Assembly: GCA_021736975.1 (NCBI GenBank) | Contig: JAIPET010000007.1 | Span: 1 to 57,212, forward strand | DNA from: Candidatus Woesearchaeota archaeon | GTDB lineage: Archaea > Nanobdellota > Nanobdellia > Woesearchaeales > 21-14-0-10-32-9 | Direction: 5' to 3' | DNA: 57,212 nt | Shown here: piece after piece, positions 1 to 57,212 of the stretch | Layout of the letters: each line of letters begins with the position of its first letter | Numbering within the stretch: position 1 is the first letter of the stretch | Program-made: the position numbers and the translations under genes | The notes under the pieces: model-generated | The model's database searches: none | Told to the model about the DNA's origin: nothing | The model's input: only the letters and a program-made list of their open reading frames with translations

Positions 1-67
1 GAAGAAATAGCAATAATAACAAAACCAGAAGAAAAAATAATATATAAATACAAATTAAAATAAAAAA

Positions 68-706
68 ATGAAAGCAATAATATTTGACATGGACGGCGTA
101 CTAATAGACAGCATATCTCAACACACAAAAGCATGGCATAAAGCACTTGCTAATAATGGACTTAATGAATCTAAAGAAAAACTAGCACTCTTAGAAGGAA
201 TGAATTACAAAGACTCAATAGAAATATTATCAAAAAAACACAACATAAAATTTACAGATAAACAAAAGAAAAAAATTGTAGCTGAAAAAAATATAGAATT
301 TGAAAAAATATACAAATTAAAAATATATTCTGTAAAACAAATTCTAAAAAAAACAAAAAAACAAAACATAAAATTAGCTATAGTAACCGGTGCACACAAA
401 GAATTTGCACAAAAAACAATAAACGAAAATTTCCCAAACATATTTGATTTTATAATAACTGGAGACGACACAAAAAAAGGAAAACCATCACCACAACCAT
501 ATAATGCAGCACTAAAAAAATTAAAAATCAAACCAAACGAAGCAATCGTAATAGAAAATGCGCCACTAGGAATACAAAGCGCAAAAAATGCAGGAATAAA
601 AGTTATAGCACTAGAAACAACACTCTCCAAAAAATATTTAGAAGACGCAGACATAATTCTAAAAAATCACAAAGAACTAAAAGAATACCTAAAAAAAATC
701 AATTAA
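68..706 (+). CDS. HAD-superfamily hydrolase (beta-phosphoglucomutase-like)
   Basis: Motif I FDMDGVLIDS; TGDDTKKGKPSPQPY and IENAPLGIQSAKNAG motifs typical of HAD phosphatases. Confidence 0.9.
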   Translation: MKAIIFDMDGVLIDSISQHTKAWHKALANNGLNESKEKLALLEGMNYKDSIEILSKKHNIKFTDKQKKKIVAEKNIEFEKIYKLKIYSVKQILKKTKKQNIKLAIVTGAHKEFAQKTINENFPNIFDFIITGDDTKKGKPSPQPYNAALKKLKIKPNEAIVIENAPLGIQSAKNAGIKVIALETTLSKKYLEDADIILKNHKELKEYLKKIN

Positions 707-1463
707 TAAATTTTTCAAGAGCCATATAAGCTTTTTTTGCAGCGAAATGAATTTCTTTATACTCATTATAAATATTTTTAAAAATTTCTGAATCACTTAA
801 ACTATTATGTTCCTTAAATAAATAAAACTCAGGATCTGTTGACTTGTAAATTTTCTCTGAAGAATCAGAAATCATCTTCCAAGCAACACCCCGAATTATA
901 ATATCATCAAACACATAAGATTCCAAACCAGAAAAATCTTCTTTAAACTCTCTAGCATATAAATTTTTTTCAATTTTATTAACTCGATAAACTTCGTTTA
1001 TAATTTTATTTTTGACAGCAGATAAAATTCCTGAGAAAAAAAAATCTTTAATAGAACTAGTATATTCTAACCACTTATCCTTAACATAATTTTCTAAATA
1101 AGAAGTGTCAGAATTTTTAAATCTAAAAACAACATCCTCCTCACCAATATCTTTATCAAAAAACAACATCATATTTTTTGAAAATTTAGCATGTTTCAAA
1201 TCATCAAAATCTTGTTTTTCTATATTTGGAAACGAAGTTAAATTTAACCACATATATTCATAATCAGAATTATTTAAAAACATGTTTTTGTTATCTATCT
1301 CAACATAACTTTCAATTAAATTAATTTCCTTAATAAAATTAAAATTCAAAAGTAATCCAGGACCCAAATTAAAGTTACCAGAATTATTATTTTCTAAAAG
1401 ATTATCAATAGCTAAATCAAACAAACCCATAATAAAAAAAAAACACGATAAATATATAAACAT
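699..1463 (-). CDS. hypothetical protein
   Basis: Long ORF, convergent with the HAD gene (8 nt overlap). Confidence 0.6.
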   Translation of the reverse strand: MFIYLSCFFFIMGLFDLAIDNLLENNNSGNFNLGPGLLLNFNFIKEINLIESYVEIDNKNMFLNNSDYEYMWLNLTSFPNIEKQDFDDLKHAKFSKNMMLFFDKDIGEEDVVFRFKNSDTSYLENYVKDKWLEYTSSIKDFFFSGILSAVKNKIINEVYRVNKIEKNLYAREFKEDFSGLESYVFDDIIIRGVAWKMISDSSEKIYKSTDPEFYLFKEHNSLSDSEIFKNIYNEYKEIHFAAKKAYMALEKFIN

Positions 1464-1517
1464 TTCTTTTATGAAACTACTTAAAAATAATAAAAATAAT
1501 TAATACTCAAGAGCTAC

Positions 1518-2831
1518 TCATGGAGTCCAACGAAGCATGGTTCTTGGGAAAGGAATCGCATCCTTAATCGTGTCAAGACCGCAAATCCAAGAAATAACTC
1601 GCTCAACACCAAAACCAAAACCTCCATGAGGAACAGAACCATATTTTCTCGTATCAAGATAAAAATCATACTGAGAAACATCTTCACCTTCCTCTTCAAG
1701 CTTTCTTTTAATCTCGCCTAAATCAGACTCACGCTCACTACCACCAATTATTTCACCATAACCTTCAGGAGCAATAAAATCAACTCCATGAACAACATCT
1801 TCTCTTTCAGGAGATTGCTTCATGTAAAATGCCTTAACAATTTTTGGATAATGCGTAACAAGTATTGGTGTATCATAAAGCTTGCTTAACTTGTCCTCTT
1901 CAATTGTTCTAAGATCTTTTCCCCATTCAACAGCCATATCACATTTGTCTTTCAAAATTACTAATGCCTCATCATAAGTCATCCTAGGAAATGGTTTTTC
2001 AACAGTAGGTCTAAGTTTTTCAGGATCTCTTTCAAGAATCTTTAACTCTTCAAGTCTTTCATCAAGAACTTTTTTAACAACAAATTTAATCAAAGCCTCA
2101 CCATAATCTTGAATATCTTTAAAAGTAGCCCAAGCAACCTCCATTTCAGCATGCCAATACTCAGTTAAATGCCTTGAAGTTTTGCTTTTCTCAGCTCTGA
2201 AACTTGGAGCAATAGTATAAATCTTCTCCAAAGCAAAAATTGCAGGTTCAGCATATAATTGCCAAGTTTGCGCTAAGAAAACTCCTTTCTTCCCAAAATA
2301 ATCAACATCAAAAAGACTAGAACCCCCTTCACATTGAACAGCTTGAAAAATAGGGGAATGATACTCATAAAAACCCTCACCCTTAAAATACTCATCAATA
2401 GCACCAAAAACAGTACTTCTTATCTTCATAATAGAAATCATTTTTCTACTTCTAAGCCATAAATGACGCTTATCAGCCAAAAACTCAGGGCTCTGATCTT
2501 TAGTAATTGGAAAAGTATCACTTTCACCAACAACTTCAAAATCACTTACTGAAATTTCAAAACCAGTAGGTGCACGCTCATCTTTTTTAATTTCACCAAC
2601 AATTTTCAATGAAGCCTCAACTTGAAGTTTAGTAGCTATCTCAAACTTTTCTTCACCAAGCTTTTCAAGCTCAATAACACACTGAATAATATCAGTAGAG
2701 TCACGAAGCACGATAAATTTAAGTTTCTTTGAACCACGTTCTCTATGAACCCAGCCCCTAATTGAAACAATGCCTTGACCTAACTTCATCGCATCCTTAA
2801 TTGATATAAATTTTGAATCTTTTTCTTCCAT
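1518..2831 (-). CDS. asnS: asparaginyl-tRNA synthetase (class II, AspRS/AsnRS family)
   Basis: OB-fold N-terminus (IRGWVHRERGSKKLKFIVLRD); class II motifs FRAEKSKTSRHLTEYWHAEMEVAW and GGFGFGVERVISWICGLDTIKDAIPFPR. Confidence 0.9.
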   Translation of the reverse strand: MEEKDSKFISIKDAMKLGQGIVSIRGWVHRERGSKKLKFIVLRDSTDIIQCVIELEKLGEEKFEIATKLQVEASLKIVGEIKKDERAPTGFEISVSDFEVVGESDTFPITKDQSPEFLADKRHLWLRSRKMISIMKIRSTVFGAIDEYFKGEGFYEYHSPIFQAVQCEGGSSLFDVDYFGKKGVFLAQTWQLYAEPAIFALEKIYTIAPSFRAEKSKTSRHLTEYWHAEMEVAWATFKDIQDYGEALIKFVVKKVLDERLEELKILERDPEKLRPTVEKPFPRMTYDEALVILKDKCDMAVEWGKDLRTIEEDKLSKLYDTPILVTHYPKIVKAFYMKQSPEREDVVHGVDFIAPEGYGEIIGGSERESDLGEIKRKLEEEGEDVSQYDFYLDTRKYGSVPHGGFGFGVERVISWICGLDTIKDAIPFPRTMLRWTP

Positions 2832-3073
2832 TATTAATCACCTTATCTATTTTTTATTTTTTACTTTAATAATTAAAAAAGTTTTGATATTAAAATGCTA
2901 TCAGAGCAATTTATTTAAAATTACCCAAAAAAAGAATCAATTATTATTAACAAGATCAATAGAAATACAACTAATCAAATCAAATCCAAACTTTAATTTT
3001 ACCGATTTTGTTCTTGCCATAAAGAACAATAAAACCGCATTATTTATAAATATTTTTACAAAAAACTAATAAT

Positions 3074-4246
3074 ATGCACGAAACAAACAATTTTATTCAC
3101 CATCTATTTCAAAAAAACATAAACGACATGTACATAATGCACTCAATAAGAGGTTTTGCAATATCTCTAATCGCAATATTCATACCAATATACATGTTGC
3201 AACAAGGTTTTTCTTTAATAAACGTATGCTGGTACATAGCAACAATATACTTTTTCCTAATACCCACATCGTATTTAGCAATGAAAATAGCATCAAAAAT
3301 AGGAATAAAAAAAGCATTTTGGATAAGTTTACCACTAACACTAATATTCATACTAACTTTAAATTATATGACAGCAATACAAACAATAATAGGAACAACC
3401 CTAACCATAATAATAATTTCAATAGTACAAGCAATGCAAGGATCAATGTACTGGATGCCATACCACACCGAATTCGTAAAATTTTCAAACCAAAAAAAAG
3501 GAGCAAAACAACTAGGAATAGCAAACATATTATCCTCCTTAACAAAAATAGCAGCGCCACTAATAGGAGCAATAACAATAGCGCAATTCTCATACCCCAT
3601 AATATTCATAACCGTAGCAATATTACTAATAATAGCATTCACACCAATGATATTTTCAAAAGACGACCACGAACCATTTAACTTTAAATTACAAAAATTC
3701 ACAACAAAAAGACTAAAAAATTACGTAATACCATACTTTGCAGAAGGACTATACCATCCAGCAGTCGCATTTTTTTGGCCAATACTACTATACTTTTTGT
3801 TCACAAGTTTGCCAAAAATGGGAGGCTTATACGTCGCATCAGATTTTGCATAGATAGCAGCAACATACTTTGTAAGCTTTCACTTAACAGACAAAAATAA
3901 ATTCAAAATACTACTAACAGTAACAGTATTTCACTCAATATCCCTAATAGGAAGAATATTAATAAAAACAATAGGCGGTGTATTTGCAATACAAAGTTTT
4001 GGAGGAATAACAGCACCACTATTCACAATACCCCTTCACAACTCATTTTACAACAAAGCAAAAAAAGAAAACAAAGCAGAACACATATTTTTCAGAGAAA
4101 CCTACTTAAACCTAGGAAGAATAGCAACAGCACTATTATTAATAATACTACTATTCATATATGAAAACGTAACCGCGCTAAGCATAGCAATAGTATTTAG
4201 CGCAATAGCACTACAATTATTAAATACACTTAGAAAAACCAAATGA
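3074..4246 (+). pseudogene. MFS-like transporter interrupted by an in-frame TAG at 3851-3853
   Basis: ORF 3074-3853 encodes multi-TM protein; the same frame stays open after the TAG to a TGA at 4244-4246 and encodes further TM segments (IAATYFVSFHLTDKNKFKILLTVTVFHSISLIGRILIKTIGG...LLNTLRKTK). Confidence 0.7.
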
Positions 4247-4335
4247 AAAACATAAACAAAACACATTCATAAGAACAAAAACACATCAATTAAAAACATT
4301 TTAGAATAATAAAAATTAAAGAACATATATTTTAA

Positions 4336-4722
4336 TTATTTTTTTAATAATTTTCTATAGTAATTTTTATTTGACACAAATTTATTTGCATTTTTAAATG
4401 AAGCATTTTGAAGTTGGCTATATGTTTGATTTGTAGATTTATAGTTGTGTGTTTGTTTTTTATTATTTTTAGTATAATTTTCAGGTTTATCTTCTTGTGC
4501 TTGTTCAACAACTAATTCAATGTTAAATGTATCTTCACTCATACTTTTAGAATTAAATTTTTGTTTTTCATAGTATGGATCTAATACAGATTGTTTTTCA
4601 ATTTCTTTTTTATCAAAAAACCCTGGCGTATTAATAGGTTGAGGCTTAGAATATGCAAGCATATTTGCACTAGAAAATGCATATACTGTCAAAGGAATCA
4701 ATATTTTTTTCATCATAATCAA
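4336..4722 (-). CDS. hypothetical secreted/anchored protein
   Basis: ORF with hydrophobic N-terminal signal-like segment (MMKKILIPLTVYAFSSANMLA). Confidence 0.5.
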   Translation of the reverse strand: MIMMKKILIPLTVYAFSSANMLAYSKPQPINTPGFFDKKEIEKQSVLDPYYEKQKFNSKSMSEDTFNIELVVEQAQEDKPENYTKNNKKQTHNYKSTNQTYSQLQNASFKNANKFVSNKNYYRKLLKK

Positions 4723-4885
4723 TTTATGCGCATTTAACTATATAAATCTTTCGTTTTTTAACTACTTAATAGTGATTAAAATATTTATGTTGAAGATACT
4801 AGGAGTATTTTATTTAAATAAATATAATATGAACTAAAACCTCAGAAAAAAATTAAATAATGAAAATCCTTGCTCCGAGTCTGCT

Positions 4886-5078
4886 CAGAAACAAAGTTTC
4901 CTGCATACAGAAAACGAAAAGTTTTCTTCGTGTATCTCCGCTCTAAATGCACAAACAAAAGTTTTTTAGCACACAGAAATTCAAAGAATTTCTTTTGTGC
5001 CAGAAACCACAGTTTCCGTGCGGGTTGGAGTACGACAAAATCAAAGATTTTGTGTACAATAAATGCAAAGCATTTATT
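4886..5078. repeat. tandem array of about seven short hairpins with A-rich loops
   Basis: GAAAC-aaa-GTTTC; ATACAGAAAAC-gaaaa-GTTTTCttcgTGTAT; AAAC-aaaa-GTTT; GCACAcAGAAATTC-aaa-GAATTTCTttTGTGC; GAAAC-caca-GTTTC; GTACgaCAAAATC-aaa-GATTTTGtGTAC; AATAAATGC-aaa-GCATTTATT. Confidence 0.75.
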
Positions 5079-5123
5079 CGTATTAAACCCCTTCCGCTAG
5101 CGCGCAATAACTAAAAAAAAGAA

Positions 5124-7454
5124 TTAAATTGTTTCTCCACCACTAACACAACCCTTAGTAAACAAATCACCATCCGCGGTAATCATAAGAACAGGACCAG
5201 TAGGACCCTTCAAAATAAAATCGCGATTATCAGTAGGCGCAACAGAACCTTGATAATAATTTAAAGCACCATTCAAAATAAGATTACCAGAACCATCAAA
5301 AGCAGCAACATCACCAGAAGAACCCCTAACTTTGAAAGACCTACCACTAGAAGTTGAAGCATCACCATTCTCAGTAATACCGCCAATAAGCTTCATATTA
5401 CCTCTATCATCAGCAATACCAACTACGGCGCCGCCAGTACCTTTAATGATGAAATGTCTATCAGCTGGATTCCAATTTTTAATTGTGCAAGCATCATCGA
5501 TATTTAACTCTTCAACATATTTATATAATAAAGTACCATCTAATTTATATACATAAATTTCTAGAGAATCTCCTAAAACATTTACTGTTCTTTTTCTTTG
5601 AACAGCTGTAGGAGAATAAGCATATGCACTATATTGACCATCACCCATTTCTATTTTTGCAACTCTCCCTAACTCATTATATTCGAATGAAACAATTGAA
5701 GAATCTACAGTATCTTCTATAGTAGAAACTTTTCCTCCAGGAAAATAATTAAAATTTTTGTTTTTAGCTGAAGAAAGTTTGTTTGAATCATCTTCATAAC
5801 TATAAGATTTAGCCACATCATCAAATTTAGTTTCCTTTATATTTCCAACATAACTATAATCAAATATTAAAGAAGACCATCCAGAACCAATATAATACTC
5901 ACCCACTTGATTAACTGTTTTTAATCTATCCAAATCATCATATATTAAATCCAAATAAACCCCTCTTTCATTGTTATTAATTTTTTCAGTATTACCAGAT
6001 TCATCATATTCATAAGATTCATCAAAATAAGTTGCACCATCTGAATTAACAGTATTTATTCTAGTAACTAAATCCCTTATATCATATTCATATTCTGTTG
6101 AAACAAAACCATAATCTATGGAAGATATTTGACCATTTGGCTTGTATTCTACAGAAATTTCGTTTGAAGGCTTATTTTCTAAAGATAATTTAACATTATC
6201 AATAAAAGAAGCTGACGATAAAGACATATGTTTAAAACTTAATTTTAAAAACTTTGAATTTGGAGGCGGATTTAAAATATCTAAATAAGAATCAAAAATA
6301 ACATCAGATAAATCAACGGAATCCTCAAAAATAACGTTTTCAAATTCATCCAACCATAATAATTTTAATTTAATATCTCCTTTATATTGAAATTCTAAAA
6401 GATAACTTTTAGTATTTCTAATAGGAATAACTTGAAAAATTTCAGAAGATAATCCTTTTAATTTTAATACCCTATTATCTGTCAACCCATTATATTTAAT
6501 AAAATTAGCTACCGAGCCAATTTTTGAATCCCAATAAAAAGGTTTGCTTCCATCAACAACATAATTAAAATCTCCATTCAAAACAAGATTATTAATATAA
6601 ACTTTTTTTGCTAATCTATTTTCATTAATTAAATAATTATAACTTAAACCATCCGGATCAATAATTCTTATCATATCTCCACGATCATTATAAGAATAAT
6701 CAACAACAAACGTATTCCTAACATTTAAATTAGAAACTTCATCCGTTTTTTCTAATTTAAAATCATCTAAATAAACATTATCTGCAAAGCCTCCTAAAGA
6801 AAAAAATGCAAAAACATCACAATATTCCGCATCACTATCTGTTTCAAAAATTAAATATTTTTGTGTCCAATCAGAAAAAGATCCTGAAACTCTTCTATTA
6901 GAACTATCAATATAAGAAAATAAATCATTATCTGAAGATCCTTGTTTTGAACAGTGAACATCAAATGAAAACTTATCAATATTGCTTCCTTTCACATATC
7001 CGCTAAAAACATATTTAGTATTAGGCATAACAAATATTTTAGAAGAACTAACACCACCATAACCATTAAAAGAAGGACGAGATATTTTTAAAGAATAACT
7101 TCCTGTTCTTGATTCTTCTTCAGAATATTCATGACTTATAGAAGATGCTACAGAACCATAAAAATTCCAATATGAAGCTGCATTACCAACATCAATTTCA
7201 AAACTCGGATTTAATAAATAATTGTTAAAATAATCTGTTAAAATAGTTCTTGAAGTTCTATAAGAAGTATCCCTTTCTAATAAAATAGATCCTTCGTCAT
7301 AATATGTGCCACATAACATATTTTCAGTAAATATTGTTTGATGATCGCATTCAGAACCATATAAATATTTTTCATACATTAAAGCGTGAACATTTAAAGA
7401 TAAAAAAACTACTAAAAATAAAACAGCTCCTGTTTTCACTATTTTTTTAATCAT
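5124..7454 (-). CDS. YD/RHS-repeat secreted protein with C-terminal Gly/Asp-rich beta repeats
   Basis: Signal peptide; YSYNDRGDMIRIIDPDG, EYDIRDLVTRINTVNSDG, YDDLDRLKTV YD-type repeats; C-terminal FIIKGTGGAVVGIADDRGNMKLIGG / FKVRGSSGDVAAFDGSGNLILNG / FILKGPTGPVLMITADGDLFTKG. Confidence 0.8.
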   Translation of the reverse strand: MIKKIVKTGAVLFLVVFLSLNVHALMYEKYLYGSECDHQTIFTENMLCGTYYDEGSILLERDTSYRTSRTILTDYFNNYLLNPSFEIDVGNAASYWNFYGSVASSISHEYSEEESRTGSYSLKISRPSFNGYGGVSSSKIFVMPNTKYVFSGYVKGSNIDKFSFDVHCSKQGSSDNDLFSYIDSSNRRVSGSFSDWTQKYLIFETDSDAEYCDVFAFFSLGGFADNVYLDDFKLEKTDEVSNLNVRNTFVVDYSYNDRGDMIRIIDPDGLSYNYLINENRLAKKVYINNLVLNGDFNYVVDGSKPFYWDSKIGSVANFIKYNGLTDNRVLKLKGLSSEIFQVIPIRNTKSYLLEFQYKGDIKLKLLWLDEFENVIFEDSVDLSDVIFDSYLDILNPPPNSKFLKLSFKHMSLSSASFIDNVKLSLENKPSNEISVEYKPNGQISSIDYGFVSTEYEYDIRDLVTRINTVNSDGATYFDESYEYDESGNTEKINNNERGVYLDLIYDDLDRLKTVNQVGEYYIGSGWSSLIFDYSYVGNIKETKFDDVAKSYSYEDDSNKLSSAKNKNFNYFPGGKVSTIEDTVDSSIVSFEYNELGRVAKIEMGDGQYSAYAYSPTAVQRKRTVNVLGDSLEIYVYKLDGTLLYKYVEELNIDDACTIKNWNPADRHFIIKGTGGAVVGIADDRGNMKLIGGITENGDASTSSGRSFKVRGSSGDVAAFDGSGNLILNGALNYYQGSVAPTDNRDFILKGPTGPVLMITADGDLFTKGCVSGGETI

Positions 7455-10400
7455 TTAATATACCTTCATAAATTGCTTCTTTTAAATTTCCTAATGTATC
7501 AAAATCAAAATTTGCTGAATGATCAGGATATATTTTTTTTGTTACTTTACCCGTATCAAGATCATAAACAAAATCCGTCGTACCTTTATCTAAAACATCT
7601 ATTTCATCAATACCCCAAAAATCATAAGTTGCTTCACTAGAAGTTCTTCCATAAGGATCTATTATTTTTACTAACCTATTTTGAGTATCATATATGAAAT
7701 AAGAATGTAATTTAACCCGTTCACCAATTTTTTCAACTAAATGGATTGGTTTAGATTGTAAATTATAATAAACTTTTTTTGTAACTCCATTTGGTGCAAT
7801 AGATGTGACAACAGGAAGCCCGTCTTCAATAGAATATTTGAATTCAGTAAATGAACCATCAGGATAAACTTTTTTTATTAATCGTCCTTCAATAACATCT
7901 TCATAAACATATTTGATGCTTTTAGGAACTGAATTTAAAATATTTTTATCTGAAACGTAACTTCCAAAACTATCATAAATAAATGGTTTTGATACATTTA
8001 TTAAACCATGTAAAATAGAATAATCATAATTCACAATAGTGTAAAATCCATCCGCATTTTTTGATTGTTTTTGTAATACATCTCCTGATGCTGAAAAAAA
8101 CTCTATTTCTTGTTGATAATTGTTTTCACTAATTAAAGTTTCTGTAATTTTTTTAATTGGAACAGTATCATAATAAAAATATTTAACCACAGGATTTTCT
8201 GAAGTATCTTTATTATAAATTTCCAATATTCTTCCAGAAGGATCTCTAACGTAACTCACGCTTTGACTTTGATCGCCCCTATAAGAAACAACTTCCTTTA
8301 AAAATCCAGTAATTGGATCATAAATATTTTGAAAACTTGGTTTTGTAGGTGTTCCTTCAACAAAATTACCAGATAAATCAGTATACCATATTTTTATAAC
8401 CTTATCCCATTCATCATATTCCATATTTTTAATTAAACCATCAGAATTAATTGTTTTAATTAGTCTTCCTTGTGAATCATACTCATAATTCGTATTTATT
8501 TTAGAACCATCAGGCTTAACGCTAGCTGTTGATTTAAGAACATATTTATTATTTATTTTTTCATATTCAAAATTATTTTCTGAAATAATATTTCCTGAAT
8601 CATCACTTTTTTTATTCTTACTATGTAATCCAAATACGTGTTCCTTATCATATTTTAAATCAGATTTTATATTTGTTTGTGTATTAATCGCATTTTTAGT
8701 TTCAGTTATAATTTTTGATTCTTGTAAATTTAAATCATTATCATAATTTAAAACCCTATTTTTTGTAGTTAAAAAACCACCTCTATAAAAATTATAATCT
8801 TCAAATAAAACATAATTTTTAATTTCCTCACCTGAAGAATCAGACATTGTTGTTATCATAGTATTTTTTTCAGGAACTAAAAATCCTGCAGATAAACCTG
8901 TAAAAGATTTAGGATAAGCAAAAATATAAGAACTATTAACTCTTGCATTCCCCATTCTTATTAACGCAGCATCAATTGCATCAAAATCTCTTCTTATATC
9001 TTTATCATAAAAAGGCGTATCAATAATAGTTCTATAGTTTACTCCTCTTGTCCAAGATCTACTTATTCCTGCAGCAGCGCCCATTTTTTCGGGATTTGTT
9101 TCTTTTAATTCTCTAACCGAACCTGTTAAAATATTATGCTCCACACACTGAACAGTGTCTAATTCTGAACTATCAAATATTCTATAAACTCCGCATTTAC
9201 AATCAGCATTATTTTTTAAATTAGTATTTAAAGGACAATTTGGAACTCCTATTAAAATATTAGCACAAGACTCTGATTCTGGATTATAACCTTGATCACT
9301 AGATGATGATACAGACATACTGTTAAAATCTAAAAAAGGATGTCCTGGATTTTGAGAATCTTCATTTACAGCACAAGAATACTGTTCCTTACCATAGTTA
9401 TACTCACTATACTTTAATTTTAAAATTTCATCATACATAAAATTTTTAGTACAAGAAGTTCCTTTTGGAACTACAGATCCAAATGGAATATTATCTGGAC
9501 CTGAAATAGAATCAGGACCCATAGAATCACATTCAACAAAAAATTTTCCAATTGTTGCAGAACAACACTTTAAGTTATTGTCTTGAACTCCAATAGCCTT
9601 AGAATACCTATCCATTAAAAAACCAACATTATAATCATTAACATCAAAATCTATTAGGCCTTGAGTATTTTCTGGTGTTGATGCAATAGTTGAAAAATAA
9701 TTTTTAATATTCCCAAAACTAACATAATCTGCATCATCCAAAGAAAACGCAGTTTCAGTTTCTCCATATAAAACGCTTCCACTAACATAAGTAGTACCTC
9801 TATGACTTCTTTTTCTTAAATCCTCTTCATCCATATACCCTGCAGATTTTACAGGAACAACATTTAATGTTCCTTCATCATACACATTTCGTTCATATAA
9901 CTTACCAATTAAAGGATCGGTTCTTATCGTAACTGCAACTCTTGCACCCCCACCATAATTGTTTGAGTTATAATCTAAAAAATTATAATAATTATCTATA
10001 TCACCTCTACTATATTTCCAAGTATCAGTTGCTAATCTAAAATCATAACTTAAACCTGTAGGTGTCGTGATAGAATTTAACATCCAATTAGTTTCATAAT
10101 CTGGAAAATAAACAGGATCTAAAAATGTCGAATATGCATCTGCATCACCTCCAACAAAGTATCCTTGGGCATTAGTAGGTGAATTTGCATATAATAAAGG
10201 ATTAAATTTTATATTTTCTCCATGATCTGCTTTTGCTTTCTTCATAAGGCTTGTTTCTGGTTTGTAAAAAAACATTCCAAACGAATCAACCATATACTTA
10301 AAAGGAATGCATCTTTTTCTAACAGATCCATCACCATTCTTATCACCCACATCAGAACAAATTCCTGATAAAACCATAGACTCATAAACTCTCCCCTCTG

Positions 10401-10584
10401 TAGTTGGAGGTTTATATTGAACTTCACAAGTAGGTACGCCAGAATTACATGCATCTAATTCTTTATCATCCATAGATTTATCGCTTTGCCAATAATACGC
10501 ATTAACAGAATTTAATAACAATAATAAAAACAAAAATAACAAAATTGTTTTTGTAATTCCTTTCACATATTTTTTCTCTTTCAT
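7447..10584 (-). CDS. RHS/YD-repeat secreted protein
   Basis: Signal peptide; NYEYDSQGRLIKTINSDGLIKNMEYDEWDKVIKIW, FIYDTQNRLVKIIDPYGRTSSEATYDFWG, NFDFDTLGNLKEAIYEG; ATGATTAA overlap with next gene. Confidence 0.85.
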   Translation of the reverse strand: MKEKKYVKGITKTILLFLFLLLLLNSVNAYYWQSDKSMDDKELDACNSGVPTCEVQYKPPTTEGRVYESMVLSGICSDVGDKNGDGSVRKRCIPFKYMVDSFGMFFYKPETSLMKKAKADHGENIKFNPLLYANSPTNAQGYFVGGDADAYSTFLDPVYFPDYETNWMLNSITTPTGLSYDFRLATDTWKYSRGDIDNYYNFLDYNSNNYGGGARVAVTIRTDPLIGKLYERNVYDEGTLNVVPVKSAGYMDEEDLRKRSHRGTTYVSGSVLYGETETAFSLDDADYVSFGNIKNYFSTIASTPENTQGLIDFDVNDYNVGFLMDRYSKAIGVQDNNLKCCSATIGKFFVECDSMGPDSISGPDNIPFGSVVPKGTSCTKNFMYDEILKLKYSEYNYGKEQYSCAVNEDSQNPGHPFLDFNSMSVSSSSDQGYNPESESCANILIGVPNCPLNTNLKNNADCKCGVYRIFDSSELDTVQCVEHNILTGSVRELKETNPEKMGAAAGISRSWTRGVNYRTIIDTPFYDKDIRRDFDAIDAALIRMGNARVNSSYIFAYPKSFTGLSAGFLVPEKNTMITTMSDSSGEEIKNYVLFEDYNFYRGGFLTTKNRVLNYDNDLNLQESKIITETKNAINTQTNIKSDLKYDKEHVFGLHSKNKKSDDSGNIISENNFEYEKINNKYVLKSTASVKPDGSKINTNYEYDSQGRLIKTINSDGLIKNMEYDEWDKVIKIWYTDLSGNFVEGTPTKPSFQNIYDPITGFLKEVVSYRGDQSQSVSYVRDPSGRILEIYNKDTSENPVVKYFYYDTVPIKKITETLISENNYQQEIEFFSASGDVLQKQSKNADGFYTIVNYDYSILHGLINVSKPFIYDSFGSYVSDKNILNSVPKSIKYVYEDVIEGRLIKKVYPDGSFTEFKYSIEDGLPVVTSIAPNGVTKKVYYNLQSKPIHLVEKIGERVKLHSYFIYDTQNRLVKIIDPYGRTSSEATYDFWGIDEIDVLDKGTTDFVYDLDTGKVTKKIYPDHSANFDFDTLGNLKEAIYEGILND

Positions 10585-10592
10585 TTTTTTAC

Positions 10593-12743
10593 CTAATTAA
10601 ACTTATTATAATTAAACGAATATGGCTTTGAACATAATTCATTTCTCGAATCAAAAAAACATGAAGTAACAGATTTTAAAGTATATTGATGAGGCGTCAA
10701 ACCATAATCATATTCATTATAATTAAATGTATTTTTTAAAATATAATCCCCATCAAAAGTTACTGTTTTGGTTTTTAACCCAATATCACCATTAGGCGAT
10801 TGGCGCCTATATAAATCTACACTTTTTAATATTTTTTTCATAGTATTATCTTCTGACTCACAATCCCTATCATCCTTAAATATATTAGTTTGTGCATTCC
10901 AAAAAAATGTATCTGTAGCATACATCCTATCCCATCCTAAATAATAATTATGTGTTTGTTTCCATTTAGGAGCTTCTTTATCATTTAAGGAATGTGAATC
11001 TTCAACATTAAATTTAGCAACATAATAAGGAGTTTGAATTTCAGATAAATAACTTACATCCACTGAATTAATCGACCAATCATAACTATCTTTTCTATCA
11101 AAACCGTTATCACCATCTCTTTGAAATGCTAAAGGATCCATAATTGGTAATCCTGTAGGGTCACCACCAACAAAAGCACATTGATTTGCAGGATTTAAAT
11201 AATTTGCAACAACATCATACTTAAAAGCAACCCAAGAACCATCTAAATCTTCAATATTAGGTGAACTTAAAGGATATAATGGTTGATGATCCGTATCGTA
11301 ATCAGATCCTAAAATCGCAACAAGTTTCCACTCAATAGGGTGGTGTGTTAAAGAAGCAGATTCTTGTCTAAGATATTTTTCTGAACCGTCTGCATATCCA
11401 TGAAACATAAACACATTATATTGTTTATGCATTCTAATAATACTCCCTGGCACATTTGGACTCCCATAAATGAGTTTTGTTCCATCAGGACCTGTAACAA
11501 TAAACATATCTATATAAGTCTCATATTTATTACAAATAGTACTCCTATCGAGATTTCCAATCCCCTCTGATGGAGTAAAATCATTACAAGCTCCTGAAAT
11601 TCCTGTTCTAAAATCAATAGTATAAGTTTCAATACCCTCTAAAACCTTAGGATAAAATTGAAATACGTCCTCGGGAGAATCCTCAAAAGTGCCGACAGGA
11701 ATATAAAATGACTCCCAATATCCACCAGAATTTTCTTTTGAAACATATTTAGACGCAGGAAAAATTTCAGAACTCCATGGACCAGAAACGGAATATTTAT
11801 CTGGTTGACCAATATCATTTTGTACTATGGTTTTATCAAAAACATTTTGATATTCATTAAAACTATAAAAAAATCCTTTGGTAGTGTACGCTTTGTTAAT
11901 ATTTTCATATTCACCTTCGTCTATATTTAAAGAATCTATGTACCCCGATAATTTATTTATGCCTTCTATTCCTCCTTTGAGTGCCAATGCTATTTCAACA
12001 CCTTCTGCAATATTAACCAACTCACCAAGTGCAGTTAAAGTTCCATCAGGATTAAAAGTTCCTGTAAAAGAACCAAATATATCTTCATTATATTCTCCTA
12101 ATGGCCCACCGAATACGTCTGTGAAAGAACTTAGTGAAGCTAACACTAAATCTGTAAAACCTATGCTAATCTTTAAAGAAGTACCAAACACTAATGCTGA
12201 TAAAATTTGAGTCCCAATTTGCATCGCTAAATTCTGTGCCAAAGTAAATAAAAATCCCATAAAAGTTGCTTCAGAAGTACCTCCTGTAACCGCAGCCAAA
12301 ACAACTCTTACAACCATTAAAACAATCATAAATATAGTAGGACCATATTTTTCCCACCAAGTCCTAGTATCAATATCCTCTTTATAATACTTAAAATAAT
12401 GCGTGTTTGCTAAATCCCCGCTAGCTTTAACATTTAAATCATCAGGAAAACCGACAACTTGCCTTGAAATAGAACCTGCGGATAAATCCCAACCTAAACC
12501 AACCCAAGAAGATGGAGTTCCAGGTTTAATACCATCACCACCAACATAAGACAATAACACATCATAATCTAAATTACCTTTACCAGGAACATGCACAATA
12601 GGAATATTCACTGCAAGATCGCCTGTAGCTTTAGAACTACCAACTGATTCTTGACCTATAACATAAGGCATTATAAAAATCAAACTTACAGCTAAATAAA
12701 TCATAAAAAGTGCAATTTTTTTATTTTTTCTTAACCAGTTCAT
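10593..12743 (-). CDS. RHS/SpvB-type N-terminal module (Tc toxin/wall-associated-like) secreted protein
   Basis: GDLAVNIPIVHVPGKGNLDYDVLLSYVGGDGIKPGTPSSWVGLGWDLSAGSISRQVVGFPDD resembles N-terminal part of SpvB/RHS proteins; signal peptide. Confidence 0.7.
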   Translation of the reverse strand: MNWLRKNKKIALFMIYLAVSLIFIMPYVIGQESVGSSKATGDLAVNIPIVHVPGKGNLDYDVLLSYVGGDGIKPGTPSSWVGLGWDLSAGSISRQVVGFPDDLNVKASGDLANTHYFKYYKEDIDTRTWWEKYGPTIFMIVLMVVRVVLAAVTGGTSEATFMGFLFTLAQNLAMQIGTQILSALVFGTSLKISIGFTDLVLASLSSFTDVFGGPLGEYNEDIFGSFTGTFNPDGTLTALGELVNIAEGVEIALALKGGIEGINKLSGYIDSLNIDEGEYENINKAYTTKGFFYSFNEYQNVFDKTIVQNDIGQPDKYSVSGPWSSEIFPASKYVSKENSGGYWESFYIPVGTFEDSPEDVFQFYPKVLEGIETYTIDFRTGISGACNDFTPSEGIGNLDRSTICNKYETYIDMFIVTGPDGTKLIYGSPNVPGSIIRMHKQYNVFMFHGYADGSEKYLRQESASLTHHPIEWKLVAILGSDYDTDHQPLYPLSSPNIEDLDGSWVAFKYDVVANYLNPANQCAFVGGDPTGLPIMDPLAFQRDGDNGFDRKDSYDWSINSVDVSYLSEIQTPYYVAKFNVEDSHSLNDKEAPKWKQTHNYYLGWDRMYATDTFFWNAQTNIFKDDRDCESEDNTMKKILKSVDLYRRQSPNGDIGLKTKTVTFDGDYILKNTFNYNEYDYGLTPHQYTLKSVTSCFFDSRNELCSKPYSFNYNKFN

Positions 12744-14704
12744 TTATTCCCCCATGAAAAAGAAATTCTGGGCACAAATATATCTATTTTATTAGCCAAA
12801 TCCATACGAATCATATTGCTAATTAATGCAGATGTCCCTTGAATTTTGCCATCAAGACCATTAATCTCTAATACTTTCCCAATATTTTTTGGATTAGATG
12901 AAACAGCAAATTTGCCAACATCATTCATTTCATATGTTTTTATCGTATCATCATTTAATAAATATTCCGCATTAATCTGAGTTGTTGCATCTTTGTCTGA
13001 TGTAAAATAACTCCAACCGTTTTCTCCTTGTACTTCTTCAAAACCCGCAGCCAAATATTCGGCTCTAACTTGATCCGCGCCTGCCTGCGTATAACCGACA
13101 GTATAAGCAACATCTAAATCCTTACTAACAACATCAAAAGTTACATGTGTTTTCGTTTCCATTTCAGGCATTTCAAGAAGTTCAATAGATCTAGGCGTAC
13201 CTTCTTCTAAAAAATTAGCATTCATAACAGATATTGCTGCACTACCTATACTTAAAATTGCATCAACCGGAAATATAGGCGTTGCAATTTTTGGAGGAAC
13301 TAATCGCATAACTTGAGGAACAGTTTGACCTCCAGTAACAGATTTACCCTCAACACCATTTTGCCCTTCTGGAATCGATAAATCCATAAGTTGAGATTCA
13401 TATCCAACATCCCTATAAGGATTATTAAGATTATATGAATACGCATTAAATTCTTGAGAATTTAAGAAAGATAAATCTGAAGAAGTATATGAAAAATACC
13501 GTCCTATTTCAGGCATATAAGTACCATAAAAACCTAAAAATTTATCATACATCGAACTTTTATAACCAATAGAACCTGCTAAATCCGTTATAGAAGATCC
13601 ATAAGGTAAAAAATCTGCAAAATTAATAGGGCCAAATTCATTAAATTCTGAACGAACATTACCTATTAAATCTAATTGATAAAAATATAAATCTTCTTTA
13701 TTAGTATTTCCTGAAACTTTTCCCAATAGTTGACCATTTAATACACTATAACTTTCAAAAGATTCAGAAATTAAATCATCATTATTATACACATTAATAT
13801 ATACTATGCCTTTAGTTTCCAAATTATTAGAATCCCTAATAGTATATTCAAAAGAATCACTTCCAAAAAAACCAGGATTAGGAACATAACTAATTTCATT
13901 CATATTAGGAGAAATAGATCCAAAATTAGGCTGTTCTGCAGAAATAATGCTTAAACCGTTTCCTTCTGGATCCACATCATTATTCAATACATCTAAAACG
14001 GTGGAAGAACTATCTTTAGCAATATTAAAAAAATCTTTATTTGCTACAGGTAAAGGATTTGATGAAAAAGGAACACACATCCCAGACGTACATTGAAATG
14101 ATAATGCATCATTATTAGGATTAAGATCTGAATTCAGATTAGTTTCACAATCTTCAAAATCAACACAATAAACATCATAAGGAACATTATATACATCCGC
14201 AGAACCATCTTTGATATTAGACTCAGCACCTGTCTCTATTCTAAATTTAAAATAATATTCGCCTGGATAATATAAAAACATATTAGAATTTTCTGGAAAA
14301 GGATACAACGAATCGCCAGATTCTTCTAAATAAATATTAAACTCTTTAGTTTCATATCTACCATCAAATTTTGGAAGATTTTCTCTGTAAAGTTCGTGAC
14401 AAAAAGCAAGTTCATCATTACAAAAAGAAATAATTAAGATCCACCCATCAACAACAATGTTATCCTTATGCTCAATTTTAACTAAAAAATCCGCAACTGA
14501 AAAATCTTCAAAACTAAGCATTTCATTAGAATCAGAAATATCACCATCAGAACCAAATTCTACAGAATATATTCCAAGAGTTCCTGTTTGATCATTTTCA
14601 GCAGCATAAACTACCTGAGATAAAATAAAAATGAATATTAAAATTACTATTTTAAGCATACTCCCTTTTTTTATATTAATATACAAGTAATCACCACTCC
14701 TCAA
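12740..14704 (-). CDS. secreted protein with Ig-like/cadherin-like domain, RHS repeat-associated core-like domain and unique C-terminus
   Basis: VANKDFFNIAKDSSSTVLDVLNNDVDPEGNGLSIIS...NPGFFGSDSFEYTIRDSNN (Big_9-like); LYFYQLDLIGNVRSEFNEFG...YDKFLGFYGTYMPEIGRYFSYTSSD...NAYSYNLNNPYRDVGYE (RHS core-like); ATGA overlap with next gene. Confidence 0.7.
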   Translation of the reverse strand: MRSGDYLYINIKKGSMLKIVILIFIFILSQVVYAAENDQTGTLGIYSVEFGSDGDISDSNEMLSFEDFSVADFLVKIEHKDNIVVDGWILIISFCNDELAFCHELYRENLPKFDGRYETKEFNIYLEESGDSLYPFPENSNMFLYYPGEYYFKFRIETGAESNIKDGSADVYNVPYDVYCVDFEDCETNLNSDLNPNNDALSFQCTSGMCVPFSSNPLPVANKDFFNIAKDSSSTVLDVLNNDVDPEGNGLSIISAEQPNFGSISPNMNEISYVPNPGFFGSDSFEYTIRDSNNLETKGIVYINVYNNDDLISESFESYSVLNGQLLGKVSGNTNKEDLYFYQLDLIGNVRSEFNEFGPINFADFLPYGSSITDLAGSIGYKSSMYDKFLGFYGTYMPEIGRYFSYTSSDLSFLNSQEFNAYSYNLNNPYRDVGYESQLMDLSIPEGQNGVEGKSVTGGQTVPQVMRLVPPKIATPIFPVDAILSIGSAAISVMNANFLEEGTPRSIELLEMPEMETKTHVTFDVVSKDLDVAYTVGYTQAGADQVRAEYLAAGFEEVQGENGWSYFTSDKDATTQINAEYLLNDDTIKTYEMNDVGKFAVSSNPKNIGKVLEINGLDGKIQGTSALISNMIRMDLANKIDIFVPRISFSWGNK

Positions 14705-15548
14705 AAAGACTCTCCAAATAAGAGCCTGATTTTATATCTAGTACATTAAATTTTTTTGTAATTTCATTTATAATTGTTTCGTTTTTATCTACTTGTAAAC
14801 TAAAAATCAAATCGCTTAATGCTACAAATTTAATTCCTTTAGATTTCAAAAAATCACAAAATAAAAGAACTTCTTTATGTTCCTTTAATTTCAATATGTA
14901 AGATTTACTTTTTAATTTATTTTCAGATACAGAAACAATAGATTTATTTTTAACAAACAAAAATTCATCACAAACCAACTCTAAATCTTCAAGTAAATGA
15001 GAACTAATAATTATAACCCTGTTCTTTTCCCTTAATCTCAAAATTAAATTTCTAATATCAACTTTTATTTTAGGATCTAACCCAGATAAAATCTCATCAA
15101 ACACCAAAATTTTGGGAGAAAACAAAATTGCTTGAGCAATTAAAATCCGCATCTTCATACCATTAGATAATTTATTAAAATTTATATCAGAAAAACTAGT
15201 TGCCCCAACAAGATTTAAAGCTAAATTTATTTCATCAAATATTTTTTTTTTAAAAAGTTTAGGTTTTATTAATTTAGCTAAAAAATATAAAACATCTTTA
15301 GCAGAAAAATTATCTGGCAAAGAAACTTCTTGATTGACAACACCTATAGATTTAGAATTTAAAATTAAATTACCTGAATAAGAAGTTAATGCGCCGCTAA
15401 GAACATTAATAAATGTTGATTTACCCGCACCATTTTCACCAATCAACCCATAAATTTTCCCTGCAACAAATTCCAAATTTAAATTAGATAAAATAACATC
15501 AGAACCATAAGATATAGACACATTTTTTATTTTTATTAAAGAATTCAT
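14691..15548 (-). CDS. ABC transporter ATP-binding protein
   Basis: Walker A GLIGENGAGKST, signature LSNGMKMRILIAQAI, Walker B ILVFDEILSGLDP. Confidence 0.95.
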   Translation of the reverse strand: MNSLIKIKNVSISYGSDVILSNLNLEFVAGKIYGLIGENGAGKSTFINVLSGALTSYSGNLILNSKSIGVVNQEVSLPDNFSAKDVLYFLAKLIKPKLFKKKIFDEINLALNLVGATSFSDINFNKLSNGMKMRILIAQAILFSPKILVFDEILSGLDPKIKVDIRNLILRLREKNRVIIISSHLLEDLELVCDEFLFVKNKSIVSVSENKLKSKSYILKLKEHKEVLLFCDFLKSKGIKFVALSDLIFSLQVDKNETIINEITKKFNVLDIKSGSYLESLFEEW

Positions 15549-16333
15549 AGTACTCTCCTCTTAAAAATATTGTTTCCAATAAAAACAAAAATAAAAGATA
15601 AACCAAGAAACCCTAATATCCTCCAATCAATCTTAAACACTGCATCTTCAGTTACTTTAGGCAAATAATAAAAAATTGAAAAAAATTGAAAAAAACCAAT
15701 ATTTGAAATTATTAAAAATAAAATTATAAATAAAAGAGACAAAGCCATAGATAATGTAGCAGATCTAAAAAAAATAGAAGTTAAAGAAAATAAACAAACT
15801 ATTGAAATAGAATATAAAATACTGACAATAAGAGGAGTCCAAACAAAAAATAAATTATGAAAATCAACACCATAAAATAAAAATAAAAATAAAAATAAAA
15901 ATAAAAAAGAAATAATAATAGCAAATAAAAACAAAAAAGAAATACTGCAAACTAATGCCAAAAAAATAGATTTTCTGGAAACTCTAAAAGTTAAAAGTTT
16001 AAAAACACCTTTATTAATTAAATTTGAAAAAACATTTGGAATAAAAACCAAAGCAAAAAAAGGAACGAATATTAATGTAAATGCATAAGGCAGAACAATT
16101 CTTATATCTCCAAAACTTTCTTCAATGACAAACACAGCATCAGATGCATCACCCCCACTAGCAGAAACTTTAGCTGCAAAATCATCAACAGAAGAAAATA
16201 TAGAAACACTAACAAATAAAAAAAATAAAAAAATAAAAAACATAATATAAAAAACATAATTCTTAAAATGTATTTTACTAAAAAAACTCGTTAAATAAAA
16301 AAAAATTGAAGTAAATTTTTTAATATAATTCAT
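15545..16333 (-). CDS. ABC-2-type permease
   Basis: Multi-TM protein, ATGA-type overlap with the ABC ATPase gene. Confidence 0.7.
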   Translation of the reverse strand: MNYIKKFTSIFFYLTSFFSKIHFKNYVFYIMFFIFLFFLFVSVSIFSSVDDFAAKVSASGGDASDAVFVIEESFGDIRIVLPYAFTLIFVPFFALVFIPNVFSNLINKGVFKLLTFRVSRKSIFLALVCSISFLFLFAIIISFLFLFLFLFLFYGVDFHNLFFVWTPLIVSILYSISIVCLFSLTSIFFRSATLSMALSLLFIILFLIISNIGFFQFFSIFYYLPKVTEDAVFKIDWRILGFLGLSFIFVFIGNNIFKRRVL

Positions 16334-16698
16334 TTGTAAGCACTCTTTTTATACCTAAAATAAATAAATAAAATTAAAATAACAACCAAAAACAACATAA
16401 TCAAAGCCAAATAAAAATAATTAAATCTTGATATTTCTGAATAATTATCAAATTTGTTTTTTTCTTCAACGTCTCCTAAAAATTCAGATAAAGCACCCTT
16501 ACAAGATTTTGACAAAGAACCATTAAGATCCTCACAAACTGAAAAATCCTTTTCAACTTGAGCTTTAATAAAAGTACATCTTAAACTCCCATTACAATCA
16601 GCAGAATTTAAATTTTGAGAAACAACAGAATTTGAAAACAAAATAATAAAAACCAAAAATATACTTTGACAAAATACCTTCTTTGAATTTATTTTCAT
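16330..16698 (-). CDS. small secreted/membrane protein with Cys pairs
   Basis: Signal peptide, C-terminal TM, overlap with permease start. Confidence 0.6.
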   Translation of the reverse strand: MKINSKKVFCQSIFLVFIILFSNSVVSQNLNSADCNGSLRCTFIKAQVEKDFSVCEDLNGSLSKSCKGALSEFLGDVEEKNKFDNYSEISRFNYFYLALIMLFLVVILILFIYFRYKKSAYK

Positions 16699-16763
16699 CT
16701 CCCCACTCCGCTATAAGAAATATAAAAAATCATCTTTTTAAATGTTTTTATTTTTCTAAAATC

Positions 16764-17960
16764 ATGAACCAAAATATATCTAAAAAAACAACAGAAAATC
16801 AATTTCAAATAACCCACAAATCAGGAAAAGCACGAGTCGGAATACTAAAAACAAAATCAGGAACAATAGAAACACCTTTTTTCATGCCAGTAGTTACAAA
16901 AGCCACAGGAAAACACATAACAACCGACGACTACAAAAAACTAGGAACTAAATGCGAAGCAAAAGCCGTAATTTGCAATAGTTTACTATTAAGTCTTAGA
17001 CCTGGAACTGAACTAATGAAAAAAGTAGGCGGCATCCATAAATTCATGAATTTTTCTGGAGTAGTATTTACTGATTGCGGAGGATTTCAAGCAAGCTCAA
17101 GTTTTTTTGAACTAAAAACAAAAAACGGAATACACTTTAGAAGCCCATACGATAACAAAAAAATAATACTAACACCAAAACTAGCAATGAAAAACCAATG
17201 GGAAATAAACTCAGATGTCGCCATGATGCTAGATGACATGACACCATACAATATAACAGAAGAAGAAGCTAGAATTGCAATGGAAAACACACATAGATGG
17301 GGATTACAAAGCCTTGAAGAACACAAAAAACTAAGAGAAGCAAATAACAAACAAAAAATAGAAGAAAGACAATTAATATTTGGAATATCGCAAGGAAATT
17401 TTTATCCTAAACTAAGAGAAGAATCAGCAAAATTTTTATCAGAACATGAATTTGACGGCTTTGCAATAGGAGGCGTTGCAATAGGAGAACCAAGCAAATA
17501 CATGTACGAAGCAGTAGATAATTCAATACCATTTTTACCAGAAAATAAACCAAGATACGTCATGGGCCTTGGAAGTCCCGTTGATATTTTAGAAATGATA
17601 GGAAAAGGAGTAGATTGCTTTGACTCAATATACCCAACACAAAATGCGCGGCACTCAAGCATCTTTACAAGCAAAGGAAAAATATACCTAGACAAAGGAA
17701 GGTATGCAGAAGATTTTACACCAATAGAAAAAACCTGTGGATGCCACACTTGTCAAAATTATACAAAAGCATATCTGTATCATTTAACAAAAATAGGAGA
17801 ACCAGCAGGACACAGACTAAAAAGCATACACAACCAATACTTCTTACAAGAACTAATAAGAAAAGCAAAAGAAGCAATAAAAAAAGATAAATACGAAGAA
17901 TTTCTAAATGATTTCAAAAAAGAATTTGTGATAAAAAAAAAACTTAACTTAAATCAATAA
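16764..17960 (+). CDS. tgt: queuine tRNA-ribosyltransferase (bacterial-type TGT)
   Basis: FTDCGGFQASS, FGISQGNFYPKLREESA, FAIGGVAIGEP, GLGSPVDILEMIGKGVDCFDSIYPTQNARHSSIFT, CGCHTCQNYTKAYLYHL zinc motif; no PUA extension. Start placed at MNQN rather than the 16683 ORF start. Confidence 0.85.
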   Translation: MNQNISKKTTENQFQITHKSGKARVGILKTKSGTIETPFFMPVVTKATGKHITTDDYKKLGTKCEAKAVICNSLLLSLRPGTELMKKVGGIHKFMNFSGVVFTDCGGFQASSSFFELKTKNGIHFRSPYDNKKIILTPKLAMKNQWEINSDVAMMLDDMTPYNITEEEARIAMENTHRWGLQSLEEHKKLREANNKQKIEERQLIFGISQGNFYPKLREESAKFLSEHEFDGFAIGGVAIGEPSKYMYEAVDNSIPFLPENKPRYVMGLGSPVDILEMIGKGVDCFDSIYPTQNARHSSIFTSKGKIYLDKGRYAEDFTPIEKTCGCHTCQNYTKAYLYHLTKIGEPAGHRLKSIHNQYFLQELIRKAKEAIKKDKYEEFLNDFKKEFVIKKKLNLNQ

Positions 17961-18327
17961 CTACGTCACCGGTACTATCTAAAGATAAAGAAACTTTACT
18001 CGTTTTAGTATCAAAAACTTCCAATACAGCCCCATTATTACGAATAGCCCAAATATCATTTCTCGGAGAAACTGAATTAGTATAAAATCTTAGGTACCTA
18101 CCATTAGTTATTGAAGCACCATCTTCAAATCTTATTCCTAAGGCATTTAAAGCTGCAGGGAACTGACCAGCTCCAGAATCATAAACAGATTCAACAGCAT
18201 ATGTGTATAAAGGTTTATGATAACCGAACACACACGAATCAACTTTAAAACCTGGAGGGCAAGCAGCATAAACTGAAGACATCAAAACAAAAAACAAACC
18301 TACAAAAATGTATACTTTTTTATTCAT
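17944..18327 (-). CDS. small secreted protein with beta-repeat motif like the C-terminus of the 5124-7454 protein
   Basis: Signal peptide; DIWAIRNNGAVLEVFDTKTSKVSLSLDSTGDVVIDLS. Confidence 0.6.
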   Translation of the reverse strand: MNKKVYIFVGLFFVLMSSVYAACPPGFKVDSCVFGYHKPLYTYAVESVYDSGAGQFPAALNALGIRFEDGASITNGRYLRFYTNSVSPRNDIWAIRNNGAVLEVFDTKTSKVSLSLDSTGDVVIDLS

Positions 18328-18436
18328 ATCTATATAAATTAGAAATCAGTATATAAATATTTCTAAAAAAATAATCTATCAAACAGTAAAAAAAGAAAAA
18401 ACAAACTTTTTTAAATAGAAAAAAAAATAATAATTC

Positions 18437-19069
18437 ATGCAATATCAAAGCCAAAAATTAAAAATAATAATAAGCATAGTTTCAATAATAATAATCGCGA
18501 TAATCATTATTTTATTAACACCAACAAAAAAATTAAACGAAAACGAAACAAATCAAACATCTAATAAAAAATTACAAATCGAAGATGCAATTGAAAGAAA
18601 AATAGCAAATGACGATTTATTTTTATATGCTTCTGCAAAAGGAGAAAATAACAACATATTTTGCCAAGGCATATCTTCAGAAGAATTGAAAATAAAATGC
18701 TTTGATGAAATAAGAGAATCAAAAGAAATACATATAGATAACACAACAAAAGAAGAAAGAAATGATCATTTCCTTTATCAAAATGCATTAAATACTAACA
18801 TAATAGAATTCTGTCAAGAAATAACAAACTTAAGTCTAAAGAATAAATGCATCACAGAATTAAAATTAAATAAACAAGAAATAGAACTACCTATTGAACT
18901 GATTAAAAACAACACCAATATTTCAATAGAAGAAATTACACAAAAAAAATCAGATAGTGAAGATGCCTTTTTATATCAAAACGCCAAAGCATCAAACGAA
19001 CCACAATTTTGTAATGGAATAATAAATCAAGAATTAAAACAACAATGCATAAGTGAATTAAGTAAATAA
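18437..19069 (+). CDS. membrane-anchored protein with three ~34-aa Cys-pair repeats
   Basis: N-terminal TM; DDLFLYASAKGENNNIFCQGISSEELKIKCFDEI / NDHFLYQNALNTNIIEFCQEITNLSLKNKCITEL / EDAFLYQNAKASNEPQFCNGIINQELKQQCISEL. Confidence 0.75.
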   Translation: MQYQSQKLKIIISIVSIIIIAIIIILLTPTKKLNENETNQTSNKKLQIEDAIERKIANDDLFLYASAKGENNNIFCQGISSEELKIKCFDEIRESKEIHIDNTTKEERNDHFLYQNALNTNIIEFCQEITNLSLKNKCITELKLNKQEIELPIELIKNNTNISIEEITQKKSDSEDAFLYQNAKASNEPQFCNGIINQELKQQCISELSK

Positions 19070-19091
19070 GTAAATAAATACCCATAATAAA

Positions 19092-19580
19092 TCATTTTTC
19101 TAAAGAAAAATTAACCATTTCAAAATCAAACAAATCCATAAAGTCCTTACTCTTTATTTTAACAGAATCAAAATGAGTCCCAGCACTAAAAAAAATAAAC
19201 TCATTACACAAAACAGATTCATCAAAAAAACTCCTAATACCAAATAAAGGACCTACAGGAGGAACACTACCAATAACGCAACCTGTAATTTCTAAAACTT
19301 CATCAGGATGAGCAAGACTAGTACTTTTATAATCAAAATGTTTTCTAAAAGATTTAAAATCAATCACCTTATCTCCTGGAAGAACATACTGAATAAACTC
19401 ATAATCTCCATTTCTTTTTTTACACTTTAAAATAATTGCCTTAGCAGCTTGCCCAACAGAATTACCCCTAATTTTAGCAGCATCCTCACTAGAATGAACA
19501 TGAGTATGAATTAAATGTTCAAAAAAAATATTCTTAGAAGAAAGCAAATTCAAAATTTTTTCTAAAATTTCTTTTCCCAT
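19092..19580 (-). CDS. YbaK/ProX-type aminoacyl-tRNA deacylase
   Basis: HTHVHSSEDAAKIRGNSVGQAAKAIILKCK ... GSVPPVGPLFGIRSFFDESV typical of the YbaK fold. Confidence 0.85.
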   Translation of the reverse strand: MGKEILEKILNLLSSKNIFFEHLIHTHVHSSEDAAKIRGNSVGQAAKAIILKCKKRNGDYEFIQYVLPGDKVIDFKSFRKHFDYKSTSLAHPDEVLEITGCVIGSVPPVGPLFGIRSFFDESVLCNEFIFFSAGTHFDSVKIKSKDFMDLFDFEMVNFSLEK

Positions 19581-19582
19581 TT

Positions 19583-20089
19583 TTAAATTAAATAAACCAC
19601 AATAAAATGAATTGCAAAAATAACAAAAGCAATTTTATCAACTTTAAAAATCCACAAATTAGAATAAGCCTTATTCCAATCTAAACCAGGTTTCTTAGCA
19701 GTTTTCTTTGAAAAAAAATTAAACCACTTTTTTGAAAAAGGATATAACAACATAATTCCTTCGTTACAAAAAAACAAATCCATAAATAAATGAAAATAAA
19801 TAGCTACCGCAACAATAATAAAAAAAGGATCAAGAGTAATCAAAGCTATAATTATTAAAGGAACATAAACAATAGGCCAATGACTAGCATAAGAATGATG
19901 ATTATCCGGAACCTTGTATTTTTTTCTTTTTAATTTTTGATAAAAAAAATCAACTATATAATCAAAATCAGGAAACACACTAAACAATAAAAGAGTCAAA
20001 TTATATTCTAAAGGAATTGTCTTACCAATAATTAAAGCAAAAAAATTTACTAAAACATACAAATATGAAATATGTGATAAAAAATGCAT
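19583..20089 (-). CDS. YdjM/DUF457-like membrane metal-dependent hydrolase
   Basis: SVFPDFDYIVDF, HHSYASHWPIVY, HLFMDLFF in a multi-TM protein. Confidence 0.65.
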   Translation of the reverse strand: MHFLSHISYLYVLVNFFALIIGKTIPLEYNLTLLLFSVFPDFDYIVDFFYQKLKRKKYKVPDNHHSYASHWPIVYVPLIIIALITLDPFFIIVAVAIYFHLFMDLFFCNEGIMLLYPFSKKWFNFFSKKTAKKPGLDWNKAYSNLWIFKVDKIAFVIFAIHFIVVYLI

Positions 20090-20160
20090 GAAACACGTAT
20101 ATTAAATCTGTTTATAACTTTTTTGAAAAAAAATATTACCTAACAAACATTATTAGAAAT

Positions 20161-20226
20161 GCGTTCAGTAGTTACTCAATATAATCATCTCCATTGGATC
20201 ATCGGGTGTTCACTTCATCACTACGC
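20161..20226 (-). ncRNA. C/D box sRNA candidate
   Basis: Minus strand: GCGT-A-GTGATGA(C)-AGTGAACACCCG-ATGA(D')-TCCAATGG-AGATGATT(C')...ATTGAGTAACTA-CTGA(D)-ACGC; terminal stem GCGT/ACGC, 12-nt guides. Confidence 0.65.
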
Positions 20227-20321
20227 AAACAATAGTAACTAGCACCTATTTAAATAAATATTCAATAAAACAAGAAAAAAAACAATCACTATTTTAAAAC
20301 AAACACCCAAACCCCATAAAC

Positions 20322-20471
20322 GGCTAATATGAAACCCTTCTTTTTTGTATTGCGAAGCACTATTTTTGACTCCGTCAAAAACAAAAAACCAATATTTGCA
20401 CCTATTTTGCTGTACAAAATGCAAATATTTCAAATTAACTTCAAGGCAATACTGAGGGTTTCATATTAGCC
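20322..20471. mobile_element. Element B copy 1: 150-bp MITE-like/structured palindromic element
   Basis: 17-bp TIR GGCTAATATGAAACCCT; flanking CCATAAAC at 20314-20321 and 20472-20479 (up to CCCCATAAAC); two internal hairpins. Confidence 0.85.
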
Positions 20472-20516
20472 CCATAAACAAAACCTTTATAAAGATAAAA
20501 AAGGATTTTATACAGA

Positions 20517-21101
20517 ATGGCAGCTTCAGCGTTCGGCGGCGCAATAGAATTTATGCAAAGAGTAGGTGTATTTGACACAGTCCTACCATTTCTACTAGTA
20601 TTTACATTAGTATTCGCATTCCTAGAAAAAACAAAAGTGCTTGGAACCGAACCATGGAGATCAGATATAGATCACAAATTCCACCAAGTAACAAGAAAAA
20701 ATATGAATGCAATGATCGCTTTTGTAATAGCATTCTTTGTTGTTGCAAGCAGTCAACTAGTAGCACTAATAAGCGAACTAACATCAAAAATAGTATTAAT
20801 AATGGTTTTAATATTAATGTTTTCAATGACAGTTGGCGTCATGTCAAGAGAAAACAAAGAAGGATTTGAATTACCAAAAGGATGGATAACACTATTCACA
20901 ATAATAATATTCATAGCAATAACCGCAATATTCTTAGATGCAATGGGCTGGTTAAATATAATATATGGATTCCTTGATAGTTTTTGGGGAAGCGAAGCAA
21001 CAGCATCAGTAATATTAATAGCAATAATAATTGGAATAATATTTTACATAACAAAAGACAATAAACCAAAAGAAGCAAAAAAAGAAAAAAAAGACGATTA
21101 A
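20517..21101 (+). CDS. multi-TM membrane protein (paralogue of next two)
   Basis: ORF; FDTVLPFLLVFTLVFAFLEKTKVLGTE shared with 21169 ORF. Confidence 0.75.
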   Translation: MAASAFGGAIEFMQRVGVFDTVLPFLLVFTLVFAFLEKTKVLGTEPWRSDIDHKFHQVTRKNMNAMIAFVIAFFVVASSQLVALISELTSKIVLIMVLILMFSMTVGVMSRENKEGFELPKGWITLFTIIIFIAITAIFLDAMGWLNIIYGFLDSFWGSEATASVILIAIIIGIIFYITKDNKPKEAKKEKKDD

Positions 21102-21168
21102 AAAAAAAATTAAAGATAAACAAAATATATAAATAAAACAAATAAAAAAATAAATAGGTGAAAAACAA

Positions 21169-21771
21169 ATGGCCTGGAACTTCAGCTCAATAATATATGG
21201 AACAAATTACGATTTACTAACAGATGCATTACTACCATTCGCATTAATATTTACGATAGTATACTCAGTATTACAAAAAACAAAAATATTAGGAACTGAA
21301 GATGATGGAAAAACACCAAAGAAAAATTTCAACGTAGTTCTATCATTAATAATGTCCATGGCAGTAGTAATACCACACATAACACGAGCATACCCAAATC
21401 AATGGGACGTAGTAACAATCATAAATAATTTCATACCAAACGTAGCACTAGTAGCAGTCGTAGTAATAATGCTTTTACTAATACTAGGATTATCAGGAAA
21501 ACCAGCAGATTTTACAAAAGAAGGACTAGGCGGCGGATTCACACTATTTGGAATAATAATAATAGGAATAATATTTTTAGCAGCAGCAGACGTATTTAAT
21601 AGAGCATTCTTTCCGCGATGGCTATACTTCATATACGATCAAAATTTTCAAGCATTAATAGTAACACTAATCGTATTCGGACTAATAATAGGATACATAA
21701 CAAAAGACGAGAAAAAAGATAAAGACAAAGGGGAAAACATCCTAAAAACATTAAACGCCTTTGGAAAATAA
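21169..21771 (+). CDS. multi-TM membrane protein
   Basis: LLTDALLPFALIFTIVYSVLQKTKILGTE, paralogous to 20517 ORF; ggtg Shine-Dalgarno upstream. Confidence 0.75.
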   Translation: MAWNFSSIIYGTNYDLLTDALLPFALIFTIVYSVLQKTKILGTEDDGKTPKKNFNVVLSLIMSMAVVIPHITRAYPNQWDVVTIINNFIPNVALVAVVVIMLLLILGLSGKPADFTKEGLGGGFTLFGIIIIGIIFLAAADVFNRAFFPRWLYFIYDQNFQALIVTLIVFGLIIGYITKDEKKDKDKGENILKTLNAFGK

Positions 21772-21781
21772 AAACTAAAAA

Positions 21782-22447
21782 ATGGCTACCTTCCTAAACA
21801 TAGGGATTCTTGGATACTTTAGCGTAATATTCGCTTTCTTACTAGTATTTGTACTTATGTACGGATTATTCTCATGGGTAAAACCATTTGGAGAAAAACA
21901 AGTAGGAATATACGCAATAATGGCACTTGCATTCGCAATACTAAGCGTGACAAATACAAACATCTTAAGAATGATATACTTCCTAACACCATGGTTCTTC
22001 ATCCTATTATTTATAGGATTCATAATCTTATTCACACTAATGCTATTTGGATGGGATATGAAAACAATAGCAGACAGAACAACAAAAACAAATTTCAAAA
22101 CATACGCAATAGTAATAGTAGTAGTAGTAATAGTTTTTGGAATAGGAAATGCATTCGGACAAGACACACTAAATGAAGGACAAGGAATAACAACAACAGA
22201 TAACAATCAAATACAAACAACAACCAACACAGAAACAATACCAACAGTAACAGACGTAGATCCGACAGCAATACCAGATCCGACAAACAGAAACCCGAAA
22301 TCAGGAACCCCCGAAGGTACAGCAACAGATGACTTTGGAACAAACACACTAAACACACTAGTAAACCCACAAGTACTAGGATTAATTCTAATAATGTTCA
22401 TAGGCGCATTCGCAATGTTCTTTTTAACAAAAACCAATATAGACTAA
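21782..22447 (+). CDS. multi-TM membrane protein with Thr/Asn-rich loop
   Basis: ORF in same operon; similar N-terminal TM pattern. Confidence 0.7.
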   Translation: MATFLNIGILGYFSVIFAFLLVFVLMYGLFSWVKPFGEKQVGIYAIMALAFAILSVTNTNILRMIYFLTPWFFILLFIGFIILFTLMLFGWDMKTIADRTTKTNFKTYAIVIVVVVIVFGIGNAFGQDTLNEGQGITTTDNNQIQTTTNTETIPTVTDVDPTAIPDPTNRNPKSGTPEGTATDDFGTNTLNTLVNPQVLGLILIMFIGAFAMFFLTKTNID

Positions 22448-22580
22448 ATGTTTAGCCCATTAATAACGAAATATGTTTCAAGCTTTACACTCAAGCATAT
22501 AAAATTTGATGAAGTTTTATGAATTAATATTAGAATCTCCTTAACAGTCGAAAAAAAATAAAAATAAAAAAATAAAAGAA

Positions 22581-23240
22581 TTATTTTTTCTTAGAAGAAC
22601 TTGGAGCGCCTTTCTTGAATTCTCTTGCAAGCTTTGAAAGTTCAGAAACATTCTCAGTAAAAACAGGAAGAACCTTACTAAAAACCTTTTCCATAGCCTT
22701 AACTTCTGCTCCAACATTAGTTATGTTTTTATCATAATTATCAATCTTACCAAGAATAGCATTATGAAGCTTATCAAATTCAGATTTTAAATCATTAAAC
22801 CTTTGATCCAATAAAGTAATCTTACCAGTCATATCATTCTTCCACTCAATAACCTTACTAATATCCTTCATCAAATCATTCCACTTCTCATCAATAATTG
22901 CTTCAACAAGTTCCTCAGTAGAAACATCACCATCATAACTAGAATTTCCAGGAGGCTGCATCATACCAGAATTAGACGGAGGCGGAACTCCTTGAGAAGA
23001 AAAACCATCATCTTTACCCATATTATTCTCCATTTGAGGATAAGGCGCACCAGAATCAAAATTCCCTTCATTAGCCATATCTGCTTGATTTAAAGCATCA
23101 AAAATATCACTAGAAGAAAAACCATCTCTTTGTAACGTTTGAATAATTTGATTATTATCCAAGCCTTGAGCACGCATTGTTTTAACTTTATCAACAGGTA
23201 ATCCCTGGTTCATTCCCGGATTTGCACCAAAAATAGGCAT
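22581..23240 (-). CDS. coiled-coil protein (possible archaellum/pilus accessory-like)
   Basis: EELVEAIIDEKWNDLMKDISKVIEWKNDMTGKITLLDQRFNDLKSEFDKL helical region next to secretion ATPase. Confidence 0.55.
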   Translation of the reverse strand: MPIFGANPGMNQGLPVDKVKTMRAQGLDNNQIIQTLQRDGFSSSDIFDALNQADMANEGNFDSGAPYPQMENNMGKDDGFSSQGVPPPSNSGMMQPPGNSSYDGDVSTEELVEAIIDEKWNDLMKDISKVIEWKNDMTGKITLLDQRFNDLKSEFDKLHNAILGKIDNYDKNITNVGAEVKAMEKVFSKVLPVFTENVSELSKLAREFKKGAPSSSKKK

Positions 23241-23304
23241 ATCTTTTCACCTCTCACTATCATACTAAATTAATACCTTTAAAAACTTTACTCTAAACAG
23301 TAAC

Positions 23305-23757
23305 TTATTCATCTTGTTCATCTCGTTCATTTTCTTCAATCAAATCGTCAACTTCTTTCCTCGTAACAAATTGCATAGGATCCCAAAGATCCAAATATTT
23401 CTCTAAAACCTTAAAATCTTTTTGTTTAACAGCATCAACAATTTCCAACCTCATCAAATCAATTTGCTCACTTAACTCTTGAACAACCATCTTAGTTTGA
23501 ATCAAATCATCACCAAGAATTCTCTTCTCCTTAAAAAAAGACCTTTGAGTATCAAGCAAAGCCTGATCAGTTAACTGAATTTTTTTCCTTAAATTATAAT
23601 AACGATCCTCTAAAATTCTCAAATTAGAAGAAATCTCTGAAAGCGTTTTATTAAGAGATTGAATTTCAACATTTTTAGAAGTAAACGGATTCTGTCCACT
23701 AAACCCAGGATTATTACCCTGATAAAAAGAACCACCAATATCCTTATTCTCCATCAA
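23305..23757 (-). CDS. coiled-coil hypothetical protein
   Basis: ORF, predicted helical content. Confidence 0.55.
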   Translation of the reverse strand: MMENKDIGGSFYQGNNPGFSGQNPFTSKNVEIQSLNKTLSEISSNLRILEDRYYNLRKKIQLTDQALLDTQRSFFKEKRILGDDLIQTKMVVQELSEQIDLMRLEIVDAVKQKDFKVLEKYLDLWDPMQFVTRKEVDDLIEENERDEQDE

Positions 23758-23897
23758 ACACCTCTTTTAAACAAATAATGAACTTCTAATACTTAAATCT
23801 TTTCTAAAAACACAAAAAATACGATACAAAACCAAAAACATTTATATAGTTACAACAAAGAAATACTAATGAAAAGACACAAAAAACGGGGCGAGAT

Positions 23898-26201
23898 ATG
23901 GAACCTAAAAAAAGAGGAAGAGGTTTCTTCAAAGACTACGATATAGAAAAAGAAGGTGCAGACAATGTACTATTAATAAATTACGAAAACATACCTAGGG
24001 TACCCTCTCTAGAAGACGATTCTTTATGTATGGCAAAAACAAATGAACTCATATTATCAAACCCAAACATAACAAAAATAGTCTTTGCACAAAAACACGA
24101 TTATGAATACGAATATGATCAAGTAAAATTACTCATAGAAATAGTAAGCGTGTACAAATCCCTAATAAAAAATAAAGAACTATTCACATATCAAGCATTA
24201 AATGAATTATTAGGAGAAGATGCAAAATTTAATCTAACAAGAAGATATAATGAAACTCACAATTTAATCTTTAACCAATTATTAAGAGACCCAATAGGAA
24301 CATACATAGAAATAACAAGAACACTAAGAAAAGAAAAAATAGAATTAGATAAAGAATTTGATGACAAATTTTATGCAGCAAGAAAAAATTACATAACACT
24401 TTTAGAATACGTAATGAAAGTTCTAGAAAACACAAATCTAATACAAATAGCGATGCCCTACACGGCAGGATACAAAATAGGAGAAAGAGACATATACAGA
24501 AAAATATTCACACCAAACATAAAACCAGATTTTATGTTTACCAAAATAATGGCATCATATCCAAAAGATGCAGAAGAAGTAATGAATTACAACATAGGAG
24601 AAACAGAAGTAATAATATTCAAAACCACAGATAACATCCAATATCTTTACCACGTAACACCACCAGAATTTAAACTCTCAGAAGAAAAATATGAAGTTTT
24701 AGATATGGCAAGAAAAATTCTATCAGAACACCAACCTGAAGAACAAGACTTTGTAAATCCACAAAGAATGAGAGAAATATTCTACAATGTAGGAACAGAC
24801 CTATTACAAGAATTATCAGAACATAAAAAATTAAGACTAACAGAAAAAGAACTAGAAGAACTCACACAAATACTTATAAGATACACAGTAGGATTTGGAT
24901 TAATAGAAATATTACTAGAAGACGAACATGTTCAAGACATAACAATAAATAGCCCGACAGGAGAAACACCAATATTTCTAGTTCATGGAAAATTTAACGA
25001 ATGCAGAACCAACATAATTCCAAGCATAAGCGATGCAGAAAGCTGGGCATCAAAACTAAGACTATTATCAGGAAGACCACTAGACGAAGCAAACCCAATA
25101 CTAGACACAGACATAGAAATACCAAACGTAGCAAAAGCAAGAGTAGGAGTTATATCACGCCCATTAAATCCTACAGGAATAGCATATGCATTCAGAAGAC
25201 ACAGAGATAAACCATGGACATTACCACTATTCATAAAAAACAAAATGATAACACCACTTGGCGCAGGACTAATAAGTTTCATAGTTGATGGAAATCGAAC
25301 AATGCTTGTTGCAGGAACAAGAAGCGCAGGAAAATCATCACTTCTTGGCGCTGTAATGGTAGAAATAATGAGAAAATATAGAATCATAACAATAGAAGAT
25401 ACACTAGAACTGCCAGGAGAACAACTAAGAAAACTAGAATATAACATTCAAAGCATGAAAGTAGCATCTGCACTAAGCAAAGGAACAAGCGAAGTAAGCG
25501 CAGATGAAGGAATAAGAACAACACTAAGACTGGGAGACTCAGCACTAATCGTGGGAGAAGTAAGAAGCACAGAAGCACAAGCACTCTACGAAGCAATGAG
25601 AGTCGGAGCTTTAGCAAACGTGGTAGCAGGAACAATTCACGGAGATAGCCCTTACGGAGTATATGATAGAGTAGTAAATGATCTAAAAGTTCCAAAAACA
25701 AGCTTTAAAGCAACAGACATAATAATTGTTGCTAACCCAATAAGAAGCGCTGACGGACTACACAAATGGAGAAGAGTAACACAAATAAGTGAAGTAAGAA
25801 AAGACTGGGAAGATGATCCAATGCTAGAAAAAGGATTCGTAGACCTAATGAGATACAACTCAAAAACAGACAAATTAGAACCAACAGACGAACTATTAAA
25901 TGGAGATTCTGAAATACTAAAAGCAATAGCAGGAAACGTAAAAGATTGGACAGGAAACTGGGATGCAGTATGGGATAACATACTACTAAGAGCAAAAACC
26001 AAAGAAGCATTATTAGAATTAAGTGAAAAAGAAAATGACCCTGAAATTCTAGAAGCACCATTCATAATATCTTCAAATGATCAATTCCACAGAATAAGTG
26101 ATAAAATAATAGAAGAAACAGGAACCCTAAATAGCAAAAAAATATTCATGGAATGGCACGAATGGGCAAAAACACAAATTAAACGAAAAAAAGCTAAATA
26201 A
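23898..26201 (+). CDS. type II/IV secretion system ATPase (TadA/VirB11/PilB-like)
   Basis: Walker A VAGTRSAGKSSLL, IITIEDTLELP Asp box, LIVGEVRSTEAQALYEAMRVGALANVVAGTIHGDS. Confidence 0.93.
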   Translation: MEPKKRGRGFFKDYDIEKEGADNVLLINYENIPRVPSLEDDSLCMAKTNELILSNPNITKIVFAQKHDYEYEYDQVKLLIEIVSVYKSLIKNKELFTYQALNELLGEDAKFNLTRRYNETHNLIFNQLLRDPIGTYIEITRTLRKEKIELDKEFDDKFYAARKNYITLLEYVMKVLENTNLIQIAMPYTAGYKIGERDIYRKIFTPNIKPDFMFTKIMASYPKDAEEVMNYNIGETEVIIFKTTDNIQYLYHVTPPEFKLSEEKYEVLDMARKILSEHQPEEQDFVNPQRMREIFYNVGTDLLQELSEHKKLRLTEKELEELTQILIRYTVGFGLIEILLEDEHVQDITINSPTGETPIFLVHGKFNECRTNIIPSISDAESWASKLRLLSGRPLDEANPILDTDIEIPNVAKARVGVISRPLNPTGIAYAFRRHRDKPWTLPLFIKNKMITPLGAGLISFIVDGNRTMLVAGTRSAGKSSLLGAVMVEIMRKYRIITIEDTLELPGEQLRKLEYNIQSMKVASALSKGTSEVSADEGIRTTLRLGDSALIVGEVRSTEAQALYEAMRVGALANVVAGTIHGDSPYGVYDRVVNDLKVPKTSFKATDIIIVANPIRSADGLHKWRRVTQISEVRKDWEDDPMLEKGFVDLMRYNSKTDKLEPTDELLNGDSEILKAIAGNVKDWTGNWDAVWDNILLRAKTKEALLELSEKENDPEILEAPFIISSNDQFHRISDKIIEETGTLNSKKIFMEWHEWAKTQIKRKKAK

Positions 26202-26202
26202 A

Positions 26203-28446
26203 ATGAATAGAAAAGATCTGGATTATATTGAATTCAAAAGAAAATACAAGAAAAAACTAGCAGGTGCTCTAGGCGATAAAATAGAAAATTCAAAACCAGT
26301 AACCACATCAGACTATAATACTTTTAAAGATACATTCATGCCAAAAAACTTATCATTTTATGAAAAAGGATGTGGGTTTGCAGAAAAAATAATACCTATG
26401 ACACCTGATAAAAAAAAAATACCAGATATACAAGAAGCAATAAAAATAAGCCACTTAAATATTAGTCCAACAGGAACTGCAAGTTTTGCAGCACTCACAT
26501 CACTTGCAATAATATTAATATCCATAATACTAGGATATTTAGTTGTATTCTCAGACAGTACAGGAACAACAGAAATAACATTTTTTGTATTCTCAGGATT
26601 AATTTTAGCACTAATAATGTTTTTACCACTATCAAAACTACCATTTATAATTGCAAATATCTGGCGAATGAAAGCAAGCAACCAAATGGTCCTTAGCATA
26701 TTTTACATCGTAACCTATATGAGACACACACCAAACCTAGAACTAGCAATAGATTTTGCAGCAGAACATCTAAACCCCCCTTTAAGTTTAGATTTTAAAA
26801 AAGTAATATGGGACATAGAAACAGGAAAATTTGATTCAGTAAACGAATCACTAGATAATTATTTAGAAACATGGAGAAGATACAATCCAGAATTTATAGA
26901 AAGCACACACCTTATACAATCATCACTTTACGAAACATCAGAAACAAGAAGACAAGAAGCCCTAGACAAAAGTTTATCAGTAATTTTAGATGAAACATTT
27001 GAAAAAATGTTACACTACACACACGACCTAAAAAGTCCAATTACAACACTACACATGCTCGGAGTAATACTACCAATATTAGGCCTAGTAATTTTACCAC
27101 TAGCAACAAGTTTTATACCAGAAGCAAGATGGTATCATTTATTTGTTATGTATAACATAGCACTACCCGTACTAGTATATTATATGGGACGAGAAATATT
27201 ATCAACAAGACCATCAGGATACGGAGGAATAGATCTAAGTAATTTAAGAGCAGAAGAAAAAAATGATAAAATAGTAATAAAATTAGATAAAAAGAAAGAT
27301 TCAAAAAATAAAATAGAATTAACACCGATGCTCGCAAGCGTATTAATATTCATAATATTATTCACAATAGGAATCCTACCATTATTAATCCACACAATAA
27401 ATCCAGGATACGATTTAGTACTAACGAACGAATTTCAAATATTAAACTATTATGATTTAGATGATGCATCCGAAGTATATCTAAGATTTCTAGACTACAG
27501 AACAGTAGATTTAGGTTCTGGAAAAAGCGCATTAATAGGCCCCTTCGGATTAGGAGCAAGCATATTAAGCCTCTTCATACCATTATCAATAGGCCTGAGC
27601 ATCGGACTATATAACAAATTAAAAACCACAAATTTAATGTCATTACAAGAAAGAACAAAAAAACTAGAACTAGAATTTGCATCTGCACTATTCCAACTAG
27701 GAAATAGATTAGCAGACGGAGTACCTGCAGAAATAGCATTCTCAAACGTAGCCCAAGTAATGAAAGGAACACAATCAGGAAGATTCTTTGAAGAAGTAAC
27801 AATAAATATAGTAAAACTAGGAATGGGAGTAGAAGAAGCAATATTTAATATAAAAAATGGAGCGCTAAAAAACTATCCCTCATCAATAGTAGAAAGCAGC
27901 ATGAAAGTATTTTTAGAAAGCAGTAAAAAAGGACCGATGATTGCAAGTCAAGCACTAATAACAGTAGCAGAATACATAAAATCAATGCACAGGGTTGATG
28001 AACGACTAAAAGATTTAATGTCAGACATCGTAGGAAGCATGAAATCACAAATAGCATTCTTAACGCCAGCAATATCAGGAATAGTAGTAGGAATAACTGG
28101 AATGATAACACAAATCATGGGAAGCCTCACACAAAAAATGGCGGATTTTAATACAGGAACATCAGGAGCACTAGCAGATTCATCATCACTATTTGCAATG
28201 CTAGGAGGCGGAGGCGTACCAACCTACTTTTTCCAAGCAATAGTAGGATTATACGTAGTACAAATAACACTAATTCTTTCAATAATGATAAATGGAATAC
28301 AAAACGGAGCAGACAAATTAAGTGAAAAAGACGAAATCGCAAAAAACATGCTAAAAGGAACGATACTATATGTTGCAATAGCAGGAATATGCGTTATAAC
28401 ATTTAGCATAATAGCAGCAAGCCTAATTGGAAAATTAAGTATTTAA
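26203..28446 (+). CDS. type II secretion system F-domain (TadC-like) membrane platform protein
   Basis: Follows ATPase; multi-TM with FASALFQLGNRLADGVPAEIAFSNVA and VAEYIKSMHRVDERLKDLMSDIVGSMKSQIAFLTPAISGIVVG. Confidence 0.85.
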   Translation: MNRKDLDYIEFKRKYKKKLAGALGDKIENSKPVTTSDYNTFKDTFMPKNLSFYEKGCGFAEKIIPMTPDKKKIPDIQEAIKISHLNISPTGTASFAALTSLAIILISIILGYLVVFSDSTGTTEITFFVFSGLILALIMFLPLSKLPFIIANIWRMKASNQMVLSIFYIVTYMRHTPNLELAIDFAAEHLNPPLSLDFKKVIWDIETGKFDSVNESLDNYLETWRRYNPEFIESTHLIQSSLYETSETRRQEALDKSLSVILDETFEKMLHYTHDLKSPITTLHMLGVILPILGLVILPLATSFIPEARWYHLFVMYNIALPVLVYYMGREILSTRPSGYGGIDLSNLRAEEKNDKIVIKLDKKKDSKNKIELTPMLASVLIFIILFTIGILPLLIHTINPGYDLVLTNEFQILNYYDLDDASEVYLRFLDYRTVDLGSGKSALIGPFGLGASILSLFIPLSIGLSIGLYNKLKTTNLMSLQERTKKLELEFASALFQLGNRLADGVPAEIAFSNVAQVMKGTQSGRFFEEVTINIVKLGMGVEEAIFNIKNGALKNYPSSIVESSMKVFLESSKKGPMIASQALITVAEYIKSMHRVDERLKDLMSDIVGSMKSQIAFLTPAISGIVVGITGMITQIMGSLTQKMADFNTGTSGALADSSSLFAMLGGGGVPTYFFQAIVGLYVVQITLILSIMINGIQNGADKLSEKDEIAKNMLKGTILYVAIAGICVITFSIIAASLIGKLSI

Positions 28447-28481
28447 AAAAGAATAAAAACAACAACACAATTCTAAACACA

Positions 28482-29003
28482 ATGCAAGAAGAAACAACAA
28501 AATACTATGATGGAATTGCATCTGGTTACAATAATCTTTATGGAGAAGAACAAAGAGAAAAATTCAAAATAATAAAAACAAAAATAAATCTAGAAAAAAA
28601 CCAAACACTTCTTGACATAGGATGTGGAAGCGGAATAAGCTCAGAATTCTTTGATTGCAACATCCAAGGAATAGACCCTTCTTCAGAACTAATAAAAATC
28701 GCCAAACAAAACCACCCGGAACACCAATGGATTGAAGGCAGCGGAGAAGAAATATCTGAAAAATACTCTGAAAAGAAATTTGATTTTATAATATGCATAT
28801 CATCAGCACACCACATAAAAAATATAAAAAAATTAATCAAAGACATAAAAAAACTCTCAAAACCAAACCAAAAAACAAAATACTGCTTCTCCCTTTTAAA
28901 AAATAGCCAAAGAAATGAAGAAATAATATCTGAAATAGAAAAAGAATTTAAAATAACAGAAAAAATACTAGGAAAAAAAGACATAATAATTTTCTTTTTA
29001 TAA
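28482..29003 (+). CDS. SAM-dependent methyltransferase
   Basis: LLDIGCGSGISSEFF motif I; FDFIICISSAHHIKN. Confidence 0.9.
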   Translation: MQEETTKYYDGIASGYNNLYGEEQREKFKIIKTKINLEKNQTLLDIGCGSGISSEFFDCNIQGIDPSSELIKIAKQNHPEHQWIEGSGEEISEKYSEKKFDFIICISSAHHIKNIKKLIKDIKKLSKPNQKTKYCFSLLKNSQRNEEIISEIEKEFKITEKILGKKDIIIFFL

Positions 29004-29104
29004 TACCATTTAATAATAAATACAGTAAAATTTATAAATACACGTATACTATTAAGTATATTAGAATATCAAAACATCTATTAAATAATTAAGGAAAGAA
29101 AAAA

Positions 29105-29884
29105 ATGAACTCAATAAACGATATACAGGACGAAAGAGTAAGACACTTAGCAACAACACTGAAACAATCAGGACTAGCAGCATCTGAAACTGAAGCAATA
29201 AGAATGGCGACAGCAATGTCACATACAAGCAATAAAGTGAATCAAACATTTGAAGAAAGAAAAGGAACAGCACCCACACTAATAAATATGCATAAAAGAG
29301 AATCACCATCACAAACCCAGGAAAAAGAGGCCCCTAAAAGGGAATTCCAAGAAAAACAAGATGCAAGAGTAGAAATACCAAGAACTGCAGAACAAATCGT
29401 GGCAAGTATGAGAGAAACAGAAACAATAAGGGCAGTACCAACTGCAGAAAATAATAACAGAAATCAATACATGCAACAAAACACAGAACTTGAACCTGAT
29501 TTATCAAATATGAGTTTAGCAGAAGCTTCAGGACAAACACCAAATCAAAATATTGAACAAAATCAAGAAACTCCAGAATTAAGTTTTCAAAACACAGAAC
29601 AAAAACCAATACAAAACGAAGCTCCGATAAGAGTTGAAGAAAAAGAAGATTACAAAATAGAATTCAAAGACGACGAAGAATTCATAGTTCAAGACGTAAC
29701 AAGAAGTCAAGAAACAACAAATAACGAGCAAAACATACAACAAACCCCTCAAAACGAACAACCACAACAAAATGATCAAAAACAAGGCTTTCAAACACCT
29801 GAGCGAAAACCAAAAAAAAACATATCAGAAATGGAAGAATCTCGTGTTGATTTAGGATCCGTCTTTAATTTTAACAAAAAATAA
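29105..29884 (+). CDS. low-complexity Gln/Glu-rich hypothetical protein
   Basis: ORF with disordered composition. Confidence 0.55.
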   Translation: MNSINDIQDERVRHLATTLKQSGLAASETEAIRMATAMSHTSNKVNQTFEERKGTAPTLINMHKRESPSQTQEKEAPKREFQEKQDARVEIPRTAEQIVASMRETETIRAVPTAENNNRNQYMQQNTELEPDLSNMSLAEASGQTPNQNIEQNQETPELSFQNTEQKPIQNEAPIRVEEKEDYKIEFKDDEEFIVQDVTRSQETTNNEQNIQQTPQNEQPQQNDQKQGFQTPERKPKKNISEMEESRVDLGSVFNFNKK

Positions 29885-29984
29885 AATACACTCTTATTTT
29901 TTATTTATCTAAATTACCTCATTAAATAGTTAAATCTACCAAAAAGTTTATAAATATTTATCCACTCTAGTGTGATAACAAAAG

Positions 29985-29998
29985 TTTTAGCGCTAAAA
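29985..29998. promoter_or_regulatory. 14-bp perfect palindrome TTTTAGCGCTAAAA in 5' leader, followed by Shine-Dalgarno GGAGGT
   Basis: Direct reading upstream of 30019 CDS. Confidence 0.5.
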
Positions 29999-30018
29999 AA
30001 ACTCCGAGGAGGTACAAA

Positions 30019-31653
30019 ATGAAATTAAAAAATACAATATTAGGAATTCTAATCGTTTTAGCACTGCTAGTAACGGTAAGCTCATCAATGGCACTTACAA
30101 TAGATGCAATACCAGCACAAACAGCTAATGCAAACGAAGAATTCACATACCAAGTAACAACAGATTACCCAACATCAAATGTAACATTTGACGTATTAAC
30201 AAGTTTAGGAAGTATAAGTTCAACAGGACTATACAATTGGACACCAACAACAGCAGATGAAGGAGCAAAATCCGTAACAATATACGCAGAAAATAAAACA
30301 AATTCATCAGATAACGACACAGTAACATTCACAATAACTGTAAGTGTTGATGATGCATCCTTTTCAGCTCAAGACCCAGTATTAGGAAGCACAACACAAG
30401 ATAGAGGAGAAACAACATCATTAAGCTGGACAGTCACAAATCCAGGAGACGAACCAATCACAAACGTAGCAGTATCAACAGCAAATGTTGAAAGCAAATA
30501 CGTACTAAATGTAAGTCAAGACAAAACAACAATCGCAGCAGGAGAATCAATGATCGTAACCATCGACGCATACGTACCATGGGATAAAAACTCAGCAAGT
30601 GAAGATATTGGAGACATAACAATAAGTGGCACAGGAGCAACTACAATAACAAAAAAAATCTACATGGAAGCAGAATCAATGATTGATGTAACAGCAAAAT
30701 TCGAAGGAAGAACAGGAAATGACGAAAAAGCAGATAGCGACGAAACAATAACGCTTGATCCTTTTGACGACATCACACTGATAATCGAAGTAGAAAATAC
30801 ATACTCAGACAGAGATGATTTTACAGAAGACATCGATATGGATGTGGATATATTTGTAGATAGTAACGACATAGACGATTTAAATAACGAAGATGACTAT
30901 TTTAACAGTTTAAACGCAGGAGATAAAGATGACGTAACATTTTCATTCACATTAGATCCAAACGACATAGATTTTAAAGACGAACCATTTGACGTAGATA
31001 TCAAAGTAGAAGCAATAGATTCAGAAGGCGCACTACACACAAAAGAATTCACAGTAGAAATAGAACTAGACAGATCAACAAGAGATGTAAGATTCTCAAA
31101 TGTAGCAGTTTCAAAAACAGTCCTATCATGTGATGAAAAAAGTATAAGTGTTGATGCAACAATATTTAATGTCGGAACAAGAGACTTAGACGATGCAATG
31201 TTCAGAGTGACAGTTGATGGTCAAGACGGAAGAGCACTTCTAAAAGACTTAAAAATTGACGAAAATGAAGAAGAAGATTACAGATTAACCTTTGACTTCA
31301 ACAATAAATTAAAAGAAGGAACAACAATACTTAACGTATTTGCACACCCAGAAAATGACTTAGAAGAATGGACAGAATCAAAAGTATTTGAACTAACAGT
31401 ACTACCATGTTCAGGAACAGGAACAACAACAAATACAAACACAGGAACAACAACACCAAATACAGGAAGCACAACAGTCATCACAACAACACCAAAAGAC
31501 GACGTAACTGTAAGCGGACAACCTGTAAGCACAGCAACAGGAACAAGCATGTTTAGTGGAACAGGAACAGGATACCTAATAGGAATAGGAATTGTTGTAA
31601 TAATACTAATCGTACTAGTTGTTGTATTGTTAGTAGTAGTACTAAAAAAATAA
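30019..31653 (+). CDS. secreted cell-surface protein (Ig/CARDB-like, COG1361-type) with C-terminal TM
   Basis: Signal peptide, TVTNPGDEPITNVAVST, DRDDFTEDIDMDVDIFVDSNDIDDLNNEDDYF, Thr-rich stalk and C-terminal TM (YLIGIGIVVIILIVLVVVLLVVVLKK). Confidence 0.75.
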   Translation: MKLKNTILGILIVLALLVTVSSSMALTIDAIPAQTANANEEFTYQVTTDYPTSNVTFDVLTSLGSISSTGLYNWTPTTADEGAKSVTIYAENKTNSSDNDTVTFTITVSVDDASFSAQDPVLGSTTQDRGETTSLSWTVTNPGDEPITNVAVSTANVESKYVLNVSQDKTTIAAGESMIVTIDAYVPWDKNSASEDIGDITISGTGATTITKKIYMEAESMIDVTAKFEGRTGNDEKADSDETITLDPFDDITLIIEVENTYSDRDDFTEDIDMDVDIFVDSNDIDDLNNEDDYFNSLNAGDKDDVTFSFTLDPNDIDFKDEPFDVDIKVEAIDSEGALHTKEFTVEIELDRSTRDVRFSNVAVSKTVLSCDEKSISVDATIFNVGTRDLDDAMFRVTVDGQDGRALLKDLKIDENEEEDYRLTFDFNNKLKEGTTILNVFAHPENDLEEWTESKVFELTVLPCSGTGTTTNTNTGTTTPNTGSTTVITTTPKDDVTVSGQPVSTATGTSMFSGTGTGYLIGIGIVVIILIVLVVVLLVVVLKK

Positions 31654-31771
31654 ACCATTTTTTTATTTTATTTTTTTATTAATAAAATTCTAAAACGAAG
31701 ATTAAAATGAAAGAAATAACTTTATTTATGAAAAGAATAATAAAAACAAAATAACACCATCATAACAAAAG

Positions 31772-32359
31772 TTAAACTAATTTTTTAATAATATCTTTTT
31801 CAAATTTCTTAAGTAACTTTTGATTCTTCTTAAAACGATCATTAGCTTGTTTAACTAAAAATTTAATAAATTTTTCATCAACAAATAATTCCCCATTACT
31901 AGCAACAGGAACATCAATTTTATTATTAAAAATAATTTCGACCATGACCCTTTTATTAGATTCAGCAATAATACCACTATGCTTTAAACCAAGATCCCTA
32001 CAAACAACTAATAACTTCTTGGCACAAAAATTATCCCTACAAGCAATATGAAAAATAGGTGCCTCCTGACGAAACCACAAACTCTCAGAAGAAACAGACT
32101 TTAAAGCATACAAAATCTCAACATCCGTAACAACCCTGTGCTCAACAAAAAGCCAACCAGACTCATCCTTCCTACCAGACTCTGCTTCAAAAAACAAACT
32201 AATCCTACCACTACAAGAACTTGTAGTATAAAAATCATCTTTTGCATTAACAGCCTCAATAATAGGAATAGCCTCTAAATCCACATCCCCCTTAAAACTC
32301 TTATCAGGCTTATACAATTTTTCAAGCATCATCTTTTTAGTATGATCAAAAGCATCCAT
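31772..32359 (-). CDS. TYW3-like tRNA wybutosine-synthesis methyltransferase
   Basis: DDFYTTSSCSGRISLF, WLFVEHRV, LWFRQEAPIFHIACRD; start set at MDAFDHTKK. Confidence 0.85.
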   Translation of the reverse strand: MDAFDHTKKMMLEKLYKPDKSFKGDVDLEAIPIIEAVNAKDDFYTTSSCSGRISLFFEAESGRKDESGWLFVEHRVVTDVEILYALKSVSSESLWFRQEAPIFHIACRDNFCAKKLLVVCRDLGLKHSGIIAESNKRVMVEIIFNNKIDVPVASNGELFVDEKFIKFLVKQANDRFKKNQKLLKKFEKDIIKKLV

Positions 32360-32384
32360 AAAAATAAAAAAAACAAGTTTATTT

Positions 32385-32834
32385 TTAATTATTATGATTA
32401 TAAAAAAACATTTTATCAATTTTGTCGTTTAAAATAACCACGCCTTCTTTTTTAAGCAAAACCTTTTTTTTATCTAAACCAGAAGCAAAACCACCAAGAG
32501 AACCATCGCTAGAAATAACTCTATGACAAGGAACACTAGGTGCAAAAGGATTCTTATTCATAAATTGACCGATAGCGCGATATGCTTTACTTCCAACGCG
32601 ATTTGCAAGTTCCTTATACGTTGTAACTTTACCCTTAGGAACCGCTAAAAGAGCAACATAAATTTTCTGTTTAAAAGTAGGAGATAATTTCTTTATATCA
32701 TCAATAGATAAATCCAACTTATTCAAATTAAGAATCTTGCAAAAAAACAATTTACTTTCATCATCATAAAATTTAGTTTTAAACTTCTTTTCTGCAAATA
32801 ACCAAACTGAATCAACCATAATAAAATAAAACAA
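32385..32834 (-). CDS. ogt: methylated-DNA-[protein]-cysteine S-methyltransferase
   Basis: VPKGKVTTYKELANRVG, PSVPCHRVISSDGSLGGFASG. Confidence 0.93.
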   Translation of the reverse strand: MFYFIMVDSVWLFAEKKFKTKFYDDESKLFFCKILNLNKLDLSIDDIKKLSPTFKQKIYVALLAVPKGKVTTYKELANRVGSKAYRAIGQFMNKNPFAPSVPCHRVISSDGSLGGFASGLDKKKVLLKKEGVVILNDKIDKMFFYNHNN

Positions 32835-32858
32835 AGATCATTTTAATAATTTATTAAA

Positions 32859-33656
32859 TTACTTTTTAATGAACTTTTGCATAGCATTCACAAAATCGTT
32901 CGCTTCTTTGAAATACTTTTCAAACTCCTCACCAGAAACTTCCTGCTTTTTACCATGAATAATATCTTTAGAAAGCGTAAAGAATTTTCTAGCAGTTTTA
33001 ACATACTTTGCATCAATTAATTTTTTACTTACAAGTTTTTCATCAATTAAATCAGCAACATGCTCAGGACTAGGAGGAATCTCATTAATACTCATAAGTG
33101 CAGCATGAGCACTATCAATAACCGCCCAATATAAATCTATACAACCTTGAGCTTGCCTACTTCTTGCAGCTTTAATACTTCTAGGAGCCCTATTAAAATA
33201 AGACCAAAGAGCTTCAGAACTAGGTTTAATTCTACCTTGATGTAAAAGTAATTGCATAGGATCAAAAAAACCAGTGTCAATAAGAGCATAACCATCCCTT
33301 AAAATATTCATAGCAATAGGATCCCCATTACGAATATATTCCCAAAAAGAAGTAAATTTCATACTAGTAACATGAATTTTAGGGCTTGTTTTTCTAATAA
33401 TATTATCAATAATAATCCTATAAGCTTGAACCATTTCTTTAGTAAGTCTTAAAGTAACATCATCAATTATCAATAAAATATCAATATCATGAGAATCTTC
33501 TTTTTTTCTTGCAGCACTACCAAACAAAACAACTGCTTTTAACAAATCTTTTAACTCAACATGAGCATTTTTAGCAAATCTATAAGCAATATCTAAAGCA
33601 TACTTAGAATAATTATTTTTCTCCTCATGACTCCTTTTATGAACACTAAAATCCAA
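32859..33656 (-). CDS. fused nucleotidyltransferase (MNT) + HEPN-like protein
   Basis: VVLFGSAARKKEDSHDIDILLIID (pol beta-type NTase); C-terminal helical region with RQAQGCIDLYWAVIDSAHAALMS. Confidence 0.7.
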   Translation of the reverse strand: MDFSVHKRSHEEKNNYSKYALDIAYRFAKNAHVELKDLLKAVVLFGSAARKKEDSHDIDILLIIDDVTLRLTKEMVQAYRIIIDNIIRKTSPKIHVTSMKFTSFWEYIRNGDPIAMNILRDGYALIDTGFFDPMQLLLHQGRIKPSSEALWSYFNRAPRSIKAARSRQAQGCIDLYWAVIDSAHAALMSINEIPPSPEHVADLIDEKLVSKKLIDAKYVKTARKFFTLSKDIIHGKKQEVSGEEFEKYFKEANDFVNAMQKFIKK

Positions 33657-33791
33657 TTACTCACCCCTTTTACCTAATATGAATATTAATGATTTATATA
33701 CTTTACCAAAAATTGACAATTTTGAATTTAGTCAATGAAATGAAAACCCTATAATAAAAAAATATATAATATCTAAAAGAAACTAAAAGAA

Positions 33792-34274
33792 ATGACAAAA
33801 TCAGAGAATAATATAGATCAATTGAAACAAGAAGCAAGAAATATGAGCAAATATTATTATAAAGGATTTGGAAATAGACTTCAAGGAATACTAGGTTCAA
33901 CTGTAAATTATATAGAAAACATAAATTCCGAAGAGAACCTCCACAAAATAAAAAAACAATTAACTCAAATCAAAAAAAGTTATGAAAAAATCCCCTTTGA
34001 AAATCTCCTAAAGAACAAAAACTACAAACCATTATTTGAAACGCAAAAATTATTAACCAACGCAACAATAGAACTAGACTTAATAATTCACAAAAATAAA
34101 ACAAATATCACAAATCTAACAAATACACTAGAACGTATAACGAACGAAGGAGAAATTTACAGAACAACACTTAAAGAAATAATATCAATAATCAACAATA
34201 CAAATATACATGAACCATTTGAAATAAAATTATATGATTACGAAGGAAACAAATGGTCGACAAAAGACATATAA
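33792..34274 (+). CDS. hypothetical protein
   Basis: ORF only. Confidence 0.5.
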   Translation: MTKSENNIDQLKQEARNMSKYYYKGFGNRLQGILGSTVNYIENINSEENLHKIKKQLTQIKKSYEKIPFENLLKNKNYKPLFETQKLLTNATIELDLIIHKNKTNITNLTNTLERITNEGEIYRTTLKEIISIINNTNIHEPFEIKLYDYEGNKWSTKDI

Positions 34275-34289
34275 AAAGAAACAAAAAAA

Positions 34290-36299
34290 TCACTCAAGCG
34301 GAACATCAGACCAAGGCCTCCAATCATTACTTGGAACGTAAGGCCCTGCAATAAAATACCCTGGTTGATTATAACCTAATTGAGCATTCCTAACTTTATT
34401 GAATCTTTGCCTCCTATTAACGCCATAAATAGGACTACCTATTAATTCCAAAGTATCAGGAACCTCTCTTGAAATATTATAAGAACCAGGCTCCACAGTA
34501 ATATCTTTAACACCATTCTTCTCCATAATTTTCAAAAATTCTTTCATAGGAATATTTCCTTGACCAGGACTTAAATGTTCATCATCATAACCAAAATTAT
34601 CTGCGATATGAATATGCCCAACATATTTTTCTTTAGTTAATTTATCAGCCCAATGAAGCATCCATTTATCAAAACGCTTATCCCTCTCCTCAGGAGTCTC
34701 TCCATCCTCAGCTTGAAAATGAGATCTAAATAAATTAAGATGGCCGATATCTAAAGTTCCTTTAATATGTGTTTTTGCAAGATCCTCAGCTTCTTTTTTA
34801 CTATGACCCTCCTTAGTTAAACGTTCAACCATTTTAGTTCTAGATGCTTTAATCAAATTCATATATTCTTCAGGATGACTACCATAAAAACGCGCATCCC
34901 AATTCTCAGGAGCAACAAAAATAGGATCCTCTAAACCATATTTATCCTTATTAGCATTATATTTTCTCATAGCCTCCATAGCAGCAGCAGAAACAGTTTC
35001 AGCAGTTTTTTGAACGCCATATTCTTCAACCGTCTTTAATCGTCTAGCCCTTTTTTTAAATTCCTCAGCCTGAGCATCAGCAGTAGCGGAAGATTCATGA
35101 ATATGCCTTAAACTATTCTCTGCTAATCTCATTCTTTGCTTAAATAATTTTTCAGCATCATCACCAGGTTCAGTAAATTCTTGAGGAGAAACACCAAGAA
35201 TAGATCTTAATTTCCATTGATCTTCCTTCGGCGTATTTTTTTTAGCAGCCTCATAAGCATCCCATTTTCTTTTATACTCATTATATGCTCTTTGACTCTC
35301 ACCATACCTCATACCATGATAAAGAGAATTACCTAAAGCTTGAGCAGCTTGATTTTCCATCTGCGTTCTAGCAAATAATTCTTCAGGAGTAATCTTTGTA
35401 TCATGCTCTTTATTATAATTATCTGCTTCTTCCACAAGGTTATTCCAAGTTAATTGTTGAATTTCAAAATGATTCGTCTTATCATTATATTTAGGAACCC
35501 TATCCATCAACCTATCAACATCAGCATTTTTTGCAATATAATTCCCATCAATATCAACCCAATCATCATCTCTTAAAATATGACCATTAGAATCTTTTTT
35601 ACCAACAATATTTTTTTCTTTAGCAGTAATATAAACAGGCCTATAAACATCCTGATCCTTACTAACACCAGCTACAAACTGACCAGTTTTAGTATCAACA
35701 ACATATTTAGTTGCCTTATCTTCTTCCTCTTCATAAGATCTAAACATAGCATTTCCTACTTGAGAATCCTTAACTTCAGTCATAGGCCTTTGCCATTCTT
35801 GAAAATGAAAAACAATCGCTCCGCCCTTAGTAGCAGTTGCTGCAAAATCAATAGCTTTCTTAATCTCATTCATAACCTGCTCTCTTGCCTCACCTTTAAA
35901 TCCATCATTAGTAAATCCTGCAAGACTTTGACTATGAACGCCTGCATGAGTACTAGTTTTAATTTTATTTTGCTCTAATAACTCCCTAATATCTCTTCTC
36001 TCCGCATTTCCAAAACTCTCAGGAGTTGGCTGCTGACTATTACCCTTACCTTGACCAATAAAAGAAAATTCTATTCGCCTATTACCCTCTCTAATTCTCG
36101 CTTTTAAAGATTCCAAAGTATTGCCCATAGGATTAGTAGTAGTACCAATTTCTTCATGCGTAAAATTAAGAGCATCATCCGGAACAACATAATTACCCTC
36201 TTCATCAGTTTCAGTTTCTTTACTAGAATCAAAAAAAGGACCTTTATCTGAAAAGCCATCCACATCACTAAAATAATCATCATTTTGTCCAAATTGCAT
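34290..36299 (-). CDS. endonuclease IV/sugar isomerase-like TIM-barrel with large internal insertion
   Basis: STHAGVHSQSL; GAIVFHFQEW; LDIGHLNLFRSH; VGHIHIADNFGYDDEHLSPGQGNIPMKEFL; ITVEPG. Confidence 0.65.
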   Translation of the reverse strand: MQFGQNDDYFSDVDGFSDKGPFFDSSKETETDEEGNYVVPDDALNFTHEEIGTTTNPMGNTLESLKARIREGNRRIEFSFIGQGKGNSQQPTPESFGNAERRDIRELLEQNKIKTSTHAGVHSQSLAGFTNDGFKGEAREQVMNEIKKAIDFAATATKGGAIVFHFQEWQRPMTEVKDSQVGNAMFRSYEEEEDKATKYVVDTKTGQFVAGVSKDQDVYRPVYITAKEKNIVGKKDSNGHILRDDDWVDIDGNYIAKNADVDRLMDRVPKYNDKTNHFEIQQLTWNNLVEEADNYNKEHDTKITPEELFARTQMENQAAQALGNSLYHGMRYGESQRAYNEYKRKWDAYEAAKKNTPKEDQWKLRSILGVSPQEFTEPGDDAEKLFKQRMRLAENSLRHIHESSATADAQAEEFKKRARRLKTVEEYGVQKTAETVSAAAMEAMRKYNANKDKYGLEDPIFVAPENWDARFYGSHPEEYMNLIKASRTKMVERLTKEGHSKKEAEDLAKTHIKGTLDIGHLNLFRSHFQAEDGETPEERDKRFDKWMLHWADKLTKEKYVGHIHIADNFGYDDEHLSPGQGNIPMKEFLKIMEKNGVKDITVEPGSYNISREVPDTLELIGSPIYGVNRRQRFNKVRNAQLGYNQPGYFIAGPYVPSNDWRPWSDVPLE

Positions 36300-36316
36300 A
36301 TATTACACCATCACAC

Positions 36317-36823
36317 TCATTTTTGAAAATCATTCATTAACTTTTGCATTCTCGCCAAATAATTATCAGGATCTTTCTTTTTAGCATAAGAATCCTCAAT
36401 ATTAAACTCAGTTAATTTATTACTTAAAGTTGAAATAAAATTAATTTCTGTCTGAGACGCATAACCTCTTTGTGCCTTCTCAATCAAATCTTTAAACTTA
36501 TGATACGAATCCCTATTTGCTAACTCATAAACATTTTTTTTATTAATACCTGAATAATCATCAGAAAAAACAGTGTTAGTATTTGATTTTTGATCAGAAA
36601 CTTCTTCATCAATCGTCAAATTTTTTTTCTTTTTATCCTCTTCTCTAAAAATATTTTCTTCCTCTTCTCTTAAAGCCCTTAAAGTTTCATTAATTTCTTT
36701 TTTTATTTCTTCAGATTCTTCATCTATTTTTTTCTTAAGATCATCTAATTCTTTTTTCTTTTCATCTTCCTTAACTTTCAAAATCTTAAGTCTTTCTGAA
36801 AGTGACAAATTTTCTTCAACCAT
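36317..36823 (-). CDS. coiled-coil hypothetical protein
   Basis: ORF; charged helical repeats. Confidence 0.55.
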   Translation of the reverse strand: MVEENLSLSERLKILKVKEDEKKKELDDLKKKIDEESEEIKKEINETLRALREEEENIFREEDKKKKNLTIDEEVSDQKSNTNTVFSDDYSGINKKNVYELANRDSYHKFKDLIEKAQRGYASQTEINFISTLSNKLTEFNIEDSYAKKKDPDNYLARMQKLMNDFQK

Positions 36824-36856
36824 TTTTTATATATCAAATTTTATCTTTTTAATAAT

Positions 36857-38407
36857 TTACCACGAAAGTAAACCATGAGCTTTTTTATAATTATTATAAA
36901 CCATCCACATAGCAATTGTAGCACCCTTTAGTGCTTTCTTAGGATCTCCTTTAGATTTAGAGCCCCCAGAACTTTTTTTACTAAATAATCCTGAAGGAAT
37001 CATTAATGAAAAAATATCTCCAAAACCCTTAGCGACATCCACAAATGGATCAAAAACAGTACCGCCAGATCCAATTGGTTTAAAAGTTTCTTTTTGACCT
37101 TTCTTAGGTTTAACTTCTTCCTCAATAGTGCCTTCTGCTTCTTTAATATATTGATCAAGATCACTGCCAAGCATTTCCATAGCTGCTTTAAGTTGATCAT
37201 CAACTAAAGACAATAATTCCAAATCCTCATAATCCCTCATTTTCTTATACATCTTAATCTGATCATCAGTCCAAGCATAAGCCCTTAAAGTCATAATACC
37301 TCTCCCAACGTGAATCGGACCTTGATAATTTTCTTGCCTATATTGCATCGTAGGACGAGTATTAAACTCATAACTCATCAAAACAACAGAATTCATATTA
37401 GTTTTAGGCAAAGGCTTATACGCAATATTTTCAATTTCAATATTACTAGATTCAAAACTTGAAACAAGCTCAGGACTATCTAATTTTTCTTCATTCATAG
37501 TTAATCTCTTAATATGTCTAAGATAAGGCTTAACCCAACCAATATAAGTTTTAATTACAAGATAATGTTGCCTTAAATACTTTATTTGAAATTTTCTTCT
37601 AGCTTTTAATTCAATTTCTGTCTTTTCTTTCCAAACAATAAATTGATACATTTTTCTTTTTAAAACAGCTTTAACATTTTTATTAACGGATAAAGAATCC
37701 ACCATACCATCAATCTTATCAGTACTATAAATCGTAGTATTAAAAAATAAATCAGGCAAAACAGAATAACCAACTTGATTTGCTAAATGATAAATACTAC
37801 CAGGCTGAACTTGACCACCTTTATTTTCAGCAAAATCTGCAAAAAAACCTTTAAGAGTTGCATCAGCACTCTTAGTTTTTTTCCATTCATCATAAGGCTG
37901 AAGTCTTTCATCAATATTTCTTAATTCTCTAACTATTTGAAACAAAGTTTTAACAAGCTCAGAAATTCCTCTTAAAAAACCAGATGCTCTATCTTCTTGA
38001 ATACTTAACCTGTATTGTGACTGACCAAAAAAAGCACTGTTTTCAGAAGCAGAAAAAATATCAGTAACCTTAAGCATAAAAGGAAAACCAGCATCTTGTC
38101 TGATATGCCCAATAGACCAATAATACATTTCCTCCATAGACAAATTAAATGCTTCATGAACTAATTTAAGTCTCCAACCAGGTTTTGGAAATCTAGTCGA
38201 ATAATATTGATTATTCCAAGAAAGATTTGCTTCTTCATCAATTTCTTGTTCAGCATGAGCTTCATAATAATTATCAGGATCCTTTTCACTCTTAGGATTA
38301 GGCACATAATAACCTTTTTTCTCATCAAATTTATAATATTGCCCACCTTTATCATTAATAAATCCATACTTTACAAGCAATTGTGCATCCGTAAGCGTTT
38401 TTTTCAT
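36857..38407 (-). CDS. hypothetical protein, same operon as TIM-barrel protein
   Basis: Long ORF, co-oriented with close spacing. Confidence 0.6.
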   Translation of the reverse strand: MKKTLTDAQLLVKYGFINDKGGQYYKFDEKKGYYVPNPKSEKDPDNYYEAHAEQEIDEEANLSWNNQYYSTRFPKPGWRLKLVHEAFNLSMEEMYYWSIGHIRQDAGFPFMLKVTDIFSASENSAFFGQSQYRLSIQEDRASGFLRGISELVKTLFQIVRELRNIDERLQPYDEWKKTKSADATLKGFFADFAENKGGQVQPGSIYHLANQVGYSVLPDLFFNTTIYSTDKIDGMVDSLSVNKNVKAVLKRKMYQFIVWKEKTEIELKARRKFQIKYLRQHYLVIKTYIGWVKPYLRHIKRLTMNEEKLDSPELVSSFESSNIEIENIAYKPLPKTNMNSVVLMSYEFNTRPTMQYRQENYQGPIHVGRGIMTLRAYAWTDDQIKMYKKMRDYEDLELLSLVDDQLKAAMEMLGSDLDQYIKEAEGTIEEEVKPKKGQKETFKPIGSGGTVFDPFVDVAKGFGDIFSLMIPSGLFSKKSSGGSKSKGDPKKALKGATIAMWMVYNNYKKAHGLLSW

Positions 38408-38474
38408 AAAAATCCCCTTTTTATATAAACAGTAAGAAAATCGATTTCATACTATATAAACTTTTTGAAGAATA

Positions 38475-38597
38475 GGTCTTGTCCAGAAAGGTATGGAAAT
38501 GTATACTGGAGCACGGCACATCCTATGCATTCTCTTCAAGAATGCATGTGCCTCAATGGGCGCCAGTATACAAAATGCTGTTATTTTGGACAAGACC
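38475..38597. mobile_element. Element A: 123-bp MITE-like element with perfect 8-bp target duplication
   Basis: TIR GGTCTTGTCCA...TGGACAAGACC, inner GTATACTGG...CCAGTATAC, core GGCACAT..GCATTC-tcttcaa-GAATGCATGTGCC; GAAGAATA at 38467-38474 and 38598-38605. Confidence 0.88.
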
Positions 38598-38606
38598 GAA
38601 GAATAA

Positions 38607-38756
38607 GGCTAATATGAAACCCTTCTTTTTTTGTATTAGGAATTACTATTTTTAACTCTGTAAAAAACAAAAAACCAATATTTGCACCTATTTGCTGTAC
38701 AAAATGTAACTATTTCAAATTAACTTCAAAGCAATACCAAGGGTTTCATATTACCC
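38607..38756. mobile_element. Element B copy 2: 150-bp, same orientation as copy 1
   Basis: GGCTAATATGAAACCCTT...AAGGGTTTCATATTACCC; near-identical to 20322-20471 over its length; flanks gaagaataa/aaaaaataa (7/9). Confidence 0.82.
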
Positions 38757-38834
38757 AAAAAATAATGTTAAAAAAAACTCTATAATAATCTCTAAATAAA
38801 AACGAAAAACAAAGAATAAAACAAAAGAAAAGTT

Positions 38835-39089
38835 CTATTTAACTTTATGCGATATTAAAAGAACATTACCAGTTAATTTAGTTGAATAAATATGAGCATT
38901 CTTAATATTTTCTAAAATCAAATCTTTAGCAGACTTTCTATCATTAGAATCGATGAAACTCTTTAAAAATTTCACTTTAACATCTTTTTTTACAGAAAGA
39001 TTTTTTTGAATCTCAACAAAAGTATTTTGAGAAATACCATTTTTCCCAACATTAATTTGAACAACCACATTCGAATTTATTTTTTTCAT
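38835..39089 (-). CDS. YhbY-type CRM-domain RNA-binding protein
   Basis: VQINVGKNGISQNTFVEIQKNLSVKKDVKVKFLKS ... LTGNVLLISHK. Confidence 0.75.
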   Translation of the reverse strand: MKKINSNVVVQINVGKNGISQNTFVEIQKNLSVKKDVKVKFLKSFIDSNDRKSAKDLILENIKNAHIYSTKLTGNVLLISHKVK

Positions 39090-39997
39090 TTTTTAACCTC
39101 TTTTAAATTTAAAGCAAAACTACCTGAAGGAAGAGCAGAAAGCAAATCATCATTAGAATGTAATTTGAACTTTTTCATCAAAATTTTTGAAACTTCACCT
39201 TTTTTCAAATTTCCTTGTTTTACAACAACAAAATCCACGCACCTTTTTTTAACAGCAGATGGAGGCCCACCCATAATAACTTTATTATTCTCCGCATCCA
39301 AAAAATAACCCACACATAAATCCATGACAGGATTATAAAATTTCTTTTTACCCCTAATCATAAAAGCACCTTTAGCAATAAATTCACCAGAATTAGCTTC
39401 TTTTGAAACTTGATCAAGAGAAACTTCAAAAACTTCTGAAGTCCTAGTATTAATAGACCAAGCCTTACTAAAAACAGCAGTATAAACAGCGGCTTCAATT
39501 TTAGTTGTTTCAGGAATAATTAATTTATCAGGATTTTTAATAACAACAAAAGGACTACCCGAAGATTCAGTATGAAATATAGAATCCTCAGAATTCGCAT
39601 GCTTTTTAATTATAATCTCATTTGAATTTGCATCCCTACCACCAATAACTAAAAAACCATCACTTGAAAAAAACCATCTGAACTTTTCATACCATTCTTT
39701 CTTTCTAGAAAGCTCACTCTTTTTCTTATTTTCATTTTCAATCTTTATAGAAGCAGACAACTCTTCCTTTCTAAATAATTCTTTAGAAACATCTAATGCT
39801 TTCTTAGCACCTTCAAGCTTTTTTTTTGCTTTTTTTGATTTATCAAAATAAATAGAAGCATTTTCATCCACATTCTTATTAATATCTAAGGAAATATCCA
39901 TTCTATAAATAAATAAACTACACCCATAAATAAAATTAACTATTTTAAACAAAAAAAAATAACACAAACAAATAAAAAAAATTATTAATCTGTACAA
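39086..39997 (-). CDS. stand-alone coiled-coil + NFACT-R domain protein (Rqc2/RqcH/NEMF C-terminal module)
   Basis: KKEWYEKFRWFFSSDGFLVIGGRDANSNEIIIKKH; ALPSGSFAL; lacks NFACT-N/HhH; ATGA overlap with YhbY-like gene. Confidence 0.8.
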   Translation of the reverse strand: MYRLIIFFICLCYFFLFKIVNFIYGCSLFIYRMDISLDINKNVDENASIYFDKSKKAKKKLEGAKKALDVSKELFRKEELSASIKIENENKKKSELSRKKEWYEKFRWFFSSDGFLVIGGRDANSNEIIIKKHANSEDSIFHTESSGSPFVVIKNPDKLIIPETTKIEAAVYTAVFSKAWSINTRTSEVFEVSLDQVSKEANSGEFIAKGAFMIRGKKKFYNPVMDLCVGYFLDAENNKVIMGGPPSAVKKRCVDFVVVKQGNLKKGEVSKILMKKFKLHSNDDLLSALPSGSFALNLKEVKK

Positions 39998-40446
39998 AAA
40001 GTTAATTCAGACACCATAAGACTTTTTGAAGAACAAGATTCTCGCCCATCTTTAGTTTTTATAGAAGGAATAAACTCAATTTGAACATTTGAACCAAAAT
40101 CATACTTAAAAGACGCACTATAAACCTCTGAAGAATCTATACTTGATTCATCAAGATTAAATTCTGAAACCTTAAAATTAGGCTTAATATTCCTATATAA
40201 AATAGAATCAATAAGAGATTTTCCAGAATTCATAATAATAAACCTTAATTCTTTAGTCTCCTGACTAAAACAAATAGCATCCCCACCCTGAATTTTTTGA
40301 AATTCGATTTTAGTCCTATCACAAGAAGGCCCTGTCATAACTGCATTAGAACCCCAATTCATAATCATTGTGCCTAAAGCAACTGCAAAACCTATTAATA
40401 CAATCGTAGTAAATATAGGAGACCACGCTTTTTTTCCTAACATCAA
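39985..40446 (-). CDS. pilin-like/membrane-anchored secreted protein
   Basis: MMLGKKAWSPIFTTIVLIGFAVALGTMIMNWG hydrophobic N-terminus. Confidence 0.55.
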   Translation of the reverse strand: MMLGKKAWSPIFTTIVLIGFAVALGTMIMNWGSNAVMTGPSCDRTKIEFQKIQGGDAICFSQETKELRFIIMNSGKSLIDSILYRNIKPNFKVSEFNLDESSIDSSEVYSASFKYDFGSNVQIEFIPSIKTKDGRESCSSKSLMVSELTFCTD

Positions 40447-40578
40447 ACACCTCTAATAGAATAAAATACAAAAACTATTTATTTAAAGATTTTGGTACAT
40501 CTAAATAGGGAATAAAAGACAAATTTATAAATAAAGATAAGAATTATACACATAATACAAAAAAGAGGCTTAAAATAA

Positions 40579-43191
40579 ATGAAATGCCAAAAAAGGCAAA
40601 AGAAAGCACAAAGCGCAATAGAATTTCTAGTAGTAGTTGTGTTAGGCTTATTTTTAATAATACCTGCAACAAGCATAGTTCTAAAAGATTCTCAAATTAA
40701 CGCTCAACAAACAAAAATGAATCAACTTCAAATATTAGGTCAAGAAATACTATTAGCATCTGAAGAAATAAGCGTTCTTGCACCAGGATCTAGCATCAAT
40801 CTAGAATTAAAACTTCCAGACGGAGTAGAATCCGCAGAAATAGTAAAAACATCAGATTCACAAGGAGCATTAGTAATAAGACAAAAAACAACAGATGGAA
40901 TAACAGATTTAGTATTTTTTTCAGAAAATTTTGCATTCAATGTAGGTGAAAATGAATCACAAACATGTGAAACATTGAAATGCTCAATAAACTTTAAAGA
41001 AAATTTTACAAATTTAAAAATCCAACATGACGCAGACGGCAGTATAAGATTTGAAAAAAAATATGAACAAATATATCCTACGTGTCAAACAGGAAATGAT
41101 TGCGAAACAAACGGAGATATCTGTATAGAAGGCTACTGCGTAAAAGAATGTGCAGGAACAGGAAACGACTATAGATGTTCAACAGGAGGACAAGAATATA
41201 CAAAATATGGCATATGCACACAAAAAATAACAAATTCAGAAACAACATATGAATGCGACGGAACATACGCAACAAAATATGACGGAACAACATACAACGA
41301 ATGTTACGACAACATCCCAGAAAAAAATCCTTGCGACCCAGATAGTTTAGCAGGAGGATACGAAAATGGAGCAGGATACTATTGTAAAAAAGGAGAATGC
41401 ATAAATCCAAATAATCCTCCAAGTTGTGAAACAACTAAAGAATGTGAAGGAAAAGTAGATGGAAATCCTGTTTGTGTAGAAGGTCTTTGTCAAGATAAAT
41501 GTTTAGCTTCACCTTTAGATTCAGTAAATAGATGTAGTGTTGGAGATGAAAGTTACTTAGAATCAGGTATATGTGTTATGCAAATAACATCAACTGTACC
41601 AATAGTAATATGTGATAAAAATGAAGCAGCAACAAAAAACAATATGTTATTTGAAAGCTGTAATTCAATAAATACAATTTCAAATGGAGATAAATGCGAT
41701 CCAGACTCATTAATAGATTCAAACTCAATAGGTTTTGATTATTATTGTCACGAAGGCCAATGCATAGAATGTTATGAACATACACAATGCGGAACAGGCA
41801 ACGCATGCATACAAAATAAATGTGTAGAAACAAAAGGAGACTGTACAACAGACTCCTCACAATGCCTTGATAATACAGTATGCATAGAAAATAAATGTCT
41901 AAATAACTGTATAAATGGATTAGCTTGCGCACCAAAAAGTGCATCAACACAACCAGAAAATTATGGTATATGCACTTTCAGCGAATATAATGGGGAAAAT
42001 TCATGCGACAATAATGTTACAGCAAAAGATGAAAATGGAATATACCACACATCATGCTTTACAAATAAAAGAAAATTACCAATAGGAACCCCTTGTGATC
42101 CAGATAATTTAGCACCACCTAACTTAAATTATTATTGCGACGGAGATTATTCTTGCGTAGAATGTACTCAAGATGATCACTGCGGAATAAATCAAGAATG
42201 TAACCAAAATAATATTTGTGAAGATCTATATGTTTCGTGTGATTCACAAGCAAATTGCCAAACAGGAGAAAAATGCGTGAAATTAAATGGAGAATACGTA
42301 TGTAAAAATAGTTGCTTTAATAATCAAGCATGCATAAATGAAATCGGCAATGATGGATTTTGCACAAACAATACAGATTCTAAAGTAAATGCATTTGAAT
42401 GCGATACAGAATTAGCAGCATACCAAACAGGACCAGACATATACCTTGATACATGTTACACACACATAGATTTAGATAATGGAATAAAAATAATAAATAA
42501 CGGAATGAAATGCGATTTTGATGGGTTTGGAGGAGACAATCCGATAAATGTTAATCAAGGAGAATGTTATAATGGAAACTGCTTAGGATGCGGAGATGGA
42601 ATATGCAGTCAAGAAATAAATGAAGATGAAATTAATTGCAAACAAGATTGCGAATGCACAACAAGCGATTCGTGTGATAATGGATATTGTACCCCAGAAA
42701 ATACCTGCCAAGCATATATTTTAGGCAACCTATGTACAACAATAGAAAATCCTAATATCTTAGGCATAGTTTCATTTAATTCACAAATACAATCATTTAG
42801 CTGCGAAAATAATGTTGGATATAAGGACAACCCTAGCACAGATATGTACTATTCAGATTGTCCAGCATCTCCAACAACAGACTCATGTGGAATAATAAAT
42901 CAAGACACACAAACATACGAAGCGAAAGGAATATGTAAAAACAATTTATGCGTAAAAGAAATTAATACAAAATATAATCAACCAACAGTATCAATATATG
43001 GTTCTACAAAAAATGTTTGTGGAGATCAACAATCTGCAAATAAATTTTGTGAATTAAATAAATACACATCCGCAACCATAAATGAAAGAAAAACCCAAAA
43101 TTATAATGGAGTAACTTGGACATATCATTGGCAATCTAAAATATGTGACATTCACTCAATAACATGTACAAAATACGTATCTGCATATTAA
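40579..43191 (+). CDS. giant class III signal peptide (pilin-like) protein with Cys-rich repeats
   Basis: KKAQSAIEFLVVVVLGLFLIIPA; repeated Cx4-6C..CxxGxC motifs (CQTGNDCETNGDICIEGYCVKEC). Confidence 0.8.
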   Translation: MKCQKRQKKAQSAIEFLVVVVLGLFLIIPATSIVLKDSQINAQQTKMNQLQILGQEILLASEEISVLAPGSSINLELKLPDGVESAEIVKTSDSQGALVIRQKTTDGITDLVFFSENFAFNVGENESQTCETLKCSINFKENFTNLKIQHDADGSIRFEKKYEQIYPTCQTGNDCETNGDICIEGYCVKECAGTGNDYRCSTGGQEYTKYGICTQKITNSETTYECDGTYATKYDGTTYNECYDNIPEKNPCDPDSLAGGYENGAGYYCKKGECINPNNPPSCETTKECEGKVDGNPVCVEGLCQDKCLASPLDSVNRCSVGDESYLESGICVMQITSTVPIVICDKNEAATKNNMLFESCNSINTISNGDKCDPDSLIDSNSIGFDYYCHEGQCIECYEHTQCGTGNACIQNKCVETKGDCTTDSSQCLDNTVCIENKCLNNCINGLACAPKSASTQPENYGICTFSEYNGENSCDNNVTAKDENGIYHTSCFTNKRKLPIGTPCDPDNLAPPNLNYYCDGDYSCVECTQDDHCGINQECNQNNICEDLYVSCDSQANCQTGEKCVKLNGEYVCKNSCFNNQACINEIGNDGFCTNNTDSKVNAFECDTELAAYQTGPDIYLDTCYTHIDLDNGIKIINNGMKCDFDGFGGDNPINVNQGECYNGNCLGCGDGICSQEINEDEINCKQDCECTTSDSCDNGYCTPENTCQAYILGNLCTTIENPNILGIVSFNSQIQSFSCENNVGYKDNPSTDMYYSDCPASPTTDSCGIINQDTQTYEAKGICKNNLCVKEINTKYNQPTVSIYGSTKNVCGDQQSANKFCELNKYTSATINERKTQNYNGVTWTYHWQSKICDIHSITCTKYVSAY

Positions 43192-43201
43192 AATTAAAAA
43201 A

Positions 43202-45154
43202 ATGAAACAAAAAAAAGGACAAAGTTCAATAGAATTTTTATTAGTAATAGGACTAATAACCCTTTTATTAATACCCGCAATATATTATTTTATGACAAGC
43301 ATGTACGGAACAAATTCAGAAATAATTGCTAGTCAATTAAATAAACTAGGAACAGAAGTATTAAGTTCATCAAGAGAAATGTACATATTAGGCGAAGAAT
43401 CTTGGAGCACAATCGAAGTTAATATTCCTGAAGAAGTAACTAATGTAAGACTAGAAGGTGGAAAAGCATTAGTATTTACTTATTCAACACAAGCAGGAAC
43501 TTCACAAAGCGTAGCATTTGCAGACGGATATGAATTTGTTGCAGGACCAACAAAAACAGAAACATGCACTACATGCAATTTAAGCATATCTCCAGGAAAA
43601 AATAGTTTTAGAATAGAATCATCAGATGGTATAATATGGATAAAAACAAAAATTTCTGATACAGAAATACTAAATATGTGTGGCAATGGAGTGTCAGATG
43701 AAGATGAAGAATGTGATAAAGGCATAAATAATGGAAATATAGGCAATCAATGCACTTTACCTATAGAATATAATTCTGACTGTGAATATTGTGATTCTAA
43801 TTGTTTATATGTAAATGAACTCGGTCCATTCTGTGGAGATGAACTAATAACAAATTCCGAAGAATGTGATGGAACAAATCATGGAGGAAATGACTGCGAA
43901 TCAATAACAGGAAAAACATCAGGAATACTATCTTGCAATTCTGATTGTACATTTGATACAAGTGGTTGTAATAATAACGCATTAAATGCAAATTTTAAAA
44001 CAACCCCAAACCCAATAATAAAAGGAGAACCAATGCAATTCACAGACACTACAAACCACCCTCAAATAAAAACATGGGAATGGTATTTTAATAGTGAAAC
44101 AACACCATTTAGTACTGAAAAAAACCCTGCATACACATTTTCAACAGAAGGAGATTATCAAATAAAATTAATAGTAACAGGAAATACAGGATTAGGAAGT
44201 GATGAAATAACAAAAACAATAACTGTAGTAAAACAACTAGATGTTGACTTTGAATATACTCCCGACCCAATATACACAAACCAAGAAATAATATTCACAG
44301 ACATAACAACATATCCAGAAAACTCAGAAACAGAATACTTTGAATGGAATATAGATGGAGAAGAAATAGCTATAGATACAAACACAATAACACACACATT
44401 TACAGAAACAGGAGAACACACAATAACTTATGCAGTCGGATTAGTTGATGGAGATAAAGATTTTGAAATAAAAACAGTAAATGTATTAGACCCAATAATA
44501 TGTAATAATGATGGAGTTTGCGATCTATCAGCAGGAGAAACAGGACAAACTTGCACAGATTGTCCTTGCGGAAATAATATTATAAATACGAATGAAGAAT
44601 GCGATGATGGAAATAATAATAACAACGATGGTTGCACCGAAATTTGCGAAATAGAATATAATTACGAACCTGACTGCGGACCAGGAGACACACAATGCGA
44701 TTTTATATTATGCGTTCAAACAACAACTAATGCTGCCGAAAAATTAACAAAAGCAACATTAAACGGATTAGATCCAGGAACTTGGCTATTTCATACAGAC
44801 GTAATATCAACCAATATTGATGGAAATCAAGAAACAGTAGACACGTGGTATTTTGAAAAAAATAACGTAATAATCGATTCAAGTTGTAAATTAAACATAT
44901 ATTGGCCAGACACATTCCCGACAAATATCGTTGATCCCACATCATTCAAATGTAATAATATTAATTCAATACCAAAAAATTATGCTAGCTATGAAGATCA
45001 AGGAAATGGCTATTGGTCCGTATATGAAGAATTCACCCAAACACTAAATACAGAAGATGAAATAAAAGCAGTAATAGACTTAGGAGATGAAAATTCAGTA
45101 ACATATAGAACAGAAGGCTGGTGCGCAGTAATTAGCGCAACAAAACAAACATAA
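43202..45154 (+). CDS. class III signal peptide protein with PKD domains and DUF4215-like Cys repeats
   Basis: KKGQSSIEFLLVIGLITLLLIPA; NFKTTPNPIIKGEPMQFTDTTNHPQIKTWEWYFNSE (PKD); CGNNIINTNEECDDGNNNNNDGCTEIC. Confidence 0.85.
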   Translation: MKQKKGQSSIEFLLVIGLITLLLIPAIYYFMTSMYGTNSEIIASQLNKLGTEVLSSSREMYILGEESWSTIEVNIPEEVTNVRLEGGKALVFTYSTQAGTSQSVAFADGYEFVAGPTKTETCTTCNLSISPGKNSFRIESSDGIIWIKTKISDTEILNMCGNGVSDEDEECDKGINNGNIGNQCTLPIEYNSDCEYCDSNCLYVNELGPFCGDELITNSEECDGTNHGGNDCESITGKTSGILSCNSDCTFDTSGCNNNALNANFKTTPNPIIKGEPMQFTDTTNHPQIKTWEWYFNSETTPFSTEKNPAYTFSTEGDYQIKLIVTGNTGLGSDEITKTITVVKQLDVDFEYTPDPIYTNQEIIFTDITTYPENSETEYFEWNIDGEEIAIDTNTITHTFTETGEHTITYAVGLVDGDKDFEIKTVNVLDPIICNNDGVCDLSAGETGQTCTDCPCGNNIINTNEECDDGNNNNNDGCTEICEIEYNYEPDCGPGDTQCDFILCVQTTTNAAEKLTKATLNGLDPGTWLFHTDVISTNIDGNQETVDTWYFEKNNVIIDSSCKLNIYWPDTFPTNIVDPTSFKCNNINSIPKNYASYEDQGNGYWSVYEEFTQTLNTEDEIKAVIDLGDENSVTYRTEGWCAVISATKQT

Positions 45155-45156
45155 AA

Positions 45157-45609
45157 ATGAAACCAAAAAAAGCACAAACAAGCATTGAATTTGCAATATT
45201 AGTAGCCTTTGCAATGATGCTATTAGTAGTATTATTAAGCGTATTTCAAGAAAATGTAGCAACAATACAAAAAGATCAAGAATGGACACGAGCACAACAA
45301 GTATATGATATAATTTTCACAGAAATATACTTAGCACAATCAACATACACTAATTATACAAGAACTTTTGAAATACCAGGAAACATCCAAGGATCCGATA
45401 TAACAATCGACTGTATAAATGATAGAGATATAATAATAAATTATAATGAAAAAAAATTCGTTTTCTTCTTAAATAGAACAATACCAGGATGCGAAGATAA
45501 TCTAAATATAGGAATAGTAACAATAAAAAAAATTCCTTGGTCAAATGATCCAAGCGGAAATTTAATAGATGAATGCATAGTATTTGGAGAAAACACTTTA
45601 TGCGGGTAA
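45157..45609 (+). CDS. class III signal peptide (pilin-like) protein
   Basis: KPKKAQTSIEFAILVAFAMMLLVVLL. Confidence 0.8.
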   Translation: MKPKKAQTSIEFAILVAFAMMLLVVLLSVFQENVATIQKDQEWTRAQQVYDIIFTEIYLAQSTYTNYTRTFEIPGNIQGSDITIDCINDRDIIINYNEKKFVFFLNRTIPGCEDNLNIGIVTIKKIPWSNDPSGNLIDECIVFGENTLCG

Positions 45610-45651
45610 TTAAACAAAAGATTTATATATTAATAATTTAGTTTTCTTTTC

Positions 45652-46284
45652 ATGTTAAAAGGAATAAAGGCAGTATTTGGAAAATTACTAAAAAGGATGT
45701 TCAAAAAGAAAAAGCAAGTAAAGCTAGGACTATACGGGCCTCCAAACGGCGGAAAAACAACACTAGCGAACAAAATTTGTCAAGATTGGCTAGGAGAAGA
45801 CATGGGTTCTGTTTCTAATATAGCACACGAAACAAGAGAAGTATCAATAAAAGAAAGCATAACAATAAAATCAGGAAATAAAGAACTATCATTTAACTTA
45901 GTAGATACGCCAGGAATCGCAACAAAAATAGATTATGAAGACTTCTTAAAATCAGGAATGAAAGCAAAAGAAGCAAAACAAAGAGCAAAAGAAGCAACAA
46001 AAGGCGTAATAGATTCAATAAAATGGCTAGATGACATGGACACCGTTATCGTAGTACTAGATGCAACAATAGACCCATATACACAAGTAAACATAACAAT
46101 CATAGGAAATTTACAAGCAAGAAAAATACCTGTACTAATAGTAGGAAATAAAATAGATAAGAAAAAAGCAAATCTAAAAAAACTAGAAGCCGCATTCCCA
46201 CAATATAAAGTAATAGGAATAAGTGCTAAATTTGGAAAAAACACAGATGAATTTTACAAAGAATTATTTAACTTGGTGGACTAA
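45652..46284 (+). CDS. Era-like GTP-binding protein
   Basis: GPPNGGKTTL (G1), DTPG (G3), NKID (G4). Confidence 0.9.
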   Translation: MLKGIKAVFGKLLKRMFKKKKQVKLGLYGPPNGGKTTLANKICQDWLGEDMGSVSNIAHETREVSIKESITIKSGNKELSFNLVDTPGIATKIDYEDFLKSGMKAKEAKQRAKEATKGVIDSIKWLDDMDTVIVVLDATIDPYTQVNITIIGNLQARKIPVLIVGNKIDKKKANLKKLEAAFPQYKVIGISAKFGKNTDEFYKELFNLVD

Positions 46285-46286
46285 AA

Positions 46287-46694
46287 ATGCTAACACTACA
46301 ATTCATACCATACCATGAAATGGAAAATCTGGATTCAAAACAAAGAATAAGCAAACTCTTAAAATCCGTAAAATCAAACAAAATAGTATTAATGGAAGGA
46401 AGACTAAAAAGCAGTGAAGAAGCAGAACTTATTAGAAAAACAATGGAAGAAATATCTCCTGAATTCAAAGGAATAGAATTATCCGTTGTAAATACACCAA
46501 ATACTGATGCAAAAATTCTAAAAAAGTTCAAATCAGTACTAGTAAATATGTTACTTGGAGATAGACACGGCCTAACAATAATAGGACCTGCAAAAATAAT
46601 AAAAGAAATAAAACAAGATCCTGATAAAATCCAATTACTAACAGAAGAAATACAAGAAAAAACAAAAAGTAAAGGAAAAAAAAGATCTAAATAA
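46287..46694 (+). CDS. DUF2073-like protein
   Basis: Adjacent to Era-like GTPase; TLQFIPYHEMENLDSKQRISKLLKSVKSNKIVLMEGRL. Confidence 0.65.
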   Translation: MLTLQFIPYHEMENLDSKQRISKLLKSVKSNKIVLMEGRLKSSEEAELIRKTMEEISPEFKGIELSVVNTPNTDAKILKKFKSVLVNMLLGDRHGLTIIGPAKIIKEIKQDPDKIQLLTEEIQEKTKSKGKKRSK

Positions 46695-46779
46695 ATATTT
46701 AGTTAAAAAACCAAACAAATACTAAAGAACACAAAACTTTATATTCTCTTATAATATTTTTAATAATAGGTGATTAAAT

Positions 46780-47157
46780 ATTCCACATCAATGCGTAAAA
46801 TGCGGTGAACTACACGGAGATGCAAGCTCAGCAATACTAGAAGGCTGTACTAAATGCGGATCCAAACTATTCTTTTATGTAAAACAAGAAGCACTAGCAA
46901 AAGCAAAAGAAAGAACACTAGAACTAACAGACGACGAAAAAGACCAAATGGAAAAAGATGTCTACGACATAATAGGCAACGAAATAGATAAAGACATACC
47001 TGTAGTATTAGATATAGAAAGTATAAACGTATTAAAACCAGGAAAATACGAACTAGATCTAGTAAATCTATTCAAAGCAAAACAACCATTAATATACAAA
47101 CTAGACGACGGAAAATACGTAGTAGATGTTATAGAAACATTCAAAAAATTAAGATAA
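46780..47157 (+). CDS. archaeal zinc-ribbon protein (DUF2072-like), apparent AUU start
   Basis: Frame reads TGA TTA AAT ATT CCA CAT CAA TGC...: (M)PHQCVKCGELHGDASSAILEGCTKCGSKLFFYV; Shine-Dalgarno GGTGAT 5 nt upstream of ATT; ORF track starts only at 46948. Confidence 0.75.
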   Translation: MPHQCVKCGELHGDASSAILEGCTKCGSKLFFYVKQEALAKAKERTLELTDDEKDQMEKDVYDIIGNEIDKDIPVVLDIESINVLKPGKYELDLVNLFKAKQPLIYKLDDGKYVVDVIETFKKLR

Positions 47158-47217
47158 TAATCACTTTTAAGTAATAAAAAACATAAAATTTAAAAAGAGC
47201 ATGTAATTCTTAATATA

Positions 47218-47757
47218 ATGATTCCCGAAAACATAAATGCATACTTATCCCTAATGAACCAATATAGTAAAAAAACAATAGGCAATCAAGAGATAAAAAA
47301 CGCATTAAATAAATTAACAGAAAATATAGCAAAAGATAACGACCCAATACTATTTCACAATGCAGACGAAAACATATTATATGTAATGAACAATTATCAC
47401 CAAGGAACAAAAATAATAGGAATAACAAAAAACCAAGAAAAAAACAAACGACTACAAGAATTAAATTCAAATATAGAACTAATAACTGAAAATGAATTTT
47501 TAAAACTTGACAACATAAAAATATCAGGCGCATACATAGGATTCGGAAACGAAATAAACGTAAAAATACTACAAAAATACAAAGAAATAATGGAAACCAA
47601 CACATACATAACAATATTCAAATTACCACAAGAAAAAAACTTTAAAATAGATATATTAAAAAAATCAGAACTTCAAAGACCAAAAAATGTCCAATACTCA
47701 TTTACAAAAGAAGCAAACAACATAGACTTTAATTTCTTAGTAACACCTGAAAATTAA
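47218..47757 (+). CDS. hypothetical protein
   Basis: ORF between zinc-ribbon gene and trm1. Confidence 0.55.
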   Translation: MIPENINAYLSLMNQYSKKTIGNQEIKNALNKLTENIAKDNDPILFHNADENILYVMNNYHQGTKIIGITKNQEKNKRLQELNSNIELITENEFLKLDNIKISGAYIGFGNEINVKILQKYKEIMETNTYITIFKLPQEKNFKIDILKKSELQRPKNVQYSFTKEANNIDFNFLVTPEN

Positions 47758-47805
47758 CTTTCTAAAAAAATAAACATTTTTAATTAATAAGACATTTCTT
47801 AAACA

Positions 47806-48900
47806 ATGCAAAAAATAAAAGAAGCAGAAGTAAAAATAATAGCAGAAAAAAAAGAAGTAGTAGATAAAAAAATGCCTGTATTTTACAATCCATTAATGAA
47901 ACTAAATAGAGATATAAGCATATTAATAATAAGAAATTATCTAGAAAAAAAAGAAGAACTAAAAGAACCACTCGTAAAAATAGCCGATCCTCTTGCAGGA
48001 AGCGGAATAAGAACACTAAGAATACTAAAAGAAACACAAACAAACAAAATAAAAGAAATATGTGTGAATGATAAAAAACAAAATTATAAAGAATATTTAG
48101 AAAAAAACCTAGAAATAAACGAACTAACAAAAGAACAAAAAAATAAAATACAAATATTCAACAAAGACGCAAACATATTCTTACTAGAAAATAAACCCCT
48201 TGATTACATAGACATAGACCCATTTGGCACACCAAACCCATTTTTAGATGCAGCAACAAAATCAATAAGAACCAAAGGAATTCTCGCAATAACCGCAACA
48301 GACACATCAGCACTATGCGGAAGCTACCCAAAAGCATGCGAAAGAAAATACTGGGCCAAACCACTAAGAAACGAACTAATGCACGAAATAGGGCTGCGAA
48401 TACTAATAAGAAAAATACAGTTAATAGGAATAAATAATGAAGTAGCATTAATACCAATACTATCCTATGCGTATGATCATTATATGAGAATATTTTTTAG
48501 AGCAGACAAAGGAAAAACGAATATTGATAACATCCTCAACCAGCATGCAGCGTTCAGTGTTCAGAACGCAGAGTATGGTCCAATATGGACTGGCGAACTA
48601 AACGACATAAAAATCATAACAGAAATTAAAAAAGATTTAGAAAATGAAACAGTCTCAAAAAACATAGAAAAAAGAACAATAAAACTAATAGAACAACTCT
48701 ACGAAGAAACAAAAATACCTGGAATCGGCTTTTATGACTTGCACACAGAAGCCAAAGGAAAAACAGGATCCATCCCCAAATTTGAAACAATCATAAACAA
48801 ACTAAAAGAAAAAGGATACAAAGCATCAAGAACACACTTTAGAGAAACAGCAATAAAAACAAATGCAGAAAAAGAAGACATTCAAAAACTTTTAGAATAA
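47806..48900 (+). CDS. trm1: tRNA (guanine(26)-N(2)/N(2))-dimethyltransferase Trm1
   Basis: VFYNPLMKLNRDISI, DPLAGSGIRTLR, YIDIDPFGTPNPFLDAA, TATDTSALCGSYPKAC. Confidence 0.95.
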   Translation: MQKIKEAEVKIIAEKKEVVDKKMPVFYNPLMKLNRDISILIIRNYLEKKEELKEPLVKIADPLAGSGIRTLRILKETQTNKIKEICVNDKKQNYKEYLEKNLEINELTKEQKNKIQIFNKDANIFLLENKPLDYIDIDPFGTPNPFLDAATKSIRTKGILAITATDTSALCGSYPKACERKYWAKPLRNELMHEIGLRILIRKIQLIGINNEVALIPILSYAYDHYMRIFFRADKGKTNIDNILNQHAAFSVQNAEYGPIWTGELNDIKIITEIKKDLENETVSKNIEKRTIKLIEQLYEETKIPGIGFYDLHTEAKGKTGSIPKFETIINKLKEKGYKASRTHFRETAIKTNAEKEDIQKLLE

Positions 48901-48952
48901 TTTTTGGACATTTATAAAAATAAATGAATAAAAAAATAATGGACAAATTAAA

Positions 48953-49438
48953 ATGGAAGATTTCACAATAGAACGAATAGAAGAAACAAGAAAAACATTT
49001 ATTGAAAACAATTTTTACTTTGTAAAAAAAGAAATAGGAAACAGATACATAGAATATTATGAATTACCTCAAGACCTAAACAAAGATCTGCCCAATTTTG
49101 TTTGCAGAGTCACAAATAACGAAACTAAAAAATACATTCTAGGCGTATCATTAAATATTCCCACAAAAATAAGACCATATTTTGCTTTGGAAGAATACAT
49201 TGAATTTATAGAAATTGGAATGGATAAAGAAAACAGAGTATTAGAAGCAGAAAAAGAAGTTCTAAAAATAATACCTGAAAAAATAAAAAAAGAATACATA
49301 CGATTAAAAATAGACTTATTTGAAACAGAATTAAAACTATACAAAAAATATCCTAACGACTATCTCCTCGGAGAAGACGGCGTAAAAGAGTTTGAGAAAG
49401 CAACAAAATATTTAAAAAACGAATTAAAAACATACTAG
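48953..49438 (+). CDS. hypothetical protein
   Basis: ORF; one of few genes ending in TAG. Confidence 0.55.
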   Translation: MEDFTIERIEETRKTFIENNFYFVKKEIGNRYIEYYELPQDLNKDLPNFVCRVTNNETKKYILGVSLNIPTKIRPYFALEEYIEFIEIGMDKENRVLEAEKEVLKIIPEKIKKEYIRLKIDLFETELKLYKKYPNDYLLGEDGVKEFEKATKYLKNELKTY

Positions 49439-49450
49439 AAGAAATAATTT

Positions 49451-49966
49451 TCACTCTATAAGTTTAAGATAATTATTCAAAACATATTTCACATTACTTT
49501 GAGCATAATCATTAAGAGTATCTAAATTTGTAACTTCAACATTTTTCCAATAAGGCCAATTATTTTTCGCTAAAATATCAATTGAACCCATATGTATTTC
49601 AGGATCAAAACTAATACTACCTGTAACTTTAGTATTCCAAATACCATTCATTCCTTTGTCAATAAATGTTACGCCTTTTGTTTTCTCGCCCATATTTCTT
49701 AGCCACAATGTAAGTATGTTACTGTATTGGCCTTGAAAAGGAATATTTTTTTCATACACATATCTAAATGCGACAGATGGATAATTACCAGTCATGTTAA
49801 AACCACAAGCATATTCACTGCTTTGCGTATCAACATCTATCGTTCCCATTGAAACATTATTATGTTCAATTTTTTCATATTTGTTATCATCACCAATACA
49901 TCCCGATAAATTATACATAATCAACAAAGGAACAAAAATATTTTTTACTGAATCTAATACCTTCAT
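49451..49966 (-). CDS. putative lipoprotein
   Basis: N-terminal MYNLSGCIGDDN lipobox-like. Confidence 0.55.
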   Translation of the reverse strand: MKVLDSVKNIFVPLLIMYNLSGCIGDDNKYEKIEHNNVSMGTIDVDTQSSEYACGFNMTGNYPSVAFRYVYEKNIPFQGQYSNILTLWLRNMGEKTKGVTFIDKGMNGIWNTKVTGSISFDPEIHMGSIDILAKNNWPYWKNVEVTNLDTLNDYAQSNVKYVLNNYLKLIE

Positions 49967-50069
49967 TTTATCGACCTCTTTTTAATTTTGTTATTATTTA
50001 GTAGTGCAAATAAATATATAAAATTATCTCTTAAAAAATACAACAAAAACAATAAAAAAATCAATATTA

Positions 50070-51089
50070 TTGGAAAAATTAAAAATTAATAGTAATATTT
50101 ATATATTTAATAGGGATAAATATTATGTGAAACTAGATATATTAAACAAAAAAATACTTTACGAACTAGAAAAAGACTCATCGCAACCAGCTTCAAAAAT
50201 AGCAAAAAAACTAAAACAATCAAAAGAAGTAATATTATATAGAATACATAAATTAGAAGAAGAAAAAATTTTACTAGGATGCAGCGCAATAGTAGACATG
50301 GCAAAACTAAACTATTTCACATTTAGAATCTATATAAAATGGCAAAACATGACAGAAGAAGAAAAACAAAAATTTTATGATCAAATAAAAACAAATGAAA
50401 ACGTATGGACAACAACAGTTATGCACGGAGCATGGGACTTCGCATTCTTCATAGGTGTAAAAGTAGACGAATACGTAACAAAATTTCATACAATATGGAA
50501 CAACATACAAATAAAATACAAACACAAAATTGCCGCAACAAAAATTGCGCTCTACGCACCAGTACACAATTTTAACAAACAATTTTTTATCGAAACAAAA
50601 GAAATACCAATCGAGCGAATATATGGCGCCGGAACACCAACAAAATTCGATGAATTAGACGAAAACATAATAAAAGAATACTCTTCAAACGTCAGACAAC
50701 CACTAAACAAAATAGCTGAAAAACTAAGAACAACAACTGAAACAGTCAGACAAAGAATAAAAAAACTAGAAAAAAACAACGTAATCGTAGGATACAAAAT
50801 AAACTTAAACCTACCAGAAATGGGCTACCAAGGATACAGAGTAGATTTCTCACTAAACTCAATAGAAAGAAACAAAGAACTATTCGAATATCTAAAACAA
50901 CACAAATACTTTTATCAAATAAACAAATCAATAGGCGGAGCAGACTTTGAAACAGAAATAGTAGTAGAAAGCCTTGATCACCTCTTGAAAATACTTGAAG
51001 AAATAATGAAAAAATTTAAAGATGTCATGAGAAACTACGACTATATGGGCTACTCAGAGTTTCCGAGTCTTTCGATTGTTCCTGATTAA
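50070..51089 (+). CDS. tandem Lrp/AsnC-family transcriptional regulator (two HTH-RAM units)
   Basis: LDILNKKILYELEKDSSQPASKIAKKLKQSKEVILYRIHKLEEEKILLG and LDENIIKEYSSNVRQPLNKIAEKLRTTTETVRQRIKKLEKNNVIVGYK. Confidence 0.8.
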   Translation: MEKLKINSNIYIFNRDKYYVKLDILNKKILYELEKDSSQPASKIAKKLKQSKEVILYRIHKLEEEKILLGCSAIVDMAKLNYFTFRIYIKWQNMTEEEKQKFYDQIKTNENVWTTTVMHGAWDFAFFIGVKVDEYVTKFHTIWNNIQIKYKHKIAATKIALYAPVHNFNKQFFIETKEIPIERIYGAGTPTKFDELDENIIKEYSSNVRQPLNKIAEKLRTTTETVRQRIKKLEKNNVIVGYKINLNLPEMGYQGYRVDFSLNSIERNKELFEYLKQHKYFYQINKSIGGADFETEIVVESLDHLLKILEEIMKKFKDVMRNYDYMGYSEFPSLSIVPD

Positions 51090-51218
51090 AACTAAAATGA
51101 AAATATTAAAACAAAATCTCCGGAAATTCATAAAAAAACATTTGAATAATTCAAAAAACAATTTGTTGAAACAGTAATATTAGATACAAAAAACCTTAAA
51201 ATATACTCTAAATTAATA

Positions 51219-51380
51219 ATGAGGGCAGACACTTTGCTTGAAATATTCAAAGAAGAAAAATGGAAAAGAAGCCACTACACATACAATACAATTCCTCAGG
51301 CAAACAAAGAACCTGCAAAAGACTCGGTGAACAATGCAAAAATGTTCTTAAAACATATAAAAAACTTGATAGAAAACTAA
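51219..51380 (+). pseudogene. probable remnant of a helical (HEPN-like) protein C-terminus
   Basis: MRADTLLEIFKEEKWKRSHYTYNTIPQANKEPAKDSVNNAKMFLKHIKNLIEN; same frame extends upstream through FKKQFVETVILDTKNLKIYSKLIM to a TAA. Confidence 0.4.
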
Positions 51381-51406
51381 CAATAAATTAAAAAACAAAA
51401 AAAGAA

Positions 51407-51688
51407 TTATCCCAATGCTCTTCTTACATCAACAATTTCTGCAGAATTAACTTCTTCTAATTCCTCTAATTTTTCAGCTACAGGATCAGGACTTCCAAGA
51501 TTTTCATCCATAACAAAAATCATACTTATTGCTTTTAACCCAAATGCTACAGGAATTATTTCTGTTTTTGTTTCAACTTCTTCACCTGTAAAATCATATA
51601 TTACTTTTTTTACCTTTTTTTCCAATTCTTCAATACTTGTTTCTGGAGAATCAGGCATAACTTTAACTGTTGCAATTGCTTTAGCCAT
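51407..51688 (-). CDS. ef1b: translation elongation factor 1-beta (aEF1B)
   Basis: MAKAIATVKVMPDSPETSIEELEKKV...VAFGLKAISMIFVMDE; start set at MAKA. Confidence 0.9.
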   Translation of the reverse strand: MAKAIATVKVMPDSPETSIEELEKKVKKVIYDFTGEEVETKTEIIPVAFGLKAISMIFVMDENLGSPDPVAEKLEELEEVNSAEIVDVRRALG

Positions 51689-51704
51689 TATAGAACACCT
51701 CTTT

Positions 51705-51878
51705 CTAATTTGGTCCTGTAAAGCCACATTTTGGACATGTGTACTTACCAACTATTTGTCTTGCATGCTTACTTCTAACTATTTCATAGTCGCTGCATTT
51801 AGGACATTTAAAAGTGACTGAACCTTTATCATTTGTTATTCTAGCATTTGTTGCTGAACATTTTTTTACTTCTTCCAT
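51705..51878 (-). CDS. small two-CxxC zinc-ribbon RNA-binding-type protein (HVO_2753-like)
   Basis: Own translation: MEEVKKCSATNARITNDKGSVTFKCPKCSDYEIVRSKHARQIVGKYTCPKCGFTGPN, stop TAG; missed by ORF track (57 aa). Confidence 0.85.
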   Translation of the reverse strand: MEEVKKCSATNARITNDKGSVTFKCPKCSDYEIVRSKHARQIVGKYTCPKCGFTGPN

Positions 51879-51923
51879 ACATACTTGGAAAGATAATCCA
51901 TTTATAAAGATTTTGGGAATTTT

Positions 51924-52076
51924 GGCTAATATGAAATTCTTTGTATTGTCTTGAAGTAAATTTGAAATATTTACATTTTACGTTAGTAAAATAGCTGTAA
52001 ATATTGATTATTTCTTTTTGACAGAGTCAAAAATATATCTTCACAATACAAAAAATTAAAGGGTTTCATATTAGCA
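51924..52076. mobile_element. Element B copy 3: ~153-bp, inverted relative to copies 1 and 2
   Basis: GGCTAATATGAAATTC...TTTCATATTAGCA; GGGAATTTT at 51915-51923 and 52077-52085; reverse complement aligns to copy 1 over full length. Confidence 0.85.
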
Positions 52077-52154
52077 GGGAATTTTTAAATTCAATAAATA
52101 TCAAAAACTCAATTTTTATCGATTTTAACTCTAAAAATAAATATAGAATAAAAA

Positions 52155-53801
52155 TTACTTCTTTAAAGCAGCTTTAATAAGACCATTAAATAAAGGATTA
52201 GGCTTTAAAGGTCTACTCGTAAATTCCGGATGAGACTGAGTAGCAATAAAAAAAGGATGATCTTTTCTTTCTAAATATTCAACTAATTTTCTATCAGGAC
52301 TCATACCAGAAAAAACCAAACCATAAGATTCTAATTTTTTAAGATAATCAGGATTCACCTCATATCTATGTCTATGTCTTTCAAATACCTTTTTTAAACC
52401 ACCATATAATTTTGAAACTTGACTATCTTTTTTCAAAATCGCAGGATATTCACCAAGTCTCATAGAAGCACCATATTGTTTTTTTTCAAGTAATTTTCTT
52501 TGTTCTGGCAAAATATCAATAACTGGATCATTGGTTTTTGGATCAATTTCAACCCCATTAGCATCTTTTAACCCACATAAATTTCTAGCATGTTCAATCA
52601 CAGCTAATTGTAAGCCATAACAAAGCCCTAAAAATGGAATTTTATGAATTCTCACATACTTAATTGCATTAATTTTTCCTTCGATTCCAGAGCCTCCAAA
52701 GCCCCCAGGAACAATAATCGCATCATAATTTTTTAATTTATTTAAGTTCTTCTTAGCATGAACACCTTCAAAATCAGAAGAATTTATCCATTGAATGTTT
52801 ACTTTAACTTTATTATAATAACCAGCATGTTTAATAGCCTCAATAACAGAAATATAAGAATCTTCCAAAGTATAATCTCCAGTTTCAAAATATTTACCAA
52901 CAATTCCAACATTAATTTCTTTTGAAACAGTTTTTATTCTTTTTACAAAAGAAGTCCAAGCTTTTAATTTTCCATTAAGTTTTAAAGGTTTCAAATGTAA
53001 TTTTTTCAAAATATTTTCATCCAAACCCTGCTTTTTAAACATTAAAGGAATTTCATAAATGGTATCGACATCAGGACATGAAATGACAGATTCTTTTCTA
53101 ACACCACAAATCACAGAAATTTTTTCCTTTCTTAAATCATCAATAACATTATTAGCCCTACCTATAATAAAATCCGTTTGAATCCCTAAACTATTAAGTG
53201 CTCTAATAGAATGTTGAGTTGGCTTTGATTTCATTTCGCCAGCCGTTGCAGGAATAGGAAGATATGAAACATGAACAAAAACAACATCATCCCCATAAAT
53301 ATGCATTTGTCTTAAAGCTTCTAAAAATAAAATATTTTGATAATCCCCAACAACCCCTCCAACTTCAACAATAGCAATATCAGCATCAGCATTTTTTGCA
53401 GCATCATGAAGTCTTCTCTTTACTTCTTCTGGAATATGAACAGTTACTTCAACACATTTCCCCTTATAATCTAAATTTCTCTCTTTCCTAATGACTTCCT
53501 GATAAATCTGACCAGTAGTAATACTATTTTTCATAGAAATCTTATTATCTGTAAATCGTTCATAATTTCCTAAATCTTGGTCAGTTTCCCCTCCATCCCA
53601 CGTTACGAAAACCTCTCCATGTTCAGTAGGCCGCATCGTTCCAGCATCCACATTTATATAAGGATCAATTTTAATATTAGTTACTTTATATCCACGCATA
53701 TCAAGCAAATTTCCAATTGAAGAAGAAATAATACCCTTACCCAAAGTTGAGATAACACCGCCTGTAACAACAATCCATTTTGTTTTCTTTTTTACTGGCA
53801 T
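52155..53801 (-). CDS. pyrG: CTP synthase
   Basis: KWIVVTGGVISTLGKGIISSSIG, GTMRPTEHGEVFVTWDGGETDQDLGNYERF, PFLGLCYGLQLA. Confidence 0.97.
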   Translation of the reverse strand: MPVKKKTKWIVVTGGVISTLGKGIISSSIGNLLDMRGYKVTNIKIDPYINVDAGTMRPTEHGEVFVTWDGGETDQDLGNYERFTDNKISMKNSITTGQIYQEVIRKERNLDYKGKCVEVTVHIPEEVKRRLHDAAKNADADIAIVEVGGVVGDYQNILFLEALRQMHIYGDDVVFVHVSYLPIPATAGEMKSKPTQHSIRALNSLGIQTDFIIGRANNVIDDLRKEKISVICGVRKESVISCPDVDTIYEIPLMFKKQGLDENILKKLHLKPLKLNGKLKAWTSFVKRIKTVSKEINVGIVGKYFETGDYTLEDSYISVIEAIKHAGYYNKVKVNIQWINSSDFEGVHAKKNLNKLKNYDAIIVPGGFGGSGIEGKINAIKYVRIHKIPFLGLCYGLQLAVIEHARNLCGLKDANGVEIDPKTNDPVIDILPEQRKLLEKKQYGASMRLGEYPAILKKDSQVSKLYGGLKKVFERHRHRYEVNPDYLKKLESYGLVFSGMSPDRKLVEYLERKDHPFFIATQSHPEFTSRPLKPNPLFNGLIKAALKK

Positions 53802-53855
53802 ACATAAAGAATAAACAAATCATATATAAAAATTGCCATAAATAAAGAGAAAAAA

Positions 53856-54548
53856 TCACAAACGACCATATTTAATATATTCATTAATTTCAGAATCATC
53901 AAGAGCAATATCTTTAGGATCTTTATTTTTTTTCTTTTTTGTTTGAAGCTCAACTTTTGGACCTGAATAAAAAGTTTTTTGAAAAGACTTTTTCTTTTTA
54001 GAAAGATAAAATCCAAATAATAAACCTGCAGCTAAACCTCCAAGATGAGCCCAATGAGCGATTCCAGAACCTAAAGGCGTAATTAAACCCATAATATCAA
54101 TTAAAGCAAAAATAATCCCTGCAGTCCTCATACTCATTGGAAAAACAAAGAAAAATAAAACTCTTAAATTCGGCAATAAAATAATCGTAACTCCTAAAAT
54201 TCCCATAATAGCACCGCTTGCACCAAGAGCTGAAGATCCACTAAACAAAATATGAGCTAAAGCCGCTATAATTCCTGAAATAAAATATATAAATAAAAAT
54301 CTTTTAGTCCCGATTTTAGATTCTATAAGATTCCCAAAAATAAACAAAGCATACATATTAAATATTAAATGACCCATACCGCCATGCATAAACATGCTAG
54401 TTAAAATTGTCCAAGGCTGAAACCACACAGTAGAACTATTTAAAACAAAAGCTTGCGTAAAACCAGGAATAATAGTTTGAACTGCAAAGAAAAAAACATT
54501 CACAAGAATCAAAACTATCGAAGCATTTCTTATTTTCATAAAAATCAA
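53856..54548 (-). CDS. rhomboid family intramembrane serine protease
   Basis: MFMHGGMGHLIFNMYALFIFG, SSALGASGAIMGILG, HWAHLGGLAAGL. Confidence 0.92.
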   Translation of the reverse strand: MIFMKIRNASIVLILVNVFFFAVQTIIPGFTQAFVLNSSTVWFQPWTILTSMFMHGGMGHLIFNMYALFIFGNLIESKIGTKRFLFIYFISGIIAALAHILFSGSSALGASGAIMGILGVTIILLPNLRVLFFFVFPMSMRTAGIIFALIDIMGLITPLGSGIAHWAHLGGLAAGLLFGFYLSKKKKSFQKTFYSGPKVELQTKKKKNKDPKDIALDDSEINEYIKYGRL

Positions 54549-55063
54549 GCCTGTTTTAAACCTAAATCAGAAATCGAGCTTTTATTGCTACTAATAACTT
54601 CCCCTGTCATTGAATCAATCCTTATATTAATAATACTAAATGCTGTAGATATCAAAGTAATATTCCAAACTTGCTTATGAATATATTGCAAAATCACAAT
54701 GTACTTAGCGATTTGATCCGAAGAATATTTTTCTCTACGAATATGTTCAGTTATTTGCATGGCTTCATCATAAGAAATAGCAGTTTCATCAATATTAATT
54801 GGCTTAACATCTCCTTCTTTTTTAAACACTTCTTGTTCTGGAAGTCTTTTAACAGGAGAGGATTCAAAAACCACAATCTTATCTGATTGTTTATTATAAA
54901 AACCAAACTCCCACTCCCCAGGTTTGCTATGTTCTTTAGTTAAAAATGCATGAACTAAATAATAACTCGATTCATTTTCCCTAAAAGAAATGAAAGATTC
55001 TGATTTTTCCACTAAATTATATGCTTCCTTTAAATCCATAAGATTATAGCAAGAAAACATCAT
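54545..55063 (-). CDS. hypothetical protein (PepSY-like pattern)
   Basis: ATGA overlap with rhomboid gene; WNITLISTAFSIINIRIDSMTGEVISSNKS. Confidence 0.5.
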   Translation of the reverse strand: MMFSCYNLMDLKEAYNLVEKSESFISFRENESSYYLVHAFLTKEHSKPGEWEFGFYNKQSDKIVVFESSPVKRLPEQEVFKKEGDVKPINIDETAISYDEAMQITEHIRREKYSSDQIAKYIVILQYIHKQVWNITLISTAFSIINIRIDSMTGEVISSNKSSISDLGLKQA

Positions 55064-55198
55064 TTATATATCTTGTTAAAAGAATGTAAAAAAGCCACAA
55101 AATATCACAAAATATCAGCAAACACATATGATCTAAAAACCATAACAAACACCTAATAAGAGAAAATCTTTATAAAAAATACAACATTACACCATAAA

Positions 55199-55948
55199 AT
55201 GGCAAGCGTTAAAATAACCTATGAAACACTTTTTGATCTTTTAAGAAGAGAAAAAAGTCGAAGTGACTTACAAGACCTTGACCAAACATTCTTTGTTGAT
55301 GTAATGACATATATTCAAGAAAAAAAAATAACATTAGCAGATTCTACAAAACAAGGCTCATTATCTTCATCAGCTGAACGAGAAAAAATCAACATACAAA
55401 TAAAAAATATAAAAAAAATTCTAGAAGAATTATATGATTTAAGACAAAAAAAAATAATAAACTTAGCAGTACATAAAACAAAAACAAATTCTTCACTAAT
55501 AGACACTTCAAAAATGCTAATAGAAGAAAAAGCACTTTTTGAAGATACTTGTCAAACATTACTCAAACATAAAGATAACATATTAGGAAAACTTCTAAGA
55601 AATGAACTTCCAAAATATGAATTTAAAGAAACCTCAAATCAAAAAACTACAGACGATACAACTGAAGTGCCAAGCGAACCAAAACAATCAAATAACACAA
55701 ATTCAGAAAACACCACAAAAACAATAGAACAAGAAACACAAAAAAACCAAGAACAAACACAAAAAGAAACCCCAACTAAAAATAATTCAAATAAAAACAA
55801 AGTTAAAATCCTATCAAGCCTACCAAAATTTGTCGGATTAGATAAAAAAATCTACGGCCCATTCAAAACAAATGAAGAAGTAGAGCTTCCGCAAGAACTA
55901 ATAGATATGTTAGTAAAAAAAGGAAGAGCAAAATTAATGATTGAATAA
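55199..55948 (+). CDS. GINS complex subunit (archaeal Gins15-like)
   Basis: YETLFDLLRREKSRSDLQDLDQTFFVDVMTYI ... FVGLDKKIYGPFKTNEEVELPQELIDMLVKKGRA. Confidence 0.85.
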   Translation: MASVKITYETLFDLLRREKSRSDLQDLDQTFFVDVMTYIQEKKITLADSTKQGSLSSSAEREKINIQIKNIKKILEELYDLRQKKIINLAVHKTKTNSSLIDTSKMLIEEKALFEDTCQTLLKHKDNILGKLLRNELPKYEFKETSNQKTTDDTTEVPSEPKQSNNTNSENTTKTIEQETQKNQEQTQKETPTKNNSNKNKVKILSSLPKFVGLDKKIYGPFKTNEEVELPQELIDMLVKKGRAKLMIE

Positions 55949-56171
55949 TCAAAAATTATTCGTTTTCTTCTTCTGATTCGTCAAAAAAACTTGATAAGTT
56001 TTTACTGTTTATTTTCGCTGAATAGCTTATTGCTGTCATATATGTACATCTGAGAAGGTCATATATAAATTATGTTGTTCATAAAAATAAATTACAGAAA
56101 CAAGAGTTTAGAACCTGACTAATACAAAACAATCTTATTTATAACCTTACCTAAGTTGGAGTGATAAAAAA

Positions 56172-56735
56172 TCATATTTTAAAATCGTCAAAAATTTTAT
56201 TAATAAAACTTTTAGTCCGTTCCTTAGCCGAATCCAAGATATTATTATAAATATCTTTTTCAGAAACATCAACATTAACAGAAGAAGAAACAGAATATTT
56301 TTTCATAAAATCAGTCACAGAACTATCAACATAACCATCAACAGTAAATGCCTGAATCAAATTAGCAACTCGCTCCTTAAAAGGAATCTTATATTCAAAT
56401 GACTTATTATTGTTAATTCTCTCATCAATATAATTAATACTTAAATTAGAAATAAAACTAACAATAGAACCTTTATTTCTCTTAATAAAGGAATCTTCAA
56501 GTTTTTTATCTAAATTATCAGAAATCAACTTAATAACATTATCAAGACCATTAGATAATTCTAAATCTACAGGTAACTTTTTTTCTTTTACATACTCAAC
56601 CAAATAACCATGTTTAGCTTCTTCACGAAAAAATTGTTTAGCAGAAAGCTCTAAATTACCATATTCATCTAAAGAACTACGAACAAGATTATTAAAAGAA
56701 GACTCAAAATCATTCTTATTAAACTTTGAAACCAT
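56172..56735 (-). CDS. hypothetical protein
   Basis: Long ORF. Confidence 0.5.
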   Translation of the reverse strand: MVSKFNKNDFESSFNNLVRSSLDEYGNLELSAKQFFREEAKHGYLVEYVKEKKLPVDLELSNGLDNVIKLISDNLDKKLEDSFIKRNKGSIVSFISNLSINYIDERINNNKSFEYKIPFKERVANLIQAFTVDGYVDSSVTDFMKKYSVSSSVNVDVSEKDIYNNILDSAKERTKSFINKIFDDFKI

Positions 56736-56862
56736 ATAAAAACTAAATCTAACTACAATTTATTAATAACTGAAAAAAAACCGGATAGGGTCCTGAATTA
56801 ATTAGAAAGTATCCGAAGTAGAAAAGTTATATAAATAAAATAAGTATTCGAATAAACATTAT

Positions 56863-57063
56863 GGGCTCGTAGCTCAACCTGGCTAGAGCACTCGGCTCTT
56901 AAGCAGAACACTACGAATCAGAAAACTGAACGTAGCAATGAAAAACTGCAAGAGTGACCGAGGGGTTGCGGGTTCAAAACAATGATATCGCCCATTGACA
57001 CCTAGGAATATATCGCCTTCGTCGAACATACCGATACATTTGATGAAAGTCCCGTCGGGCCCA
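56863..57063 (+). tRNA. tRNA-Lys(CUU) with two introns (56902-56956 and 56979-57049)
   Basis: Exons 56863-56901, 56957-56978, 57050-57063; acceptor GGGCTCG/CGGGCCC, D-stem GCTC/GAGC, anticodon stem CTCGG/CCGAG, loop CTCTTAA, T-stem GCGGG/CCCGT with loop TTCAAAT after splicing. Confidence 0.88.
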
Positions 57064-57070
57064 TATACTT

Positions 57071-57211
57071 TTAATTTGACCTCCTCTCACACCCTAAAGG
57101 GTGGAGATTCCGTCGTATGGTTTTAGCATGATGTGCCTCTTGATTTTTTACATATTCTTTTGCTACGTCTAGTGTTATGTGTCCTACTGAACCTGCAAAT
57201 TTTCCTTTAGT
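57071..57211 (-). CDS. IS200/IS605-family transposase C-terminus (partial at window edge)
   Basis: Own translation: TKGKFAGSVGHITLDVAKEYVKNQEAHHAKTIRRNLHPLGCERRSN; subterminal hairpin CACCC-TAAA-GGGTG inside ORF end. Confidence 0.55.
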   Translation of the reverse strand, partial: TKGKFAGSVGHITLDVAKEYVKNQEAHHAKTIRRNLHPLGCERRSN

Positions 57212-57212
57212 C

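What the first reader, a model, noticed from the sequence alone, without database searches (positions are those of the whole stretch)
20322..52076. Family of ~150-bp structured elements (3 copies in 57 kb) with paired substitutions
Copies at 20322-20471, 38607-38756 and (inverted) 51924-52076 share TIR GGCTAATATGAAACCCTT and the same internal order: GTATTGC..GAAG/CTTCaagGCAATAC, hairpin TTTTTGAC-tcY-GTCAAAAA, hairpin AATATTTGCA..TTTTG..CAAAATGCAAATATT. Between copies 1 and 3 differences occur in pairs: GTATTGC/GCAATAC versus GTATTGT/ACAATAC, AATATTTGCA/TGCAAATATT versus AATATTTACA/TGTAAATATT, TTTTG/CAAAA versus TTTTAC/GTAAAA. Copy 2 has partly lost the stems (TTTTTAACTCTGTAAAAA; TGTAACTATT). 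Simple MITE hairpins do not require several independent stems to be preserved; this looks like a mobile element whose folded RNA or ssDNA form is functional. Conserved structure is seen in the sequence; function is inference.
Basis: partly seen in the sequence, partly recalled or inferred. Interest (0 to 1): 0.88.

Follow-up and report, generated by a model that had tools for sequence, protein, structure and literature searches.

The report
Promoter-seeking structured mini-transposons in an archaeon
The three copies are part of a family of over 40 tiny folded jumping DNAs in one archaeal genome that insert at a nearly fixed distance in front of the host's gene switches (TATA boxes), and their folded cores turn up with different transposon ends in other archaeal lineages.

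Summary
The three copies belong to a family of at least 43 elements of ~150 bp in one 1.31-Mb archaeal draft genome (Woesearchaeota-type; inferred). The ends match those of full-length IS5-family insertion sequences found in related genomes, so these are MITEs (non-autonomous elements moved by another element's transposase). Their 8-9 bp target duplication lies about 6 bp upstream of an archaeal BRE/TATA promoter: 32/43 copies versus 3-8 in control windows. The same holds for 12/12 MITEs with this end in other genomes, 14/15 copies of a second MITE family, and half of single IS ends, as expected if only one side faces the promoter. Relatives carry the same promoters without the element. The paired substitutions are real: on deep branches 33 double Watson-Crick changes versus 3.9 expected. 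Resident copies decay nearly neutrally (5 versus 3.8). G-U pairs are as rare as A-C mismatches, which argues for DNA-level rather than RNA-level constraint. The folded cores occur with other terminal repeats in other families of the order. Closest precedents are bacterial TnGBS/ISLre2/ISKra4 and yeast Ty3. I found no published archaeal counterpart. Transposase-TBP/TFB docking and the core's function are inference.

The parts
20314..20321 (+). target site duplication of copy 1, left (CCATAAAC)
20322..20471 (+). copy 1: structured MITE, subfamily A, perfect 16-base terminal inverted repeats GGCTAATATGAAACCC
20472..20479 (+). target site duplication of copy 1, right (CCATAAAC)
20480..20493 (+). 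host promoter: BRE-like AAAACC (20480-20485) and TATA box TTTATAAA (20486-20493), 31 nt before the ATG at 20517; same TATA without the element in sister genome G001 (L177)
20517..21101 (+). gene downstream of copy 1 (194 aa, no Pfam match; 69% identical homologue in G001)
38453..38466 (-). host promoter for the gene at 36857-38407 (-): TTTATATA plus 6-bp spacer, next to the second MITE
38475..38597 (+). second, unrelated structured MITE (core 2: GTATACTGG-AGCACGGC...GGGCGC-CAGTATAC; ends GGTCTTGTCC/GGACAAGACC), inserted between copy 2 and the promoter
38598..38606 (+). GAAGAATAA, duplicated target sequence shared by the stacked second MITE and copy 2
38607..38756 (+). copy 2: structured MITE, subfamily A, stems partly decayed
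51705..51878 (-). 57-aa zinc-ribbon-like protein, first gene of the operon (with aEF-1beta, 51407-51751) downstream of copy 3
51901..51914 (-). host promoter of that operon: AAAATC + TATA box TTTATAAA, 30 nt before the ATG; conserved without the element in G001, G003, G004 (L183-L185)
51915..51923 (-). target site duplication of copy 3 (AAAATTCCC), promoter side
51924..52076 (-). copy 3: structured MITE, subfamily B (GTATTGT/ACAATAC, AATATTTACA/TGTAAATATT)
52077..52085 (-). target site duplication of copy 3 (AAAATTCCC), far side

Best explanation
The elements are MITEs mobilised in trans by an IS5-family DDE transposase. That transposase inserts its DNA so that the 8-9 bp target duplication ends about 6 bp upstream of an archaeal TATA box, i.e. 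directly upstream of the BRE/TATA to which TFB and TBP bind. Most likely (inferred) the strand-transfer complex docks on the assembled or partly assembled promoter complex, which gives the fixed spacing and spares coding sequence. Repeated use of one promoter stacks elements, the newest nearest the promoter. The interior is a folded DNA cassette: several perfect Watson-Crick hairpins under a clamp stem, preserved by compensatory change in the lineage that keeps transposing and free to decay once a copy is resident. The cassette is not tied to one set of ends; the same cassettes occur with several terminal repeats, presumably by recombination within the clamp stem. I propose (inferred) that the folded DNA raises the chance of being mobilised, for example by pairing the ends or presenting a hairpin during replication or transposition, rather than acting as an RNA or serving the host at each site.
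For: SHOWN: full-length IS in a relative with the same ends and a 9-bp duplication (L043); transposase above the IS5 cut-off. TATA at 15-17 nt from the end: 32/43, 12/12, 14/15, and 27/54 one-sided IS ends, controls 0-8; permutation maxima 13 and 10 versus observed 21 and 26. Eleven promoters lie 30-32 nt before an ATG, as for leaderless genes. Promoters conserved without the element. Stacked insertions. Deep branches: 33 double Watson-Crick changes versus 3.9; resident-copy branches 5 versus 3.8; almost no G-U. Core 1 with other ends in G001 and G160 and with other ends in the same genome; core 2 with at least four end types in three genomes.
Against: No transposase of this type was found in the host draft genome, so current mobilisation is inferred from near-identical copies that sit at contig ends. 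A transposase that simply reads an A-rich-plus-TATA DNA motif would give the same spacing. Per-pair G-test significance is modest (5 of 34 at E<0.05; none in an all-pairs test). Resident copies show a mild deficit of broken pairs (65 versus 87), so some constraint in place cannot be excluded.
Confidence: 0.68

Rival explanations
1. Folded-RNA model: the core is a functional ncRNA or mRNA element and compensatory changes preserve RNA helices.
For: Strong compensatory change. Conserved unpaired motifs such as GACTCCGTC, CAAGGC, AGCACGGC...GGGCGC across genomes.
Against: Intact elements show 0-2 G-U among 34 pairs, about as rare as A-C. Elements sit upstream of the promoter in either orientation, so they are not in the adjacent transcript. 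No Rfam match.
Confidence: 0.15
2. Palindrome-correction model: no selection; hairpin-forming DNA is corrected to perfect palindromes by template switching or arm-to-arm conversion.
For: Nearly perfect Watson-Crick arms and absence of G-U.
Against: Resident copies carry about half of all inferred substitutions but show no excess of double changes (5 versus 3.8). Unpaired motifs are also conserved. Correction restricted to the transposition step remains possible.
Confidence: 0.15
3. Host-benefit model: each copy serves as a terminator, insulator or regulatory site at its promoter and is kept by the host.
For: Fixed placement at promoters; mild deficit of broken pairs in resident copies.
Against: Both orientations relative to the promoter, many visibly decayed copies (copy 2, L033, L040, L054), and placement explained by the IS's own specificity.
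Confidence: 0.07
4. Sequence-motif targeting (a variant of the best explanation): the transposase recognises a BRE-like A-rich plus TATA DNA motif itself, without transcription factors.
For: Flanks carry a sharp motif, R at -6, A at -4/-3, then TTTAWAWA.
Against: The motif is that of the promoter itself, the target duplication has no strong motif, and spacing varies by a base or two. Not decisive.
Confidence: 0.3

Closest known systems
TnGBS / ISLre2 / ISKra4 promoter-targeting DDE (prokaryotic Mutator-like) elements, PMC3942029
   Same: DDE transposases that insert at a fixed 15-17 bp upstream of the -35 of sigma-A promoters; both orientations when the two ends are nearly identical.
   Different: Bacterial sigma-A promoters and a different transposase family. 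Here: archaeal BRE/TATA promoters and an IS5-family transposase. That paper offers for archaea only an AT-rich preference of ISH6 as a possible analogue.
Ty3 retrotransposon integration at TFIIIB (PMC8632968)
   Same: Integration in a narrow window fixed by a TBP-containing promoter complex; archaeal TFB and TBP are homologues of the relevant factors (own knowledge; PMC7289017 for TBP/TFB/BRE).
   Different: Retrotransposon, Pol III genes; protein docking shown there by cryo-EM, only inferred here.
Prokaryotic MITEs such as Correia, ERIC, QMITE (review PMC10969869; ERIC from own knowledge)
   Same: Short, AT-rich, non-coding, terminal inverted repeats, target duplications, foldable.
   Different: No fixed promoter distance is described in the passages read. 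Here the interiors show compensatory change and occur with different ends.
Borrelia plasmid repeats with compensatory changes (PMC2674063)
   Same: Intergenic repeats whose stems are kept by base-pair changes, a possible MITE relation suggested.
   Different: Short stem-loops, no cognate transposase, no promoter spacing; interpreted as RNA.
IS5 family (NCBIfam NF033579)
   Same: Transposase of the cognate IS passes the curated cut-off; 9-bp duplication.
   Different: No IS5 report of TATA-spaced insertion was found in the searches made.

Membership tests
MITE | Short non-coding element with terminal inverted repeats | tested here: met
   ~150 bp, 16-19 bp inverted repeats
MITE | Target site duplication | tested here: met
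   8-9 bp in most intact copies
MITE | Multiple dispersed copies | tested here: met
   at least 43 copies
MITE | Ends shared with an autonomous element | tested here: met
   L043 and other ISs in the same order; none found in the host draft genome
MITE | Interior derived from the autonomous element (true of some MITEs, not required) | tested here: inconclusive
   Only the ends match by eye in the one full IS compared; the direct parent IS of this host is not known
IS5 family (cognate IS) | Transposase above curated family cut-off | tested here: met
   NF033579, 145 bits, cut-off 140; PF01609
Promoter-targeting p-MULT elements (TnGBS/ISLre2/ISKra4) | Insertion at a fixed distance upstream of promoters | tested here: met
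   works like it:
Promoter-targeting p-MULT elements (TnGBS/ISLre2/ISKra4) | Mutator-like transposase | tested here: not met
   best match is an IS5 transposase; not a member
Structured RNA family | Compensatory change in helices | tested here: met
Structured RNA family | Tolerance of G-U on the functional strand | tested here: not met
   (given strand; a weak tolerance on the other strand, A-C 0.58 of expectation, is not excluded)
Structured RNA family | Transcript | not testable with these tools
   no expression data
Known Rfam family | Match to a curated model | tested here: not met

The most novel reading that the evidence does not exclude
A widespread archaeal group of IS5-type transposons finds its targets by docking on TBP/TFB-bound promoters, a prokaryotic counterpart of Ty3-TFIIIB targeting. 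It carries exchangeable folded DNA cassettes that behave as elements in their own right, moving between the ends of different transposons and selected for their fold while mobile.
Probability: 0.45. Interest if true: 0.9.

Novelty: new variant of a known kind. Interest (0 to 1): 0.8.

Why it matters
Targeting upstream of promoters by a DDE transposase is known for bacterial sigma-A promoters, and promoter-directed integration for yeast Ty elements. A base-level archaeal case would link transposon targeting to the TBP/TFB machinery shared with eukaryotes, and it is testable in a purified system. The folded cassettes shared between different terminal repeats suggest a layer of parasitism inside MITEs that was not described in the papers found. 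Practically, each insertion marks a real promoter in uncultured archaea without expression data.

Tried and rejected
(1) IS6 family as cognate IS, suggested by the first 8-bp duplication seen: no PF13610 match in the host genome, and the IS with matching ends is IS5-type. (2) Transposase in the host genome: none by protein or by PF01609. (3) Known RNA family: none. (4) RNA-level constraint: not supported by the G-U test. (5) Palindrome correction in resident copies: no excess. (6) R-scape-like G-test with a tree-based null: only 5 of 34 pairs significant, weaker than the complementarity-specific branch test, reported as a limit. (7) genome-contig scan with the transposase returned one partial relative, useful for naming the group (Candidatus Woesearchaeota). 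(9) First permutation script timed out.
Full report
WHAT IS THERE. The window is one whole contig of a 1.31-Mb, 47-contig archaeal draft genome. The group is inferred to be Woesearchaeota, because a contig of the same order with a transposase match is the record of a Candidatus Woesearchaeota genome. The three copies are as described. Genome-wide there are at least 43 alignable copies in three subfamilies (A like copy 1, B like copy 3, and one very divergent copy C, L052), all ~150 bp with ends GGCTAATATGAAACCC. Seven copies are 98-100% identical to copy 1 or its like, and contigs C19, C32, C38 and C44 end inside such copies, which indicates recent activity and assembly breaks.

WHAT MOVES IT. 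A complete 1,019-bp insertion sequence with the same ends and a 9-bp duplication (AAATAGAAG) lies in a genome of the same order (L043/L062). Its transposase has a DDE_Tnp_1 domain and passes the IS5-family cut-off. Homologues occur in 93 of 288 genomes of the order. None was found in the host draft genome, so the mobilising enzyme is either lost or in a gap. The MITE copies carry 8-9 bp target duplications.

PROMOTER TARGETING. Reading outward from the end, most copies show 8-9 bp of duplication, a 6-bp A-rich segment, then TTTAWAWA. In 82 flanks the box starts at offset 16 in 21 and at 15 in 11, against 0-5 at other offsets; the largest column in 20,000 circular-shift permutations was 13. For 54 flanks of related ISs, 26 have the box at exactly 16 (permutation maximum 10). 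Counting insertions with a box at 15-17 on either side: 32/43 core-1 MITEs of the host, 12/12 MITEs with the same ends in other genomes, 14/15 of the second MITE family, and 27/54 for IS ends seen from one side only; control windows give 0-8. More distant IS5 elements (about 30% identity) for which both ends could be placed also mostly show boxes at 15-17. The segment before the box matches a BRE (R at -6, A at -4 and -3). These are real promoters: in eleven copies the box lies 30-32 nt before an ATG, as expected for leaderless genes. The promoters of copy 1 and copy 3 are conserved without the element in relatives (L177; L183-L185). The downstream genes are a 194-aa protein (copy 1) and a zinc-ribbon/aEF-1beta operon (copy 3). 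Several copies without their own TATA box abut a second MITE that lies between them and the promoter and has its own box (L009, L016 = copy 2, L030, L035, L037): repeated insertion at one promoter, newest nearest (the order is inferred from the fixed spacing).

PAIRED SUBSTITUTIONS. In 14 core sequences 15 of 34 pairs change on both sides (shuffles 5.1 +/- 1.5, slid partners at most 8). In 47 sequences it is 29 of 34 with 161 cells (shuffles 16.6 and 41.8). The helix AATATTTGCA/TGCAAATATT becomes AAAAGACACA/TGTGTCTTTT in subfamily C and a GCAAAACACA/TGTGTTTTGC-type helix in the sister genome. A null that moves each branch's substitutions to random columns with the same parental base separates the lineage that propagates from resident copies. 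Internal branches: 18 double changes keeping the pair versus 2.4 +/- 1.5, and 26 pair-breaking changes versus 72. Branches to other genomes and subfamily C: 15 versus 2.4, and 11 versus 42. Branches to individual host copies: 5 versus 3.8, and 65 versus 87. So the fold is held in the propagating lineage and is largely released after insertion. Intact elements are nearly all Watson-Crick; on deep branches single changes to G-U are depleted to 0.26 of expectation, to A-C 0.58 and to other mismatches 0.20. A functional RNA would tolerate G-U on its own strand, so DNA-level constraint is favoured. Caveats: A2 was fitted to the model, ancestral states are parsimony on a FastTree tree, and a symmetric G-test with a tree-based null found only 5 of 34 pairs significant and none in the all-pairs test.

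MODULAR CORES. A covariance model of the core without its ends finds, outside the host, only the sister genome G001 (4 copies) and G160 of another family (7 matches, best E 4.8e-13) among 288 genomes of the order. Their ends differ: GGCTCTGTCCTAAAT and GGTGTGTCCCAA in G001, GGCTTTGTCC/GGCTTCGTCC in G160. The host itself carries core-1 elements with GGCTCTAGCCGG ends. A second core (AGCACGGC...GGGCGC under a GTAT..ATAC clamp) occurs with GGCTCTGGCC or GGTCTTGTCC ends in the host, GGCTAATATGAAACCC and GGCGCTGTCC ends in G254, and GGCTCTGTAGAAACC-type ends in G071. In the host, core-1 and core-2 elements with the same end type share outer arms up to the clamp stem, which suggests exchange within that stem (inference).

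MECHANISM. Shown: IS5-type ends, duplications, fixed promoter distance, pre-existing promoters, stacked insertions, constraint on the fold in the propagating lineage, different ends on the same core. Inferred: docking on TBP/TFB (versus reading the promoter motif directly), and a role of folded DNA in mobilisation.

RELATION TO KNOWN SYSTEMS. In works-like terms the nearest are TnGBS/ISLre2/ISKra4, which insert 15-17 bp upstream of sigma-A promoters (PMC3942029), and Ty3 at TFIIIB (PMC8632968). By membership these are MITEs of an IS5-family element; they are not Mutator-like. Searches of the open-access library found no report of TATA-spaced insertion in archaea; subscription papers are not covered.

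Noticed in passing
window 38475-38597: A second, unrelated structured MITE (core 2) between copy 2 and the promoter of the gene at 36857-38407 (-); 19 pattern matches in the host genome and relatives in G254, G071 and G277.
   Followed up: partly
L141, L142, L143, L150: A third kind of structured MITE interior (GCCAnnnGGCCAGTGAGC...GCGAACGAG) with the GGCTAATATGAAACCC ends in G245, G273 and G237.
   Followed up: no
L043:2480-2505 and right ends of related ISs (L093-L131): A near-perfect hairpin (e.g. ATTCTGATattcATCAGAAT) abuts the right terminal repeat of the IS5 elements, inside the end of the transposase gene, and its outer pairs differ in matched ways between ISs.
   Followed up: no
G000 contigs C19, C32, C38, C44: Contigs end inside nearly identical MITE copies, so autonomous copies could be hidden in assembly gaps.
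   Followed up: no
L167, L169, L171 (G160): Core-1 elements with an extra ~50-bp hairpin-containing insertion inside the third stem.
   Followed up: no
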